Assembly (NCBI RefSeq): GCF_003606365.2
Contig: NZ_CP031933.2
Location: forward strand, 1,054,001-1,118,000
DNA: 64,000 bases
Direction: 5' to 3'
Origin: Companilactobacillus zhachilii
Lineage (GTDB): Bacteria > Bacillota > Bacilli > Lactobacillales > Lactobacillaceae
Part shown: positions 1-64,000 of the stretch, piece after piece
How positions within the stretch are numbered: the first letter of the stretch is position 1
Layout of the letters: each line of letters begins with the position of its first letter
Notes under the pieces: generated by a model
Databases searched by the model: none
What the model was told of the DNA's origin: nothing
What the model saw: only the letters and a program-made list of their open reading frames with translations
Position numbers and translations under genes: made by a program

Positions 1-20
1 TCAGGGACGTATTTTTTTTG
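1..20 (+). terminator. 3' end of a probable T-box attenuator of thrS
   Basis: The window opens on what looks like the descending arm of an attenuator hairpin: agggacg followed by a T-rich run. In firmicute T-box leaders the terminator closes with such a GGGACG arm, which pairs with the CGTCCC after the T-box sequence, and thrS is a classic threonyl-tRNA-sensing target. Only the last bases are visible, so the T-box itself is inferred and lies upstream of base 1. Confidence 0.45.
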
Positions 21-48
21 TTATCAAATTTTAGGAGGAAAATAGTCA

Positions 49-2013
49 ATGTCAAAAATCAAGTTAACATTCCCAGATGATTCAGTTAAGGAGTTTGACG
101 AAGGCACTACAACCTTAGACGTTGCTAAGTCAATTAGCACATCTCTAGGTAAAAAAGCTGTTGCTGGTAAATTAAACGACACTTTGGTTGATCTTGAACG
201 TCCAATCAAACAAGATGCCAAAATTGAAATTATTACAGCTGAAGATTCAGAAGATGCACAAAAGGTGCTAAGAAACACTGCTGCTTTAGTATTTGCTGCT
301 GCAGCTAAGAGTTTCAAAGAAGACCTTCACTTCGGTGAAAAACAAGCTAATGACGATGGTTTCTATGTTGATACTGATAGTAAATCAGGTCAAATCAGTG
401 TTGATGAATTAAAAGAAATCACAGCTTTGATGAACAAGATTATCAAGAACAACGATAAGATTGAAAGATCAATGATGGACAAGAAGGACCTTGAAGCAAT
501 GTTTAAGGACGATCCTTACAAGTCATCATTAGTTGCTGCTATTGAATCAGTTCAAATTCCTGTTTACACACTAGATGGATTTGTTGACTTCGGTTATGAT
601 GCCGTACTTACAAACCTTAAAGCTTTGAAACACTTTGAATTACTTTCAGTTGCCGGTGCTTATTGGCAAGGTAAATCAAGTAACCCAATGCTACAAAGAA
701 TTTATGGTACAGCCTTCTACAAGGAAGATGGCCTAAAAGCTGACCTTAAACGTCGTGCAGAAATTAAGGAACGTGACCACAGAACAATCGGCCGTGACCT
801 TGACTTATTCTTCGTTGATCCAGAAGTTGGTGCTGGACTTCCATACTGGATGCCAAATGGTGCTACAATCCGTCGTGTCATCGAAAGATATATCATCGAT
901 AAGGAAGTTGCTTGGGGTTACCAACACGTTTACACACCAATCCTTATGAACTTGAATGCTTATAAGACTTCAGGTCACTGGGATCACTACCGTGAAGACA
1001 TGTTCCCACCAATGGACATGGGTGATGGCGAAATGCTTGAACTACGTCCTATGAACTGTCCTTCACATATCCAAATTTACAACCACCACAACCGTTCATA
1101 CAGAGACTTGCCTCTACGTATCGCTGAACTTGGTATGATGCACAGATATGAAAAATCAGGTGCTTTGTCAGGACTACAACGTGTTCGTGAAATGACTCTA
1201 AATGATGGTCACACATTCGTTGCACTTGACCAAATTCAAGAAGAATTCAAGCGTACACTACAATTGATGGTTGAAGTTTATAAAGACTTTGATATCAACG
1301 ATTACACATTCCGTCTAAGTTATCGTGACCCTGCTAATACAGAGAAGTACTTTGATGACGATGAAATGTGGAACAGATCACAATCAATGCTTAAAGGCGC
1401 TATGGATGACCTTGGTCTTAAGTACTATGAAGCTGAAGGTGAAGCTGCTTTCTATGGTCCAAAACTTGATGTTCAAACTAAGACAGCTCTTGGTAATGAA
1501 GAAACATTATCAACTATCCAATTAGACTTTATGCAACCAGAGAAGTTCCAATTAACATATGTTGGTGCTGATGGTAAGGATCATAGACCAGTTATGATTC
1601 ACCGTGGTATCGTTTCAACTATGGAAAGATTTATTGCTTACCTAATTGAAATTTACAAGGGTGCATTCCCAACATGGTTGGCTCCTACACAAGTACGTAT
1701 CATCCCTGTTAACCAAAAACTTCACACAGATTACGCTAACGAAATTCTTTCAGAATTACGTGCTAAGAATATCCGTGCTGAATTGGATGATCGTGATGAA
1801 AAGATGGGTTACAAGATCCGTGATTCACAAACAATGAAGATTCCATACACAGTTGTTGTTGGTGATGATGAAGCTAAAGACGCCACAGTTTCAGTAAGAA
1901 AATATGGTGAAGAAGATTCAGAATCAGAAAACGCTAAGATGTTTGTTGACAGTGTCGTTGCCGATATTGCTAACTACAGTCGTAAAGACGTTACTGATAA
2001 ATCAGATAAATAA
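49..2013 (+). CDS. thrS: Threonine--tRNA ligase
   Basis: This cytoplasmic class II synthetase charges tRNA-Thr with threonine. The 654-residue product is full length: N-terminal TGS domain (about residues 1-62), editing domain, class II catalytic core and C-terminal anticodon-binding domain. The zinc ligands of the active site are visible as C337 (MNCPSH), H388 (NDGHTF) and H518 (MIHRGI). AGGAGG at 33-38 places the start at ATG 49. The gene stands alone between an apparent T-box attenuator and its own terminator, which fits control by uncharged tRNA-Thr. Identification is secure. Confidence 0.97.
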
Positions 2014-2030
2014 TGATTATTAAATAGTAA

Positions 2031-2068
2031 AATCCGGAACAGTCAATTGATTGTTCTGGATTTTTTTT
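2031..2068 (+). terminator. Rho-independent terminator of thrS
   Basis: An 11-bp stem (aatccggaaca / tgttctggatt, one G-U pair) with a 9-base loop is followed by eight T. It begins 17 bases after the thrS stop codon, so thrS is a single-gene unit. Confidence 0.85.
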
Positions 2069-2078
2069 GTTTCAATAT

Positions 2079-2253
2079 GCCGCCTACAAGAGTAAAAAAT
2101 TGAGGTTGCTATGGGGACCGGTCGGAGCCAAGGTCTCCAACCTCGATTTTGAGCCTTGCAAAAACCGCAAGTCTCAAAAGTCGTCCCGTGGTGTAAGCAC
2201 TAAAGTGCTAACACCACCTTCATAGCAACCTCAATTTTTACTCTTTCCGGCTA
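2079..2253 (+). repeat. Structured repeat unit, locus 1
   Basis: This is one copy of the dispersed unit described in the findings. It starts GCCGCCT and ends CCGGCTA. P1 arms (agagtaaaaa... and ...tttttactct) pair over about 24 bp with one bulged base. Inside are P2 (GGTCGGAG / CTCCAACC, loop CCAAGGT), P3 (GAGCCTTGC / GCAAGTCTC) and P4 (a GTGGTGT stem with loop CTAAAG). It follows the thrS terminator directly. No protein is encoded: open frames through it are by-products of the palindromes. Confidence 0.85.
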
Positions 2254-2306
2254 GGTTCTTTCTTCAAATGAATTTGATAAGTGTATTTCCAAATTAAAAA
2301 AAATGT

Positions 2307-2323
2307 CCGATTCTGGAGACGGC
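2307..2323 (+). repeat. Right-end remnant of the repeat, locus 1
   Basis: CCGATTCTGGAGACGGC here equals the outer end of the complete right-hand unit at 12857-12873. It lies 53 bases beyond the locus 1 unit in the orientation expected of a right terminus, so the composite seems to have lost its right unit except for this end. The flanks aatATGCCG and CGGCATatt extend the inverted repeat outwards. Confidence 0.6.
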
Positions 2324-2431
2324 ATATTTAAACACAAACTTAATATAAAGAACAAAAATATTATGTAACATCCAAATTTATGTCTATAATAGATATGGTT
2401 TGAAATTAAGCAAAGAAGGCATAAATAAATT

Positions 2432-2755
2432 ATGGATGAAAAAAGTAATAATTTAATAAAAAGTTTGGGTGCCGCTTATAACAATCAAATGATTAAAAAT
2501 AATGCAGAACTAAAAAAGGCTGTTGAAGAATGTGCCCGACCTTTGATGGGTAATAATGATGATAAAGTTTACTTTGAAGTCATTGCTAAGTTATCCCACT
2601 GTGTTGTTAATTATTATCAAGCAAGTAGGGAAGAGGTCCCTGAAGAAATCAAGGCTATTTATGAACAAATTCAAAAAGATGTTCCTGCTAAGAGTGTTGT
2701 GGGTAAGAGGTTACGTAGACAATTTAAAGATGATAAGTTAGCATCAATTTTGTGA
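2432..2755 (+). CDS. Small helical protein, possibly a bacteriocin immunity protein
   Basis: The 107-residue, highly charged protein has no signal or membrane segment. Its length, helical character and the motif AKLSHCVVNYY followed by an E-rich stretch and IYEQIQK recall the enterocin A immunity family (PF08951), four-helix cytoplasmic proteins that protect a producer from class IIa bacteriocins. No bacteriocin precursor or exporter lies nearby, so it would be an orphan immunity gene. AAGAAGG at 2413-2419 serves ATG 2432; TATAAT at 2385-2390 is a candidate -10. The family assignment rests on pattern only. Confidence 0.45.
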   Translation: MDEKSNNLIKSLGAAYNNQMIKNNAELKKAVEECARPLMGNNDDKVYFEVIAKLSHCVVNYYQASREEVPEEIKAIYEQIQKDVPAKSVVGKRLRRQFKDDKLASIL

Positions 2756-2773
2756 TAAGTTTCTACCTATATA

Positions 2774-2806
2774 AAGGAATCTCTTAAATGAAGATTCCTT
2801 TTTTTG
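2774..2806 (+). terminator. Rho-independent terminator
   Basis: A 9-bp perfect stem (aaggaatct / agattcctt) with a 9-base loop and a T run ends the small gene at 2432-2755. Confidence 0.85.
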
Positions 2807-2932
2807 TTTTAGCAATTGTTGATAGTCTGATTAAATAGAATGGGTTTTAAATATTTGTAAGTAGTTATAAATTATGCTAAATTGGATGTATTGAAATCTT
2901 CAACAAACTAACCGAAAAGTTTTTCTATTGTA

Positions 2933-2961
2933 TTGACAGAATAGGACTTTGTTGGTATAGT
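2933..2961 (+). promoter_or_regulatory. Promoter of the infC-rpmI-rplT operon
   Basis: TTGACA at 2933-2938 and TATAGT at 2956-2961 are separated by 17 bases, a near-consensus vegetative promoter. It lies directly upstream of the structured leader, so transcription should start near 2968. Confidence 0.8.
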
Positions 2962-2967
2962 TAATAA

Positions 2968-3080
2968 CTGTTGAGATTAAGCAGAAGCGCCCGCTTCTCA
3001 CCTATGCAATTGCCTCTAGGTTAATACGATTACGTAGATAATTATAGTGGGCATGCTTGTGCAGCCCGCTTTTTTTTGTG
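2968..3080 (+). promoter_or_regulatory. L20-type ribosomal protein leader with attenuator
   Basis: The 140-base untranslated leader of infC-rpmI-rplT contains a paired region (gaagcg...cgcttc) and ends in a terminator hairpin at 3047-3069 (GTGGGC / GCCCGC, inner TGC / GCA) followed by eight T, about 30 bases before the infC ribosome site. In Bacillus subtilis the equivalent leader is bound by free L20, which favours premature termination. Position, terminator and operon content match that system. The L20-binding fold itself was not verified by alignment. Confidence 0.75.
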
Positions 3081-3108
3081 GGTTAAATTACTCCGGAGGT
3101 GACTACTC

Positions 3109-3642
3109 ATAGCAAGAGATTTATTAATAAATGATCAAATACGTGCTAAAGAAGTACGACTAATTTCTGAAAATGGTGATCAAGTTGGTGTTAAGCCAAA
3201 AGCTGAAGCACAACGTTTAGCTGAAGCAGCTAATATGGACTTAGTTCTAATGTCACCAGGTGCTAAACCACCTGTTGCCAGAATTATGGACTATGGTAAG
3301 TATAAGTTTGATCTTCAAAAGAAAGATAGAGAAGCACGTAAAAAACAGAAAACTGTTAGTCTTAAGGAAGTACGATTGAGTCCAACTATTGAAGAAAACG
3401 ACTTCAATACTAAGCTTAATAATGCTCGCAAGTTCTTGGCTAAAGGTGATAAGGTCAAAGTTTCTCTTCGCTTTAAGGGTAGAGCAATCACTCATAAAGA
3501 GATAGGTAAGGAAGTCCTAGACCGTGTTGCTGAAAAGACCAAGGATGTTGCTACGGTAACTACAAGGCCTAAAATGGACGGTCGTAGTATGTTCTTAATG
3601 CTTGATCCAATTAACGCAAAAGATAACAAAAAGAAGAAATAG
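3109..3642 (+). CDS. infC: Translation initiation factor IF-3 (AUA start)
   Basis: IF-3 binds the 30S subunit, blocks premature joining of 50S and proofreads start codon and initiator tRNA. Reading from ATA at 3109 gives 177 residues beginning [18 protein letters not shown], the normal N-terminal domain, followed by the C-terminal domain ([40 protein letters not shown]). The first in-frame ATG (3235) would remove about 42 conserved residues. GGAGGTGA at 3095-3102 is ideally spaced for ATA 3109. Non-AUG starts are typical of infC and let IF-3 repress its own synthesis. First gene of infC-rpmI-rplT. Confidence 0.95.
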
Positions 3643-3656
3643 TGGAGGGATTTTCA

Positions 3657-3854
3657 ATGCCTAAACAAAAGACACACCGCGCATCAGCAAAGAGATTTAA
3701 GAAGACTGCTAATGGTGGTTGGAAGAGAATGCATGCTTACACAAGTCACCGTTTCCACGGTAAGACAAAGAAGCAACGTCGCCAATTGGCTAAGCCAGGT
3801 ATGGTCAGCTCAAGTGATATGAAACGTATCAAACAAATGTTAGCTACATACTAA
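3657..3854 (+). CDS. rpmI: Large ribosomal subunit protein bL35
   Basis: This 65-residue basic protein ([25 protein letters not shown]) is a 50S component. GGAGGG at 3644-3649 fixes ATG 3657; an in-frame start at 3642 would only prepend non-conserved residues. The infC stop lies 14 bases upstream, so the genes are co-transcribed and probably co-regulated with rplT through the upstream leader. Confidence 0.97.
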
Positions 3855-3889
3855 TTAATTATTTTTTATAATCAAAAGGAGGAGTCATT

Positions 3890-4246
3890 ATGCCACGTGT
3901 AAAAGGTGGAACAGTAACTCGCAAACGTCGTAAGAAAGTTTTAAAATTAGCTAAGGGATATCGTGGTTCAAAACATATCACTTTTAAAGCAGCACATACT
4001 CAAATCATGGTTTCATACCGTTACGCATTCCGTGATCGTCGCCAAGTTAAGCGCGATTTCCGTAAGATTTGGATTGCTAGAATTAATGCTGCTGCAAGAA
4101 TGAACGAAATCAGTTACAGCAAGTTAATGCATGGTTTGAAATTAGCTAATGTTGACATCAACCGTAAGATGCTAGCTCAAATCGCTATTGAAGATCCAAA
4201 GGCATTCACAAGTTTAGTAGATACAGCTAAGAAAGCTTTAGCTTAA
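3890..4246 (+). CDS. rplT: Large ribosomal subunit protein bL20
   Basis: The 118-residue protein begins [15 protein letters not shown] and carries the [21 protein letters not shown] stretch of bL20. It nucleates early 50S assembly on 23S rRNA and, in Bacillus, feeds back on its own operon leader. AAGGAGG lies at 3874-3882. It is the last gene of infC-rpmI-rplT and is followed by a strong terminator. Confidence 0.98.
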
Positions 4247-4252
4247 TTTTTT

Positions 4253-4288
4253 AAAACGTAATTTGGATAACCCCAAATTACGTTTTTT
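4253..4288 (+). terminator. Rho-independent terminator of infC-rpmI-rplT
   Basis: A long perfect stem (aaaacgtaatttgg / ccaaattacgtttt) with a short loop and trailing T run starts 7 bases after the rplT stop. Confidence 0.9.
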
Positions 4289-4318
4289 TACTAATTCGCA
4301 AAGATGAGGATTAAATTA

Positions 4319-4846
4319 ATGTTTAAACCGTATATTATGCTTGATAAGATCACTGATATCAATGTTGAAGATCTAAAAGAACTTGGTATCACAACTATCA
4401 TGACAGATTTGGATAATACTCTTTTGCCATGGAATAGTAACGAATATGATTTATCACTCCGTAAATGGCTTAATCTAATGGCCCAAAATGATATAGAAGT
4501 TATGATCGTGTCTAACAACAGTTATGAGCGAGTGGAAAAAGCCGTCAGTGAGTTACCCGTCAGCATCGTAGCTCGGGCTGTAAAACCATTGCCATTCGTG
4601 ATCATGAAGCACATTAAAAAAGAAAATATCGACCCTAAAAATGTTTTATTTGTCGGGGATCAAGTTATGACTGATGTTTTAGCTGGAAATATGGCTAAAT
4701 TAAAAACAGTTTTGGTCAAGCCGCTTGTTGATACAGATGCAAAGAAAACCCGCGTTAATAGATTTTTTGAGCGTCCGATTCTAAAAATAGAACAAAAGCG
4801 TGATAAGAATTTATATTGGAAGGATTCATTAAATGACAGAAAATGA
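4319..4846 (+). CDS. yqeG: YqeG-family HAD phosphatase
   Basis: The protein of about 175 residues belongs to the HAD superfamily subfamily IIIA (YqeG), with the nucleophile motif TDLDNTLLPW, the second motif IVSNNS and the third motif VGDQVMTDVLAGN. Its substrate in bacteria is not established. GAGGA at 4306-4310 is well placed for ATG 4319; an in-frame ATG at 4304 has no ribosome site. The last 14 bases overlap yqeH, so the two are translationally coupled. The neighbourhood with yqeH, yhbY, nadD, yqeK and rsfS is conserved in Firmicutes and rich in ribosome-assembly genes. Confidence 0.9.
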   Translation: MFKPYIMLDKITDINVEDLKELGITTIMTDLDNTLLPWNSNEYDLSLRKWLNLMAQNDIEVMIVSNNSYERVEKAVSELPVSIVARAVKPLPFVIMKHIKKENIDPKNVLFVGDQVMTDVLAGNMAKLKTVLVKPLVDTDAKKTRVNRFFERPILKIEQKRDKNLYWKDSLNDRK

Positions 4847-5957
4847 TGAAAAGTTGTACTGCATGGGATGCGGTGCACAAATTCAAACTGAGGATAAAGA
4901 TAAGCCAGGTTATGTTCAAGCTTCAACTTTAAAGAAGTATCTTGAAGATGATGGCGATGAGGAAAAAGAACTCTTTTGTAAGAGATGTTTCCGTCTTCGT
5001 AATTACAATGAAATCACTGATGTTGATGTGTCAGATGACGACTTTTTGAAGTTGTTAGATTCAATTGCTGATGAGGATGCATTGGTAGTGAACGTTGTCG
5101 ATATCTTTGACTATGAAGGTAGTGTTATCCCTGGTTTGCAACGCTTTGTTGGTGACAAAAAGATTCTAGTTGTCGGTAATAAAGTTGATTTATTGCCTAA
5201 TTCAGTTAATAACAACCGCTTATTGAACTGGTTGCAACAAAAGAGTAAGGAAAATGGTATCAAGTCAGTTGACCAGATTATGGTTTCTGCAGTTAAGGGA
5301 ACTAATGTCGATAAATTGATGGACATGATCGAAAAATATCGTGATGGTAAAGATGTTTATGTTGTCGGAACTACTAATACTGGTAAATCAACTTTGATCA
5401 ACCGTATTATCAGTGCTAGAACTGATGTGAAAGATTTAATCACGACTTCAAGATTCCCCGGAACGACACTAGATCAAATTGATATTCCTTTGGATGATGG
5501 TCACAACTTGATTGATACACCCGGAATCATTCACCGTTACCAACTAGCACATTTTCTAAATGCTAATGATTTGAAGACTGTGACACCAAAGAAACCTTTG
5601 CGTCCAGCAACCTTCCAATTACGCGATAATCAAACTATTTTTGTGGCAGGACTAGCTCGGTTTGATTTTCTAAATGAACGTACGAACGCAACCTTCTACG
5701 TTACCCAAGGATTGCCACTTCATAGAACCAAGACCGCTAACGCCGATGAATTTTATAAAAAACATTTAGGCGATATTTTAACACCACCAACCGATATCAA
5801 AGAATTTCCTGAGTTTAAGAGCCAAATTTTCTCAGCCCATGAAAAGTCAGATATCGTTATTTACGGTTTAGGTTGGTTAACAATTCCCGCCGGAACAAAA
5901 GTGAAAGCTTATGTTCCAGATGGAGTTCGTGTTTCAATTAGAAACGCAATTATTTAA
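4833..5957 (+). CDS. yqeH: Ribosome biogenesis GTPase YqeH
   Basis: This circularly permuted GTPase is needed for 30S assembly in Bacillus. A zinc finger (C10, C13, C49, C52) precedes the permuted G domain: NKVD (G4, 116-119) and SAV (G5) come before the P-loop GTTNTGKST (179-187) and DTPG (228-231). The C-terminal part is the predicted nucleic-acid-binding region. 374 residues is the usual length. It overlaps yqeG by 14 bases; yhbY follows after 10 bases. Confidence 0.95.
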   Translation: MTENDEKLYCMGCGAQIQTEDKDKPGYVQASTLKKYLEDDGDEEKELFCKRCFRLRNYNEITDVDVSDDDFLKLLDSIADEDALVVNVVDIFDYEGSVIPGLQRFVGDKKILVVGNKVDLLPNSVNNNRLLNWLQQKSKENGIKSVDQIMVSAVKGTNVDKLMDMIEKYRDGKDVYVVGTTNTGKSTLINRIISARTDVKDLITTSRFPGTTLDQIDIPLDDGHNLIDTPGIIHRYQLAHFLNANDLKTVTPKKPLRPATFQLRDNQTIFVAGLARFDFLNERTNATFYVTQGLPLHRTKTANADEFYKKHLGDILTPPTDIKEFPEFKSQIFSAHEKSDIVIYGLGWLTIPAGTKVKAYVPDGVRVSIRNAII

Positions 5958-5967
5958 GGAGAATTAC

Positions 5968-6282
5968 ATGATTATTAAAGGAAAAAAGAACCGTTACTTG
6001 AGAAGTCAAGCAGCCACAATGAAACCGGCACTCCAAGTTGGACGTGAAGGAATCACTGAAAATCTTTTGAATCAATTTGAAGTTTTGATTGAAAAGAATG
6101 AACTTATTAAGATTTCACTTTTACAAAATACTAGAGTGGAACCTCAAGATATGATTGATGCATTAACTGAGTTTGATGCAAACATCGTTCCAATCCAAAC
6201 AATCGGTTCAAAGATGATTTTTTATAAGAAAGCTTCAAAAATTAAAAATCGTAAGTATTCGGTTGAACTAGAGAAGATGTAA
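5968..6282 (+). CDS. yhbY: YhbY-type CRM-domain RNA-binding protein
   Basis: The 104-residue protein is a single CRM domain (KNRYLRSQAATMKPALQVGREGIT), a family that binds pre-50S particles. AAGGAG at 5955-5960 overlaps the yqeH stop and selects ATG 5968. It ends the yqeG-yqeH-yhbY run. No ordinary terminator follows: the structured repeat of locus 2 begins 4 bases after the stop codon, so that hairpin may end the transcript. Confidence 0.93.
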   Translation: MIIKGKKNRYLRSQAATMKPALQVGREGITENLLNQFEVLIEKNELIKISLLQNTRVEPQDMIDALTEFDANIVPIQTIGSKMIFYKKASKIKNRKYSVELEKM

Positions 6283-6286
6283 TTGG

Positions 6287-6464
6287 GCCGCCTGCGGGCA
6301 AGACAAAAACTTAGTCTGCTGTGGGACCGCCTTGAGCCAAGGTCTCAAGGCTCGATTTTGAGCTTTGCAGAGTTCGCAAATCTCAAAATACGTCCATTCT
6401 GTAAGGACTAAAGTCCTAACAGAATTTTCACTGCTGACTAAGTTTCTGTCTTGCCCTCCGGCTA
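6287..6464 (+). repeat. Structured repeat unit, locus 2 left
   Basis: The forward unit runs from GCCGCC to CGGCTA. P1 pairs gggcaagaca... with ...tgtcttgccc with a few mismatches. P2 is GCCTTGAG / CTCAAGGC with loop CCAAGGT. P3 is GAGCTTTGC / GCAAATCTC. P4 is ATTCTGTAAGGAC / GTCCTAACAGAAT with loop TAAA. P2 and P4 differ in sequence from the other units but keep their pairing. Confidence 0.85.
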
Positions 6465-6523
6465 GGGTATTTGTTAATTTGAATGTGTTAACTTTATTCA
6501 AATTGATTCAAAATAACCTTAAT

Positions 6524-6552
6524 TTGACGGATAGTTGAAAAAACAATGTGAT
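6524..6552 (+). promoter_or_regulatory. Candidate promoter for nadD inside the composite spacer
   Basis: TTGACG at 6524-6529 and TGTGAT at 6547-6552 are 17 bases apart, inside the spacer between the two inverted units. Nothing better is visible before nadD. If used, the nadD transcript would begin with the whole reverse unit as a folded 5' untranslated region. The -10 is a weak match. Confidence 0.35.
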
Positions 6553-6556
6553 AACT

Positions 6557-6743
6557 TAGTCGGAGGGAACGATAGTGGTTGAAGTCTGCCGTGAAGGTGG
6601 TGTTAGAACGGTGATTTTCCGTTCTTACAGCACGGACGTCTTTTGAAACTCGCGGTTTGTGCGAGGTTCAAAAGCGAGGTGAGAGACCTTGGCTCGAACC
6701 GGTCCCACGGCAGACTTCAACCACTATCGTTCCCGGAGACGGC
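6557..6743 (-). repeat. Structured repeat unit, locus 2 right (29-bp perfect P1)
   Basis: The reverse-oriented unit runs from TAGTCGG to GGAGACGGC. Its P1 arms, 6565-6593 and 6706-6734, form a perfect 29-bp inverted repeat whose sequence is unrelated to the other units. The P4 stem carries a longer loop here. The P2 stem is less perfect than usual. Confidence 0.85.
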
Positions 6744-6765
6744 ATTCTTAAACTAAATTTAAGTG

Positions 6766-7413
6766 ATGAAAATTATGAATACTCAAAAACAATTATTAAC
6801 TAAAGCAAAATTAGAATTTCATAGTAACTTGCCTAAACGTCATGTTGGTATTTTGGGTGGAACTTTTAATCCGATTCATCTGGGTCACTTGGTGATTGCG
6901 GATCAAGTTTATGAGCAACTTTGTTTGGATAAGGTACTCTTTTTGCCTGATAAAATTCCACCTCATCGTGGGGTGAAAAAGGCGATACCAACGATTGATA
7001 CTAATGATCGTATCGAAATGATTAAGTTAGCCATTCGTGATAATATGCATTTTGATTTGGATCTAACTGATATTCGTCGTGGCGGGGTTAGTTATACTTA
7101 TGACACGATTAAAATGTTGAAAGATTTGAATCCTAATACGGAGTATTACTTTATTATTGGTGGCGACATGGTGGAAAATTTGCCTAAGTGGTCACATATT
7201 GATGAATTAGTACAAATGGTTCATTTTGTTGGAGTTTGTCGAAAAGGTTTTGAGAAAAAGTCAAACTATCCTATACTTTGGGTAAATACTCCTGAGCTTG
7301 AGATTAGTTCGAGTATGATTCGCGAACGCATTCAAAAGGGACAGTCGGTCAAGTACCTTGTTCCTGATGATGTGGCGTGGTATATAAAGGATAGGGGACT
7401 TTATAATGGCTGA
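6766..7413 (+). CDS. nadD: Nicotinate-nucleotide adenylyltransferase
   Basis: NadD transfers AMP from ATP to nicotinate mononucleotide in NAD synthesis. The nucleotidyltransferase motif GGTFNPIHLGHL and the C-terminal ISSSMIRERI are present, and the length (215 residues) is typical. The start is uncertain: GTG 6763, ATG 6766 and ATG 6775 are possible and none has a clear ribosome site, the nearest GGAG being in the repeat end some 28 bases upstream. It overlaps yqeK by 8 bases and heads the nadD-yqeK-rsfS-yqeM-tmcAL-yceD operon. Confidence 0.93.
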   Translation: MKIMNTQKQLLTKAKLEFHSNLPKRHVGILGGTFNPIHLGHLVIADQVYEQLCLDKVLFLPDKIPPHRGVKKAIPTIDTNDRIEMIKLAIRDNMHFDLDLTDIRRGGVSYTYDTIKMLKDLNPNTEYYFIIGGDMVENLPKWSHIDELVQMVHFVGVCRKGFEKKSNYPILWVNTPELEISSSMIRERIQKGQSVKYLVPDDVAWYIKDRGLYNG

Positions 7414-8011
7414 TGATTTTGATTATGATGACATTAAGCAAGGTTTAAAACGAGAAGATATTTTAAATCAAATGCAAGATACATTAAGCGATTTTCGCTA
7501 TGGACACTGTTTAAGAGTTGAAAAAGTTGCTCGTGGTTTAGCGGCTGAATATGGTGGAGATGTAAATCGAGCGGGTTTGGCAGGTCTGTTACATGATTAT
7601 GCTAAAGAACGTGATGATCAAGAATTCATCGATACAATTAAAAAACATGATTTAGATCCTGATTTGTTGAACTATAATAATGCAATTTGGCATGGAATTG
7701 TCGGTGCAGAGATTATCAAAGATGAATTAGGTATTTATGACGAGGATGTTTTAAATGCTATTAGACGGCATACAGTAGGTTCTACTAATATGACACAAGT
7801 TGATAAATGTGTTTTTGTTGGTGATTTTATTGAACCCGAACGTGATTTTCCAGGTATTGATGAAGCTAGAGCTTACGCCGAAAAATCACTTGATGCGGCA
7901 GTTGCCTTTGAATTGAAACATTCTGTACAACACTTAGTAGATAAAAATAGAACAATCTATCCCGCAACTTTTGTAAGTTACAATTATTGGATAGCAAAAG
8001 GAGAATTATAA
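7406..8011 (+). CDS. yqeK: HD-domain diadenosine tetraphosphatase YqeK
   Basis: The 201-residue HD-domain hydrolase has metal-binding motifs GHCLRVEKVA, LLHDYAKE, IWHGIVGAE and RRHTVGSTNM in the order of YqeK. Members hydrolyse Ap4A to two ADP. It overlaps nadD by 8 bases and is followed by rsfS one base after its stop, so translation is coupled. The nadD-yqeK-rsfS order is highly conserved in Firmicutes. Confidence 0.93.
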   Translation: MADDFDYDDIKQGLKREDILNQMQDTLSDFRYGHCLRVEKVARGLAAEYGGDVNRAGLAGLLHDYAKERDDQEFIDTIKKHDLDPDLLNYNNAIWHGIVGAEIIKDELGIYDEDVLNAIRRHTVGSTNMTQVDKCVFVGDFIEPERDFPGIDEARAYAEKSLDAAVAFELKHSVQHLVDKNRTIYPATFVSYNYWIAKGEL

Positions 8012-8012
8012 T

Positions 8013-8369
8013 TTGGACTCAAAAAAAATAATGGAAATTGCTGTGAAAGCAGCCGATGAAAAACATGCAAATGATATCAAAGTTTTAAATATCAGTGAAG
8101 TAAGTATCATGGCTGATTACTTTGTTATTATGGATGCTTCATCACAACGTCAAGTAGATGCCATCGTTCAATCAGTTTTGGACAATGCTGGTAAAAATGA
8201 TATTGAAATTGGTCACGTTGAAGGTAACCGTAACTCTGAATGGGTTTTAATTGATCTTCACGACGTTATTATCCATGTCTTTACGTCAGAACAACGTGAT
8301 TTCTACAATCTTGAAAAACTCTGGTCAAACGCTCCAGAAGTTGATATTTCAAATTTGGTAACTGAATAA
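8013..8369 (+). CDS. rsfS: Ribosomal silencing factor RsfS
   Basis: RsfS binds uL14 on the 50S subunit and blocks subunit joining under nutrient limitation. The 118-residue protein shows the family pattern: MADYFVIMDASSQRQVDAI, EGNRNSEWVLIDLHDVIIHVF and RDFYNLEKLW. The start is TTG 8013 with AAAGGAG about 8 bases upstream. Its TAA stop overlaps the ATG of the next gene as TAATG. Confidence 0.95.
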   Translation: MDSKKIMEIAVKAADEKHANDIKVLNISEVSIMADYFVIMDASSQRQVDAIVQSVLDNAGKNDIEIGHVEGNRNSEWVLIDLHDVIIHVFTSEQRDFYNLEKLWSNAPEVDISNLVTE

Positions 8370-9097
8370 TGATTTATAATTCATTTGCGCGTGTTTACAG
8401 TGAATTGATGGATGACTCACTTTATGCAAAATGGGCACAATATGTTGAAAATCAAGTTTCAGAAGGCAAAAGTCTGTTAGATGTAGCTTGTGGAACCGGT
8501 GATTTAACGATTTTACTGGCTGATAAATTTCAAGTTACCGGGACAGATTTGTCTGAAGAAATGCTAAAAATTGCAGCTGAGAAGGCTAAAAAAGCTAATA
8601 AGTCTATTCCATTTGAGCAAAGTAACATGATGGATCTGTATGATTTTGATAAGTTCGACGTCATTACTTGTTTCGATGATTCCATTTGTTATTTGCAAGA
8701 TGAAGATGAATTGGCCGTGGCTTTTAATCAAGCTTTTGAACACTTAAATGAAGGTGGAAAATACTTGTTTGATGCGCATTCTTTGTATCAAATGGATGAA
8801 GTTTTCCCAGGTTATATGTTCAATCATCGGACTGAAGATTCCGCTTTTATGTGGAATAGTTTTGAAGGTGAATATCCACATAGTATCGAGCATGAATTAA
8901 CGTTCTTTAATTGGAATGACAAAATCAAAGGTTACTCAGTCAATACTGAGTTGCATAAAGAGCGTACTTATCCGATTGAAACTTTTGTGATGATTTTGAA
9001 AGATATTGGTTTCAAAAATGTACAAGTTAGTGCTGATTTTGGAGAGTCAGATGTTCAAGACGATTCAACTCGTTGGTTCTTTGCTGCAGAAAAATAG
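8369..9097 (+). CDS. yqeM: SAM-dependent methyltransferase, YqeM-like
   Basis: The 242-residue class I methyltransferase has the SAM-binding motif LLDVACGTGDLTILLA and the acidic post-motif VTGTDLSEEML. It sits where yqeM lies in the conserved operon, between rsfS and tmcAL, but its substrate is unknown. It overlaps the rsfS stop by one base (TAATG) and is followed by tmcAL after 11 bases. The methyltransferase fold is clear; the biological role is not. Confidence 0.85.
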   Translation: MIYNSFARVYSELMDDSLYAKWAQYVENQVSEGKSLLDVACGTGDLTILLADKFQVTGTDLSEEMLKIAAEKAKKANKSIPFEQSNMMDLYDFDKFDVITCFDDSICYLQDEDELAVAFNQAFEHLNEGGKYLFDAHSLYQMDEVFPGYMFNHRTEDSAFMWNSFEGEYPHSIEHELTFFNWNDKIKGYSVNTELHKERTYPIETFVMILKDIGFKNVQVSADFGESDVQDDSTRWFFAAEK

Positions 9098-9108
9098 AGG
9101 ACTGGAAA

Positions 9109-10206
9109 ATGAAAGTTTATGGTTTAATTGCCGAATTTAATCCGTTTCACAATGGTCATAAATTGTTCGTTGATTCAATCAAACAAAAATATCACCCTGA
9201 TGTATTGATTGCCGTTATGTCTGGCAATTTTGTCCAGCGGGGTGATTTTGCGATTTTAGATAAATGGGATCGTGCTAAACTAGCTGTGGAATTGGGTGTC
9301 GATTTGGTGATTGAATTGCCAGTGGCGTATGCGGTTGAACCGGCCGAGTTATTTGCTAAAGGTGCAATTAAGTTGTTAGAGACTGCAAACATTGATACAT
9401 TGGTCTTTGGGACTGAGCAACAGGTGGATTTTGATACCATTGTTAAAAAAATATCACAAGTAGACGGTACCTTTAATCAGGATTATCAACAAAGTTCAGC
9501 CTTGAATTTGACTAATTATTATCAGTCGATGGGGATTGATGTTTCTAAGTTGCCTAATCAATTATTAGGATTAAACTATGTACAGCAAATTCAAAAACAA
9601 GCTTTAAAAATTAATGTTCAAACGATTCAACGCCTGCCAAGTGATTTTAGTGCAACTAAAGTTCGTCATCGTTTAGCCAACAATCAGTCTGTTACTGATT
9701 TGGTACCAGAGTTAACGCAAAAATTATTAGTCAGTCGTCCCACTGTAACTTGGAATAACTATTTTCCATTTTTTAAATATCGTATAACAAGTTCATCGGT
9801 AGAGGAGTTACATCAAATCTATCAAATGGTTGAAGGACTTGAATATAAATTGAAGAAAGAAATTGTTACGAGTGATAATTTTGAGCAGTTTCTTGAACAA
9901 GTTAAGTCAAAACGCTATACTATGGCTCGGCTAAGACGTTTAATGATCTATGTTTTGTTAAATGTTAAAGCCGATGAAATTAATAATGTGTACAAAAATA
10001 CTTATTTGAGAATATTAGGTTTTAACAAAACTGGTCAAAAGTATTTAAATGCTTTGAAGAAATCAGATGTTAATTTAATTACTCGAGTAGGAAAAAAAGA
10101 AAATAACATTCTTGATTTAGAAATTAGAGCTGATCGTATACGCCAGCTTGTGACTAATCAAGAAGAAAATTTTGGAAGAATGCCTTATATGAAAGGGGTA
10201 AATTAA
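9109..10206 (+). CDS. tmcAL: tRNA(Met) cytidine acetate ligase TmcAL
   Basis: TmcAL (formerly YlbM) uses acetate and ATP to form N4-acetylcytidine at the wobble base of elongator tRNA-Met. The 365-residue protein opens with the nucleotidyltransferase-like motif GLIAEFNPFHNGHKLF and continues MSGNFVQRGDFAI. ATG 9109 follows AGAGG; an upstream in-frame start lies within yqeM and would add non-conserved residues. Its stop overlaps the yceD start as TAATG. Confidence 0.94.
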   Translation: MKVYGLIAEFNPFHNGHKLFVDSIKQKYHPDVLIAVMSGNFVQRGDFAILDKWDRAKLAVELGVDLVIELPVAYAVEPAELFAKGAIKLLETANIDTLVFGTEQQVDFDTIVKKISQVDGTFNQDYQQSSALNLTNYYQSMGIDVSKLPNQLLGLNYVQQIQKQALKINVQTIQRLPSDFSATKVRHRLANNQSVTDLVPELTQKLLVSRPTVTWNNYFPFFKYRITSSSVEELHQIYQMVEGLEYKLKKEIVTSDNFEQFLEQVKSKRYTMARLRRLMIYVLLNVKADEINNVYKNTYLRILGFNKTGQKYLNALKKSDVNLITRVGKKENNILDLEIRADRIRQLVTNQEENFGRMPYMKGVN

Positions 10207-10760
10207 TGCTAAATTGGGATGTTCAAGATGTTCGCCGCTACAAAGACAAACCTTTTGAATTTGAAGAAAAACTCGATTTAACTGCTGAATTAAAGCAACG
10301 TTCAAGTGATGTCTTGGACGCAACAGTCGTTGAAGTTAAAGGGCAATTGTTTAACGACAATGGTCTGGTGATTTCTGATGTGAAGGTTAAGACAACTTTG
10401 AAGGTGCCTTCAACCAGAAGTCTATTACCAGTTGAATTACCATTAGATATTAGAATCAATGAAGCCTATAACATTGATAATGTCGATACTGAAGAATTGG
10501 AAGATTATAATATTGTTTTACCAATCGATGAAGAGGACCCAACAATCAATGTCTATGAGTCAATTATTGATAATATTTTGTTGAGTATTCCGCAAAAGGT
10601 TTTAACTAAGAAGGAAGCTGAAGAAAATATTATGCCTTCTGGTAAGAACTGGGAAGTTATCTCAGAAGATGATTTCAAGAAGCAAAAAGAGGAAGAGCAT
10701 GTTAATCCTGAATTTGCTAAATTAAAAGATTTATTTAAAAATAATAACGATGAGGAGTAG
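10206..10760 (+). CDS. yceD: DUF177 / YceD-family protein
   Basis: The 184-residue acidic DUF177 protein belongs to a family linked to large-subunit rRNA accumulation. Seen here are the EFEEKLDLT region, a central beta-rich stretch and an acidic C-terminus (DLFKNNNDEE). In many bacteria rpmF (bL32) follows immediately; here a terminator follows instead, overlapping the last codons. It is translationally coupled to tmcAL by a one-base overlap. Confidence 0.88.
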   Translation: MLNWDVQDVRRYKDKPFEFEEKLDLTAELKQRSSDVLDATVVEVKGQLFNDNGLVISDVKVKTTLKVPSTRSLLPVELPLDIRINEAYNIDNVDTEELEDYNIVLPIDEEDPTINVYESIIDNILLSIPQKVLTKKEAEENIMPSGKNWEVISEDDFKKQKEEEHVNPEFAKLKDLFKNNNDEE

Positions 10761-10780
10761 TTTTTATATACTCCTTTTTT
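10753..10780 (+). terminator. Terminator overlapping the yceD stop codon
   Basis: The stem AGGAGTA / TACTCCT with a 9-base loop and T run has its 5' arm inside the last yceD codons. Translating ribosomes would cover that arm until release. Confidence 0.8.
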
Positions 10781-10831
10781 ATTTTTTTGTTAAGATGAAT
10801 ATGTGAACAAAAATCGGAGGTAATTATTATA

Positions 10832-12256
10832 ATGGCGAAACCACAAATTGGTGTTATCGGTATGGCTGTCATGGGTAAGAATCTTGCCCTAAATATTGAA
10901 AGTCGCGGATATGAAGTTGCTATCTATAACCGTACAGGTTCAAAGACTAAGGCGGTTGTTGAAGAGCATCCAGAAAAGAAATTAGTACCAAGTTATACAA
11001 TTGAGGATTTTGTAGACTCACTAGAAAAACCACGTCGTATCATGATGATGGTTAAGGCTGGTGCTGGTACTGATGCTGTTATCAAACAATTACTACCTTT
11101 ACTAGATAAAGGTGATGTTTTGATTGATGGTGGTAACACATTCTTCGAAGATACTATGGAACGTAATGCACGCTTAGATAAATCAGGTATTAACTTTATT
11201 GGTATGGGTGTTTCTGGTGGTGAACTAGGTGCCCTAAAAGGACCTTCATTGATGCCCGGTGGTCAAAAAGAAGCTTATGATTTAGTTGCTCCTATTTTGG
11301 AACAAATTTCAGCTAAAGCTGACGAAGACGGTGCTCCATGTGTTACATATATCGGACCTAACGGTGCTGGTCACTATGTAAAGATGGTCCACAATGGTAT
11401 CGAATACGGCGATATGGAATTAATTTCAGAAAGTTACAACTTGTTGAAGCACTTGTTTAACAATGATGTTAACAAGATTGCTGATGTCTTCAATGACTGG
11501 AACAAGGGTGAACTTTCAAGTTACTTGATTGATATCACTGCTCAAATCTTAACAAGAAAAGACGACGAAGGCTCAGATGACTACATCGTCAACAAGATTA
11601 TGGATAAAGCTGGTAACAAGGGTACTGGTAAGTGGAGTTCACAAAGTGCTCTAGAACTTGGTGTTCCACAATCATTGATTACTGAATCTGTTTACTCACG
11701 TTACGTTTCAGCTTATAAAGACGAACGTGTTAAGGCAAGCAAGGTTCTTCCAGCACCTACTAACACTCCTGAAATCAAGAATGTTGATGAATTAGTTGCT
11801 AAGATTCGTAAGGCTTTGTACTTCAGTAAGATCATCAGTTATGCTCAAGGATTTGCACAAATGAAAGCTGCTTCAGATAACTACGATTGGGACCTTAACT
11901 ATGGTAAAATCGCTCAAATCTGGCGTGCTGGTTGTATCATTCGTGCTCAATTCTTGCAAAAGATTACTGATGCTTACGACGAAGATCCAAAACTAGACAA
12001 CTTACTATTAAACGATTACTTTAAGGGTATCGTTGAAGAATATCAATCAGATGTTCGTGACGTTGTTAGTTACGCCGTTCAAGCAGGAATCCCAGTTTCA
12101 GGTTTCATGGCTGCTATTTCATACTATGATCAATATCGTTCAGAAGTATTGCCTGCTAACTTGATTCAAGCTCAAAGAGATTACTTTGGTGCTCATACTT
12201 ATGAGAGAAATGATAAACCAGGTATTTTCCACTATACTTGGTATGAAGAACAATAA
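10832..12256 (+). CDS. gnd: 6-phosphogluconate dehydrogenase, decarboxylating
   Basis: Gnd oxidises 6-phosphogluconate to ribulose 5-phosphate with release of CO2, the second NADPH step of the oxidative pentose phosphate pathway and central to heterofermentative lactobacilli. The 474-residue protein has the dinucleotide motif [17 protein letters not shown], the substrate motif [21 protein letters not shown] and the catalytic region [21 protein letters not shown] at 10815-10820 serves ATG 10832. Codon use looks highly adapted and the gene forms its own unit. Confidence 0.97.
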
Positions 12257-12288
12257 TTTTATTTTGAGATTAAATAGTTAATGACGAG

Positions 12289-12325
12289 AACCTCCATTTC
12301 GAAATGTTGAAGTGGAGGTTTTTGT
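12289..12325 (+). terminator. Rho-independent terminator of gnd
   Basis: The stem aacctcca / tggaggtt, continued by ttc / gaa, is followed by a T run. The locus 3 repeat starts only a few bases later. Confidence 0.85.
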
Positions 12326-12331
12326 TTGGGT

Positions 12332-12507
12332 GCCGCCTCCAGGAACAAGAAATTTAGGTCGCTATGGGGACCGACTGGAGCCAAGGTCTCCAGTCTCGAT
12401 TTTGAACCTCGCAAGGTACGCGAGTTTCAAAAGTCGTCCCGTGGTGTAATGGCTAAAGCCATTACACCACCTGCACAGTGACCTAAATTTCTTGTTCCTT
12501 CCGGCTA
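12332..12507 (+). repeat. Structured repeat unit, locus 3 left
   Basis: P1 is a perfect 20-bp pairing (aggaacaaga... with ...tcttgttcct). P2 is GACTGGAG / CTCCAGTC with loop CCAAGGT. P3 is GAACCTCGC / GCGAGTTTC with the conserved single mismatch. P4 is a perfect 13-bp stem (GTGGTGTAATGGC / GCCATTACACCAC) with loop TAAA. This copy is a good reference for the family. Confidence 0.88.
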
Positions 12508-12695
12508 AGTTGTTCGTTGATTTTTATAAGAATAATTTTGAATATTTGATATGACTAATGTTTTTTTATAAAAACTAAGGCTAAATCTTAGTTTGGGATT
12601 TTCAATCTTTAGAAGTAGATAAAAAATGTTAATGTGTTTTATTAATATATTTCGATACAAAATTATTAGTTTTAAAGGATTTAGTTAAAATAGAT

Positions 12696-12873
12696 TAGTC
12701 GGAAGAATCGGGAAATAGTTACTGGCTGTGAAAGTGGCGTTACGGCTTTAGCCGTTACACCACCGGGCGTGTTTGGAGACTCGCGAACTTTGCGAGGCTT
12801 CAAACCGAGGTATGAGACCTTGGCTCATACCGGTCCGCATAGCCAGTAACTATTTCCCGATTCTGGAGACGGC
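12696..12873 (-). repeat. Structured repeat unit, locus 3 right
   Basis: Read on the minus strand the unit starts GCCGTCTCCAG and ends TTCCGACTA. P1 is a perfect 22-bp stem (agaatcggga... with ...tcccgattct). P2 is GGTATGAG / CTCATACC. P4 has loop CTAAAG. Its variants GCGGACC and ACGCCCGG distinguish it from left-hand units and match the single unit at locus 4. Confidence 0.88.
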
Positions 12874-13064
12874 AACAACCAACAATTTTAATCTTTAAAC
12901 ACAATATTTTTACTGTTTTAAAAAAATAAAAATTAAAGCTTGTCTTCTTTTAATTTTTGCTATATGTTAAAATCATTAATGCATTGCCAACAACGTGACA
13001 TATTCAAAATAATGATTAAGCTATAATTAAAGATAATTTAATATTTTATATATAGGAGATACGT

Positions 13065-13751
13065 ATGGCTAAAATACTTGTTATTGAAGACGAAGAGAAC
13101 ATGGCAAAATTCGTTCAACTTGAACTTCAACATGAGAATTATGAAGTAACTGTTGAACGTGACGGTAGAACCGGTCTTGAAGCTGCGTTATCTGAAGATT
13201 GGGACTTGATCCTACTTGATTTAATGCTTCCTGAATTGAACGGTATCGAAGTTTGTCGTCGAATTCGTCAAGAAAAAAATACTCCAATTATTATGATGAC
13301 TGCGCGTGATTCAATCATCGATCGTGTATCTGGTTTGGACCATGGTGCTGATGATTATATCGTTAAGCCATTTGCAATTGAAGAATTACTAGCTCGCATT
13401 CGGGCATTATTAAGACGCATTGATTTAGATATTGATGTAACAAGAAACAATGATCAAGTTCTTAAATATAAGAATCTTGTGATTGATAAAACTACGCAAA
13501 CATTGAAACGTAACGGTGAAGTGATTGACCTAACTCGTCGTGAATATGATTTGTTGAGTGCTTTAATGGAAAATGTGGGAACAGTTTTAAGTCGTGATGA
13601 CTTATTGGAACGTGTTTGGGGAACTGGTTCTTCAACTGAAACTAATGTTGTTGATGTTTATATCAAGTATTTACGAAATAAGATTGACCGCGCTGGTGCT
13701 CCAAGTTATATCTCAACTGTTCGTGGTAAAGGATACGTGATGCGTCGATGA
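13065..13751 (+). CDS. OmpR-family response regulator
   Basis: This DNA-binding response regulator pairs with the kinase encoded just downstream. The receiver domain (about 1-120) has the acidic pocket E8/D9, the phospho-acceptor D52 (LLDLMLPE), T79 and K101 (VKPF). A winged-helix domain (about 130-228) ends in VRGKGYVMRR. Similarity is to the ArlR/CsrR branch. AGGAG at 13054-13058 serves ATG 13065, and TATAAT at 13022-13027 is a likely -10. The stop overlaps the kinase start (ATGA). Its regulon cannot be told from sequence. Confidence 0.92.
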   Translation: MAKILVIEDEENMAKFVQLELQHENYEVTVERDGRTGLEAALSEDWDLILLDLMLPELNGIEVCRRIRQEKNTPIIMMTARDSIIDRVSGLDHGADDYIVKPFAIEELLARIRALLRRIDLDIDVTRNNDQVLKYKNLVIDKTTQTLKRNGEVIDLTRREYDLLSALMENVGTVLSRDDLLERVWGTGSSTETNVVDVYIKYLRNKIDRAGAPSYISTVRGKGYVMRR

Positions 13752-14851
13752 GAATCTCGATAAGATTTAAATGGACGGCATTGATTTCAATCGTTATTTT
13801 GATGGCATACATTTTTGTCGGTGTCTTAGCAATGAGAACGGTACAAAGTGTTGCTTCAGTCAATGAAATCCATTCATTTACAACAAAATTGATTATTGGC
13901 GGAATTGTAGTCTTTATTTTAGGAGTCGTGTTAACCTTTTATGCGGTCACATTAGTCTTGAATGATTTGAGAAAAGTCAACAAGACAATTGATGATTTGA
14001 ATAAAAAACCAGATTCAGACTCACGTATTAAATTACGTAAAAGAAATGATGAAATTTATGATTTGACAGTTAATATCAATAAGATGTTAGACCGAATGCA
14101 AGCATATACTAATCAGCAAAAGGAATTCGTGGAAGATGTTTCACATGAACTTCGGACGCCGGTGGCTGTGCTTGAGGGTCATTTGAGTATGTTACAACGT
14201 TGGGGCAAAGATGATCCAGAAGTATTAAATGATTCAATCAACTCATCCTTGCAAGAGTTGAAGCGAATGCAATCCTTGATTCAAGAGATGCTAGATCTTA
14301 CACGTGTTGAACAGATCGACAGTGCATATTTGGAACAGACAACAGAAGTTAAGCCCATGTTTACGCAAGTATACAATGACTTTAAAATGTTGCATCCAGA
14401 TTTTGTGATCAATTTTGATGACGATATCCGAGAGGGTAGTGAAGTTAAGATCTATCGTAATCATTTGGAGCAAGTATTGGTGATTTTGCTGGATAATGCT
14501 TTTAAGTATTCAGCGGATCGCAAAGAAATTAATTTAGCAGCATCAACTAATTCAGCTTTATTAGAAGTGGTTGTTCAAGATTATGGCCTAGGAATCGCCA
14601 AAAACGACCTTAAACGCATTTTTAATCGATTCTACAGAGTTGACAAAGCACGTTCAAGAAAGCGTGGAGGTAACGGTTTAGGGCTTTCTATTGCTAAACG
14701 TTTGATTGAGATCTATCACGGTAGCTTGGAAGTTGAAAGTGTCGTTGGATCAGGAACGGTTTTCAAAATTGAATTACCATTAATTCAAAAAGTTCCAAAA
14801 GATACTGAAAAAGATTCTACAAGTGATAAAGAGACCACAACAAAAAAGTAA
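13748..14851 (+). CDS. Sensor histidine kinase with a very short external loop
   Basis: The 367-residue membrane kinase has two helices (about 8-30 and 47-70) with only some 16 residues between them, then a HAMP region, the phospho-accepting H133 (VSHELRTP), the N box (LLDNAFKYS) and G boxes (DYGLGIAKND, RGGNGLGLSIAKR). ArlS-type kinases normally have a sizeable extracellular domain. Such a short loop resembles intramembrane-sensing kinases that take their signal from the membrane or a partner protein. It overlaps the regulator gene by 4 bases. Confidence 0.92.
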   Translation: MRISIRFKWTALISIVILMAYIFVGVLAMRTVQSVASVNEIHSFTTKLIIGGIVVFILGVVLTFYAVTLVLNDLRKVNKTIDDLNKKPDSDSRIKLRKRNDEIYDLTVNINKMLDRMQAYTNQQKEFVEDVSHELRTPVAVLEGHLSMLQRWGKDDPEVLNDSINSSLQELKRMQSLIQEMLDLTRVEQIDSAYLEQTTEVKPMFTQVYNDFKMLHPDFVINFDDDIREGSEVKIYRNHLEQVLVILLDNAFKYSADRKEINLAASTNSALLEVVVQDYGLGIAKNDLKRIFNRFYRVDKARSRKRGGNGLGLSIAKRLIEIYHGSLEVESVVGSGTVFKIELPLIQKVPKDTEKDSTSDKETTTKK

Positions 14852-14877
14852 TTCTCTAATCGGGAGTTACTTTTTTT
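14846..14877 (+). terminator. Terminator of the two-component operon
   Basis: The stem aagtaattctc / gggagttactt, with G-U pairs, is followed by seven T and overlaps the kinase stop codon. Confidence 0.8.
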
Positions 14878-14894
14878 GTCGTTTGGGGACAATT

Positions 14895-14921
14895 TTGGTT
14901 CTACAAACAAAAAGGTATAAT
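14895..14921 (+). promoter_or_regulatory. Promoter of the lipoprotein gene
   Basis: A consensus -10 TATAAT at 14916-14921 is preceded by TTGGTT at 14895-14900 with a short 15-base spacer. The G-rich ribosome site and ATG 14951 follow at the right distance. Confidence 0.55.
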
Positions 14922-14950
14922 ATAAAAGACAAGTTATTGGGGGGAAGATC

Positions 14951-15919
14951 ATGAAAAGAACAGGACTAGCTGTCATTTTTTTAAGTTTGCTGCTACTAAT
15001 CGTTGGTTGTGGCAAGGTCACGACTAGTCAGAAAAGTGATCAGAAGCATAAGGTGATTGAAAAAACGATTGATTATGCGAAGTTGAGCGATTCTGAACAA
15101 TCAGAAATGACGTTTATTTTTACTAAGAATAGTGACTCTTCAGCAGTAGACTTAAAAGTAATCAACCGAACAAGTAAAAATGTAACCTTCAATGGTAATA
15201 AATTTTTGCTAATTTATCCCAAAAAATCACAAATTGATTCGACCGATGGGCGAACAATTAAAATTGGGTCAAATAGTACTAAGACATTTACGAATTTGTT
15301 TGAAGATTTAAATAGTGCTGATTTTTCAACAATTGGATTGTATTGTTATAAAAATAATCATAATAAATTAGCTTATAGTGAGGCCAACAGTAGTTCGTCT
15401 AAGTCAACTAATTTAAAAGATGAGAGCTTACAAAAAGCTTATAAAAAGGCTGCGGCAAAAGAAAAAGTTCCTGACAGTAAACGCTCAAACGGTCGAAATG
15501 ATACTGAACGCCAAAATTCAGTACCCAATGGTCAAATTACTAGTGGACAACAAGCGGTAGCATTGATTCAAAGTTTGAATGGCCCGGCTCCACAAGGTAC
15601 ATCCTATACATTTATGACTGATGGATCTTCTGGTACCAACGGCGCGGTTAAGACAAACGATGGTCAGATGGTCTTTTGGGTCAGATTGTTTGAAAGTGGC
15701 AATGGGGTTGCGATAACAGTCGATGATTGGACCGTTTTCCCTAACCGAACAGTAATTCATCAAGCACCACCAGAAGTTGGCGAACCAAGTAACAATCGCA
15801 GTAATGATAGCAATTTGAATGATTCAGATAATGACTCGGATGATAGTTCATTAAATGATGATGCAGGTAGTGATACTACTGATACCAATGATAATTACGA
15901 CACTGATAATTTGAATTAA
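14951..15919 (+). CDS. Lipoprotein with an acidic low-complexity tail
   Basis: The 322-residue protein has a signal peptide ending in the lipobox LIVGC (acylated Cys20). A beta-rich region (about 45-135) follows, with a motif like extracellular immunoglobulin-type domains (DLKVINRTSKNVTFNGNKF). Then come a Ser/Lys-rich linker, a second folded segment (about 195-270, NGQITSGQQAVALIQSL to DDWTVFPNRTV), and a C-terminal 45 residues that are almost only Asn, Asp, Ser and Thr. No function is recognised. It is monocistronic and lies between the two-component operon and an amidase. Confidence 0.85.
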   Translation: MKRTGLAVIFLSLLLLIVGCGKVTTSQKSDQKHKVIEKTIDYAKLSDSEQSEMTFIFTKNSDSSAVDLKVINRTSKNVTFNGNKFLLIYPKKSQIDSTDGRTIKIGSNSTKTFTNLFEDLNSADFSTIGLYCYKNNHNKLAYSEANSSSSKSTNLKDESLQKAYKKAAAKEKVPDSKRSNGRNDTERQNSVPNGQITSGQQAVALIQSLNGPAPQGTSYTFMTDGSSGTNGAVKTNDGQMVFWVRLFESGNGVAITVDDWTVFPNRTVIHQAPPEVGEPSNNRSNDSNLNDSDNDSDDSSLNDDAGSDTTDTNDNYDTDNLN

Positions 15920-15970
15920 AACAATCACTCGTTTCTTGGCTTTTATCTAAGAACTATTAGATAGTGATAT

Positions 15971-16155
15971 GCCGTCTCCAGATTCAGACAGTGGTCACTG
16001 ACGGTGCGGAACGGTCCGAGCCACGGTCTCGGACCTCGGTTTAAGCCTTGCAAGTTCGGCAAGTCTTAAACGCGCCCGGTGCTGTAAGAACGACAAAAGC
16101 GGTCGTCCTAACACCACTTTCACTGTCATTGACCACTGTCCGAATCTTCCGACTA
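15971..16155 (+). repeat. Structured repeat unit, locus 4 (right-type variant)
   Basis: The single unit runs from GCCGTCTCCAG to TTCCGACTA. P1 pairs agattc-gacagtggtca with tgaccactgtc-gaatct with a few mismatches. P2 is GGTCCGAG / CTCGGACC with loop CCACGGT. P3 is AAGCCTTGC / GGCAAGTCTT. P4 has an enlarged loop. The ends and inner motifs GCGGAAC and GCGCCCGG match the right-hand unit of locus 3, though no partner is visible here. Confidence 0.85.
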
Positions 16156-16501
16156 GTTCTTTATTAACTCAAGAATAGCTTGATATTTCAAATATTTTTC
16201 ATGGCTTTTATTTACCGTCTTGATAGGATTTGGGGACAATCATGCTATTAAAATATTTATCTGTATCAGAATAAATTCTTATCAGACTAATTTGAAAACA
16301 GACCCTAGTTTGTTTGTTATTTTTAGACATAATGATATTGAACTAGGAATATAAAAAATGATTCAAAATCACATTAAAAAAAATAACTCGCACTGTGAGT
16401 GTTGTTATGTGTTAAGTTATCGTTACAGACTTTGAATTGAATTGAAAACTCCCGAATTCCCGAGTAAGTTAGGTTATAGAAGTATTAGGGGGAAAATAAA
16501 A
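16156..16501. other. AT-rich intergenic stretch before the amidase gene
   Basis: These 346 bases contain no supported gene. A possible 11-codon frame near 16242 lacks convincing support. An interrupted inverted repeat (ccctagttt... / ...aactagg) lies around 16305-16350. No clear promoter could be chosen for the amidase. Confidence 0.5.
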
Positions 16502-17419
16502 ATGAAACAGAAACGAGTTTATTTTTATATTTTTTTAGCTAGTTTCATTGGCTTCTTCATTGCTCTAAGTAATGTCGAAGTTGTTCAGGCTGGAACGGTT
16601 AATGATTATATTATTAGTAATCGTATTCAACCGGTTAAAATCCAGAATAAAGAGGGTACGTTTAGTCATTGGACACCTTATGAACATGGGGTAGGCAAGC
16701 CAGAAGGTGTTGTTATTCATGAAACGGCTGACGACCATGCCACAGCTAATGCAGCCAACGAAGCGGCTTATTTTAACAACAATTGGCCTAAAATCAGTGC
16801 CTATGTACATGCTTTTGTTGATAATAATGAAATTATTAACATTCATAATACTGATTATGGTGTATGGGGTGCTGGTGCCACAGCCAATGCAAAGTATATT
16901 CAAGTGGAGTTATGCCATACTCACGATTACGATTCATTTGCCAGATCAATTGCAAATGACGCCTATTATGTAGCTTCGAAATTGATTCAATATAATTTGC
17001 CTGATAAGCCAGAAGTAACGATTGTTTCACACGACCAAGTCAGCAAAATGTATCATGAAACTGATCACACTGATCCAGTAGGTTACTTTAACAATTGGGG
17101 TTATAGTATGTATCAACTTTACGATATGATTGGCTATTACTATAATAACTTGAAGACAACTGGTGATGTTTATGGTGCAAATGGGACCAAACCTACTAAT
17201 CCAGTAACTAATAGTGCCAATACTATCAAAGTTAACAATACAGCAGGTAACTTTGTTCCGATTGTTGCATTTAATAACGATGGAACTACAAAAAGAGTCA
17301 TGAATCGCGCTTTAGCTAATAATTCAGCTTGGTACACTGACCAAGTTAAAACATCTGAAGGCGTCGTCTATCATCGGGTTGCAACTAATGAATGGGTAGC
17401 AGCCACTTATGTTATTTAG
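16502..17419 (+). CDS. Secreted N-acetylmuramoyl-L-alanine amidase with SLAP-like C-terminus
   Basis: This predicted peptidoglycan hydrolase cleaves the bond between MurNAc and L-Ala outside the cell. The 305-residue protein has a signal peptide (about 1-30, ending VVQA), an Amidase_2 domain (about 45-215) with the zinc-site motifs VVIHETAD and SHDQVSKMYH...HTDPVGYF, and a C-terminal 65-residue module (ANTIKVNNTAGNFV... to VATNEWVAATYV) like lactobacillar SLAP wall-binding domains. AGGGGGA at 16487-16493 selects ATG 16502 over an in-frame start at 16442. It is likely wall-attached and involved in cell separation or remodelling. Confidence 0.87.
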   Translation: MKQKRVYFYIFLASFIGFFIALSNVEVVQAGTVNDYIISNRIQPVKIQNKEGTFSHWTPYEHGVGKPEGVVIHETADDHATANAANEAAYFNNNWPKISAYVHAFVDNNEIINIHNTDYGVWGAGATANAKYIQVELCHTHDYDSFARSIANDAYYVASKLIQYNLPDKPEVTIVSHDQVSKMYHETDHTDPVGYFNNWGYSMYQLYDMIGYYYNNLKTTGDVYGANGTKPTNPVTNSANTIKVNNTAGNFVPIVAFNNDGTTKRVMNRALANNSAWYTDQVKTSEGVVYHRVATNEWVAATYVI

Positions 17420-17457
17420 ATTTTAGGATGGACTTTCAAATTAAAACAGAACTAAAT

Positions 17458-17505
17458 AAGACTAGATATTTTTCTGATGTATATAAAAAAATACCTAGTC
17501 TTTTT
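17458..17505 (+). terminator. Terminator downstream of the amidase gene
   Basis: The long stem aagactaga.att / aataacctagtctt-type pairing (AAGACTAG / CTAGTCTT plus an A/T-rich extension) ends in TTTTT. Confidence 0.8.
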
Positions 17506-17550
17506 GATTATATTCAATTTCAAATAATGTGGCGTTTTATCGCTTAAACC

Positions 17551-17590
17551 AAAGGCTCCAGCAATCCAAAATTGGATTACTGGAGCCTTT
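17551..17590 (-). terminator. Strong hairpin downstream of yidC
   Basis: The stem AAAGGCTCCAG-AATCC / GGATT-CTGGAGCCTTT has a 6-base loop and lies 39 bases past the yidC stop, between convergent genes. The T tract is short on both strands, so it may act in both directions. Confidence 0.65.
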
Positions 17591-17628
17591 ACTACTCGAA
17601 AGTGGACTATATTTGTCACACTTTCTAA

Positions 17629-18636
17629 TTATTTATTATTGTTTCGCTTTTGTTTACCCTTATTTAACTCACGAATGTTCTTATGGAAGTCTTTGGCTTC
17701 CTTAGCTTCTTCTGCTCTTTCTGCAGGTGTTGCGTTAGGAGTTGAAGCAGTCGCCGTTGAACTATTGTTAAGAATGCCATCAAGCATTTCTTTGGTAACA
17801 ACGACCTTTACCGGATTCTTTTCAAGCTCTTCGTCAGTTCTCTTTCTAATTTTAGGAGTAATGACGTAGTTGGTAATTAATTGTTGAATTAAAATAACAA
17901 TACCACCGACTAAGAAGTAAAGTGCCAATGCAGCAGTAGAAATCAATGAAATAAAGAATGTCATCATAGGACTCATTAAAATCATTGTTTGCATTTGCTT
18001 TCTTTGTTCCGGTGCCACGACTTGAAGTGACATCCAGCCTTGAACCAAGTAGAAGACAGTCGCAATAATAGCAATCAACATACTTGGTTTTCCTAGTGGA
18101 ATAGATAGGAAAGTAGCTGAACCGATTTGTTTAGAGTATTGCACGGCTTGATAAATACCAATTAAGATTGGCATTTGTAGTAGCAATGGGAGACATCCCA
18201 TACCACCGGTAAGACTTAGGTTGTTTTGTTTATAAACATCCATCATCAAACCACTGATTTTTTGCTGGGCATCTGGACCTTTAGCTTTCTTTTGAGCTGC
18301 TTGAATCAGCTTCAATTGAGGTTGAACAGCACGCATTTTTTCTTGTTGTGTCGTTGATTTGTATTGTTGATTCAATGACAACGGAACAAGTAGTAGACGG
18401 ACAACAAAGGAAATAATTACGATTCCCCAAGCATAGGCATTTTTACCACCAACAGTTTGAGCTGTTTTGAGAATCAAGTTTTGGAACGGAATTCCAAGCC
18501 ATTTGTAAATGAAACCATATGGCCCACTAGTAGGAGCGTGTAAATTAGCCGAAGATTGAGCACACCCCGTCAAAACTAGTGTCAGCACTAAAACTAAAGA
18601 AAGTACTGATAAATATTTGACGTATTTTTTATTCAC
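17629..18636 (-). CDS. yidC: Membrane protein insertase YidC
   Basis: YidC/OxaA inserts and folds membrane proteins with or without SecYEG. The 335-residue protein has a lipoprotein signal with lipobox LTGC (Cys25), five predicted membrane helices, the hydrophilic-groove arginine (R80, in ISFVVRLLLVPL) and a basic C-terminal tail (ELNKGKQKRNNNK). The start is GTG at 18636 behind AAGGGTGG. The usual rnpA-yidC-jag order is absent; the gene lies near acyP, which suggests the second YidC paralogue (YidC2 type) of lactobacilli. Confidence 0.93.
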   Translation of the reverse strand: MNKKYVKYLSVLSLVLVLTLVLTGCAQSSANLHAPTSGPYGFIYKWLGIPFQNLILKTAQTVGGKNAYAWGIVIISFVVRLLLVPLSLNQQYKSTTQQEKMRAVQPQLKLIQAAQKKAKGPDAQQKISGLMMDVYKQNNLSLTGGMGCLPLLLQMPILIGIYQAVQYSKQIGSATFLSIPLGKPSMLIAIIATVFYLVQGWMSLQVVAPEQRKQMQTMILMSPMMTFFISLISTAALALYFLVGGIVILIQQLITNYVITPKIRKRTDEELEKNPVKVVVTKEMLDGILNNSSTATASTPNATPAERAEEAKEAKDFHKNIRELNKGKQKRNNNK

Positions 18637-18784
18637 TTAATAAACCACCCTTTTGATTGTATACAGACCTTAAGTGAAAGTTCAGTTGTTATTTCAAATC
18701 GTTCTTTGTAGAAGTGATATCTAAATAACAGTGAAACATTCAACTTTAGTATACAAAGTAATATACGTTAACTTATTTGACGTT

Positions 18785-19060
18785 TCAACCAATCACGGTA
18801 AATTTCGTGTAATGTTGCAAGTCGTCAGAAAAAGTATAGTCCATTTTGTTTACTTTTCCAAAGGGAGATGGCGAAGATTTAATTCGATTTAAGAAAATAT
18901 ATAGAATTTTTTCATCTGCTTCGGCCTCAATCGAAACAGATCCATCCATTTCATTTCGAACAGTCCCTGTTACTTCAAGTTCTTGAGCAACTTGAAATGT
19001 CGAATAACGAAAACCAACTCCTTGAACCAAACCATTAACGTTAATGGAAAGATGTTTCAC
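18785..19060 (-). CDS. acyP: Acylphosphatase
   Basis: This small enzyme hydrolyses carboxyl-phosphate bonds of acyl phosphates. The catalytic residues are seen as R18 (GLVQGVGFR) and N36 (TVRNEMDGSV). GAGGTGA at 19068-19074 is spaced correctly for GTG 19060, giving 91 residues, the normal family length; TTG at 19066 would sit on top of the ribosome site. It is transcribed towards yidC but separated from it by about 150 bases. Confidence 0.92.
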   Translation of the reverse strand: MKHLSINVNGLVQGVGFRYSTFQVAQELEVTGTVRNEMDGSVSIEAEADEKILYIFLNRIKSSPSPFGKVNKMDYTFSDDLQHYTKFTVIG

Positions 19061-19118
19061 AAGCAATCACCTCAGATCTTTGAATATATTTAACATGCGC
19101 GTTGTGTTAGTTAAATAT

Positions 19119-19302
19119 GCCGCCTCCAAGAGCAAGAAATTTTTGGTCGCTATGGGGACCAGTTCGAGCCAAAGAGCGGTCTCGAATCTCGATTTTGAAC
19201 TTCGAGAAAACCGCTTGAATTTCAAAAGTCGTCCCGTGGTGTAAGAGCTAAAGCTCTAGCGCCACCTGCACAGCGACCAAAAATTCTTGCTCTTTCCGGC
19301 TA
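19119..19302 (+). repeat. Structured repeat unit, locus 5 (long P2 loop)
   Basis: The unit runs from GCCGCCTCCAAG to CCGGCTA. P1 pairs agagcaagaaattttt-ggtcgc with gcgacc-aaaaattcttgctct. P2 ends in the enlarged loop CCAAAGAGCGGT, five bases longer than the usual CCAAGGT and shared with loci 7 and 9. P4 is GGTGTAAGAGC / GCTCTAGCGCC with a TAAA loop. Confidence 0.85.
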
Positions 19303-19528
19303 GTTTATTCTTTGTTTTTGAATCAAGAGTGAATAATTTTAAGTACACTATCTCATTAATAACTAAAGTTATCTGATGCGGAGTATGTTTTGATTTTAAA
19401 AGTAATTTTAAATCCATTTTCAAAAAATCAACTAACACCACGCAAATTTAACACGAATAGTAGAATACTTCTAGAAGCATTCTATTACCATCTATACAGC
19501 ATATTTGAATTTCCTAACGATTTTCTAG

Positions 19529-19541
19529 CGCTGGAGACAGT
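19529..19541 (+). repeat. Possible degenerate right-end remnant, locus 5
   Basis: gcgCTGGAGACAG resembles the outer right end (TCTGGAGACGGC) seen at loci 1, 3 and 6 and lies downstream of the locus 5 unit in the expected orientation. The match is partial, so this could be chance. Confidence 0.3.
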
Positions 19542-19590
19542 ACCACGCATGTGTTAATATCTATATTATAGAACAAGAGGGATGGATGAT

Positions 19591-20352
19591 ATGAAATATA
19601 TTGAGTCGAAGAAAAATGATGAAATTAAACAATTAAAAAAATTGTCAGCAACAAAAAATATTCGTAAAACGGGAACTTACATGATTGAAGGCTTCCACTT
19701 AGTTCGTGAAGCTGATCAATATGATCAAGATTTTGTAAAATTATTGGTTACAGAAAAATATACTGAAGATCGTTTGGTTAAAAAGTATCATGATATCGCT
19801 GTTTCAATTTCTGAAGATGTGGCAAACGAATTGTCAGAGACAAAAACACCACAAGGAATTTTTGCAGTTATTAAAGTCAAGACAGCTGATGACTTCAAAG
19901 AATTCTCTGGTAAATGGGTCATGTTAGATGACGTCCAAGATCCCGGTAATGTTGGTACGATTGTTCGAACTGCTGATGCTGCGGGTTACGATGGAGTTAT
20001 CACTAGTTTAGATACTGCTGACTTCTATCAACCAAAGGTTCAACGCTCAATGCAAGGTAGTCAATTCCATCTTCCTATTTATCGCATGGATATCAATCAA
20101 GCTATCAGTTTAGCTAAGAAATCCCAACTAAAGATTTATGGATCAGAAGTTAACAACCAAGCTAAGCCATACAATGAATTAGCTAAAACTGATGAATTTG
20201 CCCTTATCATGGGGAATGAAGCACATGGTATTACGCAAGACGTTCTTAATGAAACTGATGAAAATATTTATATTCCGATTCTTGGGAAAGCCGAATCACT
20301 CAACGTAGCAGTGGCGGCTGGTGTTTTGATGTACGGACTACAATCACTTTAA
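19591..20352 (+). CDS. ysgA: SpoU-family RNA 2'-O-methyltransferase
   Basis: The 253-residue TrmH/SpoU-family enzyme has an N-terminal substrate-binding domain (about 1-95) and a C-terminal knotted SAM domain with the three motifs DPGNVGTIVRTADAAG, ALIMGNEAHGI and LNVAVAAGVLMYGL. It methylates a ribose in rRNA or tRNA; the target is not evident. The place upstream of pheST matches B. subtilis ysgA. AAGAGG at 19575-19580 favours ATG 19591 over ATG 19582, which would be one base from it. Confidence 0.9.
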   Translation: MKYIESKKNDEIKQLKKLSATKNIRKTGTYMIEGFHLVREADQYDQDFVKLLVTEKYTEDRLVKKYHDIAVSISEDVANELSETKTPQGIFAVIKVKTADDFKEFSGKWVMLDDVQDPGNVGTIVRTADAAGYDGVITSLDTADFYQPKVQRSMQGSQFHLPIYRMDINQAISLAKKSQLKIYGSEVNNQAKPYNELAKTDEFALIMGNEAHGITQDVLNETDENIYIPILGKAESLNVAVAAGVLMYGLQSL

Positions 20353-20372
20353 AACTTGCGAAAGTTTTTTGT
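20353..20372 (+). terminator. Short terminator of the methyltransferase gene
   Basis: A small stem, AACTT / AAGTT with a 4-base loop, is followed by T tracts immediately after the stop codon. It is weak, so some read-through into the pheST leader is possible. Confidence 0.55.
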
Positions 20373-20410
20373 TTTTGTATAATAATTGGTATATAAATAA
20401 TATTAAACTT

Positions 20411-20600
20411 TGACGAAAAATAGTATCTGTGACGTTCATGACAGGAAGAGCCGTTGACTGAAATAGGCTTGATGAACAAAACAGTGAATTCACTTTCTGA
20501 GTTTTTAGTTAGTTACTATATAACTACTTGAGTGCATGTTTAACATGAACTAGGGTGGTACCGCGAGTCCTCGTCCCTTACTTGGGATGGGGACTTTTTT
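20411..20600 (+). promoter_or_regulatory. T-box leader controlling pheST
   Basis: The conserved T-box AGGGTGGTACCGCG lies at 20552-20565. A terminator hairpin (AGTCC-CGTCCC / GGGATGGGGACT, 20566-20595) with a run of nine T follows. Upstream paired segments form Stem I; a UUC at 20489-20491 (gaattcac) is the likely phenylalanine specifier. Uncharged tRNA-Phe should stabilise the antiterminator and switch on pheS-pheT. The exact Stem I fold is inferred. Confidence 0.9.
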
Positions 20601-20678
20601 TTTACGGAAAAGTTAATATGAAAGAAGTCAAAAATCGAGGAGTTACTTAAGGTGAACTCTTGATGGAGGAAAACAACA

Positions 20679-21725
20679 ATGTCATTAAATGATACATTAA
20701 AGAATTTACGAGAAAATGGTATCGACGAAGCCAAACGTGCTGAGAGACTTCAAGAATTAAATGACCTGAGAGTTAATCTTTTGGGTAAGAAGGGACCAAT
20801 TACTAAAGCTTTGCGTGGAATGAAAGATGTTCCCGCTGAGGAGCGCCCAGAAATTGGTACTTTAGCTAATAACGTTAAAAAAGATATTCAAGCAGCGATT
20901 GAAGAAAAAATGGCTGAATTGAATCAAAAATTAGTTGCCAAAAAACTAGAAGAAGAAACAATTGATGTTACCTTGCCTGCTACTAAGCAAACACAAGGTA
21001 CAAAACATATTTTGAACCAAACAATTGAAGATATTGAACAATTCTTCATTGGCTTGGGCTATGAAGTTGCTAGTGGTTATGAAGTTGAAGAAGATCACTA
21101 TAATTTTGAAAGATTAAATATTCCTAAGGATCACCCAGCTCGTGATATGCAAGATACTTTCTACTTGTCAGATGAATTATTGATGAGAACTCAAACATCA
21201 GCTCAAGAAGGCCGTGACATGGAAGCTCATGATTTTTCAAAGGGTCCTTTGAAGATGATCTCACCAGGTGTCGTTTATCGTCGTGATGATGATGATGCAA
21301 CACATTCACATCAATTCCACCAAATTGAAGGTTTAGTAGTTGATAAAAATATCAGTATGGCTGATTTGAAGGGTACTTTGGACGCTTTATGTCGTCACGT
21401 CTTTGGTGCTGATCGTGAAATTCGTTTCCGTCCAAGTTACTTCCCATTTACCGAACCATCTGTTGAAGTTGACGTTTCATGTTTCAACTGTGGTGGCGAA
21501 GGTTGTCGTATTTGTAAGTATACTGGCTGGATCGAAGTTTTAGGTGCCGGACTTACTCACCCTAACGTTTTGACAATGTCTGGTATTGATCCTAACGAAT
21601 ACAGTGCCATGGCCTTTGGCCTTGGACCTGAACGTTTCGCAATGCTCAAGTATGGAATTAACGATATTCGTGATTTCTACCTCAATGATGTTAGATTCCT
21701 AGAACAATTCAAAGGAGTAAATTAA
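20679..21725 (+). CDS. pheS: Phenylalanine--tRNA ligase alpha subunit
   Basis: PheS is the catalytic class II subunit of the alpha2-beta2 synthetase. The 348-residue protein has an N-terminal coiled-coil arm (1-85) and the core motifs [36 protein letters not shown] and [21 protein letters not shown] supplies the ribosome site for ATG 20679. It is controlled by the T-box leader. AAGGAG at its own 3' end serves pheT 5 bases after its stop. Confidence 0.97.
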
Positions 21726-21729
21726 GATA

Positions 21730-24134
21730 ATGAAGATTTCTGTTAATTGGTTAAAAGAATATATCCCGTCAATCATACTGTTGAAGAAATGGCTAATAAG
21801 ATTTCTCTAACAGGTATCGAATCTGGTCCCGTTAAATTAGGTGAAGAATTAACAAACTTAGTTGTTGGACATATTACTAGCGTTGTACCACACCCAGACT
21901 CTGACCATTTGAAAGTTTGCCAAGTTGATGTTGGTGAAACAGAAGATATCCAAATTGTCTGTGGTGCTCCTAATGTTGCAACTGATCAATATGTTATCGT
22001 TGCCTTACATGGTGCTCATTTACCTGGTGGCGTTAAGATTAAGCGTGGTAAGTTGCGTGGTCAAGAATCAAATGGGATGATCTGTGGACTTGATGAAGTC
22101 GGTGTACCAGCACAATATATGCCAAAGGAATTTGAAAATGGTATTTATGTTTTTGATGAACCACAAACACCTGGTGAAGCCGTTTATGATTTGTTAGGTC
22201 TTAAAGATCAAATGATCGATATTGATATCACACCTAATCGTGCTGATACCTTGGGTATGCGTGGAGCCGCTTGGGAAATTGGTGCCACATATAATGAAAA
22301 ACCTACGTTCACTAAGCCTGAACTAGATGCTGACAAAGTTAAAGATATGAATGATGTGACAGTTGATGTTGCTGAAAAGAAACTTGTTCCTGACTACTTG
22401 TTGCGTGAATTAAAAGACGTTCAAGTGGCTAAGAGTCCACTTTGGATGCAAAGAAGATTGTGGAATCAAAATATTCGCCCAGTCAACAGCGTTGTTGATG
22501 CAGCTAACTACGTAATGATTGAATATGGTCAACCTATTCAAACTTATGATTTGGATAAATTGAACGAACATAAATTGACAGTTAGATTTGCTAATGATGG
22601 TGACAAACTCGACTTAGCCGATGAAACTAAAAAGTTGACCCACAATGACTTGGTTATTGTTTCAGGTAATCAAATCGTTGGACTAGCAGGTGTACAAAGC
22701 AGTGTTGATGTAGCAGTTGATGAAAATACCAAAAATGTTTTAATCGAAGCTGGTGTTTTTGATGGTGCTTCTGTTCGTAAGACAGCCCAAAGACATGACC
22801 TTCGTGGTGATGCTTCAAACCGTTTTGAAAAGGGTGTTGATAATGGCATTGTTGAAGAAGCTTTGATGCGGGTTGCTCAATTAATTGACCAAACAACCAC
22901 CGTTAACGAAATTTCTAATGTTATTACTGGTAATTTGACAAAAGCTGAACCAACAATTATCAAAGGTAGTGTTAGCCATATCAATCATTTGATGGGACTA
23001 GATTTAAGCACCGATGAAATTGTGGCTATTTTAGACCGTCTTGGTTTCACTGTTGCTGTTGACGGTGATGCTCTGACAGTAACAATTCCTACACGTCGCT
23101 GGGATATGGAAATTGAAGCTGATTTGGTTGAAGAAGTTAACCGTATTTATGGTTACGAAAACTTGCCAAATACTTTACCTGCAGGGATGGAAACACGTGG
23201 AGGCTATGATCCTAAACGTGAATTAGCTAATAAGTTGCGTGACATCTTGCTAGGCGAAGGAATGGATGAAGTAATCAATTTCTCACTTTTGAGCAAGCAA
23301 GAAGTTGAAGATTTCAATACAATCAAGAGTGAATATACAAAATTGTTGCACCCAATGACTGAAGACCATGAATATTTACGTAACAGTTTGATTCCTGGTT
23401 TAGTTAAAAATGTGGCTTATAATCAAGCTCGTAAAAATGATGATTTGAAGATTTTTGAGCATGCACGTGTCTTCCAAAGACCTACTGGTCAAGATCGTCC
23501 TAATGAGTTGACATATCTATCTGGTGCCATTAGTGGTAATGTTGTGACTGATTCATGGAATACAAAAGCTCAACCAGTTGATTTTTATTACGTGAAGGGA
23601 ATCGTTGAAGAGCTACTATCATTTACTAATACCGATGCCGAATTCACTTTTGTGGCAACCGATGAGTATAAGAATATGCACCCAGGCCAAACTGCTAAAA
23701 TTTTGGCAAATGGTCAAGTTATCGGTCTACTAGGTAAGTTACATCCAAATTATCAAGCAGATCATAATGTCAGTGATACATTCGTTTTTGAGTTGAATGT
23801 CGATATGATTTTTGACTTGAACACAAAGAATGTTAAAGCACAGGCAGCTCCTAAGTATCCATCAATTAGCCGTGATTTAGCTATTTTAGTAGCTAAGGAT
23901 GTTGAAAATGGTCAAATTGTAACTGATATTTTTGCTAATGGTGGTAAATACTTGAAGGATGTTAATATCTTTGATGTTTATGAAGGTAAGAATATCAAGC
24001 CAAATCATAAGTCACTTGGTTATCATTTAGAGTTCCAAAATCCTAATGATACTTTGACTGATGATGAAGTTGAACAAGCATTTTCACTAGTAAAAGACAG
24101 TTTGGTACAAAAATTTAATGTAGAAATTAGATAA
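21730..24134 (+). CDS. pheT: Phenylalanine--tRNA ligase beta subunit (apparent frameshift at codon 13)
   Basis: PheT carries the editing and tRNA-binding functions. ATG 21730, spaced correctly from AAGGAG at 21711-21716, opens with MKISVNWLKEYIP, the conserved PheT N-terminus. The frame then stops within about 15 codons, while the remaining 795 residues (TRBD, B3/B4, B5, FDX-ACB domains) continue from position 21768 in another frame. One extra C in the CCC at 21765-21767 would restore EYIPVNHTVEEMANK. The alternative TTG start at 21747 has no ribosome site. As pheT is essential, a base-calling error is likely, but a real change cannot be excluded. Confidence 0.9.
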
Positions 24135-24149
24135 TTATTCCAGAACTAA

Positions 24150-24158
24150 TGGTATAAT
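24150..24158 (+). promoter_or_regulatory. Extended -10 promoter of mltG
   Basis: TGGTATAAT is a perfect extended -10 element, 16 bases past the pheT stop and about 30 before the mltG start. No good -35 is present, as is usual for extended -10 promoters. Confidence 0.6.
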
Positions 24159-24187
24159 TCTAATAAATTAACTCGGGAGGCTGTGTC

Positions 24188-25351
24188 TTGAGCCAAAAGG
24201 ACGATAAAAAAGAAGCATTGAAGCAAGAGTCAGATGACAAGATAAAAACCCGCGCCGAAGAAAGATCAGTCGCAAACCATATTGCGTACTGGATTGTCGG
24301 AGTGATCGCCGTCTTGGCAGTTGTCGTTGCTATTATTGGCTTCAATTATGTAAATAGTTCATTGCAACCATATGATGCAAATAGTAAAGAAGACGTTGTG
24401 GTTAAGATTCCAATAGGTTCTTCTAGCAAAGAGATTGCAAAAACTCTAGAGAAAGATAAAGTTATTAAGAGTGCAACCGTCTTTAACTTCTACATTAAAG
24501 CTCAAAATTACAATGATTTTCAGGCTGGATACTATAAGTTTAAGCAATCTTGGGGCGTCAGTGACGTCGTTAAGCAACTACAAAAGGGTGGTAGTGCACA
24601 ACCACCTGCAACAAGTTCAGGTGAACGAGTATTAGTTCGTGAAGGTATTACAATTGATCAAGTTGGTGATGCTATCCAAAGTGGTACTAAAGGAAGCTTG
24701 AATTTTAAGAAGTCCGATTTCTTGAAACTGATGAAGAATGAAGAATTCTTGAAAAAACTTCAAAAGAAATATCCAGAATTACTTGATTCAACAATGGCCA
24801 AAGATAATGTTCGTTATCACTTAGAAGGTTATTTATTCCCTGCAACATACACTGTTTATAAAGGGATGACCTTAAAGGGTCTAGTTGAACAGATGGTTGA
24901 AAACGAAGACGAAAAATTACAACCATACTATTCAACAATCAAAGAAAAAGGCTACACAGTTCAACAAGTCTTGACGCTTGCATCACTAGTGGAACGTGAG
25001 GGACTCGATTCAAAGAACCGTGCCAAAATTGCTGGTGTCTTCTATAATCGTTTAGCAATTAATATGCCTTTACAATCTGATATTTCAGTTATGTACGCTT
25101 TAAATACACATAAAACGAAATTAACTAATAAAGATACGAGTGTGAAATCTCCATACAATTTATACAAGAATAAAGGTTATGGACCTGGACCATTTAATAC
25201 ACCAAGTTTGGACTCAATTGAAGCAACCTTGAATCCTGCTGATCGTGATCAAAACTATCTCTACTTCTTTGCTAACTTGAAGACAGGTAAGATTACTTAC
25301 TCACATACTCTTGAAGAACATAACAGTAGATATGCAACGACCGGACAATAA
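24188..25351 (+). CDS. mltG: Endolytic murein transglycosylase MltG
   Basis: MltG cleaves nascent glycan strands at the membrane and sets their length. The 387-residue protein has a cytoplasmic charged N-terminus, one membrane helix (about 33-53), a LysM-like region and the YceG domain with the catalytic E269 in LASLVEREG. The characteristic NRLAINMPLQSDISVMYA and YNLYKNKGYGPGPFNTPSLDSIEATLNP motifs are present. The start is TTG 24188 behind GGGAGG. It ends in its own terminator. Confidence 0.95.
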   Translation: MSQKDDKKEALKQESDDKIKTRAEERSVANHIAYWIVGVIAVLAVVVAIIGFNYVNSSLQPYDANSKEDVVVKIPIGSSSKEIAKTLEKDKVIKSATVFNFYIKAQNYNDFQAGYYKFKQSWGVSDVVKQLQKGGSAQPPATSSGERVLVREGITIDQVGDAIQSGTKGSLNFKKSDFLKLMKNEEFLKKLQKKYPELLDSTMAKDNVRYHLEGYLFPATYTVYKGMTLKGLVEQMVENEDEKLQPYYSTIKEKGYTVQQVLTLASLVEREGLDSKNRAKIAGVFYNRLAINMPLQSDISVMYALNTHKTKLTNKDTSVKSPYNLYKNKGYGPGPFNTPSLDSIEATLNPADRDQNYLYFFANLKTGKITYSHTLEEHNSRYATTGQ

Positions 25352-25406
25352 GCTATAATGGTATGTAACGTGTTGCGTTATCAGACCATTACGTTATAGA
25401 AAAATA

Positions 25407-25444
25407 AATGTCATCTAATCGTGCTTGATTAGATGACATTTTGA
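25407..25444 (+). terminator. Terminator downstream of mltG
   Basis: A perfect 14-bp stem (aatgtcatctaatc / gattagatgacatt) has a 6-base loop and trailing T residues. Confidence 0.85.
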
Positions 25445-25486
25445 AATTAAAACAAATAATCAATTTTTGAAAGAGGTATTTAGAAA

Positions 25487-25966
25487 ATGGCAGATAGAAG
25501 TTATCCAATGACAGCCGCAGGTTTACAAGATTTGAAGGATCAATTGGAAGAATTAAAGAAAGTTAAACGTCCTGAGGTTATTAACCGTATCAAGATTGCT
25601 AGAAGTTTTGGTGATCTTTCAGAAAACTCAGAATACACTTCTGCTAAGGACGAACAAAGTGTTATTGAATCAAAAATTTCCGAAGTAACAGAACGTATTC
25701 AATATGCTAATGTTATTGATGCTGATCAAGTTGCTGATGATGAAATTTCTATTGGTAAAAAAGTTACTGTTCAAGAAGACGGTGAAGAGCCTGATGAATA
25801 TACAATCGTTGGTGCTTCTGAATCAGATCCTGATGCAGGTAAGATTTCTAATGAATCACCAATTGCTAAAGCTTTGATCGGTAAACATGTTGGTGACACA
25901 GTTACCATTGAAACACCAGTTGGTAGTTATGATGTAACTGTGAAAGCCGTTGCAGTTGCCGAATAG
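25487..25966 (+). CDS. greA: Transcription elongation factor GreA
   Basis: GreA stimulates RNA cleavage by backtracked RNA polymerase. The 159-residue protein has the N-terminal coiled coil with the acidic tip [11 protein letters not shown] (D42, E45) and the C-terminal FKBP-like domain ([23 protein letters not shown]). AAGAGG precedes ATG 25487. In lactobacilli mltG-greA adjacency is common; here a terminator separates them. Confidence 0.96.
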
Positions 25967-26015
25967 CTATGTTTTCTGCTATGTTTATCTTAATTAAAAG
26001 ATTGAGGTGGGCGTC

Positions 26016-26312
26016 ATGAAGATTGAACTAACTGATGAAGCAGTAAAGTGGTTTGAAGAAGAGTTGGACTTAGTACCCGGTGATGGTGTACATTTTTATG
26101 GTAAGGTCTATGGAAAGACAATGGTTCATGATGGCTTTTCAATTGCTATGCGTAAAGAAAAGCCAGTTGATCCAGTGTCTAGTACGGTGGTCAATGGTGT
26201 GAGTTATTATATAACTGATAGTGATACATGGTTTTTTGCCAGATATGATTTGTTAGTTGAATATGACCCAGATCTTGAGGGACCAAAGTATATTTTTAAA
26301 TCGAATGAGTGA
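26016..26312 (+). CDS. HesB/IscA-like protein without the cysteine cluster
   Basis: The 98-residue protein begins MKIELTDEAVKWFEEEL and has the fold pattern of the HesB-like (YneR) group found in Gram-positives. It has no cysteines, so the classic A-type iron-sulphur carrier role is unlikely. GAGG at 26004-26007 favours ATG 26016 over GTG 26007, which lies on the ribosome site. It sits 25 bases before the pbpB start and may be co-transcribed with it. The function is unknown. Confidence 0.75.
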   Translation: MKIELTDEAVKWFEEELDLVPGDGVHFYGKVYGKTMVHDGFSIAMRKEKPVDPVSSTVVNGVSYYITDSDTWFFARYDLLVEYDPDLEGPKYIFKSNE

Positions 26313-26337
26313 TCGTTCGTTTTTTTGAAGGATAAAT

Positions 26338-28445
26338 ATGAGAAGAATACTGGATATAATAAAGAAAAGAACAGGTAGTCAAGCGAAGTCTACTATTCCA
26401 TTTCGTCTAAACCTGCTTTTTTTATTGTCTTTGTTCTATTCGCAATGTTAGTCGCACAGCTAGCTTATCTCCAGATTGTTTATGGTGGTAAATTCGAAGC
26501 TGAGGTTGACCGAACAGATAAGACAGTAATGACGGGCAGTGTACCACGTGGGATGATCTATGATTCAAAAGGTAGACTTTTGGTTGGTAATTCAACTGCC
26601 AATGCAATCACTTATACTAAGAGTGGTAGCGTAAAATCGAGTGATATTTACACAATTGCCAATAGATTGACGAAATATATGACAGTTGATGTTGATAATT
26701 TAACCGAACGTGATAAAGCTGATTATATTTTGGCTGCACCAAATAAGTCGGCTCAAGTGGCTAAACAAATGCCAAAGTCATATCGTGTTGATGCAAACGG
26801 TGATGCGTTGTCGTCTAACAAGGTTTATTCAAATGAAGTGAAGTTTGTGCAAAAAGAGGGTATTCATTTAAATGATAAAGACCTCCAACGAGCTTCGTTA
26901 TTTAAGAAAATGAGTGCCGCATATTCACTTTCAACAGTTTTCTTGAAAGACAAGAATTTGTCAGCTCGAGAAATTGCCCAAGTTAGTGAACATTTAACTG
27001 AGTTACCAGGTATTAGTATCGGTAGTAACTGGACACGTGATTATCCCCAAGGAAAATCCATTGCCAGTATCATCGGGGGCGTTTCAACTGAGCAACAAGG
27101 TATTCCCGATGATGAAATTAATTCGATGTTAGCTTCCGGTTATTCAAGAAATGATCGTGTTGGTACGAGTTATCTAGAAAAGAATTATGAATCAATTCTT
27201 TCTGGTACTAAGAGCCAACGCCAAGTTCAAATAGGTGCTAATAATCAAATTAAAAAGAGTACAGTATTGTACAAGGGTCAAAAGGGTGGCAATCTTAACC
27301 TGACCGTTGACTCGAAATTCCAAAAAAAGGTTCAAGCTGATTTGGAAGCACAATACAACTCGGCTAAAGCTGCAGGTATTACACAATATTCTGATGGTGC
27401 CTATGCAGTTGTCTTGAATCCAAAGACTGGTGCTGTGTTAGCGATGGCTGGGATTCACAATGATCCAAAGACTGGTGAAACGAGTGAAGACGCTTTGGGA
27501 GTTATTAACCGGACGTTTGTCATGGGTTCTGCCGTTAAGGGTGCGACTGTTCTTGGTGCCTTGATGGATGGTGTAATTACGCCTGAAAACAATAGCCAGG
27601 CTGATGAACCTATTTATTTACCAGGATCACCTGTTAAAAAATCAGTTTATCCAGCCGGAACTTTCAGTAGTTTAAATGCTATTCAAGCTTTGCAGTTCTC
27701 ATCAAATATTTATATGATGAACTTAGCAATGAAGGAAGGTCACGCCAAATACGTTCCAAATCAAGAAATGGTAATGAATCCCGATATCTTCTCGAAGTTA
27801 CGTGGATACTTTAATCAATTTGGACTAGGTGTTAAAACTGGGATTGATATTTCGGGTGAAACAACTGGTATTGAAGGTTCAACTAAGAATAGCGACGGTA
27901 AGTTGAAGACTGGTTCAGCACTGGATTTATCTTACGGAAACTATGATGCTTATACATTGATTGAAATGGCCCAATATATTTCTACTATTGCTAATGGTGG
28001 TTATCGTTTGAAGCCATATATTGTTCAATCAATTCAAAAGACTAAAGACGATGGAACAAAGGGTGCTTTGACATCTGTTACTAAGCCTTCAGTCTTGAAT
28101 AAAGTTGGATTTACTCAGGATGAGTTAAATGTGGTTCGAAAGGGTATGTATGCTGCGGTTCACGGTAGTGGATACTGGACGACTGCAACAAAACTGGCTG
28201 ATTTATCACCAGCAGTTGCTGCTAAGACTGGTACTGCCCAATCGTTCTACTATGATCCTGACAATCCTTCTTCTGATCCTCCCGAAACAATTACAACTAG
28301 TTTGGTAAGTTTTGGACCTTATGAAGATCCTAATGTGGCAATGGCAATTGTCTTTCCTAACCTAACAAGTGAGAATGGTAGTTATCCAAACTTACTTGCA
28401 CATCAGATTTATACGGACTATTATAAGATGACGGGTCAGAAATAA
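26338..28445 (+). CDS. pbpB: Penicillin-binding protein 2B-type transpeptidase (apparent frameshift in the membrane anchor)
   Basis: This class B PBP cross-links peptidoglycan at the septum. ATG 26338 behind GAAGGA gives a basic N-terminus and the start of the membrane helix (TIPFRLNLLF), then hits a stop. The rest (helix, dimerisation domain, transpeptidase) is open in another frame from about 26424. One extra T in the T7 run at 26417-26423 would restore the anchor. The transpeptidase motifs SAVK, SSN and KTGTA are intact; the remaining 666 residues carry no C-terminal PASTA domain. Without the repair the protein would lack its anchor. Confidence 0.88.
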
Positions 28446-28532
28446 TCTGAATTTAACCTTTTAAAATATGCCAAAAAATGATATATTTAATTAGTTGAAT
28501 TTAGTTAAGTATTATGAAAGGATGTTCCCAAT

Positions 28533-28682
28533 ATGAGAGTAAACATAACAATGGAATGTACTTCATGTCACGAACGTACATATCTAACAAACAAGAGCAA
28601 GCGTAACAATCCAGATCGCCTTGAACTTAAGAAATATTGTCCACGCGAACGTACTGTTACTTTGCATCGTGAAACAAAATAA
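28533..28682 (+). CDS. rpmG: Large ribosomal subunit protein bL33
   Basis: The 49-residue protein ([17 protein letters not shown]... to [15 protein letters not shown]) is bL33. The first CxxC pair is present, but the second is reduced to a single Cys (YCPRER), as in many lactobacilli. AAAGGA at 28517-28522 serves ATG 28533. It lies between pbpB and the 5-formyl-THF cyclo-ligase gene and has its own terminator. Confidence 0.95.
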
Positions 28683-28714
28683 ACAACAGGTTAAAACCCC
28701 TGTTGTTTTTTTTT
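28682..28714 (+). terminator. Terminator of rpmG
   Basis: The stem aacaacagg / cctgttgtt with an 8-base loop is followed by a long T run, starting at the stop codon. Confidence 0.9.
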
Positions 28715-28731
28715 ACTAAGGGAGTGATTAG

Positions 28732-29298
28732 TTGGATAAAGTAAGCTTTAGGAAAAAGCAAATTGACTTAGTCAGTGAGTTTATGAAATCCGATAAGGCT
28801 CAAAAAGAGATCAATGATCTTTATATGCAATTATTTGATGATTTGGATTTTAAAAACGCCCCTAGTATCGGGATAACTTTAAGTATGAACGATGAGATCC
28901 CGACCTTTCCAATTATCAATCAGTGTTGGGAAATGGGGAAAGATGTTTATATTCCCAAAACTTTTTCTGATTATTCGATGACGTTCATAAAATATACTAA
29001 GGACACAGAATTAACAGAAAGTGCCTTTGGTGTTAGAGAACCCAAAGAATATCAAAATAACATTATGGATCCGCCTGACCTTTTAATTGTGCCTGGTTTG
29101 GCATATTCAAAAACAAATAACCGGCTGGGATTTGGTGCGGGTTATTTTGACCGTTATTTGGCTAAATATCCAACAAAAACAATTTCCTTAGCCTCATCGA
29201 GACAATATTATACAGATACGCCCTGGCCAGTATATGTCCTTGATAAGCCAATAGATAAAGTTTTAGTGTCGAAGGGTGATGTCAATGGAAATAATTAA
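28732..29298 (+). CDS. 5-formyltetrahydrofolate cyclo-ligase
   Basis: The enzyme converts 5-formyl-THF to 5,10-methenyl-THF with ATP, returning folate to the active pool. The 188-residue protein has the FTHFS-cyclo-ligase signature NNRLGFGAGYFDRYL and the nucleotide-binding LLIVPGLAYS stretch. The start is TTG 28732 behind GGGAG. It overlaps the rhomboid gene by 14 bases, so fcl-rhomboid-yqgQ-glcK form one operon, as in Bacillus (yqgN-yqgP-yqgQ-glcK). Confidence 0.93.
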   Translation: MDKVSFRKKQIDLVSEFMKSDKAQKEINDLYMQLFDDLDFKNAPSIGITLSMNDEIPTFPIINQCWEMGKDVYIPKTFSDYSMTFIKYTKDTELTESAFGVREPKEYQNNIMDPPDLLIVPGLAYSKTNNRLGFGAGYFDRYLAKYPTKTISLASSRQYYTDTPWPVYVLDKPIDKVLVSKGDVNGNN

Positions 29299-29962
29299 TC
29301 GTGAAAGCAGAGCCTACGTTACGTGGACTTTGTTGATCATAACAATCGGTGTTTTTATAATAGAAACACTGTCTGGTGGGTCACAAAATTATCAAACGTT
29401 ATTATTGATGGGAGCTAAAACCAATGATTTGGTTCAAGTTGGTCAATGGTGGCGTCTGATTACACCAATATTTTTACACATAGGTATCTTTCATATTTTT
29501 ATGAATGGGTTTACACTGTTATATGTTGGTCAAATCTTAGAACCAATGGTCGGCCATTGGCGATTTTTCTTAATTTACATGTTAAGCGGAATCATGGGTA
29601 ATCTGGCTAGTTTTGCTTTCGGTGCCAATAACGCTATTTCAGCGGGTGCTAGTACATCTTTGTTCGGGATGTTTGCTGCCTTTCTAGCCTTAGGTGTTAT
29701 TTATCGTGAAAACCGCTTTCTAAGAGAACTTGGTAAAAGTTTCTTAGGTTTAATTGCAATTAATTTGTTGATGGATTTGACTATGTCTGGTATCGATATT
29801 TGGGGTCACGTTGGTGGAGCAATCGGCGGTCTGTTTTTAGGTTATGCCTTAGGATTACCAAAGATCAGCCGACCAAAGATGATTTTTCGGATACTGGCAA
29901 TCGTGGTAGTTGTCGTTATTTCTTACTATATGTATGTAAAGGGTATGATAGTTTATGGATGA
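29285..29962 (+). CDS. gluP: Rhomboid family intramembrane serine protease
   Basis: This polytopic protease cleaves transmembrane substrates. The 225-residue protein has about six helices, the WWRLITPIFLHIGIFHIFMN segment, the catalytic serine in GASTSLFG and the catalytic histidine in WGHVGGAIGG. AAGGG at 29272-29276 selects ATG 29285 over the GTG and ATG just upstream. It corresponds to YqgP/GluP, but lacks the soluble N-terminal domain of the Bacillus protein. It overlaps the neighbouring genes on both sides. Confidence 0.92.
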   Translation: MEIINRESRAYVTWTLLIITIGVFIIETLSGGSQNYQTLLLMGAKTNDLVQVGQWWRLITPIFLHIGIFHIFMNGFTLLYVGQILEPMVGHWRFFLIYMLSGIMGNLASFAFGANNAISAGASTSLFGMFAAFLALGVIYRENRFLRELGKSFLGLIAINLLMDLTMSGIDIWGHVGGAIGGLFLGYALGLPKISRPKMIFRILAIVVVVVISYYMYVKGMIVYG

Positions 29963-30218
29963 TAATATGAGCTTTAGAACCCTCTATGATGTACAGCAAC
30001 TGTTGAAGCGTTTCGGAACTTTTGTCCATGTGGGGAAAAGAATCTGGGATATCGAATTGATGTCTAGTGAAATCAGACGCTTGTACGAAGGTGGATTAAT
30101 CGACAAACAGACTTTCATTCGTGTTCAAATGGTCTTAAAACGTGAGCACAGGATAGAAGAGAAAAAGAAGAAGAAAAGGACAGATCAAAGTGACAGACAA
30201 AAAGTTAATCGGTGTTGA
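29955..30218 (+). CDS. yqgQ: DUF910 / YqgQ-family protein
   Basis: The 87-residue protein matches the YqgQ pattern (TLYDVQQLLKRFGTFVHVGKRIWDIELMSSEIRRLYEGGLI) followed by a Lys/Glu-rich tail. The family is small and of unknown function, conserved next to glucokinase in Bacillales and Lactobacillales. Its first bases overlap the rhomboid gene and its last 29 bases overlap glcK, so coupling is tight. Confidence 0.85.
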   Translation: MDDNMSFRTLYDVQQLLKRFGTFVHVGKRIWDIELMSSEIRRLYEGGLIDKQTFIRVQMVLKREHRIEEKKKKKRTDQSDRQKVNRC

Positions 30219-31152
30219 CCTTGGTGGTACAACAATTAAATTTGCTATTCTTACTGATAAAGGTGAGATTCAACAAAAGTGGAGTATTGAAACAAATATT
30301 CTATCTGATGGACAATTGATCATTCCTGATATCATTGATTCAATTAATCACCATATCAAGATGTATGACATGACTCCTGACCAATTTGATGGTATTGGAT
30401 TAGGTTCACCTGGTACAATCAACCATGAAAAAGGCACAATTAAAGGTGCTTATAACCTTAACTGGACTAACGAAGTTTATCCAGTTCGTGATATTCAAAA
30501 AGGTACAGGTCTTCCTGTCGTAATTGAAAACGATGCTAACGTTGCTGCTCTTGGTGAAAGATGGCAAGGTGCTGGTAACAATGCTAATGATGTTGTCTTT
30601 GTTACTTTAGGTACTGGTGTTGGTGGTGGTATCATCGCTAACGGTAAACTAGTTCAAGGTGCTAATGGTGCTGGTGGTGAAATTGGTCACGTTACCGTTG
30701 ATCCTAATGGCTTCATGTGTACTTGTGGTAAGAGAGGTTGTCTAGAAACAATCGCTTCAGCTACTGGTATCGTACGTGTTGCTAGAGACCGTGCCTCAGA
30801 ATATGCTGGTTCATCAGAATTGAAAGAAATGCTTGATGATGGTCAAGATATTTCAGCTAAAGATGTCTTTGATTTAGCTAAAAAAGATGATGATTTAGCA
30901 TTGATGGTTGCAGATTATGTTTGCGAATCACTTGGATTTGTTCTAGGTAACATTGCTAACACATTGAACCCTAAGTACATCGTTATCGGTGGTGGAGTTT
31001 CAGCTGCTGGTGAATTCCTTCGTGCAAAAGTTGACAAAGCTATGCGTGCCAATGAATTTGCTACAATCAAGGATGCAACAGAACTAAGACTAGCTAGTTT
31101 AGGTAATGGTGCCGGTGTTATCGGTGCTGCTTCATTGATTAAAGTTGATTAG
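30190..31152 (+). CDS. glcK: ROK-family glucokinase
   Basis: The enzyme phosphorylates glucose with ATP for glycolysis and may also signal glucose status. The 320-residue protein has the ATP motif GVDLGGTTIKFAI, the glucose-binding GAGGEIGHVTVDP and the zinc-binding ROK cluster MCTCGKRGCLETIAS. The start is GTG 30190 with AAAAGGA upstream, inside the yqgQ tail. The codon use is that of a well-expressed gene. Confidence 0.96.
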   Translation: MTDKKLIGVDLGGTTIKFAILTDKGEIQQKWSIETNILSDGQLIIPDIIDSINHHIKMYDMTPDQFDGIGLGSPGTINHEKGTIKGAYNLNWTNEVYPVRDIQKGTGLPVVIENDANVAALGERWQGAGNNANDVVFVTLGTGVGGGIIANGKLVQGANGAGGEIGHVTVDPNGFMCTCGKRGCLETIASATGIVRVARDRASEYAGSSELKEMLDDGQDISAKDVFDLAKKDDDLALMVADYVCESLGFVLGNIANTLNPKYIVIGGGVSAAGEFLRAKVDKAMRANEFATIKDATELRLASLGNGAGVIGAASLIKVD

Positions 31153-31164
31153 GAGTTTTTGTTA

Positions 31165-31572
31165 ATGCAAGTATTGAATGCTGTTTTGTATGTTATTGTA
31201 ATCGGATTTTTTGTTTATTGGGGCGGTTCATGGCTTTACTACTGGATGAAAGGTAGAAGCATGGGCGGTTCAATGGATCAAAAGACATTTGAGGAAACAA
31301 TGAGAAAAGCTCAAATTGTTGATTTAAGAGAGAAAAACGCATTCGACGCCAAACATATCTTGGGAGCTAGAAATCTTCCATATTCACAACTCAAGTACAA
31401 TGAGGGTGAATTAAGACCAGATCTTCCAGTTTATCTATATAGTGATAACAAGAATATGTGCGTCCGTGCCGCTCTTAAGTTACAAAACAAGTGGGGCTTT
31501 ACTGACGTTAAGTGGTTAGAAGATCGTTTTGTTGATTGGGAAGGCAAAACAAAGAAAACCACTAAAATTTAA
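31165..31572 (+). CDS. Membrane-anchored rhodanese-like protein lacking the usual catalytic Cys
   Basis: The 135-residue protein has one N-terminal membrane helix (about 4-25) and a cytoplasmic rhodanese domain (IVDLREKNAFDAKHILGARNLPYSQL). The active-site loop reads YLYSDNKNMCVRAA: serine stands where sulfurtransferases have cysteine, and the only Cys is displaced six residues. It may therefore not transfer sulphur. AGGAG at 31151-31155 selects ATG 31165 over TTG 31159. It is the last gene of the fcl-rhomboid-yqgQ-glcK operon. Confidence 0.85.
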   Translation: MQVLNAVLYVIVIGFFVYWGGSWLYYWMKGRSMGGSMDQKTFEETMRKAQIVDLREKNAFDAKHILGARNLPYSQLKYNEGELRPDLPVYLYSDNKNMCVRAALKLQNKWGFTDVKWLEDRFVDWEGKTKKTTKI

Positions 31573-31578
31573 AAAAAT

Positions 31579-31613
31579 GCTGTGCAGAGTTTAATCTGAC
31601 ACAGCTTTTTTTG
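31579..31613 (+). terminator. Terminator of the glcK operon
   Basis: The stem GCTGTG-CAGA / TCTG-CACAGC with a 6-base loop is followed by a T run. The locus 6 repeat starts within 10 bases. Confidence 0.88.
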
Positions 31614-31621
31614 TTAAATAT

Positions 31622-31797
31622 TCCGCCTCCAGGAGTAAGAAAATTAGGTCGCTGTGGGGACCGACTGGAGCACAAGGTCTCCAGTCTCGCTTTTGAGCCT
31701 TGCAAAAACCGCAAGTCTCAAAAGTCGTCCCGTGGTGTAAGTGCTAAAGCACTAACACCACCTTCACAGCGACCTAATTTCTTACTCCTTCCGGCTA
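31622..31797 (+). repeat. Structured repeat unit, locus 6
   Basis: The unit runs from TCCGCCTCCAGG to CCGGCTA. P1 pairs aggagtaagaaa-ttaggtcgctgtg with cacagcgacctaatttcttactcct. P2 is GACTGGAG / CTCCAGTC. P3 is GAGCCTTGC / GCAAGTCTC. P4 is GGTGTAAGTGC / GCACTAACACC with loop TAAA. Upstream AAATAT and the distal remnant's ATATTT extend the composite's inverted ends. Confidence 0.87.
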
Positions 31798-32127
31798 GGT
31801 TATCCGTTTTTTCTAGAGTATAATTTTGAATATTTGATATGATTAATGCTATTTTTATGTCTTGAATTGTATGAGCATTACGATTTAAATCTCATTTTTG
31901 ATACTATAATTAATAAGTTAATGAATACGTAATGCTAAGATACGCCTTCAAATTTTTTTATTAAGTGTTTCCATTTTGATAAACAAAGTTGAATTTTAAA
32001 ATTATATAACAACATTAGAATTGTATTGATACGATTTCTTTTAAAACTTGCTAAATATTAAGAAGAGTTGAGACAAGATATTTGAGTTTTAAAATTATTT
32101 ATCAACTATAAGATAACTGTTTCTCTG
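31798..32127. other. Long AT-rich spacer of the locus 6 composite
   Basis: These 330 bases contain no supported gene, promoter or RNA. Bases near 31820-31850 match the locus 3 spacer (12531-12560) with one mismatch in 29, which marks the stretch as part of the element rather than host sequence. Confidence 0.5.
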
Positions 32128-32140
32128 TTCTGGAGACGGC
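32128..32140 (+). repeat. Right-end remnant of the repeat, locus 6
   Basis: TTCTGGAGACGGC equals the outer end of the locus 3 right unit. It closes the locus 6 composite 330 bases after the left unit, with the rest of the right unit absent. Confidence 0.6.
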
Positions 32141-32161
32141 ATATTTGTAGTTCTATTAAAT

Positions 32162-32194
32162 AAAAAACCAGATAGAAAGCCTATCTGGTTTTAT
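32162..32194 (-). terminator. Terminator of the DUF3042 gene
   Basis: The stem AAACCAGATAG / CTATCTGGTTT with a 5-base loop is followed, reading the minus strand, by a T run. It lies 22 bases past the DUF3042 stop. Confidence 0.85.
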
Positions 32195-32215
32195 AATTGA
32201 TTATTCTATTGTTAA

Positions 32216-32410
32216 TTAGCCTTGATGTGCTTGAAGACTCTTGCGGTTAGCACGTCTACGGTTAGCTTCGATACGTTCGTTTTCAACATTTTCGGGTTCG
32301 ATAACCTTCTTCTTGAATGCATGCAATGCACCATAAACTGCTGTAGCTGTTGTTAATGAACCAACAAGGAAGCCTTTAACAAAACGAAGATGTTTTTGTT
32401 TTTTTGCCAT
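32216..32410 (-). CDS. DUF3042-family small membrane protein
   Basis: The 64-residue protein has a basic start (MAKKQKHLRFVKGF), one membrane helix (about 11-28, LVGSLTTATAVYGAL) and a charged tail rich in Arg and Asn, the pattern of DUF3042, a lactobacillar and streptococcal family of unknown function often encoded next to miaA. AGGAGG, read on the minus strand, selects ATG 32410. It is transcribed divergently from miaA. Confidence 0.85.
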   Translation of the reverse strand: MAKKQKHLRFVKGFLVGSLTTATAVYGALHAFKKKVIEPENVENERIEANRRRANRKSLQAHQG

Positions 32411-32495
32411 AATAATATTCCTCCTGTCTTTAATTCTCATTATGGCTTATTTCGTTTAAAATATCTATAAAAGACTGTCTAAGAGAGGTAATTTT

Positions 32496-33419
32496 TTGAT
32501 AAAAGTTGTTGCGATTGTAGGTCCAACTGCTGTGGGGAAGAGTGCCCTGGGGTTAAAGTTGGCTCAAAAATTGAATGGAGAGATTATTTCTGGTGATTCA
32601 ATGCAGATTTACCGACATTTAGATATCGGTACAGCAAAGGATTCACCAGAGGAACTCGCCGCTGTACCACATCATTTAGTTGATATTTGTAATGCAAATC
32701 AACGATATACGGTAAAAAATTTCCAGGAAAAAGCTAAGTCAATCATTACTGATTTGGCAACTGAAAATAAATTACCTTTGGTAGTTGGGGGAACTGGCTT
32801 TTATTTAAGCTCATTAGTTAATAATCTTAACCTTGGTGGCAAGAAAGATGATGATGAATACCGACAGGAATTAGTTCAGTTGGAAAAGTCGGGTCAGATT
32901 GAAAAATTACAAGCAATTTTAAAGGAAGAAGATCCAATTGCCTACCAACAAATAGATATTGAAAATTCTCGTCGGTTGATTCGGGCGATTGAAGTAAAAC
33001 GTTCAACTGGAAAATCGATTGTTGAGCAAAATAACGGTCATAAATGGGCGGATTTTTATTTAGTTGGTTTGACAGATGATCGTCAAAAACTTTATCAACG
33101 AATCAATAGTCGTGTTGATAAAATGGTCGAGATGGGACTATTAGATGAAGCTAAATATGTTTATGACCATCGGTTAGAATTTCCCCAAGCCAAAAATGGA
33201 ATCGGGTACAAAGAGCTTTTCCCGTATTTTGCTGGTCAAAGCGATTTAGATAGTTGTCTCGATGAAATCAAAAAGAATTCCCGCCACTTTGCCAAACGTC
33301 AATTTACGTATTTTCGTAATCAAATGGATGTGGATTGGTATAATATTAGTGATGATAAAAATTATCAAAAAGATATTGAACAAAATATCATGAAATTTTT
33401 AGGGGGACAAAATGACTAA
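32496..33419 (+). CDS. miaA: tRNA dimethylallyltransferase
   Basis: MiaA adds dimethylallyl to A37 of tRNAs that read U-starting codons. The 307-residue enzyme has the P-loop GPTAVGKSALG, the GEIISGDSMQIYRHLDIGTAK motif and the C-terminal RQFTYFRNQ. The start is TTG 32496 with GAGAGG 7 bases upstream. It overlaps ynbB by 8 bases, so the two are coupled. hfq, which follows miaA in many bacteria, is absent here. Confidence 0.95.
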   Translation: MIKVVAIVGPTAVGKSALGLKLAQKLNGEIISGDSMQIYRHLDIGTAKDSPEELAAVPHHLVDICNANQRYTVKNFQEKAKSIITDLATENKLPLVVGGTGFYLSSLVNNLNLGGKKDDDEYRQELVQLEKSGQIEKLQAILKEEDPIAYQQIDIENSRRLIRAIEVKRSTGKSIVEQNNGHKWADFYLVGLTDDRQKLYQRINSRVDKMVEMGLLDEAKYVYDHRLEFPQAKNGIGYKELFPYFAGQSDLDSCLDEIKKNSRHFAKRQFTYFRNQMDVDWYNISDDKNYQKDIEQNIMKFLGGQND

Positions 33420-34662
33420 GTGGAATGCAACATTTCCTGATAAATTGAAGGAAGTTATTAAAGAGACTGATCAAATGATTGCACCAAAATTGGCTGAAAT
33501 AGATGAGCAAGTTTTGGATAATCAAAACAAAGTATTAGCAGCTTTTCGAAAAGAGAGTGTTGATGAATCAAGCTTATTAGGAACAACTGGTTATGGCGAT
33601 GATGATCGTGGTCGAGATCAGCTAGAAGCAGTCTATGCCGATGTTTTCAAGACTGAAGCAGCTTTGGTACGTCCACAATTCGTTTCGGGTACACATACAC
33701 TAGCAACAGCCTTGTTTGGTTTATTGCGTCCGGGAGATAATCTCCTATACGTCACAGGCGAACCATACGATACTTTGCAAGAAGTTATTGGTATTGCAGG
33801 TAATAAAAAAGGTTCGTTAATTGATTATAAAGTTGGTTTTGATTCCGTTAAGATGGATGGAGATAAAGTCGACTTTGATTTGATGAAGCAAAAGATTCAA
33901 ACTGAACAGCCCAAAGTTATTGCTATCCAAAGATCACGTGGTTATTCGACGCGCAAGAGTTTAACTGTGAAAGAAATCTCAGAAATTATTAAGCAAGTTA
34001 AGACCGTTTCTGATGCAATTATTTTTGTTGATAATTGTTACGGAGAATTTTCAGAGGAAATAGAACCAACTGAAGTTGGCGCAGATCTGATGGCTGGTTC
34101 TTTGATAAAAAATGCTGGTGGTGGTTTAGCTAAAGTCGGTGGCTACATTGTTGGTAAAAAAGATTTGGTCGAATTAGCTAGTTATCGTCTCACAGCACCT
34201 GGTATTGGCGCTTCTGAGGGTGCTACAATCGATCGGCAATCAGAAATGTTTCAAGGCTTCTTCTTAGCTCCTAGAGTGACTGGTAATGCTATAAAGGGCG
34301 CTATCTTTGAAGCAGCCATTTTTGAGAAGCTCGGTTTGAATGTTTCGCCTAAGTGGAATGATGACCGAACAGATTTGATTCAAACCATTGAATTTGGTGA
34401 TCCTGATAAAATGGTTCAGTTTGCAAAGATGGTTCAAAAATTCTCTCCAATTGATTCAGACGTTTCGCCAATCCCTAGTCCCATGTCTGGATATGAGGAT
34501 AAAGTTGTTATGGCGGCCGGTACTTTTGTATCAGGAGCAAGTATTGAGTTTTCATGTGATGGTCCAATGCGTGCCCCATACATTATATATATTCAAGGTG
34601 GCCTAACTTATGAACACGTTAAGATAGCCATTTCTAATGCATGTAAAGAATTGTTCTTCTAA
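33412..34662 (+). CDS. ynbB: PLP-dependent methionine gamma-lyase-like protein (aluminium-resistance family)
   Basis: The 416-residue fold-type I PLP enzyme belongs to the Alum_res/YnbB family, annotated as methionine gamma-lyase-like. Seen are GTTGYGDDDRGRD, the VRPQFVSGTHTLATALFGLLRPGD region, the FVDNCYGEF stretch and the PLP lysine in SLIKNAGGGLAKVGGY. The substrate has not been shown for most members. In many Firmicutes miaA-ynbB precede glnR-glnA; here a terminator ends the operon and no glnRA follows. Confidence 0.88.
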   Translation: MTKWNATFPDKLKEVIKETDQMIAPKLAEIDEQVLDNQNKVLAAFRKESVDESSLLGTTGYGDDDRGRDQLEAVYADVFKTEAALVRPQFVSGTHTLATALFGLLRPGDNLLYVTGEPYDTLQEVIGIAGNKKGSLIDYKVGFDSVKMDGDKVDFDLMKQKIQTEQPKVIAIQRSRGYSTRKSLTVKEISEIIKQVKTVSDAIIFVDNCYGEFSEEIEPTEVGADLMAGSLIKNAGGGLAKVGGYIVGKKDLVELASYRLTAPGIGASEGATIDRQSEMFQGFFLAPRVTGNAIKGAIFEAAIFEKLGLNVSPKWNDDRTDLIQTIEFGDPDKMVQFAKMVQKFSPIDSDVSPIPSPMSGYEDKVVMAAGTFVSGASIEFSCDGPMRAPYIIYIQGGLTYEHVKIAISNACKELFF

Positions 34663-34690
34663 AGTCTGACCGAGAGGTCGGGCTTTTTTG
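34662..34690 (+). terminator. Terminator of miaA-ynbB
   Basis: The stem AAGTCTGACC / GGTCGGGCTT with loop GAGA is followed by six T at the ynbB stop. Confidence 0.88.
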
Positions 34691-35026
34691 CTTTCATGAA
34701 ACAATTTTTGGTTGTAAGTGCTTAATAATGACTAAAAGCCGAACATTTTGCGGTTAAAAGTTAGCTTTATTAAAATATAATTCAGGATTACCAGAACAAT
34801 TAACTTATTTTCTGGAAATTCTTTTGATGCCAAAGTATATCTCAAAATATTACGGTTGAATTACAAAATGCCTATTTAAAGGATTCAATTAACTCTCATT
34901 TAGGTTAGTCTAAAATTTATTGATAATTGACCTATTTTTAGAGTTAGTTACTTGCGATGAGAAACGCTGTAAAAGTGCTACCGAACTATTTTAATATTAA
35001 AAAATGAAATAGTTTGTGTATTTTCC
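34691..35026. other. AT-rich intergenic region
   Basis: These bases contain no supported gene, RNA or repeat. Glutamine synthetase genes that often follow ynbB are not present even as remnants I can recognise. Confidence 0.5.
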
Positions 35027-35054
35027 TTGATTTTATTTTTAAAGCGAGTATGAT
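35027..35054 (+). promoter_or_regulatory. Promoter of the 43-residue gene
   Basis: TTGATT at 35027-35032 and TATGAT at 35049-35054 have a 16-base spacer. TTGGAGG and ATG 35086 follow at the right distance. Confidence 0.55.
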
Positions 35055-35085
35055 AAGGAATCATAAATAGTTGGAGGTAAGCAAT

Positions 35086-35217
35086 ATGAGATATAAAGTG
35101 ACTTTGGATACAAAGCATCAATTGTTTACCGTATTTGATAAGAAAAACACTAGGGTTTCTGCATGCGGTAAGTCAATTGAAGAAGCTATGAATAAGTTAT
35201 TGAAGATGGTGGCATAG
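35086..35217 (+). CDS. 43-residue protein, possibly a truncated HicB-like fold
   Basis: ATG 35086 follows TTGGAGGT (35071-35078) closely, and the gene has its own promoter and terminator, so it is likely real. The product (RYKVTLDTKHQLFTVFDKK, then CGKSIEEAMNKLLKMV) is predicted beta-beta-alpha. The end CGxSIEEAMxxLL resembles the HicB antitoxin pattern, but the protein is shorter than usual and no HicA toxin lies next to it. The function is unknown. Confidence 0.6.
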   Translation: MRYKVTLDTKHQLFTVFDKKNTRVSACGKSIEEAMNKLLKMVA

Positions 35218-35360
35218 TTCTAGTTCGTTATCATTTATTAACAGAAATGTAATTCACAATACAGATACTTTACGTATAGATGAATTAGTAGAATTCTGAC
35301 TTATGAGATGATATATTGAATGAGCAACGAGAGTTGCAGTTCTATCCTCAACGATAACTA

Positions 35361-35397
35361 AAAAAGTCCTTTCCAAATGGAGAGGGCTTTTTATTTT
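35361..35397 (+). terminator. Terminator downstream of the 43-residue gene
   Basis: The stem AAAAAGTCCTTTCC / GGAGAGGGCTTTTT, with several G-U pairs and loop AAAT, has a trailing T run. It ends any transcript before the CDF transporter. Confidence 0.75.
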
Positions 35398-35477
35398 TGC
35401 TCTGAATTCTTAATTGTTAAAATGGAGCTGTTAATATATTTTTATTTAAGCATTTTTAGGTAAAGAGGCTTTAATTG

Positions 35478-36464
35478 ATGGAAGAAGAAACAGCACATCG
35501 GCAGGCAGAACAAAAGATTTGGAAAAAAATGCAACAAGAGGAATTGCAACGATTGAGTAGTGCCCAACATCATCTGTGGTTTAATGTTGGTGCATATTTA
35601 TTGATTTCTATTATTGAATATTATTTGGCAATTATTGGTCACTCGCAAACATTAAGAGCTGATGCTTTGAATAATCTGGCTGGAATTATCTCGGCTGTTT
35701 TACTTTTAATAGGGATATTTATTGCACGAGATACTGGTGATGACGATATTATGGGGCGACCTTTACCAGAAGATCCCACTAAAAGCGGTCAAAAGCTCCA
35801 ATTAGCTAGATTTCACTATGAGACAGTTTTTACGCTAATAACCGGTATTATTATGATTGCAATTGCAGGAAATGTTATGTACACCGGTTTAATGAGCTTA
35901 ATGGGGAAGACAAAGATGGATGTTCCTCAGCCAATCACGTTAATTGGTGCCGGTATTGCTACGGTCATTATGCTAGTAGTTTGGTGGTTTAATAAAGCTG
36001 GTGGTAGAAAGCTACAAAATGCTGCATTAACGGCTGCTGCTCAAGATAGTTTAAGTGATGCTATGACCAGTTTAGGTACCTTTATCGCTATTGGTGGAGC
36101 TTTACTATTTAAAATTGTTTGGCTTGATGGAGTTGCCAGTATTGCAGTTGGTATTTTTATTTTAACAGCAGGTATTAAGATTTTCCGTGAAAGTAGTTTG
36201 AATTTGGCTGATTATTTTGATCCAAAAATTGAGGAACAATTTAAAAGAGCTATTGAAAAATATACTGAAGTTAAGCAGGTGATTGACCTTAACGCTAGTT
36301 ATAATGGCAATATGGTCACTTTGGACGTAATTATTGCTGTTGACCCGACAATGCAGGTTAAAGATAGTTATCGTCTGGGTGAGCAAATTGAGGCACAGAT
36401 GCGTCGACAATTTGGTGTGGTGGATACGGATGTTATGGCTGTGCCATTTGTGAAAAAAGAGTAA
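35478..36464 (+). CDS. Cation diffusion facilitator transporter
   Basis: This predicted metal/proton antiporter has a cytoplasmic charged N-terminus, about six membrane helices and a C-terminal metal-binding domain of ferredoxin-like fold (FDPKIEEQFKRAIEKYTEVKQV). The membrane site is built from RADALNN and AQDSLSDAMTS, that is D-N and D-D rather than the H-D set of zinc exporters, which hints at manganese or iron. AAAGAGG at 35462-35468 suits ATG 35478. 328 residues. It is monocistronic. Confidence 0.88.
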   Translation: MEEETAHRQAEQKIWKKMQQEELQRLSSAQHHLWFNVGAYLLISIIEYYLAIIGHSQTLRADALNNLAGIISAVLLLIGIFIARDTGDDDIMGRPLPEDPTKSGQKLQLARFHYETVFTLITGIIMIAIAGNVMYTGLMSLMGKTKMDVPQPITLIGAGIATVIMLVVWWFNKAGGRKLQNAALTAAAQDSLSDAMTSLGTFIAIGGALLFKIVWLDGVASIAVGIFILTAGIKIFRESSLNLADYFDPKIEEQFKRAIEKYTEVKQVIDLNASYNGNMVTLDVIIAVDPTMQVKDSYRLGEQIEAQMRRQFGVVDTDVMAVPFVKKE

Positions 36465-36508
36465 AAAAATACCGCTAAATATTGAACTAATCAACATTAA
36501 GCGGTAAA
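36464..36508 (-). terminator. Terminator of tRNA-Arg copy 1
   Basis: Read on the minus strand, an almost continuous 16-bp stem with basal pairs TACCGCT / AGCGGTA is followed by a T run. It lies about 18 bases past the tRNA 3' end. Its loop region resembles that of the copy 2 terminator although the basal stem differs. Confidence 0.8.
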
Positions 36509-36525
36509 AAAAAGGTATAAAAAAA

Positions 36526-36599
36526 TGTCACAGGTGAGATTCGAACTCACGACCTACGGTTTAGAAGACCGTTGCTCTATCCAACTGAGCCACTGTGAC
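36526..36599 (-). tRNA. tRNA-Arg (anticodon UCU), copy 1
   Basis: A complete 74-base cloverleaf: acceptor GTCACAG / CTGTGAC, D stem GCTC / GAGC, anticodon stem ACGGT / ACCGT with loop CTTCTAA (anticodon TCT), T arm GTGAG-TTCGAAT-CTCAC, discriminator A. CCA is not encoded. It reads AGA/AGG codons. An identical gene lies about 1 kb downstream. Confidence 0.97.
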
Positions 36600-36611
36600 A
36601 TCACTCGTACT

Positions 36612-36640
36612 ATTATAGATAAAAGTTATGAAAGTTGCAA
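36612..36640 (-). promoter_or_regulatory. Promoter of tRNA-Arg copy 1
   Basis: On the minus strand TTGCAA (36635-36640) and TATAAT (36612-36617) have a 17-base spacer, 12 bases upstream of the mature tRNA 5' end. Confidence 0.75.
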
Positions 36641-36696
36641 CGCCTAATTCAAAAAATATTTCATTATTTTTTAGATTATTATTGAGGAGAGAATTG

Positions 36697-37374
36697 ATGA
36701 AAAAAATTCTAGTAGTTCTTACTAATAAAACCCAATATGGTTACTATCCTGAGGCAACAGGTCTCTGGCTAGGAGAGGCAACCGAATTTGTTGAAGTTGT
36801 CCAAAAAGCTGGATTTGATGTCGATTATGTCAGTCCTAAAGGTGGCTTTGTACCAATTGATCCGCGAAGCTTCAAGTACGCTACACCAAACGATATGCAA
36901 ATGTATCAAGATTTAAATTTTCAAAATCGTGCTTTATCTAATTCCTTGAGTCCAAAAGATATTGATTCAAGAAATTATACAGCCATTTATTATACAGGTG
37001 GTCATGGAGTTATGTGGGACTTTCCATATAACGAAGATTTGCAAAAAATCAGTTTACAAATTTACCAAAATGATGGCTTTATCACGTCAGTTTGTCATGG
37101 TATTTCAGGTTTACTTTATATTAAAGATGAGCAAGGTGAGTATCTCGTTAAACACAAGCATATTACAGGTTTTACGAATGCTGAAGAACAATTGAGTGGA
37201 AAAAAGAAATATGTGCCGTTTTTGAATGAAGAGGTTGCTAAGTTGCATGGGGCAATTTTTTCTAAGAAACGTCCTTATGCCGAGTACGCTTTAGCTGATG
37301 GTCAGTTTATTACGGGACAAAATCCATTTTCTCCGGCAGCTGTAGCAAAATTGTTGATTGAAAAAATGCAATAA
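36697..37374 (+). CDS. DJ-1/PfpI-family protein (Hsp31-like)
   Basis: The 225-residue protein is of the type 1 glutamine amidotransferase-like class that includes Hsp31 chaperone/glyoxalases. The nucleophile elbow is TSVCHGISG, preceded by YYTGGHGVMWDFP; an N-terminal glutamate region (WLGEATEFVEVVQKAGF) is also present. GAGGAGAG at 36684-36691 selects ATG 36697 over an in-frame start at 36628. It is likely a stress or methylglyoxal-related enzyme. It lies between two identical tRNA-Arg genes on the other strand. Confidence 0.88.
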   Translation: MKKILVVLTNKTQYGYYPEATGLWLGEATEFVEVVQKAGFDVDYVSPKGGFVPIDPRSFKYATPNDMQMYQDLNFQNRALSNSLSPKDIDSRNYTAIYYTGGHGVMWDFPYNEDLQKISLQIYQNDGFITSVCHGISGLLYIKDEQGEYLVKHKHITGFTNAEEQLSGKKKYVPFLNEEVAKLHGAIFSKKRPYAEYALADGQFITGQNPFSPAAVAKLLIEKMQ

Positions 37375-37375
37375 A

Positions 37376-37407
37376 AGGGTCGTTAGATTTAATCTAGCGA
37401 CTTTTTT
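37376..37407 (+). terminator. Terminator of the DJ-1/PfpI gene
   Basis: The stem GTCGTTAGA / TCTAGCGAC with a 5-base loop is followed by a T run, just after the stop codon. Confidence 0.85.
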
Positions 37408-37480
37408 GTGGATACAAGTATATTTTTGGGCACATTGTGGGCATAAGTTTTAAAAATTAGAGATATTCAGTTATCAGAGT

Positions 37481-37528
37481 AAAAAAATAATCCATAAACA
37501 TTGAATTAACAACATCCATGGATTATTT
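37481..37528 (-). terminator. Terminator of tRNA-Arg copy 2
   Basis: On the minus strand the stem AAATAATCCAT / ATGGATTATTT is followed by a T run. It keeps the loop motif of the copy 1 terminator but has an entirely different basal stem. Confidence 0.75.
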
Positions 37529-37549
37529 ATAAGTTAACAAAAAATATTA

Positions 37550-37623
37550 TGTCACAGGTGAGATTCGAACTCACGACCTACGGTTTAGAAGACCGTTGCT
37601 CTATCCAACTGAGCCACTGTGAC
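37550..37623 (-). tRNA. tRNA-Arg (anticodon UCU), copy 2
   Basis: Its 74 bases are identical to copy 1 at 36526-36599, including the flanking ACATCACTCGTA on the promoter side. It is a separate transcription unit with its own promoter and terminator. Confidence 0.97.
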
Positions 37624-37635
37624 ATCACTCGTATT

Positions 37636-37665
37636 ATTATAGTTAAAGATATCAGTTACTGTCAA
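37636..37665 (-). promoter_or_regulatory. Promoter of tRNA-Arg copy 2
   Basis: On the minus strand consensus TTGACA (37660-37665) and TATAAT (37636-37641) have an 18-base spacer. This promoter is stronger by sequence than that of copy 1. Confidence 0.8.
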
Positions 37666-37730
37666 TGTAAAATTTGATAATAATTAAAAAATATCTTAAT
37701 TTATAAGAAAAATGAGAAAAAAGGGCAAAT

Positions 37731-37758
37731 AAAAAGGTTCACTTCCCAAAAGTGAACC
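37731..37758 (-). terminator. Terminator of the 40-residue gene
   Basis: On the minus strand a perfect stem GGTTCACTT / AAGTGAACC with a 5-base loop is followed by TTTTT. It lies 31 bases past the stop of the small gene at 37789-37911. Confidence 0.88.
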
Positions 37759-37788
37759 ATCCCAAAATAGTAATTTACTGAATGAACC

Positions 37789-37911
37789 TTATTTGCTGAA
37801 GGTATTGGCTCTGTTCTCGCCCTCGAGTTCGGCCAAAACTTCTCTGTCTTGAGTAGAAGTTCTAGTTCTTTCGGCTTTTAATAATGATTTGATTAAATTT
37901 ACAATTTTCAT
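37789..37911 (-). CDS. 40-residue protein of unknown function
   Basis: The gene has a consensus-like promoter (-35 at 38032-38037, -10 at 38008-38013), a ribosome site GATGAGG, an ATG at 37911 and a strong terminator, so it should be expressed. The product has an amphipathic or hydrophobic start (MKIVNLIKSLLKAE) and a polar, charged remainder (RTRTSTQDREVLAELEGE, ending NTFSK). The leader of about 90 bases is long for such a small gene. No family is recognised. Confidence 0.65.
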   Translation of the reverse strand: MKIVNLIKSLLKAERTRTSTQDREVLAELEGENRANTFSK

Positions 37912-38007
37912 AATCCTCATCTCCGAAATCACTTCAGCTTTTAATGTCATCAGAATCTGGACAGAATGCTTATAAAATAGGTTTTTAACCCTCTCATCTA
38001 TATATAA

Positions 38008-38037
38008 ATTATATCAGAAATATTACATTTGATACAA
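38008..38037 (-). promoter_or_regulatory. Promoter of the 40-residue gene
   Basis: On the minus strand TTGTAT (38032-38037) and TATAAT (38008-38013) have an 18-base spacer. Confidence 0.65.
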
Positions 38038-38110
38038 AATATGTTCTTTTTCAGTAAAAAAATATTTATTTTTCCAAATGTAAAGGTATACATTTTTTAA
38101 AAATGACTAT

Positions 38111-38296
38111 TTAGGGTTGAACCAATTCTTTACGACGATTTTCAATGATGTCTTGTAATTCTTCTAAGTCATCTAATGTCGATTTTTTTCTAATAAAACT
38201 TCTTGCTGAAGAGCGCATTGCAATATAATTTGCTCTTTCGCGATGGTTTTTGTGCCATTTTTCGTTGGCGCGTTTTTGTGCATCTGTTAAGACCAT
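38111..38296 (-). CDS. 61-residue basic helical protein
   Basis: The product (VLTDAQKRANEKWHKNHRER... to DDLEELQDIIENRRKEL) is highly charged and predicted helical, a pattern seen in small uncharacterised lactobacillar and phage-related proteins; a nucleic-acid-binding role is possible but unproven. AAGGGAGAG on the minus strand places the start at ATG 38296. Its transcript probably starts upstream near 38330 and runs towards the 40-residue gene. Confidence 0.65.
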   Translation of the reverse strand: MVLTDAQKRANEKWHKNHRERANYIAMRSSARSFIRKKSTLDDLEELQDIIENRRKELVQP

Positions 38297-38484
38297 TTAT
38301 TTCTCTCCCTTAAAAACATATCTTTGAAATTATATACAATGTTATTTTGCTAGACAAGGAAAATTGTGAATAAATTTCAATAAGTCTGTTGAAAAAATGG
38401 TTACATGAAATTCTTGTACATTAATATTATTAGTTTAGAATATTAACTAAATTGATATTTTGTTCATTGGGGGTTTATTTTTAA

Positions 38485-39884
38485 ATGAAGAAGATAATGA
38501 AAACAACCACAGGTACTTATCATGGTGTGATGGATCATAACCATGTTGATTTTTTAGGCGTTCCATTTGGTTATGGCCGACGCTTTAAACGTGCGGAAGA
38601 ATTTTCAATGGCAAAATTTGGACCGGGCGAATTTAATAAATTACATTATGCTGTTCATAATGGTGTTCAACCGATGCAAGATGAGGCTTTGAATCAAAAT
38701 AATAAAATTCCATTTGGTGAAAACTGTTTGAACTTGGATATTTGTACCCCCGATGTAGATGGTAAGTTTCCTATCGTCATTGAATTTTATGGTGGAGGAT
38801 TTTTACATGGAGGGAACTACAATAAACAGATGTCATGGTTGGACCATCAATCTGTTGTTCATGTTGTTCCTAACTATCGGCTGGGACTATTCGGCTGGGG
38901 TATAGTTGAAGGTGGCGACAGCAATGTTGGCTTAACTGATCAACTAATGGCTATTCAGTGGGTTTTAGACAATGCAAGTAGTTTTGGTGGAGATGTTCAT
39001 AATATTACGTTAGCTGGCTTATCAGCGGGCGCTAAGTCTATTGCAGCATTAATGTCGTCCAATTCGACAATTCTTGACCGAGTTCAAAAAATTATGCTAT
39101 TTTCAGGTGGAGTTCAAACGATTCGTGACTGGGACACGGCTAAAAAGGTTTCAGAACGGATTTGCCAAGATAATAGTATTAAGTCAACAAAGGATCTATT
39201 TAATTTAACTGATGATGGTTTGCAATTAATTCAACAAAGAGCAATCGGTCAGCATATTGCAACTAACTGGTTTGGCCCAGTTATCGATAATGATTTGATT
39301 TCGGCTGATTGGTCTAGTAAATTGATTGAACGATTGAATAGAACCCATTTTAAGACCATTATTTCTGCCGCCAGCAATGAACTGGAAAGTTATCATTCAA
39401 TGGGGATGGACCATTTGGAAAATGAAGTTTTGTTTGACCTCTTTGGGGAAATGGCGCTATCTTTAAAAAAGAGCTGTTAGCTGAGAAATATTCTAAAAAT
39501 GATTTCGTTAAAATGTTGGGAACGGCTATGTATCGATTGCCTGCTAGAAGGTTAGCTGGTTTGTTGGCAAAAGCCCAAGATGCGGAAGTTTATTGCAATT
39601 CGGCGGAGGTCTTTTCGGGACGACATGGTGGGATTATTCGTTATTTGAATATGCCAACAGATGAACTTAATATTGATTATCGGAAAAATCGTCAATATTT
39701 ACTAAATTTGTTACTTGATTTTATTGAAACTGGCAAACCATATGAAGAAGAAATCAAATATGAGTGGCCTGTTTTCGACGATGATCAGCTAGTGATGGAG
39801 CTTGATTCAGATGACTTGAAGAGTCGTTCAATAATTAGTCAGCGATTTTCGGAAGATTTACCATGGCAATCATATAAGCTTTAA
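38485..39884 (+). pseudogene. Type-B carboxylesterase split by a frameshift
   Basis: The alpha/beta-hydrolase of the COesterase family (PF00135) has the oxyanion motif EFYGGGFLHGG and the nucleophile GLSAGAKS in the first frame (to 39480). The C-terminal quarter (KELLAEKYSKNDFVKM to DLPWQSYKL) continues in another frame to 39884. The switch falls at the six A near 39463-39469, where one more A would join the frames into one protein of about 465 residues, the normal size. It may be a real pseudogene or a base-calling error. The ribosome site (GGGGG at 38469-38473) is mediocre. Confidence 0.85.
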
Positions 39885-40090
39885 TGAACTGTATTTTAGA
39901 AGAAACTGACAAACCAATAAAACAAATTTATAGAAGTTTTTATATAAAAAAATATATGCCGATATATTAGTATTTTTGGCATGAAAGTAAAAATATATCT
40001 TGCAAAGGAAATAATTTAAATTTACAATAGCCTCGGAGTGCTTAAAGTTTAAGTATTATTTATAATGCTTGGAATTTTAGAGGTGGAGAT

Positions 40091-40339
40091 TTGAAAAGAA
40101 AGTTTTCGTTTATTATTACAATTGCTTTCATCGTGCTAGATGTTTTTGTAGCGTTTTTGACACAACAAGCAATTATTAGTAATTTAATGGGGATTTTAAT
40201 TGGTGTTAGTTTAGTAATCGCACTAATACTAATCACAAGAGTCTTCGATAAGTGGAATTTAAAGCGTGGTAAGCTTGTTGTTGCTGCGGTTTTCTTTTTT
40301 CTAGTTCTAGGACGATTGTTTATGACTACGTTAGCGTAG
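40091..40339 (+). CDS. Small membrane protein of unknown function
   Basis: The 82-residue protein has three predicted membrane helices (about 5-24, 28-49 and 62-80) joined by short basic loops (RVFDKWNLKRGK). The start is TTG 40091 with GAGG about 8 bases upstream. No family is recognised. It is monocistronic, with a terminator after it and the locus 7 repeat beyond. Confidence 0.7.
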   Translation: MKRKFSFIITIAFIVLDVFVAFLTQQAIISNLMGILIGVSLVIALILITRVFDKWNLKRGKLVVAAVFFFLVLGRLFMTTLA

Positions 40340-40358
40340 TGAAAATTTGGATATTATC

Positions 40359-40397
40359 AAAGGATTGTGTGAGAATTAGTAAACACAGTCCTTTTTT
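40359..40397 (+). terminator. Terminator of the small membrane protein gene
   Basis: The stem AAAGGATTGTGT / ACACAGTCCTTT with a loop of about 12 bases is followed by a T run. Confidence 0.82.
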
Positions 40398-40411
40398 AGT
40401 GTTTTCAAATG

Positions 40412-40592
40412 TCCCACCTCCAGGAGCAAAGAATTTAGGTCGCTGTGGGGACCGATTGGAGCCAGGGAGCGGTCTCCAATCTCGATTTTGAACTTCGCAA
40501 AATACGCGAATTTCAAAACTCGTCCCGTGGTGTAAGCACTGAAGTGCTTACGCCACCTTCACAGCGATCTAAATTTTTGCTCATTCCGGTTA
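40412..40592 (+). repeat. Structured repeat unit, locus 7 (long P2 loop)
   Basis: The ends have decayed: CCCACCTCCAGG instead of GCCGCCTCCAGG, and CCGGTTA instead of CCGGCTA. P1 pairs gagcaaagaatttaggtcgctgtg with cacagcgatctaaatttttgctc with mismatches. P2 is GATTGGAG / CTCCAATC with the enlarged loop CCAGGGAGCGGT. P4 has loop CTGAAG. No right-end remnant was found downstream. This looks like an older copy. Confidence 0.82.
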
Positions 40593-40778
40593 ATTTATTA
40601 TTAGTTTTGCAAGTGTTGTGGTTGAATTCTTAATTTTAAAATAGATTGAATAACCACTGGCTTTTATATTATTTTGTTTTTTTAGAGTATTTGCTTTTCG
40701 CAGATTGAAATTCAGTTTAATATCTTCATTGATAAGTTTTTTCGCAAAATTAGAACAATTAAACTAAAGGAGTTACCC

Positions 40779-42344
40779 ATGTCGAATCGTTCATGGAAAA
40801 GAATTATTTTAGGTGTTATTTTTTTACTTTTAAGCATTTTTTATACGGCAATTTTTTATCGTCAAGCCAATTTTGGTAATACGATGGTCTTTAACATTGC
40901 CCATCTAAAAGGTTTAGACAATATTTTGACTTCACCTATCAATTTTAATTATTGGAATCATTCTGGTAGTCAGATCAATCTTTTTAGTCCTTGGTTGACG
41001 TTGTTACCTGGTTGGTTACTGGTTAAATTGAATGTTTTTTGGGGCTTCGGGGTGTATTTAACTGCTATTACGTTCTTAACTTTTGTGAGTGCCTATTTTT
41101 ATATGAATAAATTTTCGCACGATACTTTTGAAGCTGTATTATTTTCTCTTATTTATACGTTTTCATTTAACCGGTTCAATTTAGTTTTTCATGAACAAAG
41201 GTTGGAGAATTATATAGCGTTGATTTTTTTGCCGATGATTTATTACGGAGCATATTTATTTTTCAAAAATAAAACTTGGCAGACGCTGACTTGGGGATTG
41301 GTGCTAACTGTTTGGACGTCACCTTACTTAGCAATCAGTGTTGGATTAACACTGTTACCGATATATTTTTTGATGATTTTTTCAAAACGCTCACATCATT
41401 GGCGTTATTGGGGAAGGTTAGGATTGAATTCGTTAATAGTCTTGGCTTTCTCGGTATTAGCAACGCTAGGTTTTATCGGTCCTTTGATTAATCAACAAGT
41501 TGGGCAAAATGTTCAGCAGTCACCGATACAAAATTTTGATTACATTAGTTGGTTTCAGGATTTTAACTTTTCTATGATGCAACTTTATTTATTAATGGGT
41601 ATTGGAGTTTTGTTATTACTATTGCTGTTGCTGATTTTTCTCAAAAGCCGCTTCAGTTATAAATTAATAATTTTAGAAATGATTCCTATCGCGGCTGTAG
41701 TACTAGTCAGATGGCAGTCAAAAGGGATAGATGTGAGTCGTCTGATAATGTCTTTACAAACGATTCTTGATTTATTTGGCATAATTATCGTCAGCCGCAT
41801 CATTATTTTGATTTTTCAGGAATTTCCAAGTGTTTTTAAATTGCTATTATTAACAGCAACAATTGCAGGGACTAGTTATTTCTTTTACACGCAGGCGATT
41901 CAGATTCAACCTAAGCAAACTTTTTCAGCTAGTCAAAAAGTTGATTACACCAAATTTGTTTTAGATTATCATGACCATGCCAGCAATGGTAAAAACGAAT
42001 TTTTGGCTAACGGCAAGAAGACAACGGTGTCGTCTTTCACTAGGAGTAGTGATTATTGGGTCCAATATTATAGCCCAGTTTCAACCACGCTGAATCTTCC
42101 GGTACAAAATTATGCTGGTTACAATGTTCAATTGAATAACGAACAGGTGGCCATAAAAAAATCTGCTCGTAAAACTTTGAGCATTGAGACTCATCCGGGG
42201 AAAAATATTATTGAAATTCATACTCGCTATGATTTGATTGGTATCGTTTCTTTATTATTGAATTTGTTAGGATTTATTTTTTTAAGTTATTTTTCACTAC
42301 ATAATCTTCGATGGAAAATGAAAAAAGTTCCTGAGAATAGTTGA
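40779..42344 (+). CDS. Polytopic membrane protein, GT-C/YfhO-like
   Basis: The 521-residue protein has an N-terminal helix, about ten further membrane helices (to residue 375), an extracytoplasmic domain (about 380-490, beta-rich) and a final helix with a basic tail. The layout, including helix 1 followed by a loop with INFNYWNHSGS, recalls GT-C glycosyltransferases and the YfhO group that decorates lipoteichoic acid. The family call is by architecture only. AAAGGAG precedes ATG 40779. Its stop overlaps the -35 of the rplU promoter. Confidence 0.65.
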   Translation: MSNRSWKRIILGVIFLLLSIFYTAIFYRQANFGNTMVFNIAHLKGLDNILTSPINFNYWNHSGSQINLFSPWLTLLPGWLLVKLNVFWGFGVYLTAITFLTFVSAYFYMNKFSHDTFEAVLFSLIYTFSFNRFNLVFHEQRLENYIALIFLPMIYYGAYLFFKNKTWQTLTWGLVLTVWTSPYLAISVGLTLLPIYFLMIFSKRSHHWRYWGRLGLNSLIVLAFSVLATLGFIGPLINQQVGQNVQQSPIQNFDYISWFQDFNFSMMQLYLLMGIGVLLLLLLLLIFLKSRFSYKLIILEMIPIAAVVLVRWQSKGIDVSRLIMSLQTILDLFGIIIVSRIIILIFQEFPSVFKLLLLTATIAGTSYFFYTQAIQIQPKQTFSASQKVDYTKFVLDYHDHASNGKNEFLANGKKTTVSSFTRSSDYWVQYYSPVSTTLNLPVQNYAGYNVQLNNEQVAIKKSARKTLSIETHPGKNIIEIHTRYDLIGIVSLLLNLLGFIFLSYFSLHNLRWKMKKVPENS

Positions 42345-42369
42345 AAAAGCAAGCAAAATTTGCTATATT
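42341..42369 (+). promoter_or_regulatory. Promoter of rplU-prp-rpmA
   Basis: TTGAAA at 42341-42346 (overlapping the upstream stop codon) and TATATT at 42364-42369 have a 17-base spacer. Confidence 0.7.
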
Positions 42370-42375
42370 TTATAA

Positions 42376-42460
42376 GTTGCAATCACTATTGCATCTACAA
42401 CCGCTCAAAATCGGGTTTAAGCTTAGTGCACCCGATTGGCGAGTCTTAGAAGGGAGTGTA
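42376..42460 (+). promoter_or_regulatory. L21-type ribosomal protein leader
   Basis: The 90-base leader before rplU holds the element CAATCACTATTGCATCTACAAC and paired segments (ACCGCTC..., AATCGGGT / ACCCGATT) like the L21 leader family found before rplU in Firmicutes. It is presumed to mediate feedback by L21 or another protein of the operon. Identification is by position and pattern, not alignment. Confidence 0.7.
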
Positions 42461-42465
42461 CGCTT

Positions 42466-42777
42466 ATGTACGCAATTATTAAAACTGGTGGTAAGCAATA
42501 TAAAGTTGAAGAAAACACTTCAATTTATGTTGAAAAGCTTGATGTCAAAGAAGGGGACGCAGTTACATTTGATGATGTAATCCTAGTTTCTGACGGAGAC
42601 GATATTAAGATTGGTAGCCCTGTAGTTGAAGGCGCTAGTGTTTCTGGTAAGGTTGAAAAACAAGGTAAGGAAAAGAAAGTTGTTACTTACAAGTACAAAC
42701 CTAAGAAGCATTCACATACAAAGACTGGTCACCGTCAACCATATACAAAGGTACTTATCGATAGTATCAAGGCTTAA
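42466..42777 (+). CDS. rplU: Large ribosomal subunit protein bL21
   Basis: The 103-residue protein ([16 protein letters not shown] to [15 protein letters not shown]) is bL21, a 50S component. GAAGGGAG selects ATG 42466 over an in-frame start at 42436 inside the leader. It is the first gene of rplU-prp-rpmA. Confidence 0.97.
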
Positions 42778-42779
42778 TC

Positions 42780-43124
42780 ATGATTAAAGCTAGTTTTCAC
42801 CAGAATGCAGATCAGAAGATTGACTCCTTTTTAATTAAAGGGCATGCTGATTCAGGACCTTACGGTCAAGATTTAGTTTGTGCTGCTGTTTCAGCGGTAA
42901 CAATTGGAACAATCAATAATCTGGAAAAACTCACTGGGGCGACGCCTCAGGTGGTCATGGATGAAGTAAACGGTGGGCATCTCGGATGCCAATTTGACAA
43001 AGCGATATCACACGATACTGCCTTGTTATTGGATAACCTTTTTTGGATCCTCAAGGATATCGAAGGCAGTTATTCCAAAAACATTGAAGTTCAAGTACAA
43101 AAAAATAAGATAGATCTTGATTAG
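42780..43124 (+). CDS. prp: Ribosomal-processing cysteine protease Prp
   Basis: Prp removes the N-terminal extension of bL27, which is essential in Firmicutes with that extension. The 114-residue protein has the catalytic H22 and C34 in KGHADSGPYGQDLVCAAVSAV. It sits between rplU and rpmA, two bases after the rplU stop, as in Bacillus (ysxB). Its substrate is encoded by the next gene. Confidence 0.95.
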   Translation: MIKASFHQNADQKIDSFLIKGHADSGPYGQDLVCAAVSAVTIGTINNLEKLTGATPQVVMDEVNGGHLGCQFDKAISHDTALLLDNLFWILKDIEGSYSKNIEVQVQKNKIDLD

Positions 43125-43136
43125 GAGGTAAACTTC

Positions 43137-43409
43137 ATGCTTAAGATGAATTTACAATTTTTCTCTCACCATAAGGGTGGTGGATCAACAAGTAACGGCC
43201 GTAACTCTGCAGGTCGTAGACTAGGTGCTAAGCGTGCTGATGGCCAAGCTATCACAGCTGGTGCAATTATTTACAGACAACGTGGTACAAAGATTCACCC
43301 AGGTGAAAACGTTGGCCGTGGTGGCGACGATACATTGTTCGCACTTAAAGATGGCGTTGTTAAGTTCGAAAGACTTGGCAAAGACAAGAGAAAAGTTTCA
43401 GTATATTAA
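43137..43409 (+). CDS. rpmA: Large ribosomal subunit protein bL27 with cleavable leader
   Basis: The 90-residue protein begins [18 protein letters not shown]. The first nine residues match the Prp-cleaved extension (LQFF before S/A-HHKGG), so mature bL27 would start at S10; its N-terminus reaches the peptidyl-transferase centre. AGGAGG at 43123-43128 serves ATG 43137. It is the last gene of the operon. Confidence 0.97.
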
Positions 43410-43418
43410 TATATTGAC

Positions 43419-43450
43419 AAAAAAAGAGGACAATGTTCCTCTTTTTTTTA
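43419..43450 (+). terminator. Terminator of rplU-prp-rpmA
   Basis: The stem AAAAAGAGGA / TCCTCTTTTT with loop CAATGT-like bases is followed by a long T run. Confidence 0.88.
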
Positions 43451-43548
43451 TATAATAAGCTTGAGTTATTGCCATTAACACGTAAATATTGGTAAGATAA
43501 CATATAGTGTTTTATCGGCAAAATCTGTAAGAATCAAGGGAGAATAAA

Positions 43549-44112
43549 ATGGCTATTTCAGTAAATGATTTTAAAAATGGTTTAACAATTGAGGTTAAGG
43601 ACAGCATTTGGCGTGTTATCGAATTCCAACATGTTAAGCCAGGTAAGGGTAGTGCCTTTGTTCGTTCAAAGTTAAAGAACTTGAGAACTGGTGCTGTTCA
43701 AGAAATGACTTTTAGATCAACTGCTAAAGTTGAAAAAGCTAATATTGAAAACAAGAAGATGCAATATCTTTACGCTGACGGTACTAACCATGTGTTTATG
43801 GATACAACAACTTATGAACAATTAACTATTCCAGCTGAACAAATTCAAGAACAATTGAAGTACTTGAAGGAAAATATGGAAGTTAATATTATGATGTATA
43901 ATGGTGAAACACTTGGTGTTGATGTGCCTAATACAGTTGACCTTAAGGTTGTAGAAACTGAAGCTTCAATCAAAGGTGACACACAATCAGGTGGTTCAAA
44001 ACCAGCTACAATGGAAACAGGCTTAGTAGTGCAAGTTCCATTCTTCGTTAACGAAGGCGACATGTTAACTGTTAATACACAAGATGGTACTTACATTTCA
44101 CGTGCTAATTAA
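43549..44112 (+). CDS. efp: Elongation factor P
   Basis: EF-P relieves ribosome stalling at proline stretches. The 187-residue protein has domain I with the modifiable lysine K33 ([10 protein letters not shown]), domains II and III ([25 protein letters not shown]). GGGAG precedes ATG 43549. It heads the run efp-asp23-nusB, the usual firmicute arrangement. Confidence 0.97.
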
Positions 44113-44135
44113 TAACTGATTATGGAGATAAGTTT

Positions 44136-44555
44136 ATGGCTGAACAAAAATATGTTTCTCTACAACAAGATAGTGGAAAAATAAACGGTAATGTTGAAAT
44201 ATCACATCAAGTTATTGAGATCCTCTTGGGAATTGCTACTAACCAAGTTGAAGGCGTTTATGAAATGCGTGGAACTATTTCAAGTCGAATAGATTCACTT
44301 TTTGGACGTATCAATCATGGTAAGGGTGTTGATGTTTCATTTGCTGATGATCAAATATCGGCTAATGTTTACGTATATCTAGAATATGGCGTATCGATCC
44401 CTAAGGTATCCTTGGAGATCCAAAAATCAGCCATTGAACAACTTGAATTCATGACCGATTTAGATTTGAGTGAAATTAATGTGCATGTTGTAGGCTTGAT
44501 TGCTAAAAAAGAATCTGGCGAAATAGAACGTGTAACAACGGACAAAAAGGAATAA
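44136..44555 (+). CDS. yqhY: Asp23/Gls24-family protein (YqhY)
   Basis: The 139-residue Asp23-family protein has the pattern GNVEISHQVIEILLGIATNQVEGVYEMRG and VYLEYGVSIPKVSLEIQ. The paralogue between efp/acc genes and nusB in Bacillus is YqhY, linked to fatty-acid synthesis control rather than to envelope stress. It lies 23 bases after efp and 5 before nusB. Confidence 0.9.
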   Translation: MAEQKYVSLQQDSGKINGNVEISHQVIEILLGIATNQVEGVYEMRGTISSRIDSLFGRINHGKGVDVSFADDQISANVYVYLEYGVSIPKVSLEIQKSAIEQLEFMTDLDLSEINVHVVGLIAKKESGEIERVTTDKKE

Positions 44556-44560
44556 AACTA

Positions 44561-44965
44561 GTGATAAGTAGACATAAGATCAGAGAACTCGCAGTTCAAT
44601 CACTATTTTCCATCGAAACGACCCAGGATACTCCAGACGAGGCTATCGCATCTACCATGCAATTATGTGATGTCAGTACTGAGGCTGTTCCGGATTATTT
44701 AACATTTTTAGTTGCTGGTGCAGTTGAACATCAAGATGAACTTGATGAAATGATTGCTAAGCATCTAAAGAACAAATGGACAGTTAAAAGACTGTCTAGA
44801 ATTGATCGTGCAATTTTGCGCGTTGGTTTATTTGAAATGGAAAACAGTTTAGAAGTGCCAAAGAAAGTTGCAATTGACGAAGCAATCGAAATTGCCGGTG
44901 ACTTTGGCGACAAGGACTCAAAGTCCTTCGTTAATGGTATTTTATCTAATTTTGTAGAAGGGTAA
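44561..44965 (+). CDS. nusB: Transcription antitermination factor NusB
   Basis: NusB with NusE (S10) binds boxA of rRNA operons and prevents early termination. The 134-residue all-helical protein begins SRHKIRELAVQSLFSIE and has LKNKWTVKRLSRIDRAILRVGLFEM and VAIDEAIEIAGDFGDKDSKSFVNGIL. The start is GTG 44561 behind AAAAGGA. A terminator follows directly. Confidence 0.96.
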   Translation: MISRHKIRELAVQSLFSIETTQDTPDEAIASTMQLCDVSTEAVPDYLTFLVAGAVEHQDELDEMIAKHLKNKWTVKRLSRIDRAILRVGLFEMENSLEVPKKVAIDEAIEIAGDFGDKDSKSFVNGILSNFVEG

Positions 44966-44991
44966 AGGCTGGTAATTTTACCAGCCTTTTT
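44964..44991 (+). terminator. Terminator between nusB and folD
   Basis: A 12-bp perfect stem (AAAGGCTGGTAA / TTACCAGCCTTT) with a 2-base loop and T run overlaps the nusB stop and ends just before folD. folD translation must then depend on read-through or an unseen promoter in nusB. Confidence 0.85.
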
Positions 44992-45003
44992 ATGGTGATT
45001 AGT

Positions 45004-45852
45004 ATGGAATTATTAGAAGGCAAAAAAGTAGCAGCAGCATTAGATGAAACAATGACACAACGTGTCGCAGAATTGAAGAAAAAAGGTGTCACACCTGGCT
45101 TAGCCGTTATCTTAGTCGGTGACAATAGCGCCAGTGCAGTGTACGTTCGTAACAAGAAACGTCGTGCTGAAAAACTAGGCATTAATTTCCAATTGATTCA
45201 TTTTGAAGCAACTGTTTCCGAAGAAGAATTGTTGAACAAAATCGATGAATTAAATCACGATCAAGCAATTGATGGATTTATCGTACAACTACCAGTGCCA
45301 GATCATATTGATGAAGATAAGGTTATTGAAGCAATTGATCCTCATAAAGACGTTGATGGTTTTACACCAATTAGTGTTGGAAATCTCTGGATTGGAACAC
45401 CACTAACCAAACCAGCCACTGCTTCAGGTATTTTAATGATGTTAGATCACTACAATGTTGACCTTGATGGTAAAAATGTTGTAATTGTTGGTCGTAGTAA
45501 TATTGTTGGTAAACCAACTGCTGCTTTAATGTTAGATCGTAATGCCACTGTAACGATTACACATTCACATACTAAGAACTTAAAAGAAATTACAAGTAAG
45601 GCTGATGTGCTTGTTGTAGCCATTGGAAGAGCTAAATTCATTACATCGGAATACGTCAAAGATCAAGCTATCGTAGTTGATGTAGGGATGGACCGTGACG
45701 AGAATGGCAAACTTTGTGGTGACGTGGATTTTGATGATGTGAAGGACAAAGCCTCCATGATGACACCAGTACCTGGTGGTGTTGGTCCAATGACAATCAC
45801 AGCACTAGTAGATCAAGTGATTGAATTAGCCGAAGGCAGGGCAAATGGATAA
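45004..45852 (+). CDS. folD: Methylenetetrahydrofolate dehydrogenase/cyclohydrolase
   Basis: The bifunctional enzyme interconverts 5,10-methylene-THF and 10-formyl-THF. The 282-residue protein has VYVRNKKRRAEKLGI (catalytic lysine region), QLPVPDHID, the NADP site VGRSNIVGKPTAALML and PVPGGVGPMTITAL. ATG 45004 is preferred to ATG 44992, which touches the terminator; the ribosome site (GGTGAT) is weak. It overlaps xseA by 8 bases. Confidence 0.95.
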   Translation: MELLEGKKVAAALDETMTQRVAELKKKGVTPGLAVILVGDNSASAVYVRNKKRRAEKLGINFQLIHFEATVSEEELLNKIDELNHDQAIDGFIVQLPVPDHIDEDKVIEAIDPHKDVDGFTPISVGNLWIGTPLTKPATASGILMMLDHYNVDLDGKNVVIVGRSNIVGKPTAALMLDRNATVTITHSHTKNLKEITSKADVLVVAIGRAKFITSEYVKDQAIVVDVGMDRDENGKLCGDVDFDDVKDKASMMTPVPGGVGPMTITALVDQVIELAEGRANG

Positions 45853-47194
45853 TGAGCAATATTTAACAGTTACCGCTTTAAGCCAATATTTGAAGAGAAA
45901 ATTTGACGTGGACCCTTATTTGGGCCACGTCTATTTGATGGGGGAGATCTCTAATTTTAGATTACGTCCCCATGCTCATCAATATTTCTCACTTAAAGAT
46001 GATAAGGCTAAGATTTCAGCAATCATGTTTCGTGGTAACTTTGAAAAAATTAAATTTCAACCTGAAGAGGGTATGCAAGTTCTTGTTCAAGGTCGAGTCT
46101 CATTATATGAGCCAAGTGGTTCTTATCAAATTTATATTGATTCGATGGAGCCAGCCGGCTTAGGAGCACTCTATTTAGCCTTTGAACAATTGAAAAAGAA
46201 ATTGGCGCAAGCAGGTGTCTTTGACTTACCAAAGAAGCCAATTCCCCAATTTCCTAAACGAATTGCTGTAGTAACTAGTCAATCTGGTGCAGTTATTCAT
46301 GATATTATGACGACCGTTGCTCGAAGATATCCAATCGTACAACTTGTTTTGTATCCCGCTCAAGTGCAAGGTGATGAAGCTGCGGCGACAATTGTTCGTC
46401 AAATTAACCGGATCAATGAAGCTGGTAACTTTGATACGATGATCATTGGTCGTGGTGGTGGTTCGATTGAAGATCTTTGGCCTTTTAACGAGGAGAGTGT
46501 TGCTCAAGCGATTGTGGAAAGCAAAATTCCTGTTATTAGTTCAGTTGGGCATGAAACTGATACCACGATTGCTGATCTGGTTGCTGACTTGCGGGCCGCT
46601 ACACCAACAGCTGCAGCAGAATTAGCAACCCCAGTTTTGAGTGACGTTTTGGAACACTTGCAAGACCTTCATACGAGACTTTACAGCGCTCAGAATAATT
46701 TGATAGGGAATTACAGCGACAAGGTCAAAAGTTTGTCTCAGAATGTCTTTTTGCAACATCCTGAGCGAATTTATGAAGTCTATCTACAAAAAGTTGATTA
46801 TTTGCAAGATAAGTTGCGTCAAAATACTCAGAATATTTTGAGCAATTCCAAGAACACACTGATACAGGATGCCAATCGTTTAGTTCAAGCGTCACCGCGA
46901 GATCAAATTTATAGTTATGGCAATCAGGTTAACCGGAATTATCAAATTTTAATTAATAATGTTAATAAAATCATCAATAAAAACCGTAATATTTTTAACA
47001 GTCAAGTAGCAACACTAGATTCGTTAAGTCCTTTGAAGACGTTGAGTCGTGGTTATGCTATACCAACAGGGAAAAACGGCAAAGTTTTGCGTGATGTGAC
47101 TGATTATCAAGTCGGAGATCCTGTCGATTTGAAAGTTAAAGATGGTAGCGTTAAGTTAATAACCAAAGAAGTAAGCGAGGATAATAATGGCTGA
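45845..47194 (+). CDS. xseA: Exodeoxyribonuclease VII large subunit
   Basis: XseA with XseB degrades single-stranded DNA. The 449-residue protein has an OB-fold (about 20-110, [21 protein letters not shown]), the catalytic core ([61 protein letters not shown]) and a long coiled-coil region. It overlaps folD and xseB by 8 bases each, so all three are coupled. Confidence 0.96.
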
Positions 47195-47423
47195 AAAGAA
47201 GACATTTGAAGAAAATTTAGCAGACTTAGAGGCAATTGTTTCAAATCTTGAATCTGGAAATGTGCCCTTAGAAGAAGCCATGGAAAAATTCAAAAAGGGC
47301 GTTACTTTAAGTAAAGAGCTTGAAAAGACATTAAGTGATGCTGAAGCAACTGTAACTAAGATCATGACTAAAGACGGTCAAGAGATCGATTTGAAGAATG
47401 GCCAAGATGAAGGTAAGGAATAA
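47187..47423 (+). CDS. xseB: Exodeoxyribonuclease VII small subunit
   Basis: The 78-residue helical protein ([33 protein letters not shown]) is XseB, several copies of which bind each XseA. It overlaps xseA by 8 bases and precedes ispA by 2 bases. Confidence 0.95.
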
Positions 47424-47425
47424 GT

Positions 47426-48274
47426 ATGGAAATTAAAAATTTTAAAGAATTCTGTGGACATGTTTTACCTGACTTCAATAAATTTTTAGATGACAAATTA
47501 AATTCTGAAATCAAACAAACCACTTTGCGTGATGCGATGCTTTATTCACTTGATGCCGGTGGTAAAAGAGTTCGTCCAATGCTTTTCTTAGCCGTTGCTT
47601 ATTCTTGTGGTGTTAAGTTAGAGGATTTATCAAAGTATTTCGATATTGCTGGGGCGATTGAATTAGTCCATACATATTCACTGATTCATGATGATTTGCC
47701 AGAAATGGATGACAGTGATTATCGCCGAGGACAATTAGCCAACCACAAGCAATTTGGAGTTGGTCCAGCCGTTTTAGCAGGTGATGGTTTATTGACTCAA
47801 GCCTTTTACTGGATCGCCAAGTCTAGTCTTAGCACCGATAAGCGGATGGCTGCAGTTCGTATTTTGGCTCATAATGCTGGTCCAATGGGAATGGTTGCTG
47901 GCCAGATGACTGACATTACGATGGAAGATAAAAAATTGTCTGAAACTGAGTTAACAACTTTGCATAAAGAAAAGACTGCTGATTTAATTACTGCTGCTGT
48001 GACAATGGGAGCATTTTGTGCTGGTCACGAATTATCAAAAAATCTGGTACAATACGCTAATAATATTGGTTTGGCTTTTCAGCTCAAGGATGATTTAAAT
48101 GACGCTGATGATGGCGAAGATATTGATAAGAACACTTTTCCTAACTTGATTGGGAAAACAGCAACTGAAGAAAAATTGCGTAATTTGGTGAAAGATGCCT
48201 TAAATGCAGTTTTAAAGGAAACAGAATTCGATAAAAACTTATTGGTAAGCTTTTTGGATTATTTTAAAGAATAG
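47426..48274 (+). CDS. ispA: Farnesyl diphosphate synthase
   Basis: This prenyl synthase condenses IPP with DMAPP/GPP for undecaprenyl-phosphate and other isoprenoids. The 282-residue protein has both Asp-rich motifs (DDLPEMDD and FQLKDDLND) and GGKRVRPML. dxs, which follows ispA in Bacillus, is absent, consistent with the mevalonate pathway of lactobacilli. Confidence 0.95.
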   Translation: MEIKNFKEFCGHVLPDFNKFLDDKLNSEIKQTTLRDAMLYSLDAGGKRVRPMLFLAVAYSCGVKLEDLSKYFDIAGAIELVHTYSLIHDDLPEMDDSDYRRGQLANHKQFGVGPAVLAGDGLLTQAFYWIAKSSLSTDKRMAAVRILAHNAGPMGMVAGQMTDITMEDKKLSETELTTLHKEKTADLITAAVTMGAFCAGHELSKNLVQYANNIGLAFQLKDDLNDADDGEDIDKNTFPNLIGKTATEEKLRNLVKDALNAVLKETEFDKNLLVSFLDYFKE

Positions 48275-48284
48275 GTGACACATA

Positions 48285-49109
48285 TTGGCAAAAAAAAGAA
48301 TTGATGTTTTATTAGTTGAACAAAATTTATTTGAATCACGAGAACAAGCAAAACGTTCTGTCATGGCGGGCGAAGTTTATAATCAAGACAACTTACGTTT
48401 TGATAAACCAGGTGAAAAAGTCGACGCGGACACAGTTTTTCATTTAGCAAAAAATGCACATAGTAAGTATGTCAGTCGTGGTGGCTACAAGCTTGAAAAG
48501 GCTTTGAAGTCATTTGATATCGATTTGAAAGATCGAATCTGCTTAGATATTGGTTCATCAACCGGCGGTTTTACTGATGTAGCTTTGCAAAATGGTGCTA
48601 CCAAGGTATATGCCTTAGATGTTGGTTACAACCAATTGGCTTGGAAACTTCGTCAAGATGAACGTGTGGTCGTGATGGAGCGGGTTAATTTCCGTTACAG
48701 TAAGCCAGAAGATTTTCATGAAGGTTTACCTCAATTTGCGATGACTGATGTTTCATTTATTTCTTTGGAATTGATTTTGCCACCAATGTTTAATATTATT
48801 CTGCCCGGTTCAGATGCGGTTTGTTTGATTAAGCCTCAATTTGAAGCTGGTCCCGAAAACGTTGGCAAGCACGGAATCGTTCGAGATCATAAAGTTCACC
48901 AAATGGTTTTGGAAAAAATTACTAATTTTGCCAAAAATGCTGGTTTCATTGTTTCTGGCTTGGACTTCTCGCCAATTAAGGGTGGAGAAGGTAACATTGA
49001 ATTCTTGATGCACATTCAAAAACCAGAAAATGAACAACCAGGGGAAATTTTAGAGACTGTTTCAGTTGAAAAGACAATGGAAGCAGCATACTCAAGTCTT
49101 AACAAATAG
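48285..49109 (+). CDS. tlyA: TlyA-family rRNA 2'-O-methyltransferase
   Basis: The 274-residue protein has an N-terminal S4 RNA-binding domain (about 1-60, RIDVLLVEQNLFESREQAKRSV) and an FtsJ-like methyltransferase domain (LDIGSSTGGFTDVALQNGA, DVSFISLELILP, IKPQFEAGPENVGKHGIVRD). TlyA methylates 16S and/or 23S rRNA cytidines. The start is TTG 48285 behind AGGTGA. In Bacillus ahrC/argR lies between this gene and recN; it is missing here. Confidence 0.93.
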   Translation: MAKKRIDVLLVEQNLFESREQAKRSVMAGEVYNQDNLRFDKPGEKVDADTVFHLAKNAHSKYVSRGGYKLEKALKSFDIDLKDRICLDIGSSTGGFTDVALQNGATKVYALDVGYNQLAWKLRQDERVVVMERVNFRYSKPEDFHEGLPQFAMTDVSFISLELILPPMFNIILPGSDAVCLIKPQFEAGPENVGKHGIVRDHKVHQMVLEKITNFAKNAGFIVSGLDFSPIKGGEGNIEFLMHIQKPENEQPGEILETVSVEKTMEAAYSSLNK

Positions 49110-49117
49110 GTGAGATA

Positions 49118-50815
49118 ATGCTAAAAAAATTAATAATCAATAATTTTGCAATCATCAACAAGTTGCAGATTGATTTTCATGACGGGATGACTGCTTTAAC
49201 TGGTGAAACTGGTGCTGGTAAATCAATCATTATTGATGCTTTAGGTTTGTTAGTCGGTAGCAGATCGTCAATTGATTTTATTAGAACAGGACAAGAGCAA
49301 CTGAATGTACAGGGACTATTTGAGGTGAAATCAAGTAGTCCTCTTTTTGCTATTTTAGATGAATATGGAATTGCTCACGAAGACAATCAATTGATTATCA
49401 AGCGGGAAATCAATCGTAAAGGTCGAAATGTTTGTCGGATTAATAATGAGTTAGTTAAAACAAATGTTTTACGACAAGTTGGCCAATTTTTAGTCGAGAT
49501 CCACGGTCAAAATCAGCAACAAGAGCTCTTGGACGAAGACAATCATATTAATATTTTGGATCGTTTTGCTGACGATGGTTTTCAAAAAGATTTAGTTAAA
49601 TATCAACAATTATTTGCGGAATATCAAGAAAAACGTAGTCGTTTGCGGACGATTCAAAAAAATTCTCAAAATTTAGCACAACGAATTGATATGTTGAAGT
49701 TTCAAATTGAAGAAATTGACAGTGCTAAAGTTATTGCTGGTGAAGACGATCAATTGGAAGATGAGAAAAACCAATTGTCCAATTTTGAAAAAATTAGTTC
49801 GGCTCTTCAAGAAAGTTATCGTGGACTATCCGAGAATAATGTTGGAGTTGTCGATGCCTTAGGCAATGTGCGTGATCAATTGGAAGACATTATGGATTAC
49901 GATAAGTCTTATAAGGAACTGTATGATTCAGTCAATGGAGCTTATTATCAGCTACAAGATAATGCGGCTACCATAGCTGATCAATTAGAGAATTTGGATT
50001 TTGATGAGAATCGTCTCGATAATATTCAAAAGCGTCTGATTACATTGGACAGTTTGAAGAAAAAATATGGCCCAAGTTTGGATGAAGTAATTGAATTTGG
50101 CAAAAATGCGCATCAAGAACTGTCAGAAATCGATATTGATGACAATACTGAAGCTAAATTGGAACAAGAAATTGCGACTTTCCAGCATAATTTAATTGAA
50201 TTGGGTAAGACACTTTCCAAACAACGTCACAAAACAGCGACAACTTTAGAAAAATCCATCAATCATCAATTGAAGGATCTATATATGCCCAATGCTAAAT
50301 TTGGTGTTTCTTTCAATTCATTAGAAGATGAAAATTTGTCTGATAATGGGATTGATCAAATTAGATTCGATTTGAAAACAAACGTTGGGGAAGACTTTAA
50401 ACCATTAGTCAAAGTTGCTTCTGGTGGTGAGCTATCCCGTGTTATCTTGGCATTTGAAGCTATTATTGCTGAAAAGATGAATGTTGAAACGATTGTTTTT
50501 GATGAAATTGATACAGGTGTCAGTGGTCGAGTTGCTCAAGCAATTGGGGATAAAATTTATAAAGTTTCACAATTTTTACAAGTGCTTTGTATTACTCATT
50601 TGCCTCAAGTAGCGGCAATGAGCGACCTTCAATTTGAGATAAAAAAAGAGACCGTTAAAGATAAAACCGAGACAAAGGTTTCATTACTTAACGATCTCCA
50701 AAGAATTGATGCTATTTCCTTGATGCTGGCTGGAACAAAGGTAACAGACTTAACCCGTCAGCATGCCCAAGAATTATTAGAATTAGCTGAAGGTGAACAA
50801 AAGCGTTTAGACTAA
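49118..50815 (+). CDS. recN: DNA repair protein RecN
   Basis: The SMC-like ATPase acts early in double-strand break repair. The 565-residue protein has Walker A GETGAGKS (about 31-38), the QNQQQELLDEDNH segment, a coiled-coil middle with a short hinge, the ABC signature VASGGELSRV and Walker B TIVFDEIDTGVSG. Its last 9 bases overlap the end of the convergent SOS-type gene. Confidence 0.96.
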   Translation: MLKKLIINNFAIINKLQIDFHDGMTALTGETGAGKSIIIDALGLLVGSRSSIDFIRTGQEQLNVQGLFEVKSSSPLFAILDEYGIAHEDNQLIIKREINRKGRNVCRINNELVKTNVLRQVGQFLVEIHGQNQQQELLDEDNHINILDRFADDGFQKDLVKYQQLFAEYQEKRSRLRTIQKNSQNLAQRIDMLKFQIEEIDSAKVIAGEDDQLEDEKNQLSNFEKISSALQESYRGLSENNVGVVDALGNVRDQLEDIMDYDKSYKELYDSVNGAYYQLQDNAATIADQLENLDFDENRLDNIQKRLITLDSLKKKYGPSLDEVIEFGKNAHQELSEIDIDDNTEAKLEQEIATFQHNLIELGKTLSKQRHKTATTLEKSINHQLKDLYMPNAKFGVSFNSLEDENLSDNGIDQIRFDLKTNVGEDFKPLVKVASGGELSRVILAFEAIIAEKMNVETIVFDEIDTGVSGRVAQAIGDKIYKVSQFLQVLCITHLPQVAAMSDLQFEIKKETVKDKTETKVSLLNDLQRIDAISLMLAGTKVTDLTRQHAQELLELAEGEQKRLD

Positions 50816-51127
50816 GTTGATTGATTTAATTTGGTCTAACATAACGATTTCAAAAAAGGCCGAATTCATCTTGAAAACGTATTTATTTTTATTAACTTGT
50901 GAAATAAATTTGCCTTGAAGCTGCTTGTCGTTTAACATTGTAATAACGACAGAATATTTGTTATTAAAACTTTGTTCTGCGAAAAGTTCTAGTTGCATTA
51001 AAGGCATTTGTTTAATTTGCGATTTCGATGCGACATTAAGATTAAAGTCAAAGTTGTTATTAATGAAGTTAGTGGTATTGTTGATTAGATTTGTAGTGAA
51101 ACGATTGTGTAATTGTTGTGCTTGCAT
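50807..51127 (-). CDS. Small protein under LexA-type boxes, possibly YolD-like
   Basis: The 106-residue protein is polar, with no membrane segment. Its C-terminal half (YSVVITMLNDKQLQGKF, VFKMNSAFFEIVMLDQIKSINLV) resembles the small beta-barrel of YolD-like proteins, usually encoded beside Y-family polymerases. GGGGG at 51134-51138 selects ATG 51127 over GTG 51145. Two LexA-like boxes flank its -10. It converges on recN with a 9-base overlap of 3' ends. The family call is weak by sequence and strengthened by the SOS-type promoter. No polymerase gene lies nearby. Confidence 0.6.
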   Translation of the reverse strand: MQAQQLHNRFTTNLINNTTNFINNNFDFNLNVASKSQIKQMPLMQLELFAEQSFNNKYSVVITMLNDKQLQGKFISQVNKNKYVFKMNSAFFEIVMLDQIKSINLV

Positions 51128-51138
51128 TTTTAAACCCC

Positions 51139-51179
51139 CGAACACTTGTTTGTATCTACATTATACGAACAAGTGTTTG
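51139..51179 (-). promoter_or_regulatory. Promoter with two LexA-type (SOS) boxes
   Basis: CGAACACTTGTTTG (51139-51152) and CGAACAAGTGTTTG (51166-51179) match the Gram-positive LexA box CGAAC-N4-GTTYG. The -10 of the small gene (TATAAT on the minus strand, 51160-51165) lies between them; TTGCTC about 17 bases further upstream could be the -35. Binding at both boxes would cover the promoter, so DNA damage should derepress the gene. Confidence 0.75.
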
Positions 51180-51306
51180 AAAGAGCAACTTTTATTTTGT
51201 ATTTCTTAAAAAAACTTTATCTTGACGTCGGTCAAAACCTTGAAAAACATATGATTTTATTGCATTATAGATATCATATTATATAGATAGTAGGGATAAC
51301 TTAATT

Positions 51307-51918
51307 ATGTCAAAAAGGGGAATGTTAATCGTTTTATCAGGTCCTTCTGGAGTAGGTAAAGGAACTGTTAGAAAAGCGATGTTGAAGAATTCATCAATTA
51401 AATTTGATTATTCTGTTTCGATGACGACACGTCAAATGCGTCCTGGTGAAGTCGATGGAGTCGATTATTATTTCCGAACAAATGAAGAATTTGAAGAGGA
51501 AATTAAGAATGGTGGCATGCTTGAATATGCTAAGTATGTTGACCATTATTACGGAACACCTTTGAAGTATGTCAACCAAAAGCTGGATGCTGGAATTGAT
51601 GTTTTACTAGAAATCGAAGTCAACGGTGCTATGCAAGTTCGTGAGAAGATGCCCGATGGTGTATTTCTTTTCCTAACACCACCTGATTTGACAAGTTTGC
51701 GTGATCGGATTACTCACCGTGGAACAGACGATGAGAAGACAATTGACAAACGTATGGAAAAAGCGAAAAAAGAAATCAAAATGATGACAAGCTATGACTA
51801 TGCCGTTGTTAATGATAAAATACCTAATGCAGTTGAAAAAATTGAAGGTATAATTAGAAGTGAACACTTAAGAGTGCCACGTGTAATTGACCAATACAAA
51901 AAAATAATAGGAGAATGA
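51307..51918 (+). CDS. gmk: Guanylate kinase
   Basis: Gmk phosphorylates GMP/dGMP to GDP/dGDP. The 203-residue protein has the P-loop [11 protein letters not shown], the GMP-binding [19 protein letters not shown] and the [13 protein letters not shown] segment. The ribosome site is modest (AGGGAT). The next gene, rpoZ, starts 6 bases after its stop, as in most Firmicutes. Confidence 0.96.
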
Positions 51919-51924
51919 TAATTT

Positions 51925-52179
51925 ATGATTATTTATCCATCAATTGATAAACTTTTAGATCGAGTTGATTCTCGTTATTCACTAGCAGTTCTAGCTGCAA
52001 AACGTGCGCACCAACTAGAAAATGGCGATATTGAATTATTGAACCATTATGAATCACCAAGAACCGTTGGCCGTGCTTTTGAAGAAATCGCCGATGATAA
52101 AATCGAAATCGATCCTAATTCAATTCTTCTTGAAAAAGAAGCCGAAAAGGTTGAAGAAGAGAAAAAAGAAGAAAACTAA
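51925..52179 (+). CDS. rpoZ: RNA polymerase omega subunit
   Basis: The 84-residue protein ([28 protein letters not shown]) is the omega subunit, which helps assemble RNA polymerase. The C-terminus is a Glu/Lys-rich tail. It ends the gmk-rpoZ unit before a terminator; coaBC and def, present in the Bacillus order before priA and fmt, are absent. Confidence 0.95.
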
Positions 52180-52189
52180 TAAAATTATT

Positions 52190-52226
52190 CCTTCACTGAT
52201 TTTTTGATTGGTGAAGGCTTTTTTTG
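52190..52226 (+). terminator. Terminator of gmk-rpoZ
   Basis: The stem CCTTCACTGAT / ATTGGTGAAGG, with one mismatch and a T-rich loop, is followed by a T run. Confidence 0.8.
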
Positions 52227-52237
52227 TTTTTGTATGG

Positions 52238-52413
52238 GCCGCATCCGGGCGAGAGAAATTTAGACTACTATGGGGACCAGTTCTAGCCAAGGTCTCGAAC
52301 TTCGCTTTGAAGCCTTGCAAAAGCAGCAAGTCTCCAAAGTCGTCCCGTGCTGTAAAGGCTAAAGCCTTAACACCACCTGCACAGCAGTCTAAATTTCTCT
52401 CGCCCGGATGCTA
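52238..52413 (+). repeat. Structured repeat unit, locus 8 left
   Basis: P1 here extends into the ends: gcatccgggcgagagaaatt pairs with aatttctctcgcccggatgc, unlike other units where a short asymmetry separates P1 from GCCG/CGGC. P2 is AGTTCTAG / CTCGAACT with one mismatch, P3 GCCTTGC / GCAAGTC and P4 GTGCTGTAAAGGC / GCCTTAACACCAC with loop TAAA. Confidence 0.85.
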
Positions 52414-52579
52414 GGTTATTGATGATATTATATTTAGTAGTTTTAGATTATTAACTTGATTGAAGGATGTTTTAGTTTATGAAAAAAGTATCTTGTATAA
52501 TTAAAGCGTAATATATATTAGGTGGCTTAAGGATGTTGTATTGAATTTCTTTAAACTAATACAGTGATTTCTATTAAAT

Positions 52580-52755
52580 TAGCTGGAGGGAGCAAGAGTT
52601 TTAGGCAGCAGTGAAGGTGGTGTTAGAGCTTTAGCTCTTACACCACGGGACGTGTTTTGAAATTCGCGTTTTTTGCGAAGTTCAAAACCGAGAGGCGAGA
52701 CCTTGGCTCGACTCGGTCCTCACAGCAGCCTAAAACTTTTGCTCCCGGAGGCGGC
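52580..52755 (-). repeat. Structured repeat unit, locus 8 right
   Basis: On the minus strand the unit starts GCCGCCTCCGGGAGC and ends CCTCCAGCTA. P1 pairs gggagcaaaagttttaggc with gcctaaaactcttgctccc with few mismatches. P2 is GAGTCGAG / CTCGCCTC with loop CCAAGGT. P4 is GTGGTGTAAGAGC / GCTCTAACACCAC with loop TAAA. Confidence 0.85.
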
Positions 52756-52790
52756 AACAATACAAGTTATTTCAGTATAGGTGGTTTTAT

Positions 52791-55199
52791 ATGTCAGTAG
52801 CAGAAATAATTGTCGATGTTCCGACAATGCAAACGAACCGACCATTTGAATATTTGATTCCTGAGGCTTTAACTGACGTGGTAGTTCCTGGGATGCGGGT
52901 TGAAGTTCCTTTTGGACGTGGTAAACGTAAGATTCAGGGTTTTGTCATGCAAGTTAAAGCTGAGAGTGGTTTTCAAGGTAAATTAAAACCAATTAGTCGT
53001 GTCATTGATCTTAAGCCTGTTTTGTCACAAGAGATGTTGGATTTGTCTGCATGGTTGGCTGATAGGACTTATTCGTTTCAAATTTCTTGTTTGCAGACGA
53101 TGTTGCCTAGTGTTATGCGAGCAAAATATAAGCAATTTGTTATTCCGTTAGTTTCGGATAATTCGGAAGTTAATAATTTGCTAAATGGGCAACCAACCTT
53201 TGAAATTACTAATCAAATTGATGATGAGACGGTAAAATTAATTAACCGTTTGCGGAAAAATAAACAAGTAGATATTCAATATGTAGTGCAAAATCAAGCT
53301 TTACAAGTTAAACGTCAAGCCGTAACGACTGATTTGAATGTGATTCAATTACATGAGGCTAAGAGTCAATTAAGGCCGAATGCTAAAGCTCAAATTAAAT
53401 TATTAGACTTTTTGGCGGATAATTTACAATCATTACCAGTCGAATTTAATGTGTTGGAAAAAGAGTATGGTATTTCCCGAGCTGCTATCAAAACGGCGGA
53501 GAAAAATAATTTGGTTAAAGTTATTGAAGTAACTAAATTACGGAAACCTGTAGGCATAAATCCGGAACAAACGACGAAATTAGCCTTAACTGATGAGCAA
53601 CAAGTGGCGGTTGATCAAATAAGTGAAGCCATTACTGCCGAGAAACCAGAAACTTTCTTAATTGAAGGTGTTACTGGTAGTGGGAAGACTGAAGTTTATT
53701 TGCAGACGATCGAAAAGGCTTTGCAACAAGATAAAACAGCGTTGATGTTAGTCCCTGAAATTTCGTTGACGCCACAAATGGTTAACCGAGTGGTGGGCCG
53801 TTTTGGCGATCAGGTGGCTGTCTTACACAGTGGTCTATCTAACGGAGAACGTTATGATGAATGGACGAGAATTGAAAATCATGATGTCAAGGTAGTTGTA
53901 GGTGCCCGAAGCGCTGTTTTTGCGCCATTAGACAAGATTGGTTTAATCATTATTGATGAGGAACATGAGGCAAGTTACAAACAAGATGACAATCCTCGTT
54001 ATCATGCACGTGATGTGGCTCAATGGCGAGCTAAGGTCAATAAATGCCCAGTGGTACTCGGTAGTGCCACACCATCACTGGAATCCCGTGCAAGGGCTGA
54101 AAAGGGTGTCTACAAGTTAATTCGGATGAAGAAGCGCATCAATAATCAAACTTTGCCAAAGGTTCATATTGTTGATATGCGTGATGCTGAAAATTCGGCG
54201 GTCAAAGGCGACTTCTCACCAGCATTAACATCGGCCTTACAGGAAACACTTGATCGTCATGAACAAGCGATTGTGTTATTGAATCGCCGTGGCTATTCGT
54301 CTTTTATGATGTGTCGTGAATGTGGCTTTGTATTAAAGTGTCCTAATTGTGATGTTTCGCTGACTTATCATAAAGACCTTGGTAAAATGAAGTGCCACTA
54401 CTGTGGACATGAAGAACCAGTGCCTAATATTTGTCCTAATTGCCACAGCAAGAAGATTGGCTTTTACGGAACCGGAACACAAAATATCGAACAGCAATTA
54501 AATGATCTATTTCCGCAAGCACGAGTTTTACGCATGGATGTTGATACAACGCGTCGTAAAGGTGCCCACGCAAAAATTTTGCAACAATTTGGTCAACATA
54601 AGGCAGATATTTTGTTAGGGACTCAGATGATTGCTAAGGGACTGGATTTTCCTGACGTAACGTTGGTTGGAGTTATTAATGCAGATACGACCTTGAGTTT
54701 GGCTGATTTTCGAGCCAGTGAACGGACTTTCCAGCTGTTAACGCAAGTAAGTGGTCGAGCTGGTCGGGCTGAGAAGACTGGTCATGTTGTTATTCAGACC
54801 TTTAATCCTGACCACTATGCGATCAAGGATGCAGCTAAGCAAGATTATGAGACATTTTTCAAGCAAGAAATGTATTTAAGACATCAGTCAAATTACACGC
54901 CGTATTACTTTACGACCTTGATTAGTGTTGCTAATCAGGATGAGGGTAAAACTTTGAAACAAAGTTATTGGTTGAAAAAGCAATTACAGACGGCATTGTC
55001 AAAAAATGCTATTCTATTAGGACCAAGTCCGACAATGATTTCGCGGAAACAAAATAAATATTATTATCAAATTATTGTAAAATATAAACATGAACCACAA
55101 TTGCATCAAAGATTGCTAGAGATTTTAAATGAAACACAAGCTGATGTTAAAAGCGGCTTTAACATAGCAATTGATAACGAACCACAACATATTGATTAA
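52791..55199 (+). CDS. priA: Primosomal protein N' (PriA helicase)
   Basis: PriA restarts collapsed replication forks by loading the replicative helicase. The 802-residue protein has the N-terminal DNA-binding domain, Walker A GVTGSGKTE (about 293-301), DEEH (about 388), a zinc module with four CxxC pairs (CRECGFVLKCPNC ... CHYCGHEEPVPNICPNC, about 507-550) and the helicase motif QVSGRAGRAEKTG. AGGTGG precedes ATG 52791. It heads priA-fmt-rsmB-prpC-pknB-rsgA-rpe-thiN. Confidence 0.96.
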   Translation: MSVAEIIVDVPTMQTNRPFEYLIPEALTDVVVPGMRVEVPFGRGKRKIQGFVMQVKAESGFQGKLKPISRVIDLKPVLSQEMLDLSAWLADRTYSFQISCLQTMLPSVMRAKYKQFVIPLVSDNSEVNNLLNGQPTFEITNQIDDETVKLINRLRKNKQVDIQYVVQNQALQVKRQAVTTDLNVIQLHEAKSQLRPNAKAQIKLLDFLADNLQSLPVEFNVLEKEYGISRAAIKTAEKNNLVKVIEVTKLRKPVGINPEQTTKLALTDEQQVAVDQISEAITAEKPETFLIEGVTGSGKTEVYLQTIEKALQQDKTALMLVPEISLTPQMVNRVVGRFGDQVAVLHSGLSNGERYDEWTRIENHDVKVVVGARSAVFAPLDKIGLIIIDEEHEASYKQDDNPRYHARDVAQWRAKVNKCPVVLGSATPSLESRARAEKGVYKLIRMKKRINNQTLPKVHIVDMRDAENSAVKGDFSPALTSALQETLDRHEQAIVLLNRRGYSSFMMCRECGFVLKCPNCDVSLTYHKDLGKMKCHYCGHEEPVPNICPNCHSKKIGFYGTGTQNIEQQLNDLFPQARVLRMDVDTTRRKGAHAKILQQFGQHKADILLGTQMIAKGLDFPDVTLVGVINADTTLSLADFRASERTFQLLTQVSGRAGRAEKTGHVVIQTFNPDHYAIKDAAKQDYETFFKQEMYLRHQSNYTPYYFTTLISVANQDEGKTLKQSYWLKKQLQTALSKNAILLGPSPTMISRKQNKYYYQIIVKYKHEPQLHQRLLEILNETQADVKSGFNIAIDNEPQHID

Positions 55200-55212
55200 T
55201 GAGGGTGATTGA

Positions 55213-56163
55213 ATGACAAAAATAATTTTTCTTGGAACACCAGAGTTTTCAGCAACAGTTTTAAAAGGATTACTTAAGGAGGGCTACGATATTATTGCAG
55301 CCGTGACTCAACCAGATAAGCCGGTCGGACGGAAACAAAAACTACAAAAGAGTCCGGTGAAATTAGTTGCTGAAGAGGAAAATATCAAACTTTACCAACC
55401 AGCCAAATTGCCAGGAAGTCCAGAGGTAGAAGAACTCAAACAATTGAACGCTGATTTGATTGTGACGGCTGCTTATGGGCAATTTTTACCTACAAGTTTC
55501 TTAGAATCTGCCAAAGTAGCAGCAATCAATGTTCACGGATCATTGTTGCCTAAGTATCGTGGTGGTGCACCAATCCAATGGTCACTATTAAATGGCGATA
55601 AAGAAACCGGTATTACGATTATGTACATGGTTAAGGGTATGGATGCTGGTGATATTATTAGCCAAGAAAAATTACCAATTACTCGTGATGATGATAATGG
55701 AAGTCTTTTTGAAAAGATGGCTATTGTTGGTCGTGAATTGTTATTGGATACCATCCCAAAGATTTTGAGTGGCGATATTAAACCAATTGCGCAAGATCCA
55801 GATAAGGTAGTATTTTCACCTAATATTTCTAAAGAACAAGAACACATTGACTTTACTAAACCGGCGGAACAAGTTTTCAATCAAATCAGAGCTTTAAGTC
55901 CTGATCCTGGTGCTTGGACTATGATTGACGGTCAAAGAACTAAATTGTACAAGACGGATGTCGTTGAAATTAATTCTGATCAAGCTGTTGGTACAATTTA
56001 TGACTTAGGTAAGAAAAAATTGGTTATCGTTGCTGGCGATGGTCAAGGTGTTTCAATTAAGAAGATTCAACCAGCAGGTAAAAAAATGATGGATATTGCC
56101 AACTACATGAACGGAATGGGCAAGAATCTAGAAAAAGGACAACAAATTATTGATGAAAAATAA
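55213..56163 (+). CDS. fmt: Methionyl-tRNA formyltransferase
   Basis: Fmt formylates initiator Met-tRNA with 10-formyl-THF. The 316-residue protein has the catalytic NVHGSLLPKYRGGAPIQWSLLNGD (H108 and following), GMDAGDII and a C-terminal OB-like domain. It starts 13 bases after priA. Its end overlaps the start region of rsmB. Confidence 0.96.
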   Translation: MTKIIFLGTPEFSATVLKGLLKEGYDIIAAVTQPDKPVGRKQKLQKSPVKLVAEEENIKLYQPAKLPGSPEVEELKQLNADLIVTAAYGQFLPTSFLESAKVAAINVHGSLLPKYRGGAPIQWSLLNGDKETGITIMYMVKGMDAGDIISQEKLPITRDDDNGSLFEKMAIVGRELLLDTIPKILSGDIKPIAQDPDKVVFSPNISKEQEHIDFTKPAEQVFNQIRALSPDPGAWTMIDGQRTKLYKTDVVEINSDQAVGTIYDLGKKKLVIVAGDGQGVSIKKIQPAGKKMMDIANYMNGMGKNLEKGQQIIDEK

Positions 56164-57481
56164 TCCGCGTGAATTAGCAGTCGAAGCACTAACAAGAGTT
56201 TTCCAAAACAAGGCTTACTCGAATATTGAAATTAATAATCTTCTCAAGAAATCTGACTTATCAGATGCAGATAGTCGTTTAATGACTAACATCGTTTATG
56301 GTGTTATCCAGCATAAATACGTTTTGGAATATCAATTAGAGCCATATCTTAAGGATAAGAAACTTGATTTGTGGTTAAATTTATTATTACAGACAGCTAT
56401 TTATCAAATGTGCTATTTGGACAAAATTCCAGCTCATGCGGTTTTGAACGAGTCTACCGAAATTGCTAAGCAACGTGCAAATCAAGGTGCGGGTAACTTA
56501 GTTAATGCTGTTTTGAGAAATTTCCAAAGACATGGCGCTCGTACGATGTCTGGTAAAGAGTCTGTCTATGATATGAGTAAATTGTATAGTGTTCCACGTT
56601 GGCTAGTTGATTTATTCGAGGAACAACAAGGTACTGACAAGACTAGAGAAATTTTGCAAACAATCAACCAAGCATCAAGTGTTTCAATTCGTGTAAATAC
56701 TAATAAGACAACTGTTGCTGATTTGCAAAAAGCTTTACAAGCAAAGGGATTTGACGTAAAACCAAGCAAGATTTCTCCAGTTGGGTTAGTCTGTGAGAGT
56801 GGAAACTTAGTCAACACTGATGAATTTAGAGCGGGACTATACACGATTCAAGATGAAAGCTCAATGTTAGTTGCACCTGCACTTGATTTGCATCCAGATA
56901 GTCGCGTGCTTGATGCTTGTGCTGCTCCTGGTGGTAAAACAACTCATATTGCCAGTTATATCAAGGCTGGTGCTGGTGAGGTTACTGCTTTGGATATTCA
57001 TAAGCACAAGACAAAGCTAATCCGTGAAAATAGCGAACGAATGGGATATAGTGACATTATTAGTACAGGAGCTGTTGACGCCCGTAAAGCTAAGGATGTT
57101 CTAAATACGACATTTGACCGTATTTTGGTGGATGCACCTTGTTCTGGACTAGGTTTGATCAGAAGAAAGCCGGAACTTAGATATTTCCGTCAACCAGAGG
57201 ATTTAATGAATTTGCAAAGAGTTCAATTACAGATTCTTGATAGCATGGTCGATTTATTGGAAGTTAACGGTAAGATGGTCTTTAGTACATGTACTTTTGA
57301 TGATGAAGAAAATGAACAAGTTGTTGACAAATTTTTAGCAGCCCATAAGAATTTTGAATTAGTACCAGTCAAGCATGACAAGATGATGGATAAGTCAGTC
57401 AAGAATGGCATGCTCAAGGTTCTACCAAGTGATTACTTTACGGATGGTTTCTTTATAGCTACTTTCGTTAGAAAAAATTAA
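56153..57481 (+). CDS. rsmB: 16S rRNA (cytosine-967-C5)-methyltransferase
   Basis: The 442-residue protein has an N-terminal NusB-like domain (about 1-145) and a C-terminal methyltransferase domain with the SAM motif LDACAAPGGKTTHIAS, the DAPCSGLG catalytic loop and the STCTFDDEENEQ cysteine motif. AAAGGA at 56133-56138 could serve ATG 56153 or TTG 56150. It overlaps the end of fmt. Confidence 0.95.
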   Translation: MKNNPRELAVEALTRVFQNKAYSNIEINNLLKKSDLSDADSRLMTNIVYGVIQHKYVLEYQLEPYLKDKKLDLWLNLLLQTAIYQMCYLDKIPAHAVLNESTEIAKQRANQGAGNLVNAVLRNFQRHGARTMSGKESVYDMSKLYSVPRWLVDLFEEQQGTDKTREILQTINQASSVSIRVNTNKTTVADLQKALQAKGFDVKPSKISPVGLVCESGNLVNTDEFRAGLYTIQDESSMLVAPALDLHPDSRVLDACAAPGGKTTHIASYIKAGAGEVTALDIHKHKTKLIRENSERMGYSDIISTGAVDARKAKDVLNTTFDRILVDAPCSGLGLIRRKPELRYFRQPEDLMNLQRVQLQILDSMVDLLEVNGKMVFSTCTFDDEENEQVVDKFLAAHKNFELVPVKHDKMMDKSVKNGMLKVLPSDYFTDGFFIATFVRKN

Positions 57482-57500
57482 AGAGGTAAGGTCTAAACTG

Positions 57501-58247
57501 ATGGAATATGCGTTATTAACTGATGTTGGAAAACTCAGAGAAAACAATCAAGATTACGTGAATGTTTTCAAAAATAAGAAAAATATTGTTTTTGGAATTG
57601 TGGCTGATGGTATGGGTGGACACCGTGGTGGTGACGTAGCATCTGACATGGCGGTCTCACACTTAGGTCATAATTTTGAAGAGTCAGAAGTTGATGATAT
57701 AGCTGAATTGCGCGAGTGGATCATTCGTGAATTGAGTAAAGAAAATGACCGTATTGTTTCAGTATCTAACCAGTTTGATGATTTGAATGGTATGGGAACA
57801 ACGATGGTGGGAGTTTTCTTCATTGGCGAAAAAATGATGGTTGTCAATGTTGGTGATTCGAGATGCTATATTTACACTGATGATAATTTAAAGCAATTGA
57901 GTGTTGATCACTCTTTGGTGCATGAATTACTAGAGACAGGACAAATTAGTCCTGAAGAAGCGGAAAATCATCCGCAAAAAAATATTATTACACAGACACT
58001 TGGTGTTTCTCAGACGGTCCAACCACGAGTAAAAGATTTTGATCTGGTTGATGATGCAATCATTCTTTTATGTACGGATGGTTTGACTAATATGGTGCCC
58101 GAAAATGAAATTAAAGATGTTTTAGCACAAAAAGTTAGTTTGGAAACGAAGTGTCATATTTTAATCGACAAGGCAAATGCTGCCGGTGGAAGAGACAATA
58201 TAACCGCCTTACTCTTTTCTACTAAAGATAACGGAGGTAATCACTAG
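57501..58247 (+). CDS. prpC: PP2C-type protein phosphatase
   Basis: This serine/threonine phosphatase opposes the PASTA kinase encoded next. The 248-residue PPM-family protein has the metal-binding motifs LTDVGKLRENNQD, VADGMGGHRGGDVAS, MGTTMVGV, VNVGDSRCY, LCTDGLTNM and GGRDNITALL. Its TAG stop is immediately followed by the ATG of pknB, so the pair is coupled. Confidence 0.95.
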   Translation: MEYALLTDVGKLRENNQDYVNVFKNKKNIVFGIVADGMGGHRGGDVASDMAVSHLGHNFEESEVDDIAELREWIIRELSKENDRIVSVSNQFDDLNGMGTTMVGVFFIGEKMMVVNVGDSRCYIYTDDNLKQLSVDHSLVHELLETGQISPEEAENHPQKNIITQTLGVSQTVQPRVKDFDLVDDAIILLCTDGLTNMVPENEIKDVLAQKVSLETKCHILIDKANAAGGRDNITALLFSTKDNGGNH

Positions 58248-60212
58248 ATGGAGAAAGGTTACCTAGTAGGCGGTCGTTATGAGATCCTAGGTACACTTGG
58301 TGAAGGCGGAATGGCCAATGTATATTTGGCCAATGACACACTTTTAAACCGGAAAGTAGCTGTAAAAGCTTTGCGGTATGATCTTCAAGATGATGAATCT
58401 GTCAAAAGGAGATTTGGGCGTGAAGCCAAGGCAACTAGTGGTCTCTCCAATCCCAATATCGTGAATGTTTTGGATGTTGGAAATGATAACGGCGTACAAT
58501 ACATCGTCATTGAATATGTTGATGGTCCGAATTTAAAGAAATATATTCGGACCCATTTTCCAATTTCCTATCGTGAAGTTGTCGATATTATGAAACAAAT
58601 TTGTATGGCGGTTGCAGATGCTCATGAACATGGAATTATTCACCGTGATTTGAAGCCGGAGAATATTTTGGTTGATGAGAAAAAAGACCCCATCCAAGTA
58701 AAAGTTTCAGATTTTGGGATTGCTTTAGCATTAAGTGAACGTTCAATTACACGAACTAATTCGTTGTTAGGCTCAGTGCACTACATGTCACCCGAGCAAA
58801 TTAAGGGACGTTCAGCAACCGTTTTGTCTGATATTTATGCGTTAGGTATTATTTTATTTGAATTATTAACCAAACATGTTCCTTTTACTGGCGATACAGC
58901 AGTAACAGTAGCATTGAAACATTCCAAAGAGGAAATGCCTGACCTTAAAAAGATTGATCCAAACATTCCTCAGCCATTGGAAAATGCAGTTTTAAAGGCA
59001 ACAGCTAAAGATCCAGATCAACGGTATCAATCCGTTCGAGAGATGTGTGACGATCTGAATACTTGTTTGATGCCCGAACGTGCTGATGAACCTAAATTTA
59101 TCCCGACGCCAATCGATAATTTAGAAGAAACAAGAGTTATGGAACCACTCGATGAGGCAGTTGATAAAACTAAGACGCCTGAAAAGAAGCCACCAAAGAT
59201 GAGTCGAAAGAAAAAACTTATCTTGATTGCTTCGATGGTTCCCTTAGTTTTGATTTTATTTATCATTGCAATGGTAATTAAGAGTAACCAAGAGACAACT
59301 GTGCCCGATTTGTACAATTTGACCGTTAAACAAGCAAATGTGATGTTAAAGAGTTCAAATTTGTCGGTCGGGGATGTTTCGAAAGAAAACGATGATGACG
59401 TTGATGCAGGACATGTGATCAAATCAATTCCTGCTAAAGGTCTAAAATTAAAAAATGGTGCGTATGTTAACTTAGTTGTTAGCTTGGGTGCAACATACTA
59501 CAAGATGCCAAAGTTAATTGGTAAAGAATATGAAGATGTGGAAGATAATTTGAAGCGTCGTGGTTTTAAAGTGAAAATTGACTATAAAGCCACTAACCAG
59601 TATGAAGCTGGGACCATTATTAAACAGAGTATTCCTAGTGGTAAAAAAGTTGTTACAAAGAATAAATCTTTAACTTTAACAGTTGCCAAAGTTAAAGCTG
59701 TTAAGCCAAAAGTTGTGAAAGTCCGTGATTTAACTGGTTATAATTTGAAGAGTATTCAAGATTATGCTAGTGAAGCAGGATTAACTTTGAGTACGTCTTA
59801 TCAATATTCTGATGAGATTGAAGAAGGCCTTTTGATTAGTCAAACACCAACTGCTAATAGTACAATTAGTCAAGGCGGCACATTGTCAGTTGTAATTTCT
59901 AAAGGTGCTGATCCTGATAAGAGTAGCAGTGATAAGGAAAATAATGATTCCGATAGTAACAGTAGTAGTTCGTCTGGAACAAGCACGGTAACGAAAGAGA
60001 TCACGATTCCTTATGATTCAAGTAGCAGTAACAATAATGTTTCAATTTATATTTCGGACGCAACACACAGTATTAATAATGTCTATAAGACGATGACCAT
60101 TACCGGTGAAACGCCAGTGACATTAAGTTTTAATTTAAAAGATGGACAGACTGGATCGTATATCGTCGAGCGTAACAATAAGACTGTGCTCGGTGGGTCA
60201 GTCAATGGGTGA
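58248..60212 (+). CDS. pknB: PASTA-domain serine/threonine protein kinase
   Basis: The membrane kinase senses cell-wall fragments or lipid II and controls division and wall synthesis. The kinase domain (about 12-270) shows GEGGMANVYLA, HRDLKPEN, SDFGIA and HYMSPEQ. One membrane helix (about 323-344) is followed by three PASTA repeats (about 350-415, 416-482, 490-556), a Ser/Asn/Asp-rich linker (about 558-590) and an extra beta-type domain at the end. 654 residues. Confidence 0.96.
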   Translation: MEKGYLVGGRYEILGTLGEGGMANVYLANDTLLNRKVAVKALRYDLQDDESVKRRFGREAKATSGLSNPNIVNVLDVGNDNGVQYIVIEYVDGPNLKKYIRTHFPISYREVVDIMKQICMAVADAHEHGIIHRDLKPENILVDEKKDPIQVKVSDFGIALALSERSITRTNSLLGSVHYMSPEQIKGRSATVLSDIYALGIILFELLTKHVPFTGDTAVTVALKHSKEEMPDLKKIDPNIPQPLENAVLKATAKDPDQRYQSVREMCDDLNTCLMPERADEPKFIPTPIDNLEETRVMEPLDEAVDKTKTPEKKPPKMSRKKKLILIASMVPLVLILFIIAMVIKSNQETTVPDLYNLTVKQANVMLKSSNLSVGDVSKENDDDVDAGHVIKSIPAKGLKLKNGAYVNLVVSLGATYYKMPKLIGKEYEDVEDNLKRRGFKVKIDYKATNQYEAGTIIKQSIPSGKKVVTKNKSLTLTVAKVKAVKPKVVKVRDLTGYNLKSIQDYASEAGLTLSTSYQYSDEIEEGLLISQTPTANSTISQGGTLSVVISKGADPDKSSSDKENNDSDSNSSSSSGTSTVTKEITIPYDSSSSNNNVSIYISDATHSINNVYKTMTITGETPVTLSFNLKDGQTGSYIVERNNKTVLGGSVNG

Positions 60213-60215
60213 TTT

Positions 60216-61106
60216 ATGGAACGTACAGGAAGAATCATAAAATCAATTAGTGGTTTTTATGATGTATTAGATGATGAAAATGATGAACTAATCAGAACAC
60301 GGGCGCGTGGTAATTTTCGCAAACGTAAAATAAAACCATTAGTTGGTGATAAGGTGAGCTTTGATGCGACTGGTGATTTAGGTTATATTTTAGAGATTTT
60401 ACCGCGTGAAAATAGTTTAGTTCGTCCACCGATTGCAAATATTGACCAAGCAATTGTAGTGACTTCATCAGCTGAACCAAATTTTTCGAGCAACTTATTG
60501 GATAAGATTTTGATTAATATCGAGCATAACGATATCGAACCATTAATTTATCTAACTAAGGCTGATTTATTAGACGCTGAAAAATATGCTGAATTGAAAG
60601 ATATTTTGGGCAGATACCGTAACGCTGGCTATCAAGTTTTTGATGATCAGGACAGTTATAACGATACACAGATTGCAAATTTAGAAGCGACATTTGCGGA
60701 TAAGGTGACAGTTTTCACAGGCCAATCAGGTGCTGGTAAATCAACACTTTTGAATCATATTGATACTGAATTGGGCCTAGCAACAGCAGCTATTTCGCAG
60801 ACCTTGAATCGTGGTAAGCATACAACGCGTCAAGTATCGTTATTTGATATTTCAGGTGGATTGGTAGCTGATACACCGGGATTTTCATCAATTGATCTGC
60901 AGAGCGTAACGGTAGAAGAACTACCAACTTTATTTCCAGAGTTTCGTGAATATAGTGCTGGCTGCCAATTTCGTGGTTGTCGTCATGTTAATGAACCAAA
61001 CTGTAAAGTTAAAGAGGCTTTGGCAGAGGGTGAAATAATGCAAAGTCGCTATGATAATTATTTGTACTTTTTGAACGAAATTAATTCGTATAAAAAAAGA
61101 TATTGA
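60216..61106 (+). CDS. rsgA: Ribosome small subunit-dependent GTPase A
   Basis: RsgA checks late 30S assembly. The 296-residue circularly permuted GTPase has an OB-fold (about 1-65), LTKADL (G4), the P-loop GQSGAGKSTLLNH, DTPGFSS (G3) and a C-terminal zinc knuckle (CQFRGCRHVNEPNC). It lies 3 bases after pknB, in the conserved order before rpe. Confidence 0.96.
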   Translation: MERTGRIIKSISGFYDVLDDENDELIRTRARGNFRKRKIKPLVGDKVSFDATGDLGYILEILPRENSLVRPPIANIDQAIVVTSSAEPNFSSNLLDKILINIEHNDIEPLIYLTKADLLDAEKYAELKDILGRYRNAGYQVFDDQDSYNDTQIANLEATFADKVTVFTGQSGAGKSTLLNHIDTELGLATAAISQTLNRGKHTTRQVSLFDISGGLVADTPGFSSIDLQSVTVEELPTLFPEFREYSAGCQFRGCRHVNEPNCKVKEALAEGEIMQSRYDNYLYFLNEINSYKKRY

Positions 61107-61118
61107 GGAGCTGATTAT

Positions 61119-61793
61119 ATGACAGTAAAGATTGCACCATCAATTTTGTCTGCAGATATTATGAACCTAGAACGTGACGTGAGAGCCGCTGACCAAGCTG
61201 GTGCCGATGTTTTTCATATTGATATGATGGATGGTAACTTTGTCCCTAATATGTCTTTTAGTCCCGCTGTTGTGGCAGGGATGCGTCGTGTCACTGACAA
61301 ACCATTAGATATTCATATGATGATGGAAAATCCTGATGCTTACGTAAAACCAGTTATTGACGCCGGGGCAAGTACTGTTTTGATTCACGCTGAAAGTACA
61401 CAACACATTTACCGTTCTATCGAATTGGTAAAAAGCTACGGAGCTAAAGCTGGGGTTGTCGTTAACCCGGGTACACCACTGGAAACCGTTAAAGAGTTAT
61501 TCCCAATCATTGATCGAATTTTGGTTATGACAGTTAACCCTGGATTTGGTGGACAAACATTTATTCCGGGAATGACAAAGAAGATTCAAAGATTGGATCA
61601 ACTTCGCCAAACAGCTGCTGATGATAACTTTGATATCGAGGTAGACGGTGGTGTTAACAACGAAACCATCGCTCAATGTGCAAAAGCAGGTGCTGATATT
61701 TTTGTTGCGGGTTCATATTTATTCAACGGACAAGATGGTCTTGAAGATCGGATTGATGGCTTACGAGCAACTGCTTTGGAAGCTAAGCAATAA
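61119..61793 (+). CDS. rpe: Ribulose-phosphate 3-epimerase
   Basis: Rpe interconverts ribulose 5-phosphate and xylulose 5-phosphate, the branch feeding phosphoketolase or transketolase; it acts just after Gnd, encoded elsewhere in this window. The 224-residue TIM barrel has IAPSILSADIMNL, DVFHIDMMDGNFVPNMSF, MTVNPGFGGQ and DGGVNNETI. GAGGAG precedes ATG 61119. The stop overlaps thiN as TAATG. Confidence 0.96.
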   Translation: MTVKIAPSILSADIMNLERDVRAADQAGADVFHIDMMDGNFVPNMSFSPAVVAGMRRVTDKPLDIHMMMENPDAYVKPVIDAGASTVLIHAESTQHIYRSIELVKSYGAKAGVVVNPGTPLETVKELFPIIDRILVMTVNPGFGGQTFIPGMTKKIQRLDQLRQTAADDNFDIEVDGGVNNETIAQCAKAGADIFVAGSYLFNGQDGLEDRIDGLRATALEAKQ

Positions 61794-62452
61794 TGAAACG
61801 AGTAAATATTCTTTTAGGCGGACCACAAAGTGAATATCCAGATGAATTGAGTAAAAGTATTAAGGGAATTCCTGGCCCATGGGTTGGGGCTGATCGAGGT
61901 AGTTTACATTTGATGGCAAATGGAATTATTCCAGAAATTGCCATTGGTGATTTTGACTCTATCAGTAAAAAGGAGCAAAAACTGTTAGAAGATAATGTAC
62001 CAGTTTTTGAAAAATTCCCACCTGAAAAGGATGATACTGACTCAGAGCTATGCTTATTAGCTGCTCGTGAAAAGTTTAATGCGCAAGAATATTATGTTTA
62101 CGGAGCAACTGGAGGAAGAATTGATCACTTTTTAGTGAACCTCTTTTTGCCATTCGATCCACGATTCATTGATTTTTATGATAAGTTGTATTACAAATCA
62201 GCAACGAATACGATTCGTTTTTTTAGACCAGGCAGATATTCAATTTTCCATGAAAATGGTATGAAGTATGTTGCTTTTGTTAACTTAGGACCAGTTACAC
62301 ATTTGAATTTAATTGATTCTAAATACAAACTAAAAGATTTCAATGCCAATCATCCGATTAGCTGGGCAAGTAATGAATTTGTTGGTGAAACGATTGATTT
62401 TAGTTTTGAGAGTGGAATTGTTGCTGTGATTCAAAGCCGCGACAAAAACTAG
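61793..62452 (+). CDS. thiN: Thiamine pyrophosphokinase
   Basis: ThiN converts thiamine to thiamine diphosphate with ATP. The 219-residue protein has GADRGSLHLMANGIIPEIAIGDFDSI, the FPPEKDDTDSELCLLAA motif and GATGGRIDHFLVN. It ends the priA-to-thiN operon. rpmB, which lies near it in Bacillus, is absent. The locus 9 repeat begins 8 bases after the stop, and no ordinary terminator intervenes. Confidence 0.94.
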   Translation: MKRVNILLGGPQSEYPDELSKSIKGIPGPWVGADRGSLHLMANGIIPEIAIGDFDSISKKEQKLLEDNVPVFEKFPPEKDDTDSELCLLAAREKFNAQEYYVYGATGGRIDHFLVNLFLPFDPRFIDFYDKLYYKSATNTIRFFRPGRYSIFHENGMKYVAFVNLGPVTHLNLIDSKYKLKDFNANHPISWASNEFVGETIDFSFESGIVAVIQSRDKN

Positions 62453-62460
62453 TTTAGTAT

Positions 62461-62640
62461 GCCGCCTCTGGGTGCAAGAAATGTTGGCGCTGTGGGGACC
62501 GGTTCGAGCCGAAGGGCGGTCTCGAACCTCGACTTTGAACCTCGCAAAAGACGCGAGTTTCAAAGTTCGTCCCGTGGCGTAGGCGCTTAAGCGCCTACGC
62601 CACCTGCACTGCTGCCAACATTTCTTGCACCCAGAGGCTA
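62461..62640 (+). repeat. Structured repeat unit, locus 9 (25-bp perfect P1, long P2 loop)
   Basis: The P1 arms 62464-62488 and 62614-62638 form a perfect 25-bp stem. P2 is GGTTCGAG / CTCGAACC with the enlarged loop CCGAAGGGCGGT. P3 is GAACCTCGC / GCGAGTTTC. P4 is GTGGCGTAGGCGC / GCGCCTACGCCAC with loop TTAA, much more GC-rich than in other units but fully paired. It directly follows thiN. Confidence 0.88.
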
Positions 62641-62824
62641 GTGTATTGGTAATTCTTTATGTGACGTAACTAAACTCTAAAAAAGTTATAATTGGAATAT
62701 AATTCAAAGAATAATGGTTCGATAATTTTGAGGTGGAATTATCAAAATAATTCAAAAAAGTATTCGAAAAGTCAATCAGTATTGCTTTTAATAAAAATAT
62801 TTTAAAATGAAATATCAATAATTT

Positions 62825-62852
62825 GGTATCCCTTTGGTGGATGCCTTTTTTT
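62825..62852 (+). terminator. Terminator in the thiN-metQ gap
   Basis: The stem GGTATCC / GGATGCC with a 7-base loop is followed by seven T. No gene lies between it and the locus 9 repeat, so it probably catches read-through from the thiN operon. Confidence 0.75.
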
Positions 62853-62941
62853 GTGCCTTTAAATTGATGAATGGATAAATTGGTCTAGGTGTAAAAATGG
62901 TGTTAATTACAAACTGAATGGTATTTCTTTTAAAAATGAAG

Positions 62942-62970
62942 TTGACAATAAATAATTACAAGAGTAAATT
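62942..62970 (+). promoter_or_regulatory. Promoter of the second T-box transcript
   Basis: Consensus TTGACA (62942-62947) and TAAATT (62965-62970) have a 17-base spacer, just upstream of the T-box Stem I. Confidence 0.65.
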
Positions 62971-62976
62971 AATCAC

Positions 62977-63269
62977 CAATCAAATGATTAAAACTTATTT
63001 AATCTTATTAGACGTTGAAGAGAAGAGTAGGTTGATTAGTAGCTTGAAGAGTGACCACTGGATGGTGAAAAGGTGGAGCGAACGTTTAACTGAAGATGAG
63101 CTTGGAGTCTTATCTAGGTGCAAGCCAAAGGTACGCAAGGATGCGATATCATCCCGGACATGTTAGTGTCGTTGAGGTATTTTGTGTGAGCGAAATATAA
63201 ATTAGGGTGGTACCACGGTAATCGTCCCTACATTGCAGAGAAGTTCTGTATTTGTAGGGGCGATTTTTT
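62977..63269 (+). promoter_or_regulatory. T-box leader, probably methionine-specific
   Basis: Stem I region signatures (gaagagaagagtagg) lead to the conserved T-box AGGGTGGTACCACGG (63204-63218) and a terminator ATCGTCCCTAC / GTAGGGGCGAT (63221-63264) with six T. An AUG at 63095-63097 is a plausible specifier, and the downstream gene encodes a MetQ-type lipoprotein, so methionine is likely, though the specifier is not proven. An open frame across this region is not a gene. Confidence 0.85.
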
Positions 63270-63270
63270 A

Positions 63271-63387
63271 GTTGCTCTTAGTGGCTGTGCCACTAAGAGC
63301 AACTAATGGGATTGAACGAAGTTCAAACCGTTGCGACTAGAGAACAGGCGCTTAGAGCAACTTATGGGGGCGACTAACTGTCGCCCG
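63271..63387 (+). other. Hairpins and a degenerate direct repeat after the T-box
   Basis: A perfect 15-bp hairpin (63271-63303, loop TGT) without a T run is followed by taagagcaactaatggg, echoed at about 63352-63368 as ttagagcaacttatggg, and a second hairpin GGGCGAC / GTCGCCC (about 63367-63387). These lie in the transcribed region between the T-box terminator and the lipoprotein gene. No known regulatory RNA is recognised. Confidence 0.6.
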
Positions 63388-63540
63388 TATATTCCGCTTT
63401 TCTACGATTGCTTTACTTTCCATGCTTTTCTGGGAGCGATTAAGTGGGTTTGAATTAATTTAAAGTTCTTTGCGCACAGTAAAAAACTCAGCAACTAAAA
63501 TAAGACAAATATCTTTTAACAACAAGAGGAGGCAAAACAA

Positions 63541-63570
63541 ATGAAATCCATCTGGTATAACACCACTTAA
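63541..63570 (+). CDS. Possible nine-codon leader peptide upstream of metQ
   Basis: ATG 63541 has an excellent ribosome site (AGAGGAGG, about 63525-63532) and opens a nine-codon frame, MKSIWYNTT, ending at TAA 63570. The true ribosome site of metQ follows 25 bases later. Such a strong start on so short a frame suggests a leader peptide or translational coupling device, but it contains no methionine run and could be fortuitous. Confidence 0.4.
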   Translation: MKSIWYNTT

Positions 63571-63608
63571 ATTAAAAATAAATTAGAAAAAAACGAGGAG
63601 GAATGGAA

Positions 63609-64000
63609 ATGAGAAAAGGAAAAGAGTTATTAATTACCACGGTATTGTTTTTATCACTCATCCTGTTAGTTGGATGTGGCAAAAGTGCTAAAGCAAATAC
63701 CAATAATACCATTACGATTGGTTCACAAGGATCTGATTTAAATATCTGGGAACATATTGCCAAAAGTTCGCAAGCTAAAAAGTTAGGTTTGAAAATCAAG
63801 ACCAAAGAAATTACCGATGGGGCTCAATTGAATACTGCCACTAGTCAAGGGCAAGTCGATGTCAATGCTTTCCAGTCTTGGTCATACTACGAAGCTTATA
63901 ATAAGCAAAATCCTAAAGGTAAACTAGCTGCTTTAGGTACGACCTACTTGGAACCTTTGGGAATTTATTCAAAGAAATATAAGAGCGTCAAAGATATTCC
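63609..64000 (+). CDS. metQ: MetQ/NlpA-family substrate-binding lipoprotein (partial)
   Basis: The first 130 residues are seen; the gene runs off the window. A lipoprotein signal with lipobox LLVGC (Cys23) precedes TITIGSQGSDLNIWEHIAKSSQAKKLGLKIKTKEI and the NlpA-family NTATSQGQVDVNAFQSWSYYEAYN. MetQ proteins deliver methionine to the MetNI ABC transporter. AGGAGG at 63596-63601 selects ATG 63609 over ATG 63603. The upstream T-box supports a methionine role; metN and metI probably follow outside the window. Confidence 0.9.
   Translation, partial: MRKGKELLITTVLFLSLILLVGCGKSAKANTNNTITIGSQGSDLNIWEHIAKSSQAKKLGLKIKTKEITDGAQLNTATSQGQVDVNAFQSWSYYEAYNKQNPKGKLAALGTTYLEPLGIYSKKYKSVKDI

Follow-up and report, generated by a model that had tools for sequence, protein, structure and literature searches.

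Interspersed repeats in bacteria are usually rather simple hairpins, and their role is unclear. In the sections of the REP/BIME literature drawn on here, these elements are high-copy extragenic palindromes, namely single hairpins of 20-40 bp with a GTAG or CGTC tag; many families are mostly organized as inverted dimers with variable spacers, some of them made of two unit types, and they lie mostly downstream of genes (PMC3733652). Pneumococcal BOX elements and the BOX-type repeats of S. suis are, in the corresponding sections of their description, modular, structured and MITE-like, with one kind of module at the 5' end, another at the 3' end and a middle that varies; in S. suis, the mean lengths are 115 nt for boxE and 133 nt for boxF (PMC3049150). 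Finally, the account of Bcr1 of Bacillus, in its relevant part, presents an intergenic repeat of ~150-170 bp with a conserved structure (PMC2267715).

The window analysed here is the whole stretch of 64,000 nt from position 1,054,001 to 1,118,000 on the forward strand of contig NZ_CP031933.2 of Companilactobacillus zhachilii (GCF_003606365.2; own genome G000, relatives being coded G011, G012, G013, G016, G024, and G027). It carries units that have one fold, covary beyond phylogeny, pair inward, have inserted, and belong to a family with several terminal repeats, one type of which matches an ISL3-family IS of sister species. All 12 units proposed by the sequence-only reading lie at the positions claimed, with starts within one base. 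A repeat search of the window recovers 12/12 of them and they can be aligned end to end; a model built from these same 12 units gives 12 rows at E <= 3.5e-18, the only strong matches within the window, while 10 weaker rows, down to E 1, are opposite-strand echoes of these units. No Rfam family matches at gathering score, in agreement with the initial statement that no named family fits; unit 1 alone returns just two Rfam rows at E up to 10 (E 6 and 8.3), and no published description of the units was found in the searches made of open-licence papers.

Each unit measures ~175-190 nt, comprises four to five helices, and has the ends GCCGYCTCC and CCGRCTA. The fold is a double three-way junction with conserved loops, a repeated GAGCC..GGTCTC motif and conserved A.A and C.T mismatches, and its form common to the 12 units has a core of 45 pairs and, outside this, a long stem. 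The proposed plan with P1, P2, P3, and P4 was found as described; the GGGGACC-like and CGTCCCG sequences are present too, but what had been seen as mere motifs is actually a short helix, P1b (GGGAC/GTCCC). In unit 1 (2079..2253, + strand, C-type end), for example, the core spans 2108..2226 on the + strand (reader's strand), with inner P1 at 2108-2113/2221-2226, P1b at 2114-2117/2184-2187, P2 at 2120-2127/2135-2142, P3 at 2144-2159/2167-2183, and P4 at 2188-2200/2205-2217; a truncated partner end, GGAGACGGCA, lies at 2315-2324. Two end types, C-type and T-type, occur: among the 78 of 148 units passing the end filter, the terminal pair is C-G in 49, T-A in 27, C.A in 2, and T.G in none. The P4 apex has short and long alleles, and G011 and G012 differ in this respect at one shared locus.

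Covariation exceeds expectation in every set of units. Among the 12 window units, 23/45 pairs have changed on both sides, with 63 two-sided cells (17.7 +/- 3.7 in shuffles) and 93.8% of cells paired (33-44% with slid partners). In 149 units from the own genome, 757 two-sided cells are found against 200 +/- 13 under the null, and paired cells stay at 94% despite wide divergence among copies; in 150 units from other genomes, 45/45 pairs covary (1220 cells versus 315). Under a tree-aware null, 17/44, 19/44, and 11/45 structure pairs are significant in three sets, and no pair outside the structure is; the last of these sets comes from the own genome alone, and there the structure accounts for 19 of the 45 top-ranked pairs. 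Covariation above phylogenetic expectation, which the sequence-only reading had named as a check, is seen under this null (17/44 pairs, none off-structure). Sister copies of the own genome at >=93% identity already show 20 two-sided versus 34 one-sided changes in 1118 pairs, and together with the covariation in all unit sets this bears out the view that the fold is under selection and that the repeat is not simply decaying.

Matches are not restricted to one small clade but span Lactobacillaceae and, rarely, other Lactobacillales. Congeners may have no copy at all or hundreds (within one genus, counts run from 0 to at least 101), with roughly 500-600 units in the own genome (extrapolated). Neither unit 1 nor an L274 unit has a match in plasmid and phage collections, nor does an L107 unit in the plasmid collection. 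Copies insert mostly between genes, and insertion just behind intrinsic terminators occurs more often than chance: a terminator within 70 nt points at the unit in 21 of 148 cases and away in 4 (1 in the far control, 0.8 in shuffles), and in a second set the figures are 22 of 147 and 3 (2 and 0.6). No terminator excess over background exists on the 3' side of units, and the spacer shows no excess of promoter-like sequence, whichever way it is read. The replication-strand bias is weak (odds ratio 2.56, p 0.008, among the matches listed, n=150).

The unit is not an isolated element; it forms part of paired composites and of MITEs whose terminal repeats differ. Close neighbours face inward (+-) in 39/45 cases in the own genome, 21/24 in other genomes of the genus, and 22/25 in other genera. 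As in REP/BIME, inverted dimers often combine two unit types, C-type and T-type ends being mixed in 25/38 pairs (18.4 expected, p 0.035). Window pairs, each with its left member on the + strand and its right member on the - strand, are units 2 (6287..6464) and 3 (6557..6743, T-type end), flanked by genes for a YhbY-domain protein and a cytidylyltransferase-like protein; units 4 (12332..12507), preceded by a terminator-like hairpin that follows a 6-phosphogluconate dehydrogenase gene, and 5 (12696..12873); and units 10 (52238..52413) and 11 (52580..52755), inserted between rpoZ and priA. Convergent genes were rejected as the cause of +- pairs, which also lie between co-directional genes (e.g. 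6287-6743 and 52238-52755). Among 28 aligned pairs nothing is conserved outside the units, and one pair in G011 bears type III terminal repeats. The orientation balance of pairs relative to genes is forced by symmetry; single units show no bias relative to the gene that lies 5' of them (35 versus 31 of 66 scored, genes being mechanical ORFs of at least 80 codons, which 12 units overlap).

The remaining window units are all on the + strand. Unit 6 (15971..16155, T-type end) and unit 9 (40413..40592, behind a terminator-like hairpin) are single; unit 7 (19119..19302) lies within a MITE with type II terminal repeats at 19099 and 19443 and a further right end near 19545; unit 8 (31622..31797) is directly behind a terminator-like hairpin, with a truncated partner end at 32132-32141; and unit 12 (62461..62640) belongs to the P1 subfamily CTCTGGGTGC. 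The idea that single units are halves of pairs was rejected: within 800 bp, another end-like motif is present for only 9/70 of them (2.7 expected). Single-unit MITEs carry three different terminal repeats (types I, II, and III), and one single-unit subfamily has a terminator-like hairpin, AAAAGGCTAGATA..TATCTAGCCTTTTT, on its far side. MITEs are marked by terminal inverted repeats, target duplication, lack of coding capacity and mobilisation in trans; subfamilies I, II, and III have terminal repeats and no long reading frame, and target duplications of ~7 bp were read at few copies only. What looked like a type III element of 1.6 kb in L177 turned out to be an amidase-like gene (named by eye) with a separate element on either side.

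Relatives without the insert prove insertion of these elements; the units are mobile. The rpoZ-priA gap measures 65-102 bp in 26 of the 30 loci examined, and a pair is present in four, own genome included. As for the other window gaps, 7/8 are without a unit in at least one relative, for instance G027 at unit 2, G011 at unit 6, G011, G012, and G027 at unit 7, G012 and G027 at unit 8, and G011, G012, G027, and G024 at unit 12; at unit 9, G024, G012, and G011 have insertions at other points and G027 has none. Insertion-site turnover among relatives is high. Only rpoZ-priA, among nine window gaps, clearly shares an insertion among species (G000/G024 and G011/G012); a shared insertion is doubtful at gap 12236, and gaps 40320 and 6262 received independent insertions. 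Shared insertions being so rare, any claim of evolution in place rests on few loci.

An IS was identified for just one repeat type. Type I terminal repeats have 0-1 mismatch in 22 to a consensus common with ISL3-family IS, and this type only (L183, L184) thereby has the terminal repeats of ISL3-family MITEs. Matching IS occur in sister species G013 and G024, not in the own genome, and both copies carry no unit. No autonomous type II partner was found in the own genome among facing sites 190-365 bp apart, all further ones being >4 kb apart. A RAYT/Y1 mobiliser is ruled out for the own genome, which has no Y1 domain (PF01797); none was found in G024 or G013 either, G012 and G016 have no more than short fragments, and G011 has two full genes (unit numbers are "at least" values in all six genomes).

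The mismatch signal points to the strand opposite to the one on which the sequence-only reading described the units. One-sided changes between sister copies, counted on the reader's strand, comprise 77 A.C versus 37 G.T with nothing left out, and 77 versus 27 after dropping two fixed mismatch positions per set. As A.C intermediates outnumber G.T on that strand, the folded strand is probably its complement. The test weakens without four hot positions (47 versus 27, p 0.027), and some strand-biased mutation exists, since G/A differences exceed C/T at unpaired positions as well (90 versus 50). Strand counts in the outer P1 arms favour the complement (58:35, 47:26, and 84:29), which also has the lower RNA energy in 95/148, 48/73, and 61/75 units; two positions oppose this reading (98-139, T.G, and 3-151, T.T/T.G). 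Wobble is scarce on either strand, with 128 G.T and 160 A.C of 6657 cells, less than we would expect for an RNA; 11 tRNAs used as a control have 13 G.T and 0 A.C, a contrast that ARAGORN detection itself favours.

We regard it as the most likely reading, at about even odds, that the units are mobile structured end-modules of a non-autonomous MITE-/BIME-like family of Lactobacillales, acting on outgoing transcripts, a function that we infer. Elements take one of two forms, either [unit -> spacer <- unit] or, with a single unit, [terminal repeat - unit - body - terminal repeat]; they span about 250-900 bp and would be spread by transposases in trans. Because units face inward, a transcript that runs out of the element, through whichever end, would contain the folded strand, and we therefore think that the module acts on outgoing RNA, read-through or internal. 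It may serve as an insulator or 3'-end structure that renders the insert harmless to its neighbours, a role which the far-side hairpin of the single-unit subfamily would fit. Counting against this reading are the lack of a promoter-like excess in the spacer, the unbiased orientation of single units, the scarcity of wobble, the two positions that oppose the complement strand and the weakening of the strand test without the hot positions, as well as the low share of pairs (11/45) that are significant within the own genome and the identification of an IS for one repeat type only.

A somewhat unlikely alternative is that the fold is one of single-stranded DNA, in which a transposase or a host protein recognises the cluster of hairpins, much as RAYT proteins are thought to do with REP units. 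Hairpins with conserved mismatches resemble REP and IS200-type ends, wobble is scarce on both strands, and inverted pairs give each DNA strand one unit of each orientation. However, genomes with high unit numbers have no Y1 (G000, G024, and G013) or only fragments of it (G012 and G016), G011 with its two full genes excepted; the DDE type is seen both in the terminal repeats and in the duplications of ~7 bp; and in DNA, too, G.T would have to be better tolerated than A.C to yield the strand asymmetry, which is possible.

That the units are selfish MITEs whose fold is kept only at transposition, or by hairpin-preserving gene conversion, with no role after insertion, seems improbable to us. The large copy-number swings within one genus, the high turnover of insertion sites and the two P4 apex alleles at one locus in G011 and G012 would suit it, but widely differing copies remain 94% paired and sister copies at >=93% identity in the own genome already show 20 two-sided changes against 34 one-sided. 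Local conversion is also a poor account of P1 covariation, as the arms are ~120 nt apart, and arm-to-arm conversion would erase the conserved A.A and C.T mismatches. We give still less credence to the units being genes, hundreds of them scattered over the genome, that each encode a small trans-acting RNA: the complex junctions, conserved loops and GAGCC..GGTCTC motif would be in keeping with one, against which stand the lack of a promoter signature, of a 3'-side terminator above background and of an Rfam relative, and copy numbers from none to hundreds among congeners.

Returning to end-modules acting on outgoing transcripts, a fuller version can be offered tentatively: a portable structured-RNA module that may hop between transposons with differing terminal repeats, with selection preserving its fold in the hundreds of copies of a genome, would be a transcript insulator of Lactobacillales, dispersed and paired inward, that eases tolerance of insertions and possibly supplies standard host gene-end parts. 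With a covarying fold of ~180 nt, two end types, swappable terminal repeats, hundreds of copies and relatives across an order, the family is a large natural data set in which to examine if the folds of repeats work at the DNA or the RNA level. It also bears on how non-autonomous elements recruit new transposases and on what makes insertion behind a terminator harmless, and may explain many long intergenic gaps in genomes of food lactobacilli.

As far as the sections cited go, the units resemble REP/BIME in being high-copy, extragenic and arranged as inverted dimers, and differ from them in their ~175-190 nt, four to five helices and GCCGYC/CCGRCTA ends, as opposed to a tagged single hairpin (PMC3733652); no unpaired GTAG or CGTC tag on a 20-40 bp palindrome is found in them, and the own genome has no Y1 domain of the RAYT kind. 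Like BOX, they are modular structured MITE-like repeats of Lactobacillales, but BOX end modules are not described, in the sections cited, as inverted copies of one fold (PMC3049150); the units may overlap with S. suis boxE/F. Bcr1 is likewise intergenic, of similar length and of conserved structure, but belongs to another host group, and the cited part of its account describes no paired architecture (PMC2267715). As in ISL3-family MITEs, one unit subfamily shares its terminal repeats with ISL3-family IS, here of sister species, whereas most units have other or no recognised ones. Among the relatives of REP/BIME and BOX repeats, this family is new and unusually elaborate.

All twelve units that the sequence-only reading had placed in the window were recovered by a repeat search and could be aligned over their full length. 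A 45-pair structure, written by hand from this alignment, pairs 93.8% of cells in the twelve window units, compared with 33-44% when partners are slid. In the fold, inner P1 is followed by P1b, a short helix (GGGAC/GTCCC) around P2 and P3, and then by P4, which makes two three-way junctions; P1 extends about 20 bp beyond the 45-pair structure. P2 and P3 share a GAGCC..GGTCTC motif (identified by eye). An A.A mismatch in P4 is conserved (138 of 149 cells), as is a C.T mismatch in P3, which a copy found in a genome resembling Streptococcus also has. When the window is searched with R1, the covariance model made from its twelve units, these units are retrieved and the remaining matches up to E 1 are only opposite-strand echoes of them. 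P4 has two alleles, a short one with a TAAA loop and a long one (CGGAAAATCRCCG), as in window 6588-6711 against 2108-2226; copies at one and the same locus need not carry the same allele (related genomes G011 vs G012 at rpoZ-priA), suggesting that whole hairpins are exchanged. In addition, a palindrome at 12629-12676 of stretch L103 is matched by the model on both strands, and is perhaps a collapsed unit.

The stems covary, as had been claimed: 23 pairs show changes on both sides among the twelve window units. Two-sided changes amount to 757 cells in 149 units of the own genome, against a shuffle expectation of 200, and to 1220 against 315 in a second set of 150 units from other genomes, in which 45 of 45 pairs covary. 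Unit ends covary too (GCCGC with CCGGCTA in 49, GCCGT with CCGACTA in 27 and C with A in 2 of the 78 units passing the filter). Covariation also exceeds phylogenetic expectation under a tree-aware null modelled on the R-scape idea, in which a G statistic with APC correction was compared with 200 replicates whose Fitch changes had been randomly re-placed on a FastTree phylogeny. Significance at E <= 0.05 is reached by 17 of 44 structure pairs in the second set, by 19 of 44 among its units from other genera and by 11 of 45 in the own-genome set; no pair outside the structure is significant in any of the three. In the own-genome set, however, only 19 of the 45 top-ranked pairs fall within the structure. 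The best non-structure pair of the second set, columns 85-137, is stacked on P3 (C-G 30, G-C 24, A-T 17, A.C 31) and is probably an additional P3 pair.

The own genome contains at least 150 R1 matches, all listed ones scoring at least 110 bits. The own-genome set was drawn from the window and 20 stretches (462.6 kb), in which the 149 units score from 139 to 55 bits and no R1 match lies below 55 bits down to the limit of E 1e-4. As the 20 stretches were chosen for density, genome totals can be extrapolated only in two ways. The window (12 units in 64 kb) leads to about 510 units. The exact end motif TGCCGYCTCC, with 197 genome sites (control 0) and an occurrence in 50 of 148 units, leads to about 580, an estimate that errs high because truncated ends without a unit also bear the motif. 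Also in the window are two tRNA genes (36526-36599 and 37550-37623), nearly identical and at a distance of 1 kb from each other.

The family is not confined to one small clade: R1 matches occur in 72 of 301 sampled Lactobacillaceae genomes and in 11 of 40 genera. Within the genus sample, 29 of 36 genomes (own included) have from 1 to at least 101 matches each at E <= 0.001, and seven have none. Matches listed in a pattern scan include Companilactobacillus nantensis, huachuanensis, jidongensis, mishanensis, hulinensis and nodensis, as well as Levilactobacillus tujiorum and Secundilactobacillus odoratitofui. R2, the model made from other-genome units, matches 28 of 395 Lactobacillales genomes, eight of them beyond Lactobacillaceae with one or two matches each; in a class-wide sample of 398 genomes, both models match the own genome only. 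Shorter relatives, one or two per genome, occur in stretches L267-L273, whose genomes we take, from their proteins, to resemble Streptococcus; one (L267 5028-5136) lies, by eye, between IF2-like and RbfA-like genes. In another Lactobacillales family, several clustered relatives have their own outer stem (L274 4040-5180, L275 2760-3300), the core being deleted in some. Short variants of 90-99 nt from several genomes (L276, L277, L278, L279, L280; hairpin P2 is absent from the alignment of L278) may form a second branch of the family.

Which strand folds was assessed from one-sided changes in pairs of mutual nearest neighbours (33 in one set, 37 in the other), since folding of the reader's strand (the orientation of the sequence-only reading) as RNA would predict G.T as half-finished changes. 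Instead, A.C predominates (A.C 77, G.T 37, other 53 with every position kept; 77, 27 and 44 without two fixed mismatch positions per set). The A.C excess is present separately in G/A (44:14) and C/T (33:13) changes, so a simple strand-biased mutation spectrum does not account for it, although G/A differences do outnumber C/T differences at unpaired positions (90 vs 50). Without four hot positions it weakens to 47:27 (p 0.027). The outer P1 arms, outside the model, give 58:35, 47:26 and 84:29, this third count being accompanied by many mismatches of other kinds. Moreover, the complement is the more stable RNA in 95 of 148, 48 of 73 and 61 of 75 units. Although T.G at 98-139, T.T/T.G at 3-151 and the overall scarcity of wobble pairs run counter to it, the folded strand is probably the complement, and RNA is somewhat more likely than single-stranded DNA as the folded molecule.

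Neighbouring units less than 900 bp apart mostly form inward-facing pairs, with 5' ends outermost: the +- orientation is found in 39 of 45 cases in the own genome and in 21 of 24 in congeneric genomes, and genomes of other genera show it in 22 of 25. When 28 of the 39 pairs were aligned, the units were common to all, spacers were poorly conserved and no conservation extended outward beyond GCC. Partners combine a C-type and a T-type end in 25 of 38 pairs (18.4 expected, p 0.035). The window pair at 6287-6743 starts 4 bases past one gene's stop codon and ends 20-30 bases ahead of the next co-directional gene (whose start codon is uncertain); this gap lacks the insert in related genome G027. Single units make up 70 of 148. 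Some lie in MITEs, with terminal repeat GGTTCTTTCTTAAATTTGGTTAG and, on the far side, a hairpin resembling a terminator (type I), GCGTGGTGNTAGTTAA (type II) or CTGAAGGTTGAAAGTTT (type III, whose repeats also flank one pair in G011); no terminal repeats were recognised at the remaining single units.

Comparison of loci reveals insertion. Of 30 Companilactobacillus loci examined, 26 have an rpoZ-priA gap of 65-102 bp; in the four with a pair (own genome and three best-scoring relatives) it measures 555-639 bp. For seven of the other eight window gaps, one or more of four relatives have no unit, the gap at 1990 being uninformative, and at the 40320 gap insertion points differ among the own genome, G024, G012 and G011. 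Landing just behind terminators is commoner than chance, with 21 of 148 units directly behind one (4 in opposite orientation, 1 in the far control, 0.8 in shuffles) and 22 of 147 in the second set (3, 2 and 0.6). Relatives G024 and G013 carry ISL3-family transposase genes (PF01610, 608-609 codons) between repeats that differ from the type I consensus at 0 and 1 of 22 positions; neither IS contains a unit. Around a type III copy in G011, and likewise around the G024 IS, we read duplications of about 7 bp. The ISL3-family IS of L184 (892-2862, duplication CATCTGA) is nested in an older element with the same terminal-repeat type (801-2923). The own genome has a single ISL3 match, a split gene with a different recognisable end, and PF01610 has no match in G011, G012 or G016. 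The Y1 domain is absent from the own genome, G024 and G013, and occurs twice in G011.

Given inward pairing, an outgoing transcript at either end would contain the complement strand of the unit. This arrangement, considered alongside the type I hairpin on the far side and the location of units behind terminators, suggests that the unit could act as an exit structure insulating the element from its surroundings. The spacer shows no promoter excess.

Searches of open-licence papers turned up no account of repeats like these from lactobacilli: the sections consulted of PMC2267715 list just one family for L. johnsonii, the genic Lac-1, and those of a MITE review (PMC10969869) lack the word stem 'lactobacill'. 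Among known systems, the corresponding sections describe REP dimers (PMC3733652), BOX and two BOX-type families of S. suis (PMC3049150), and BIME attenuators (the subject of PMC2965389).
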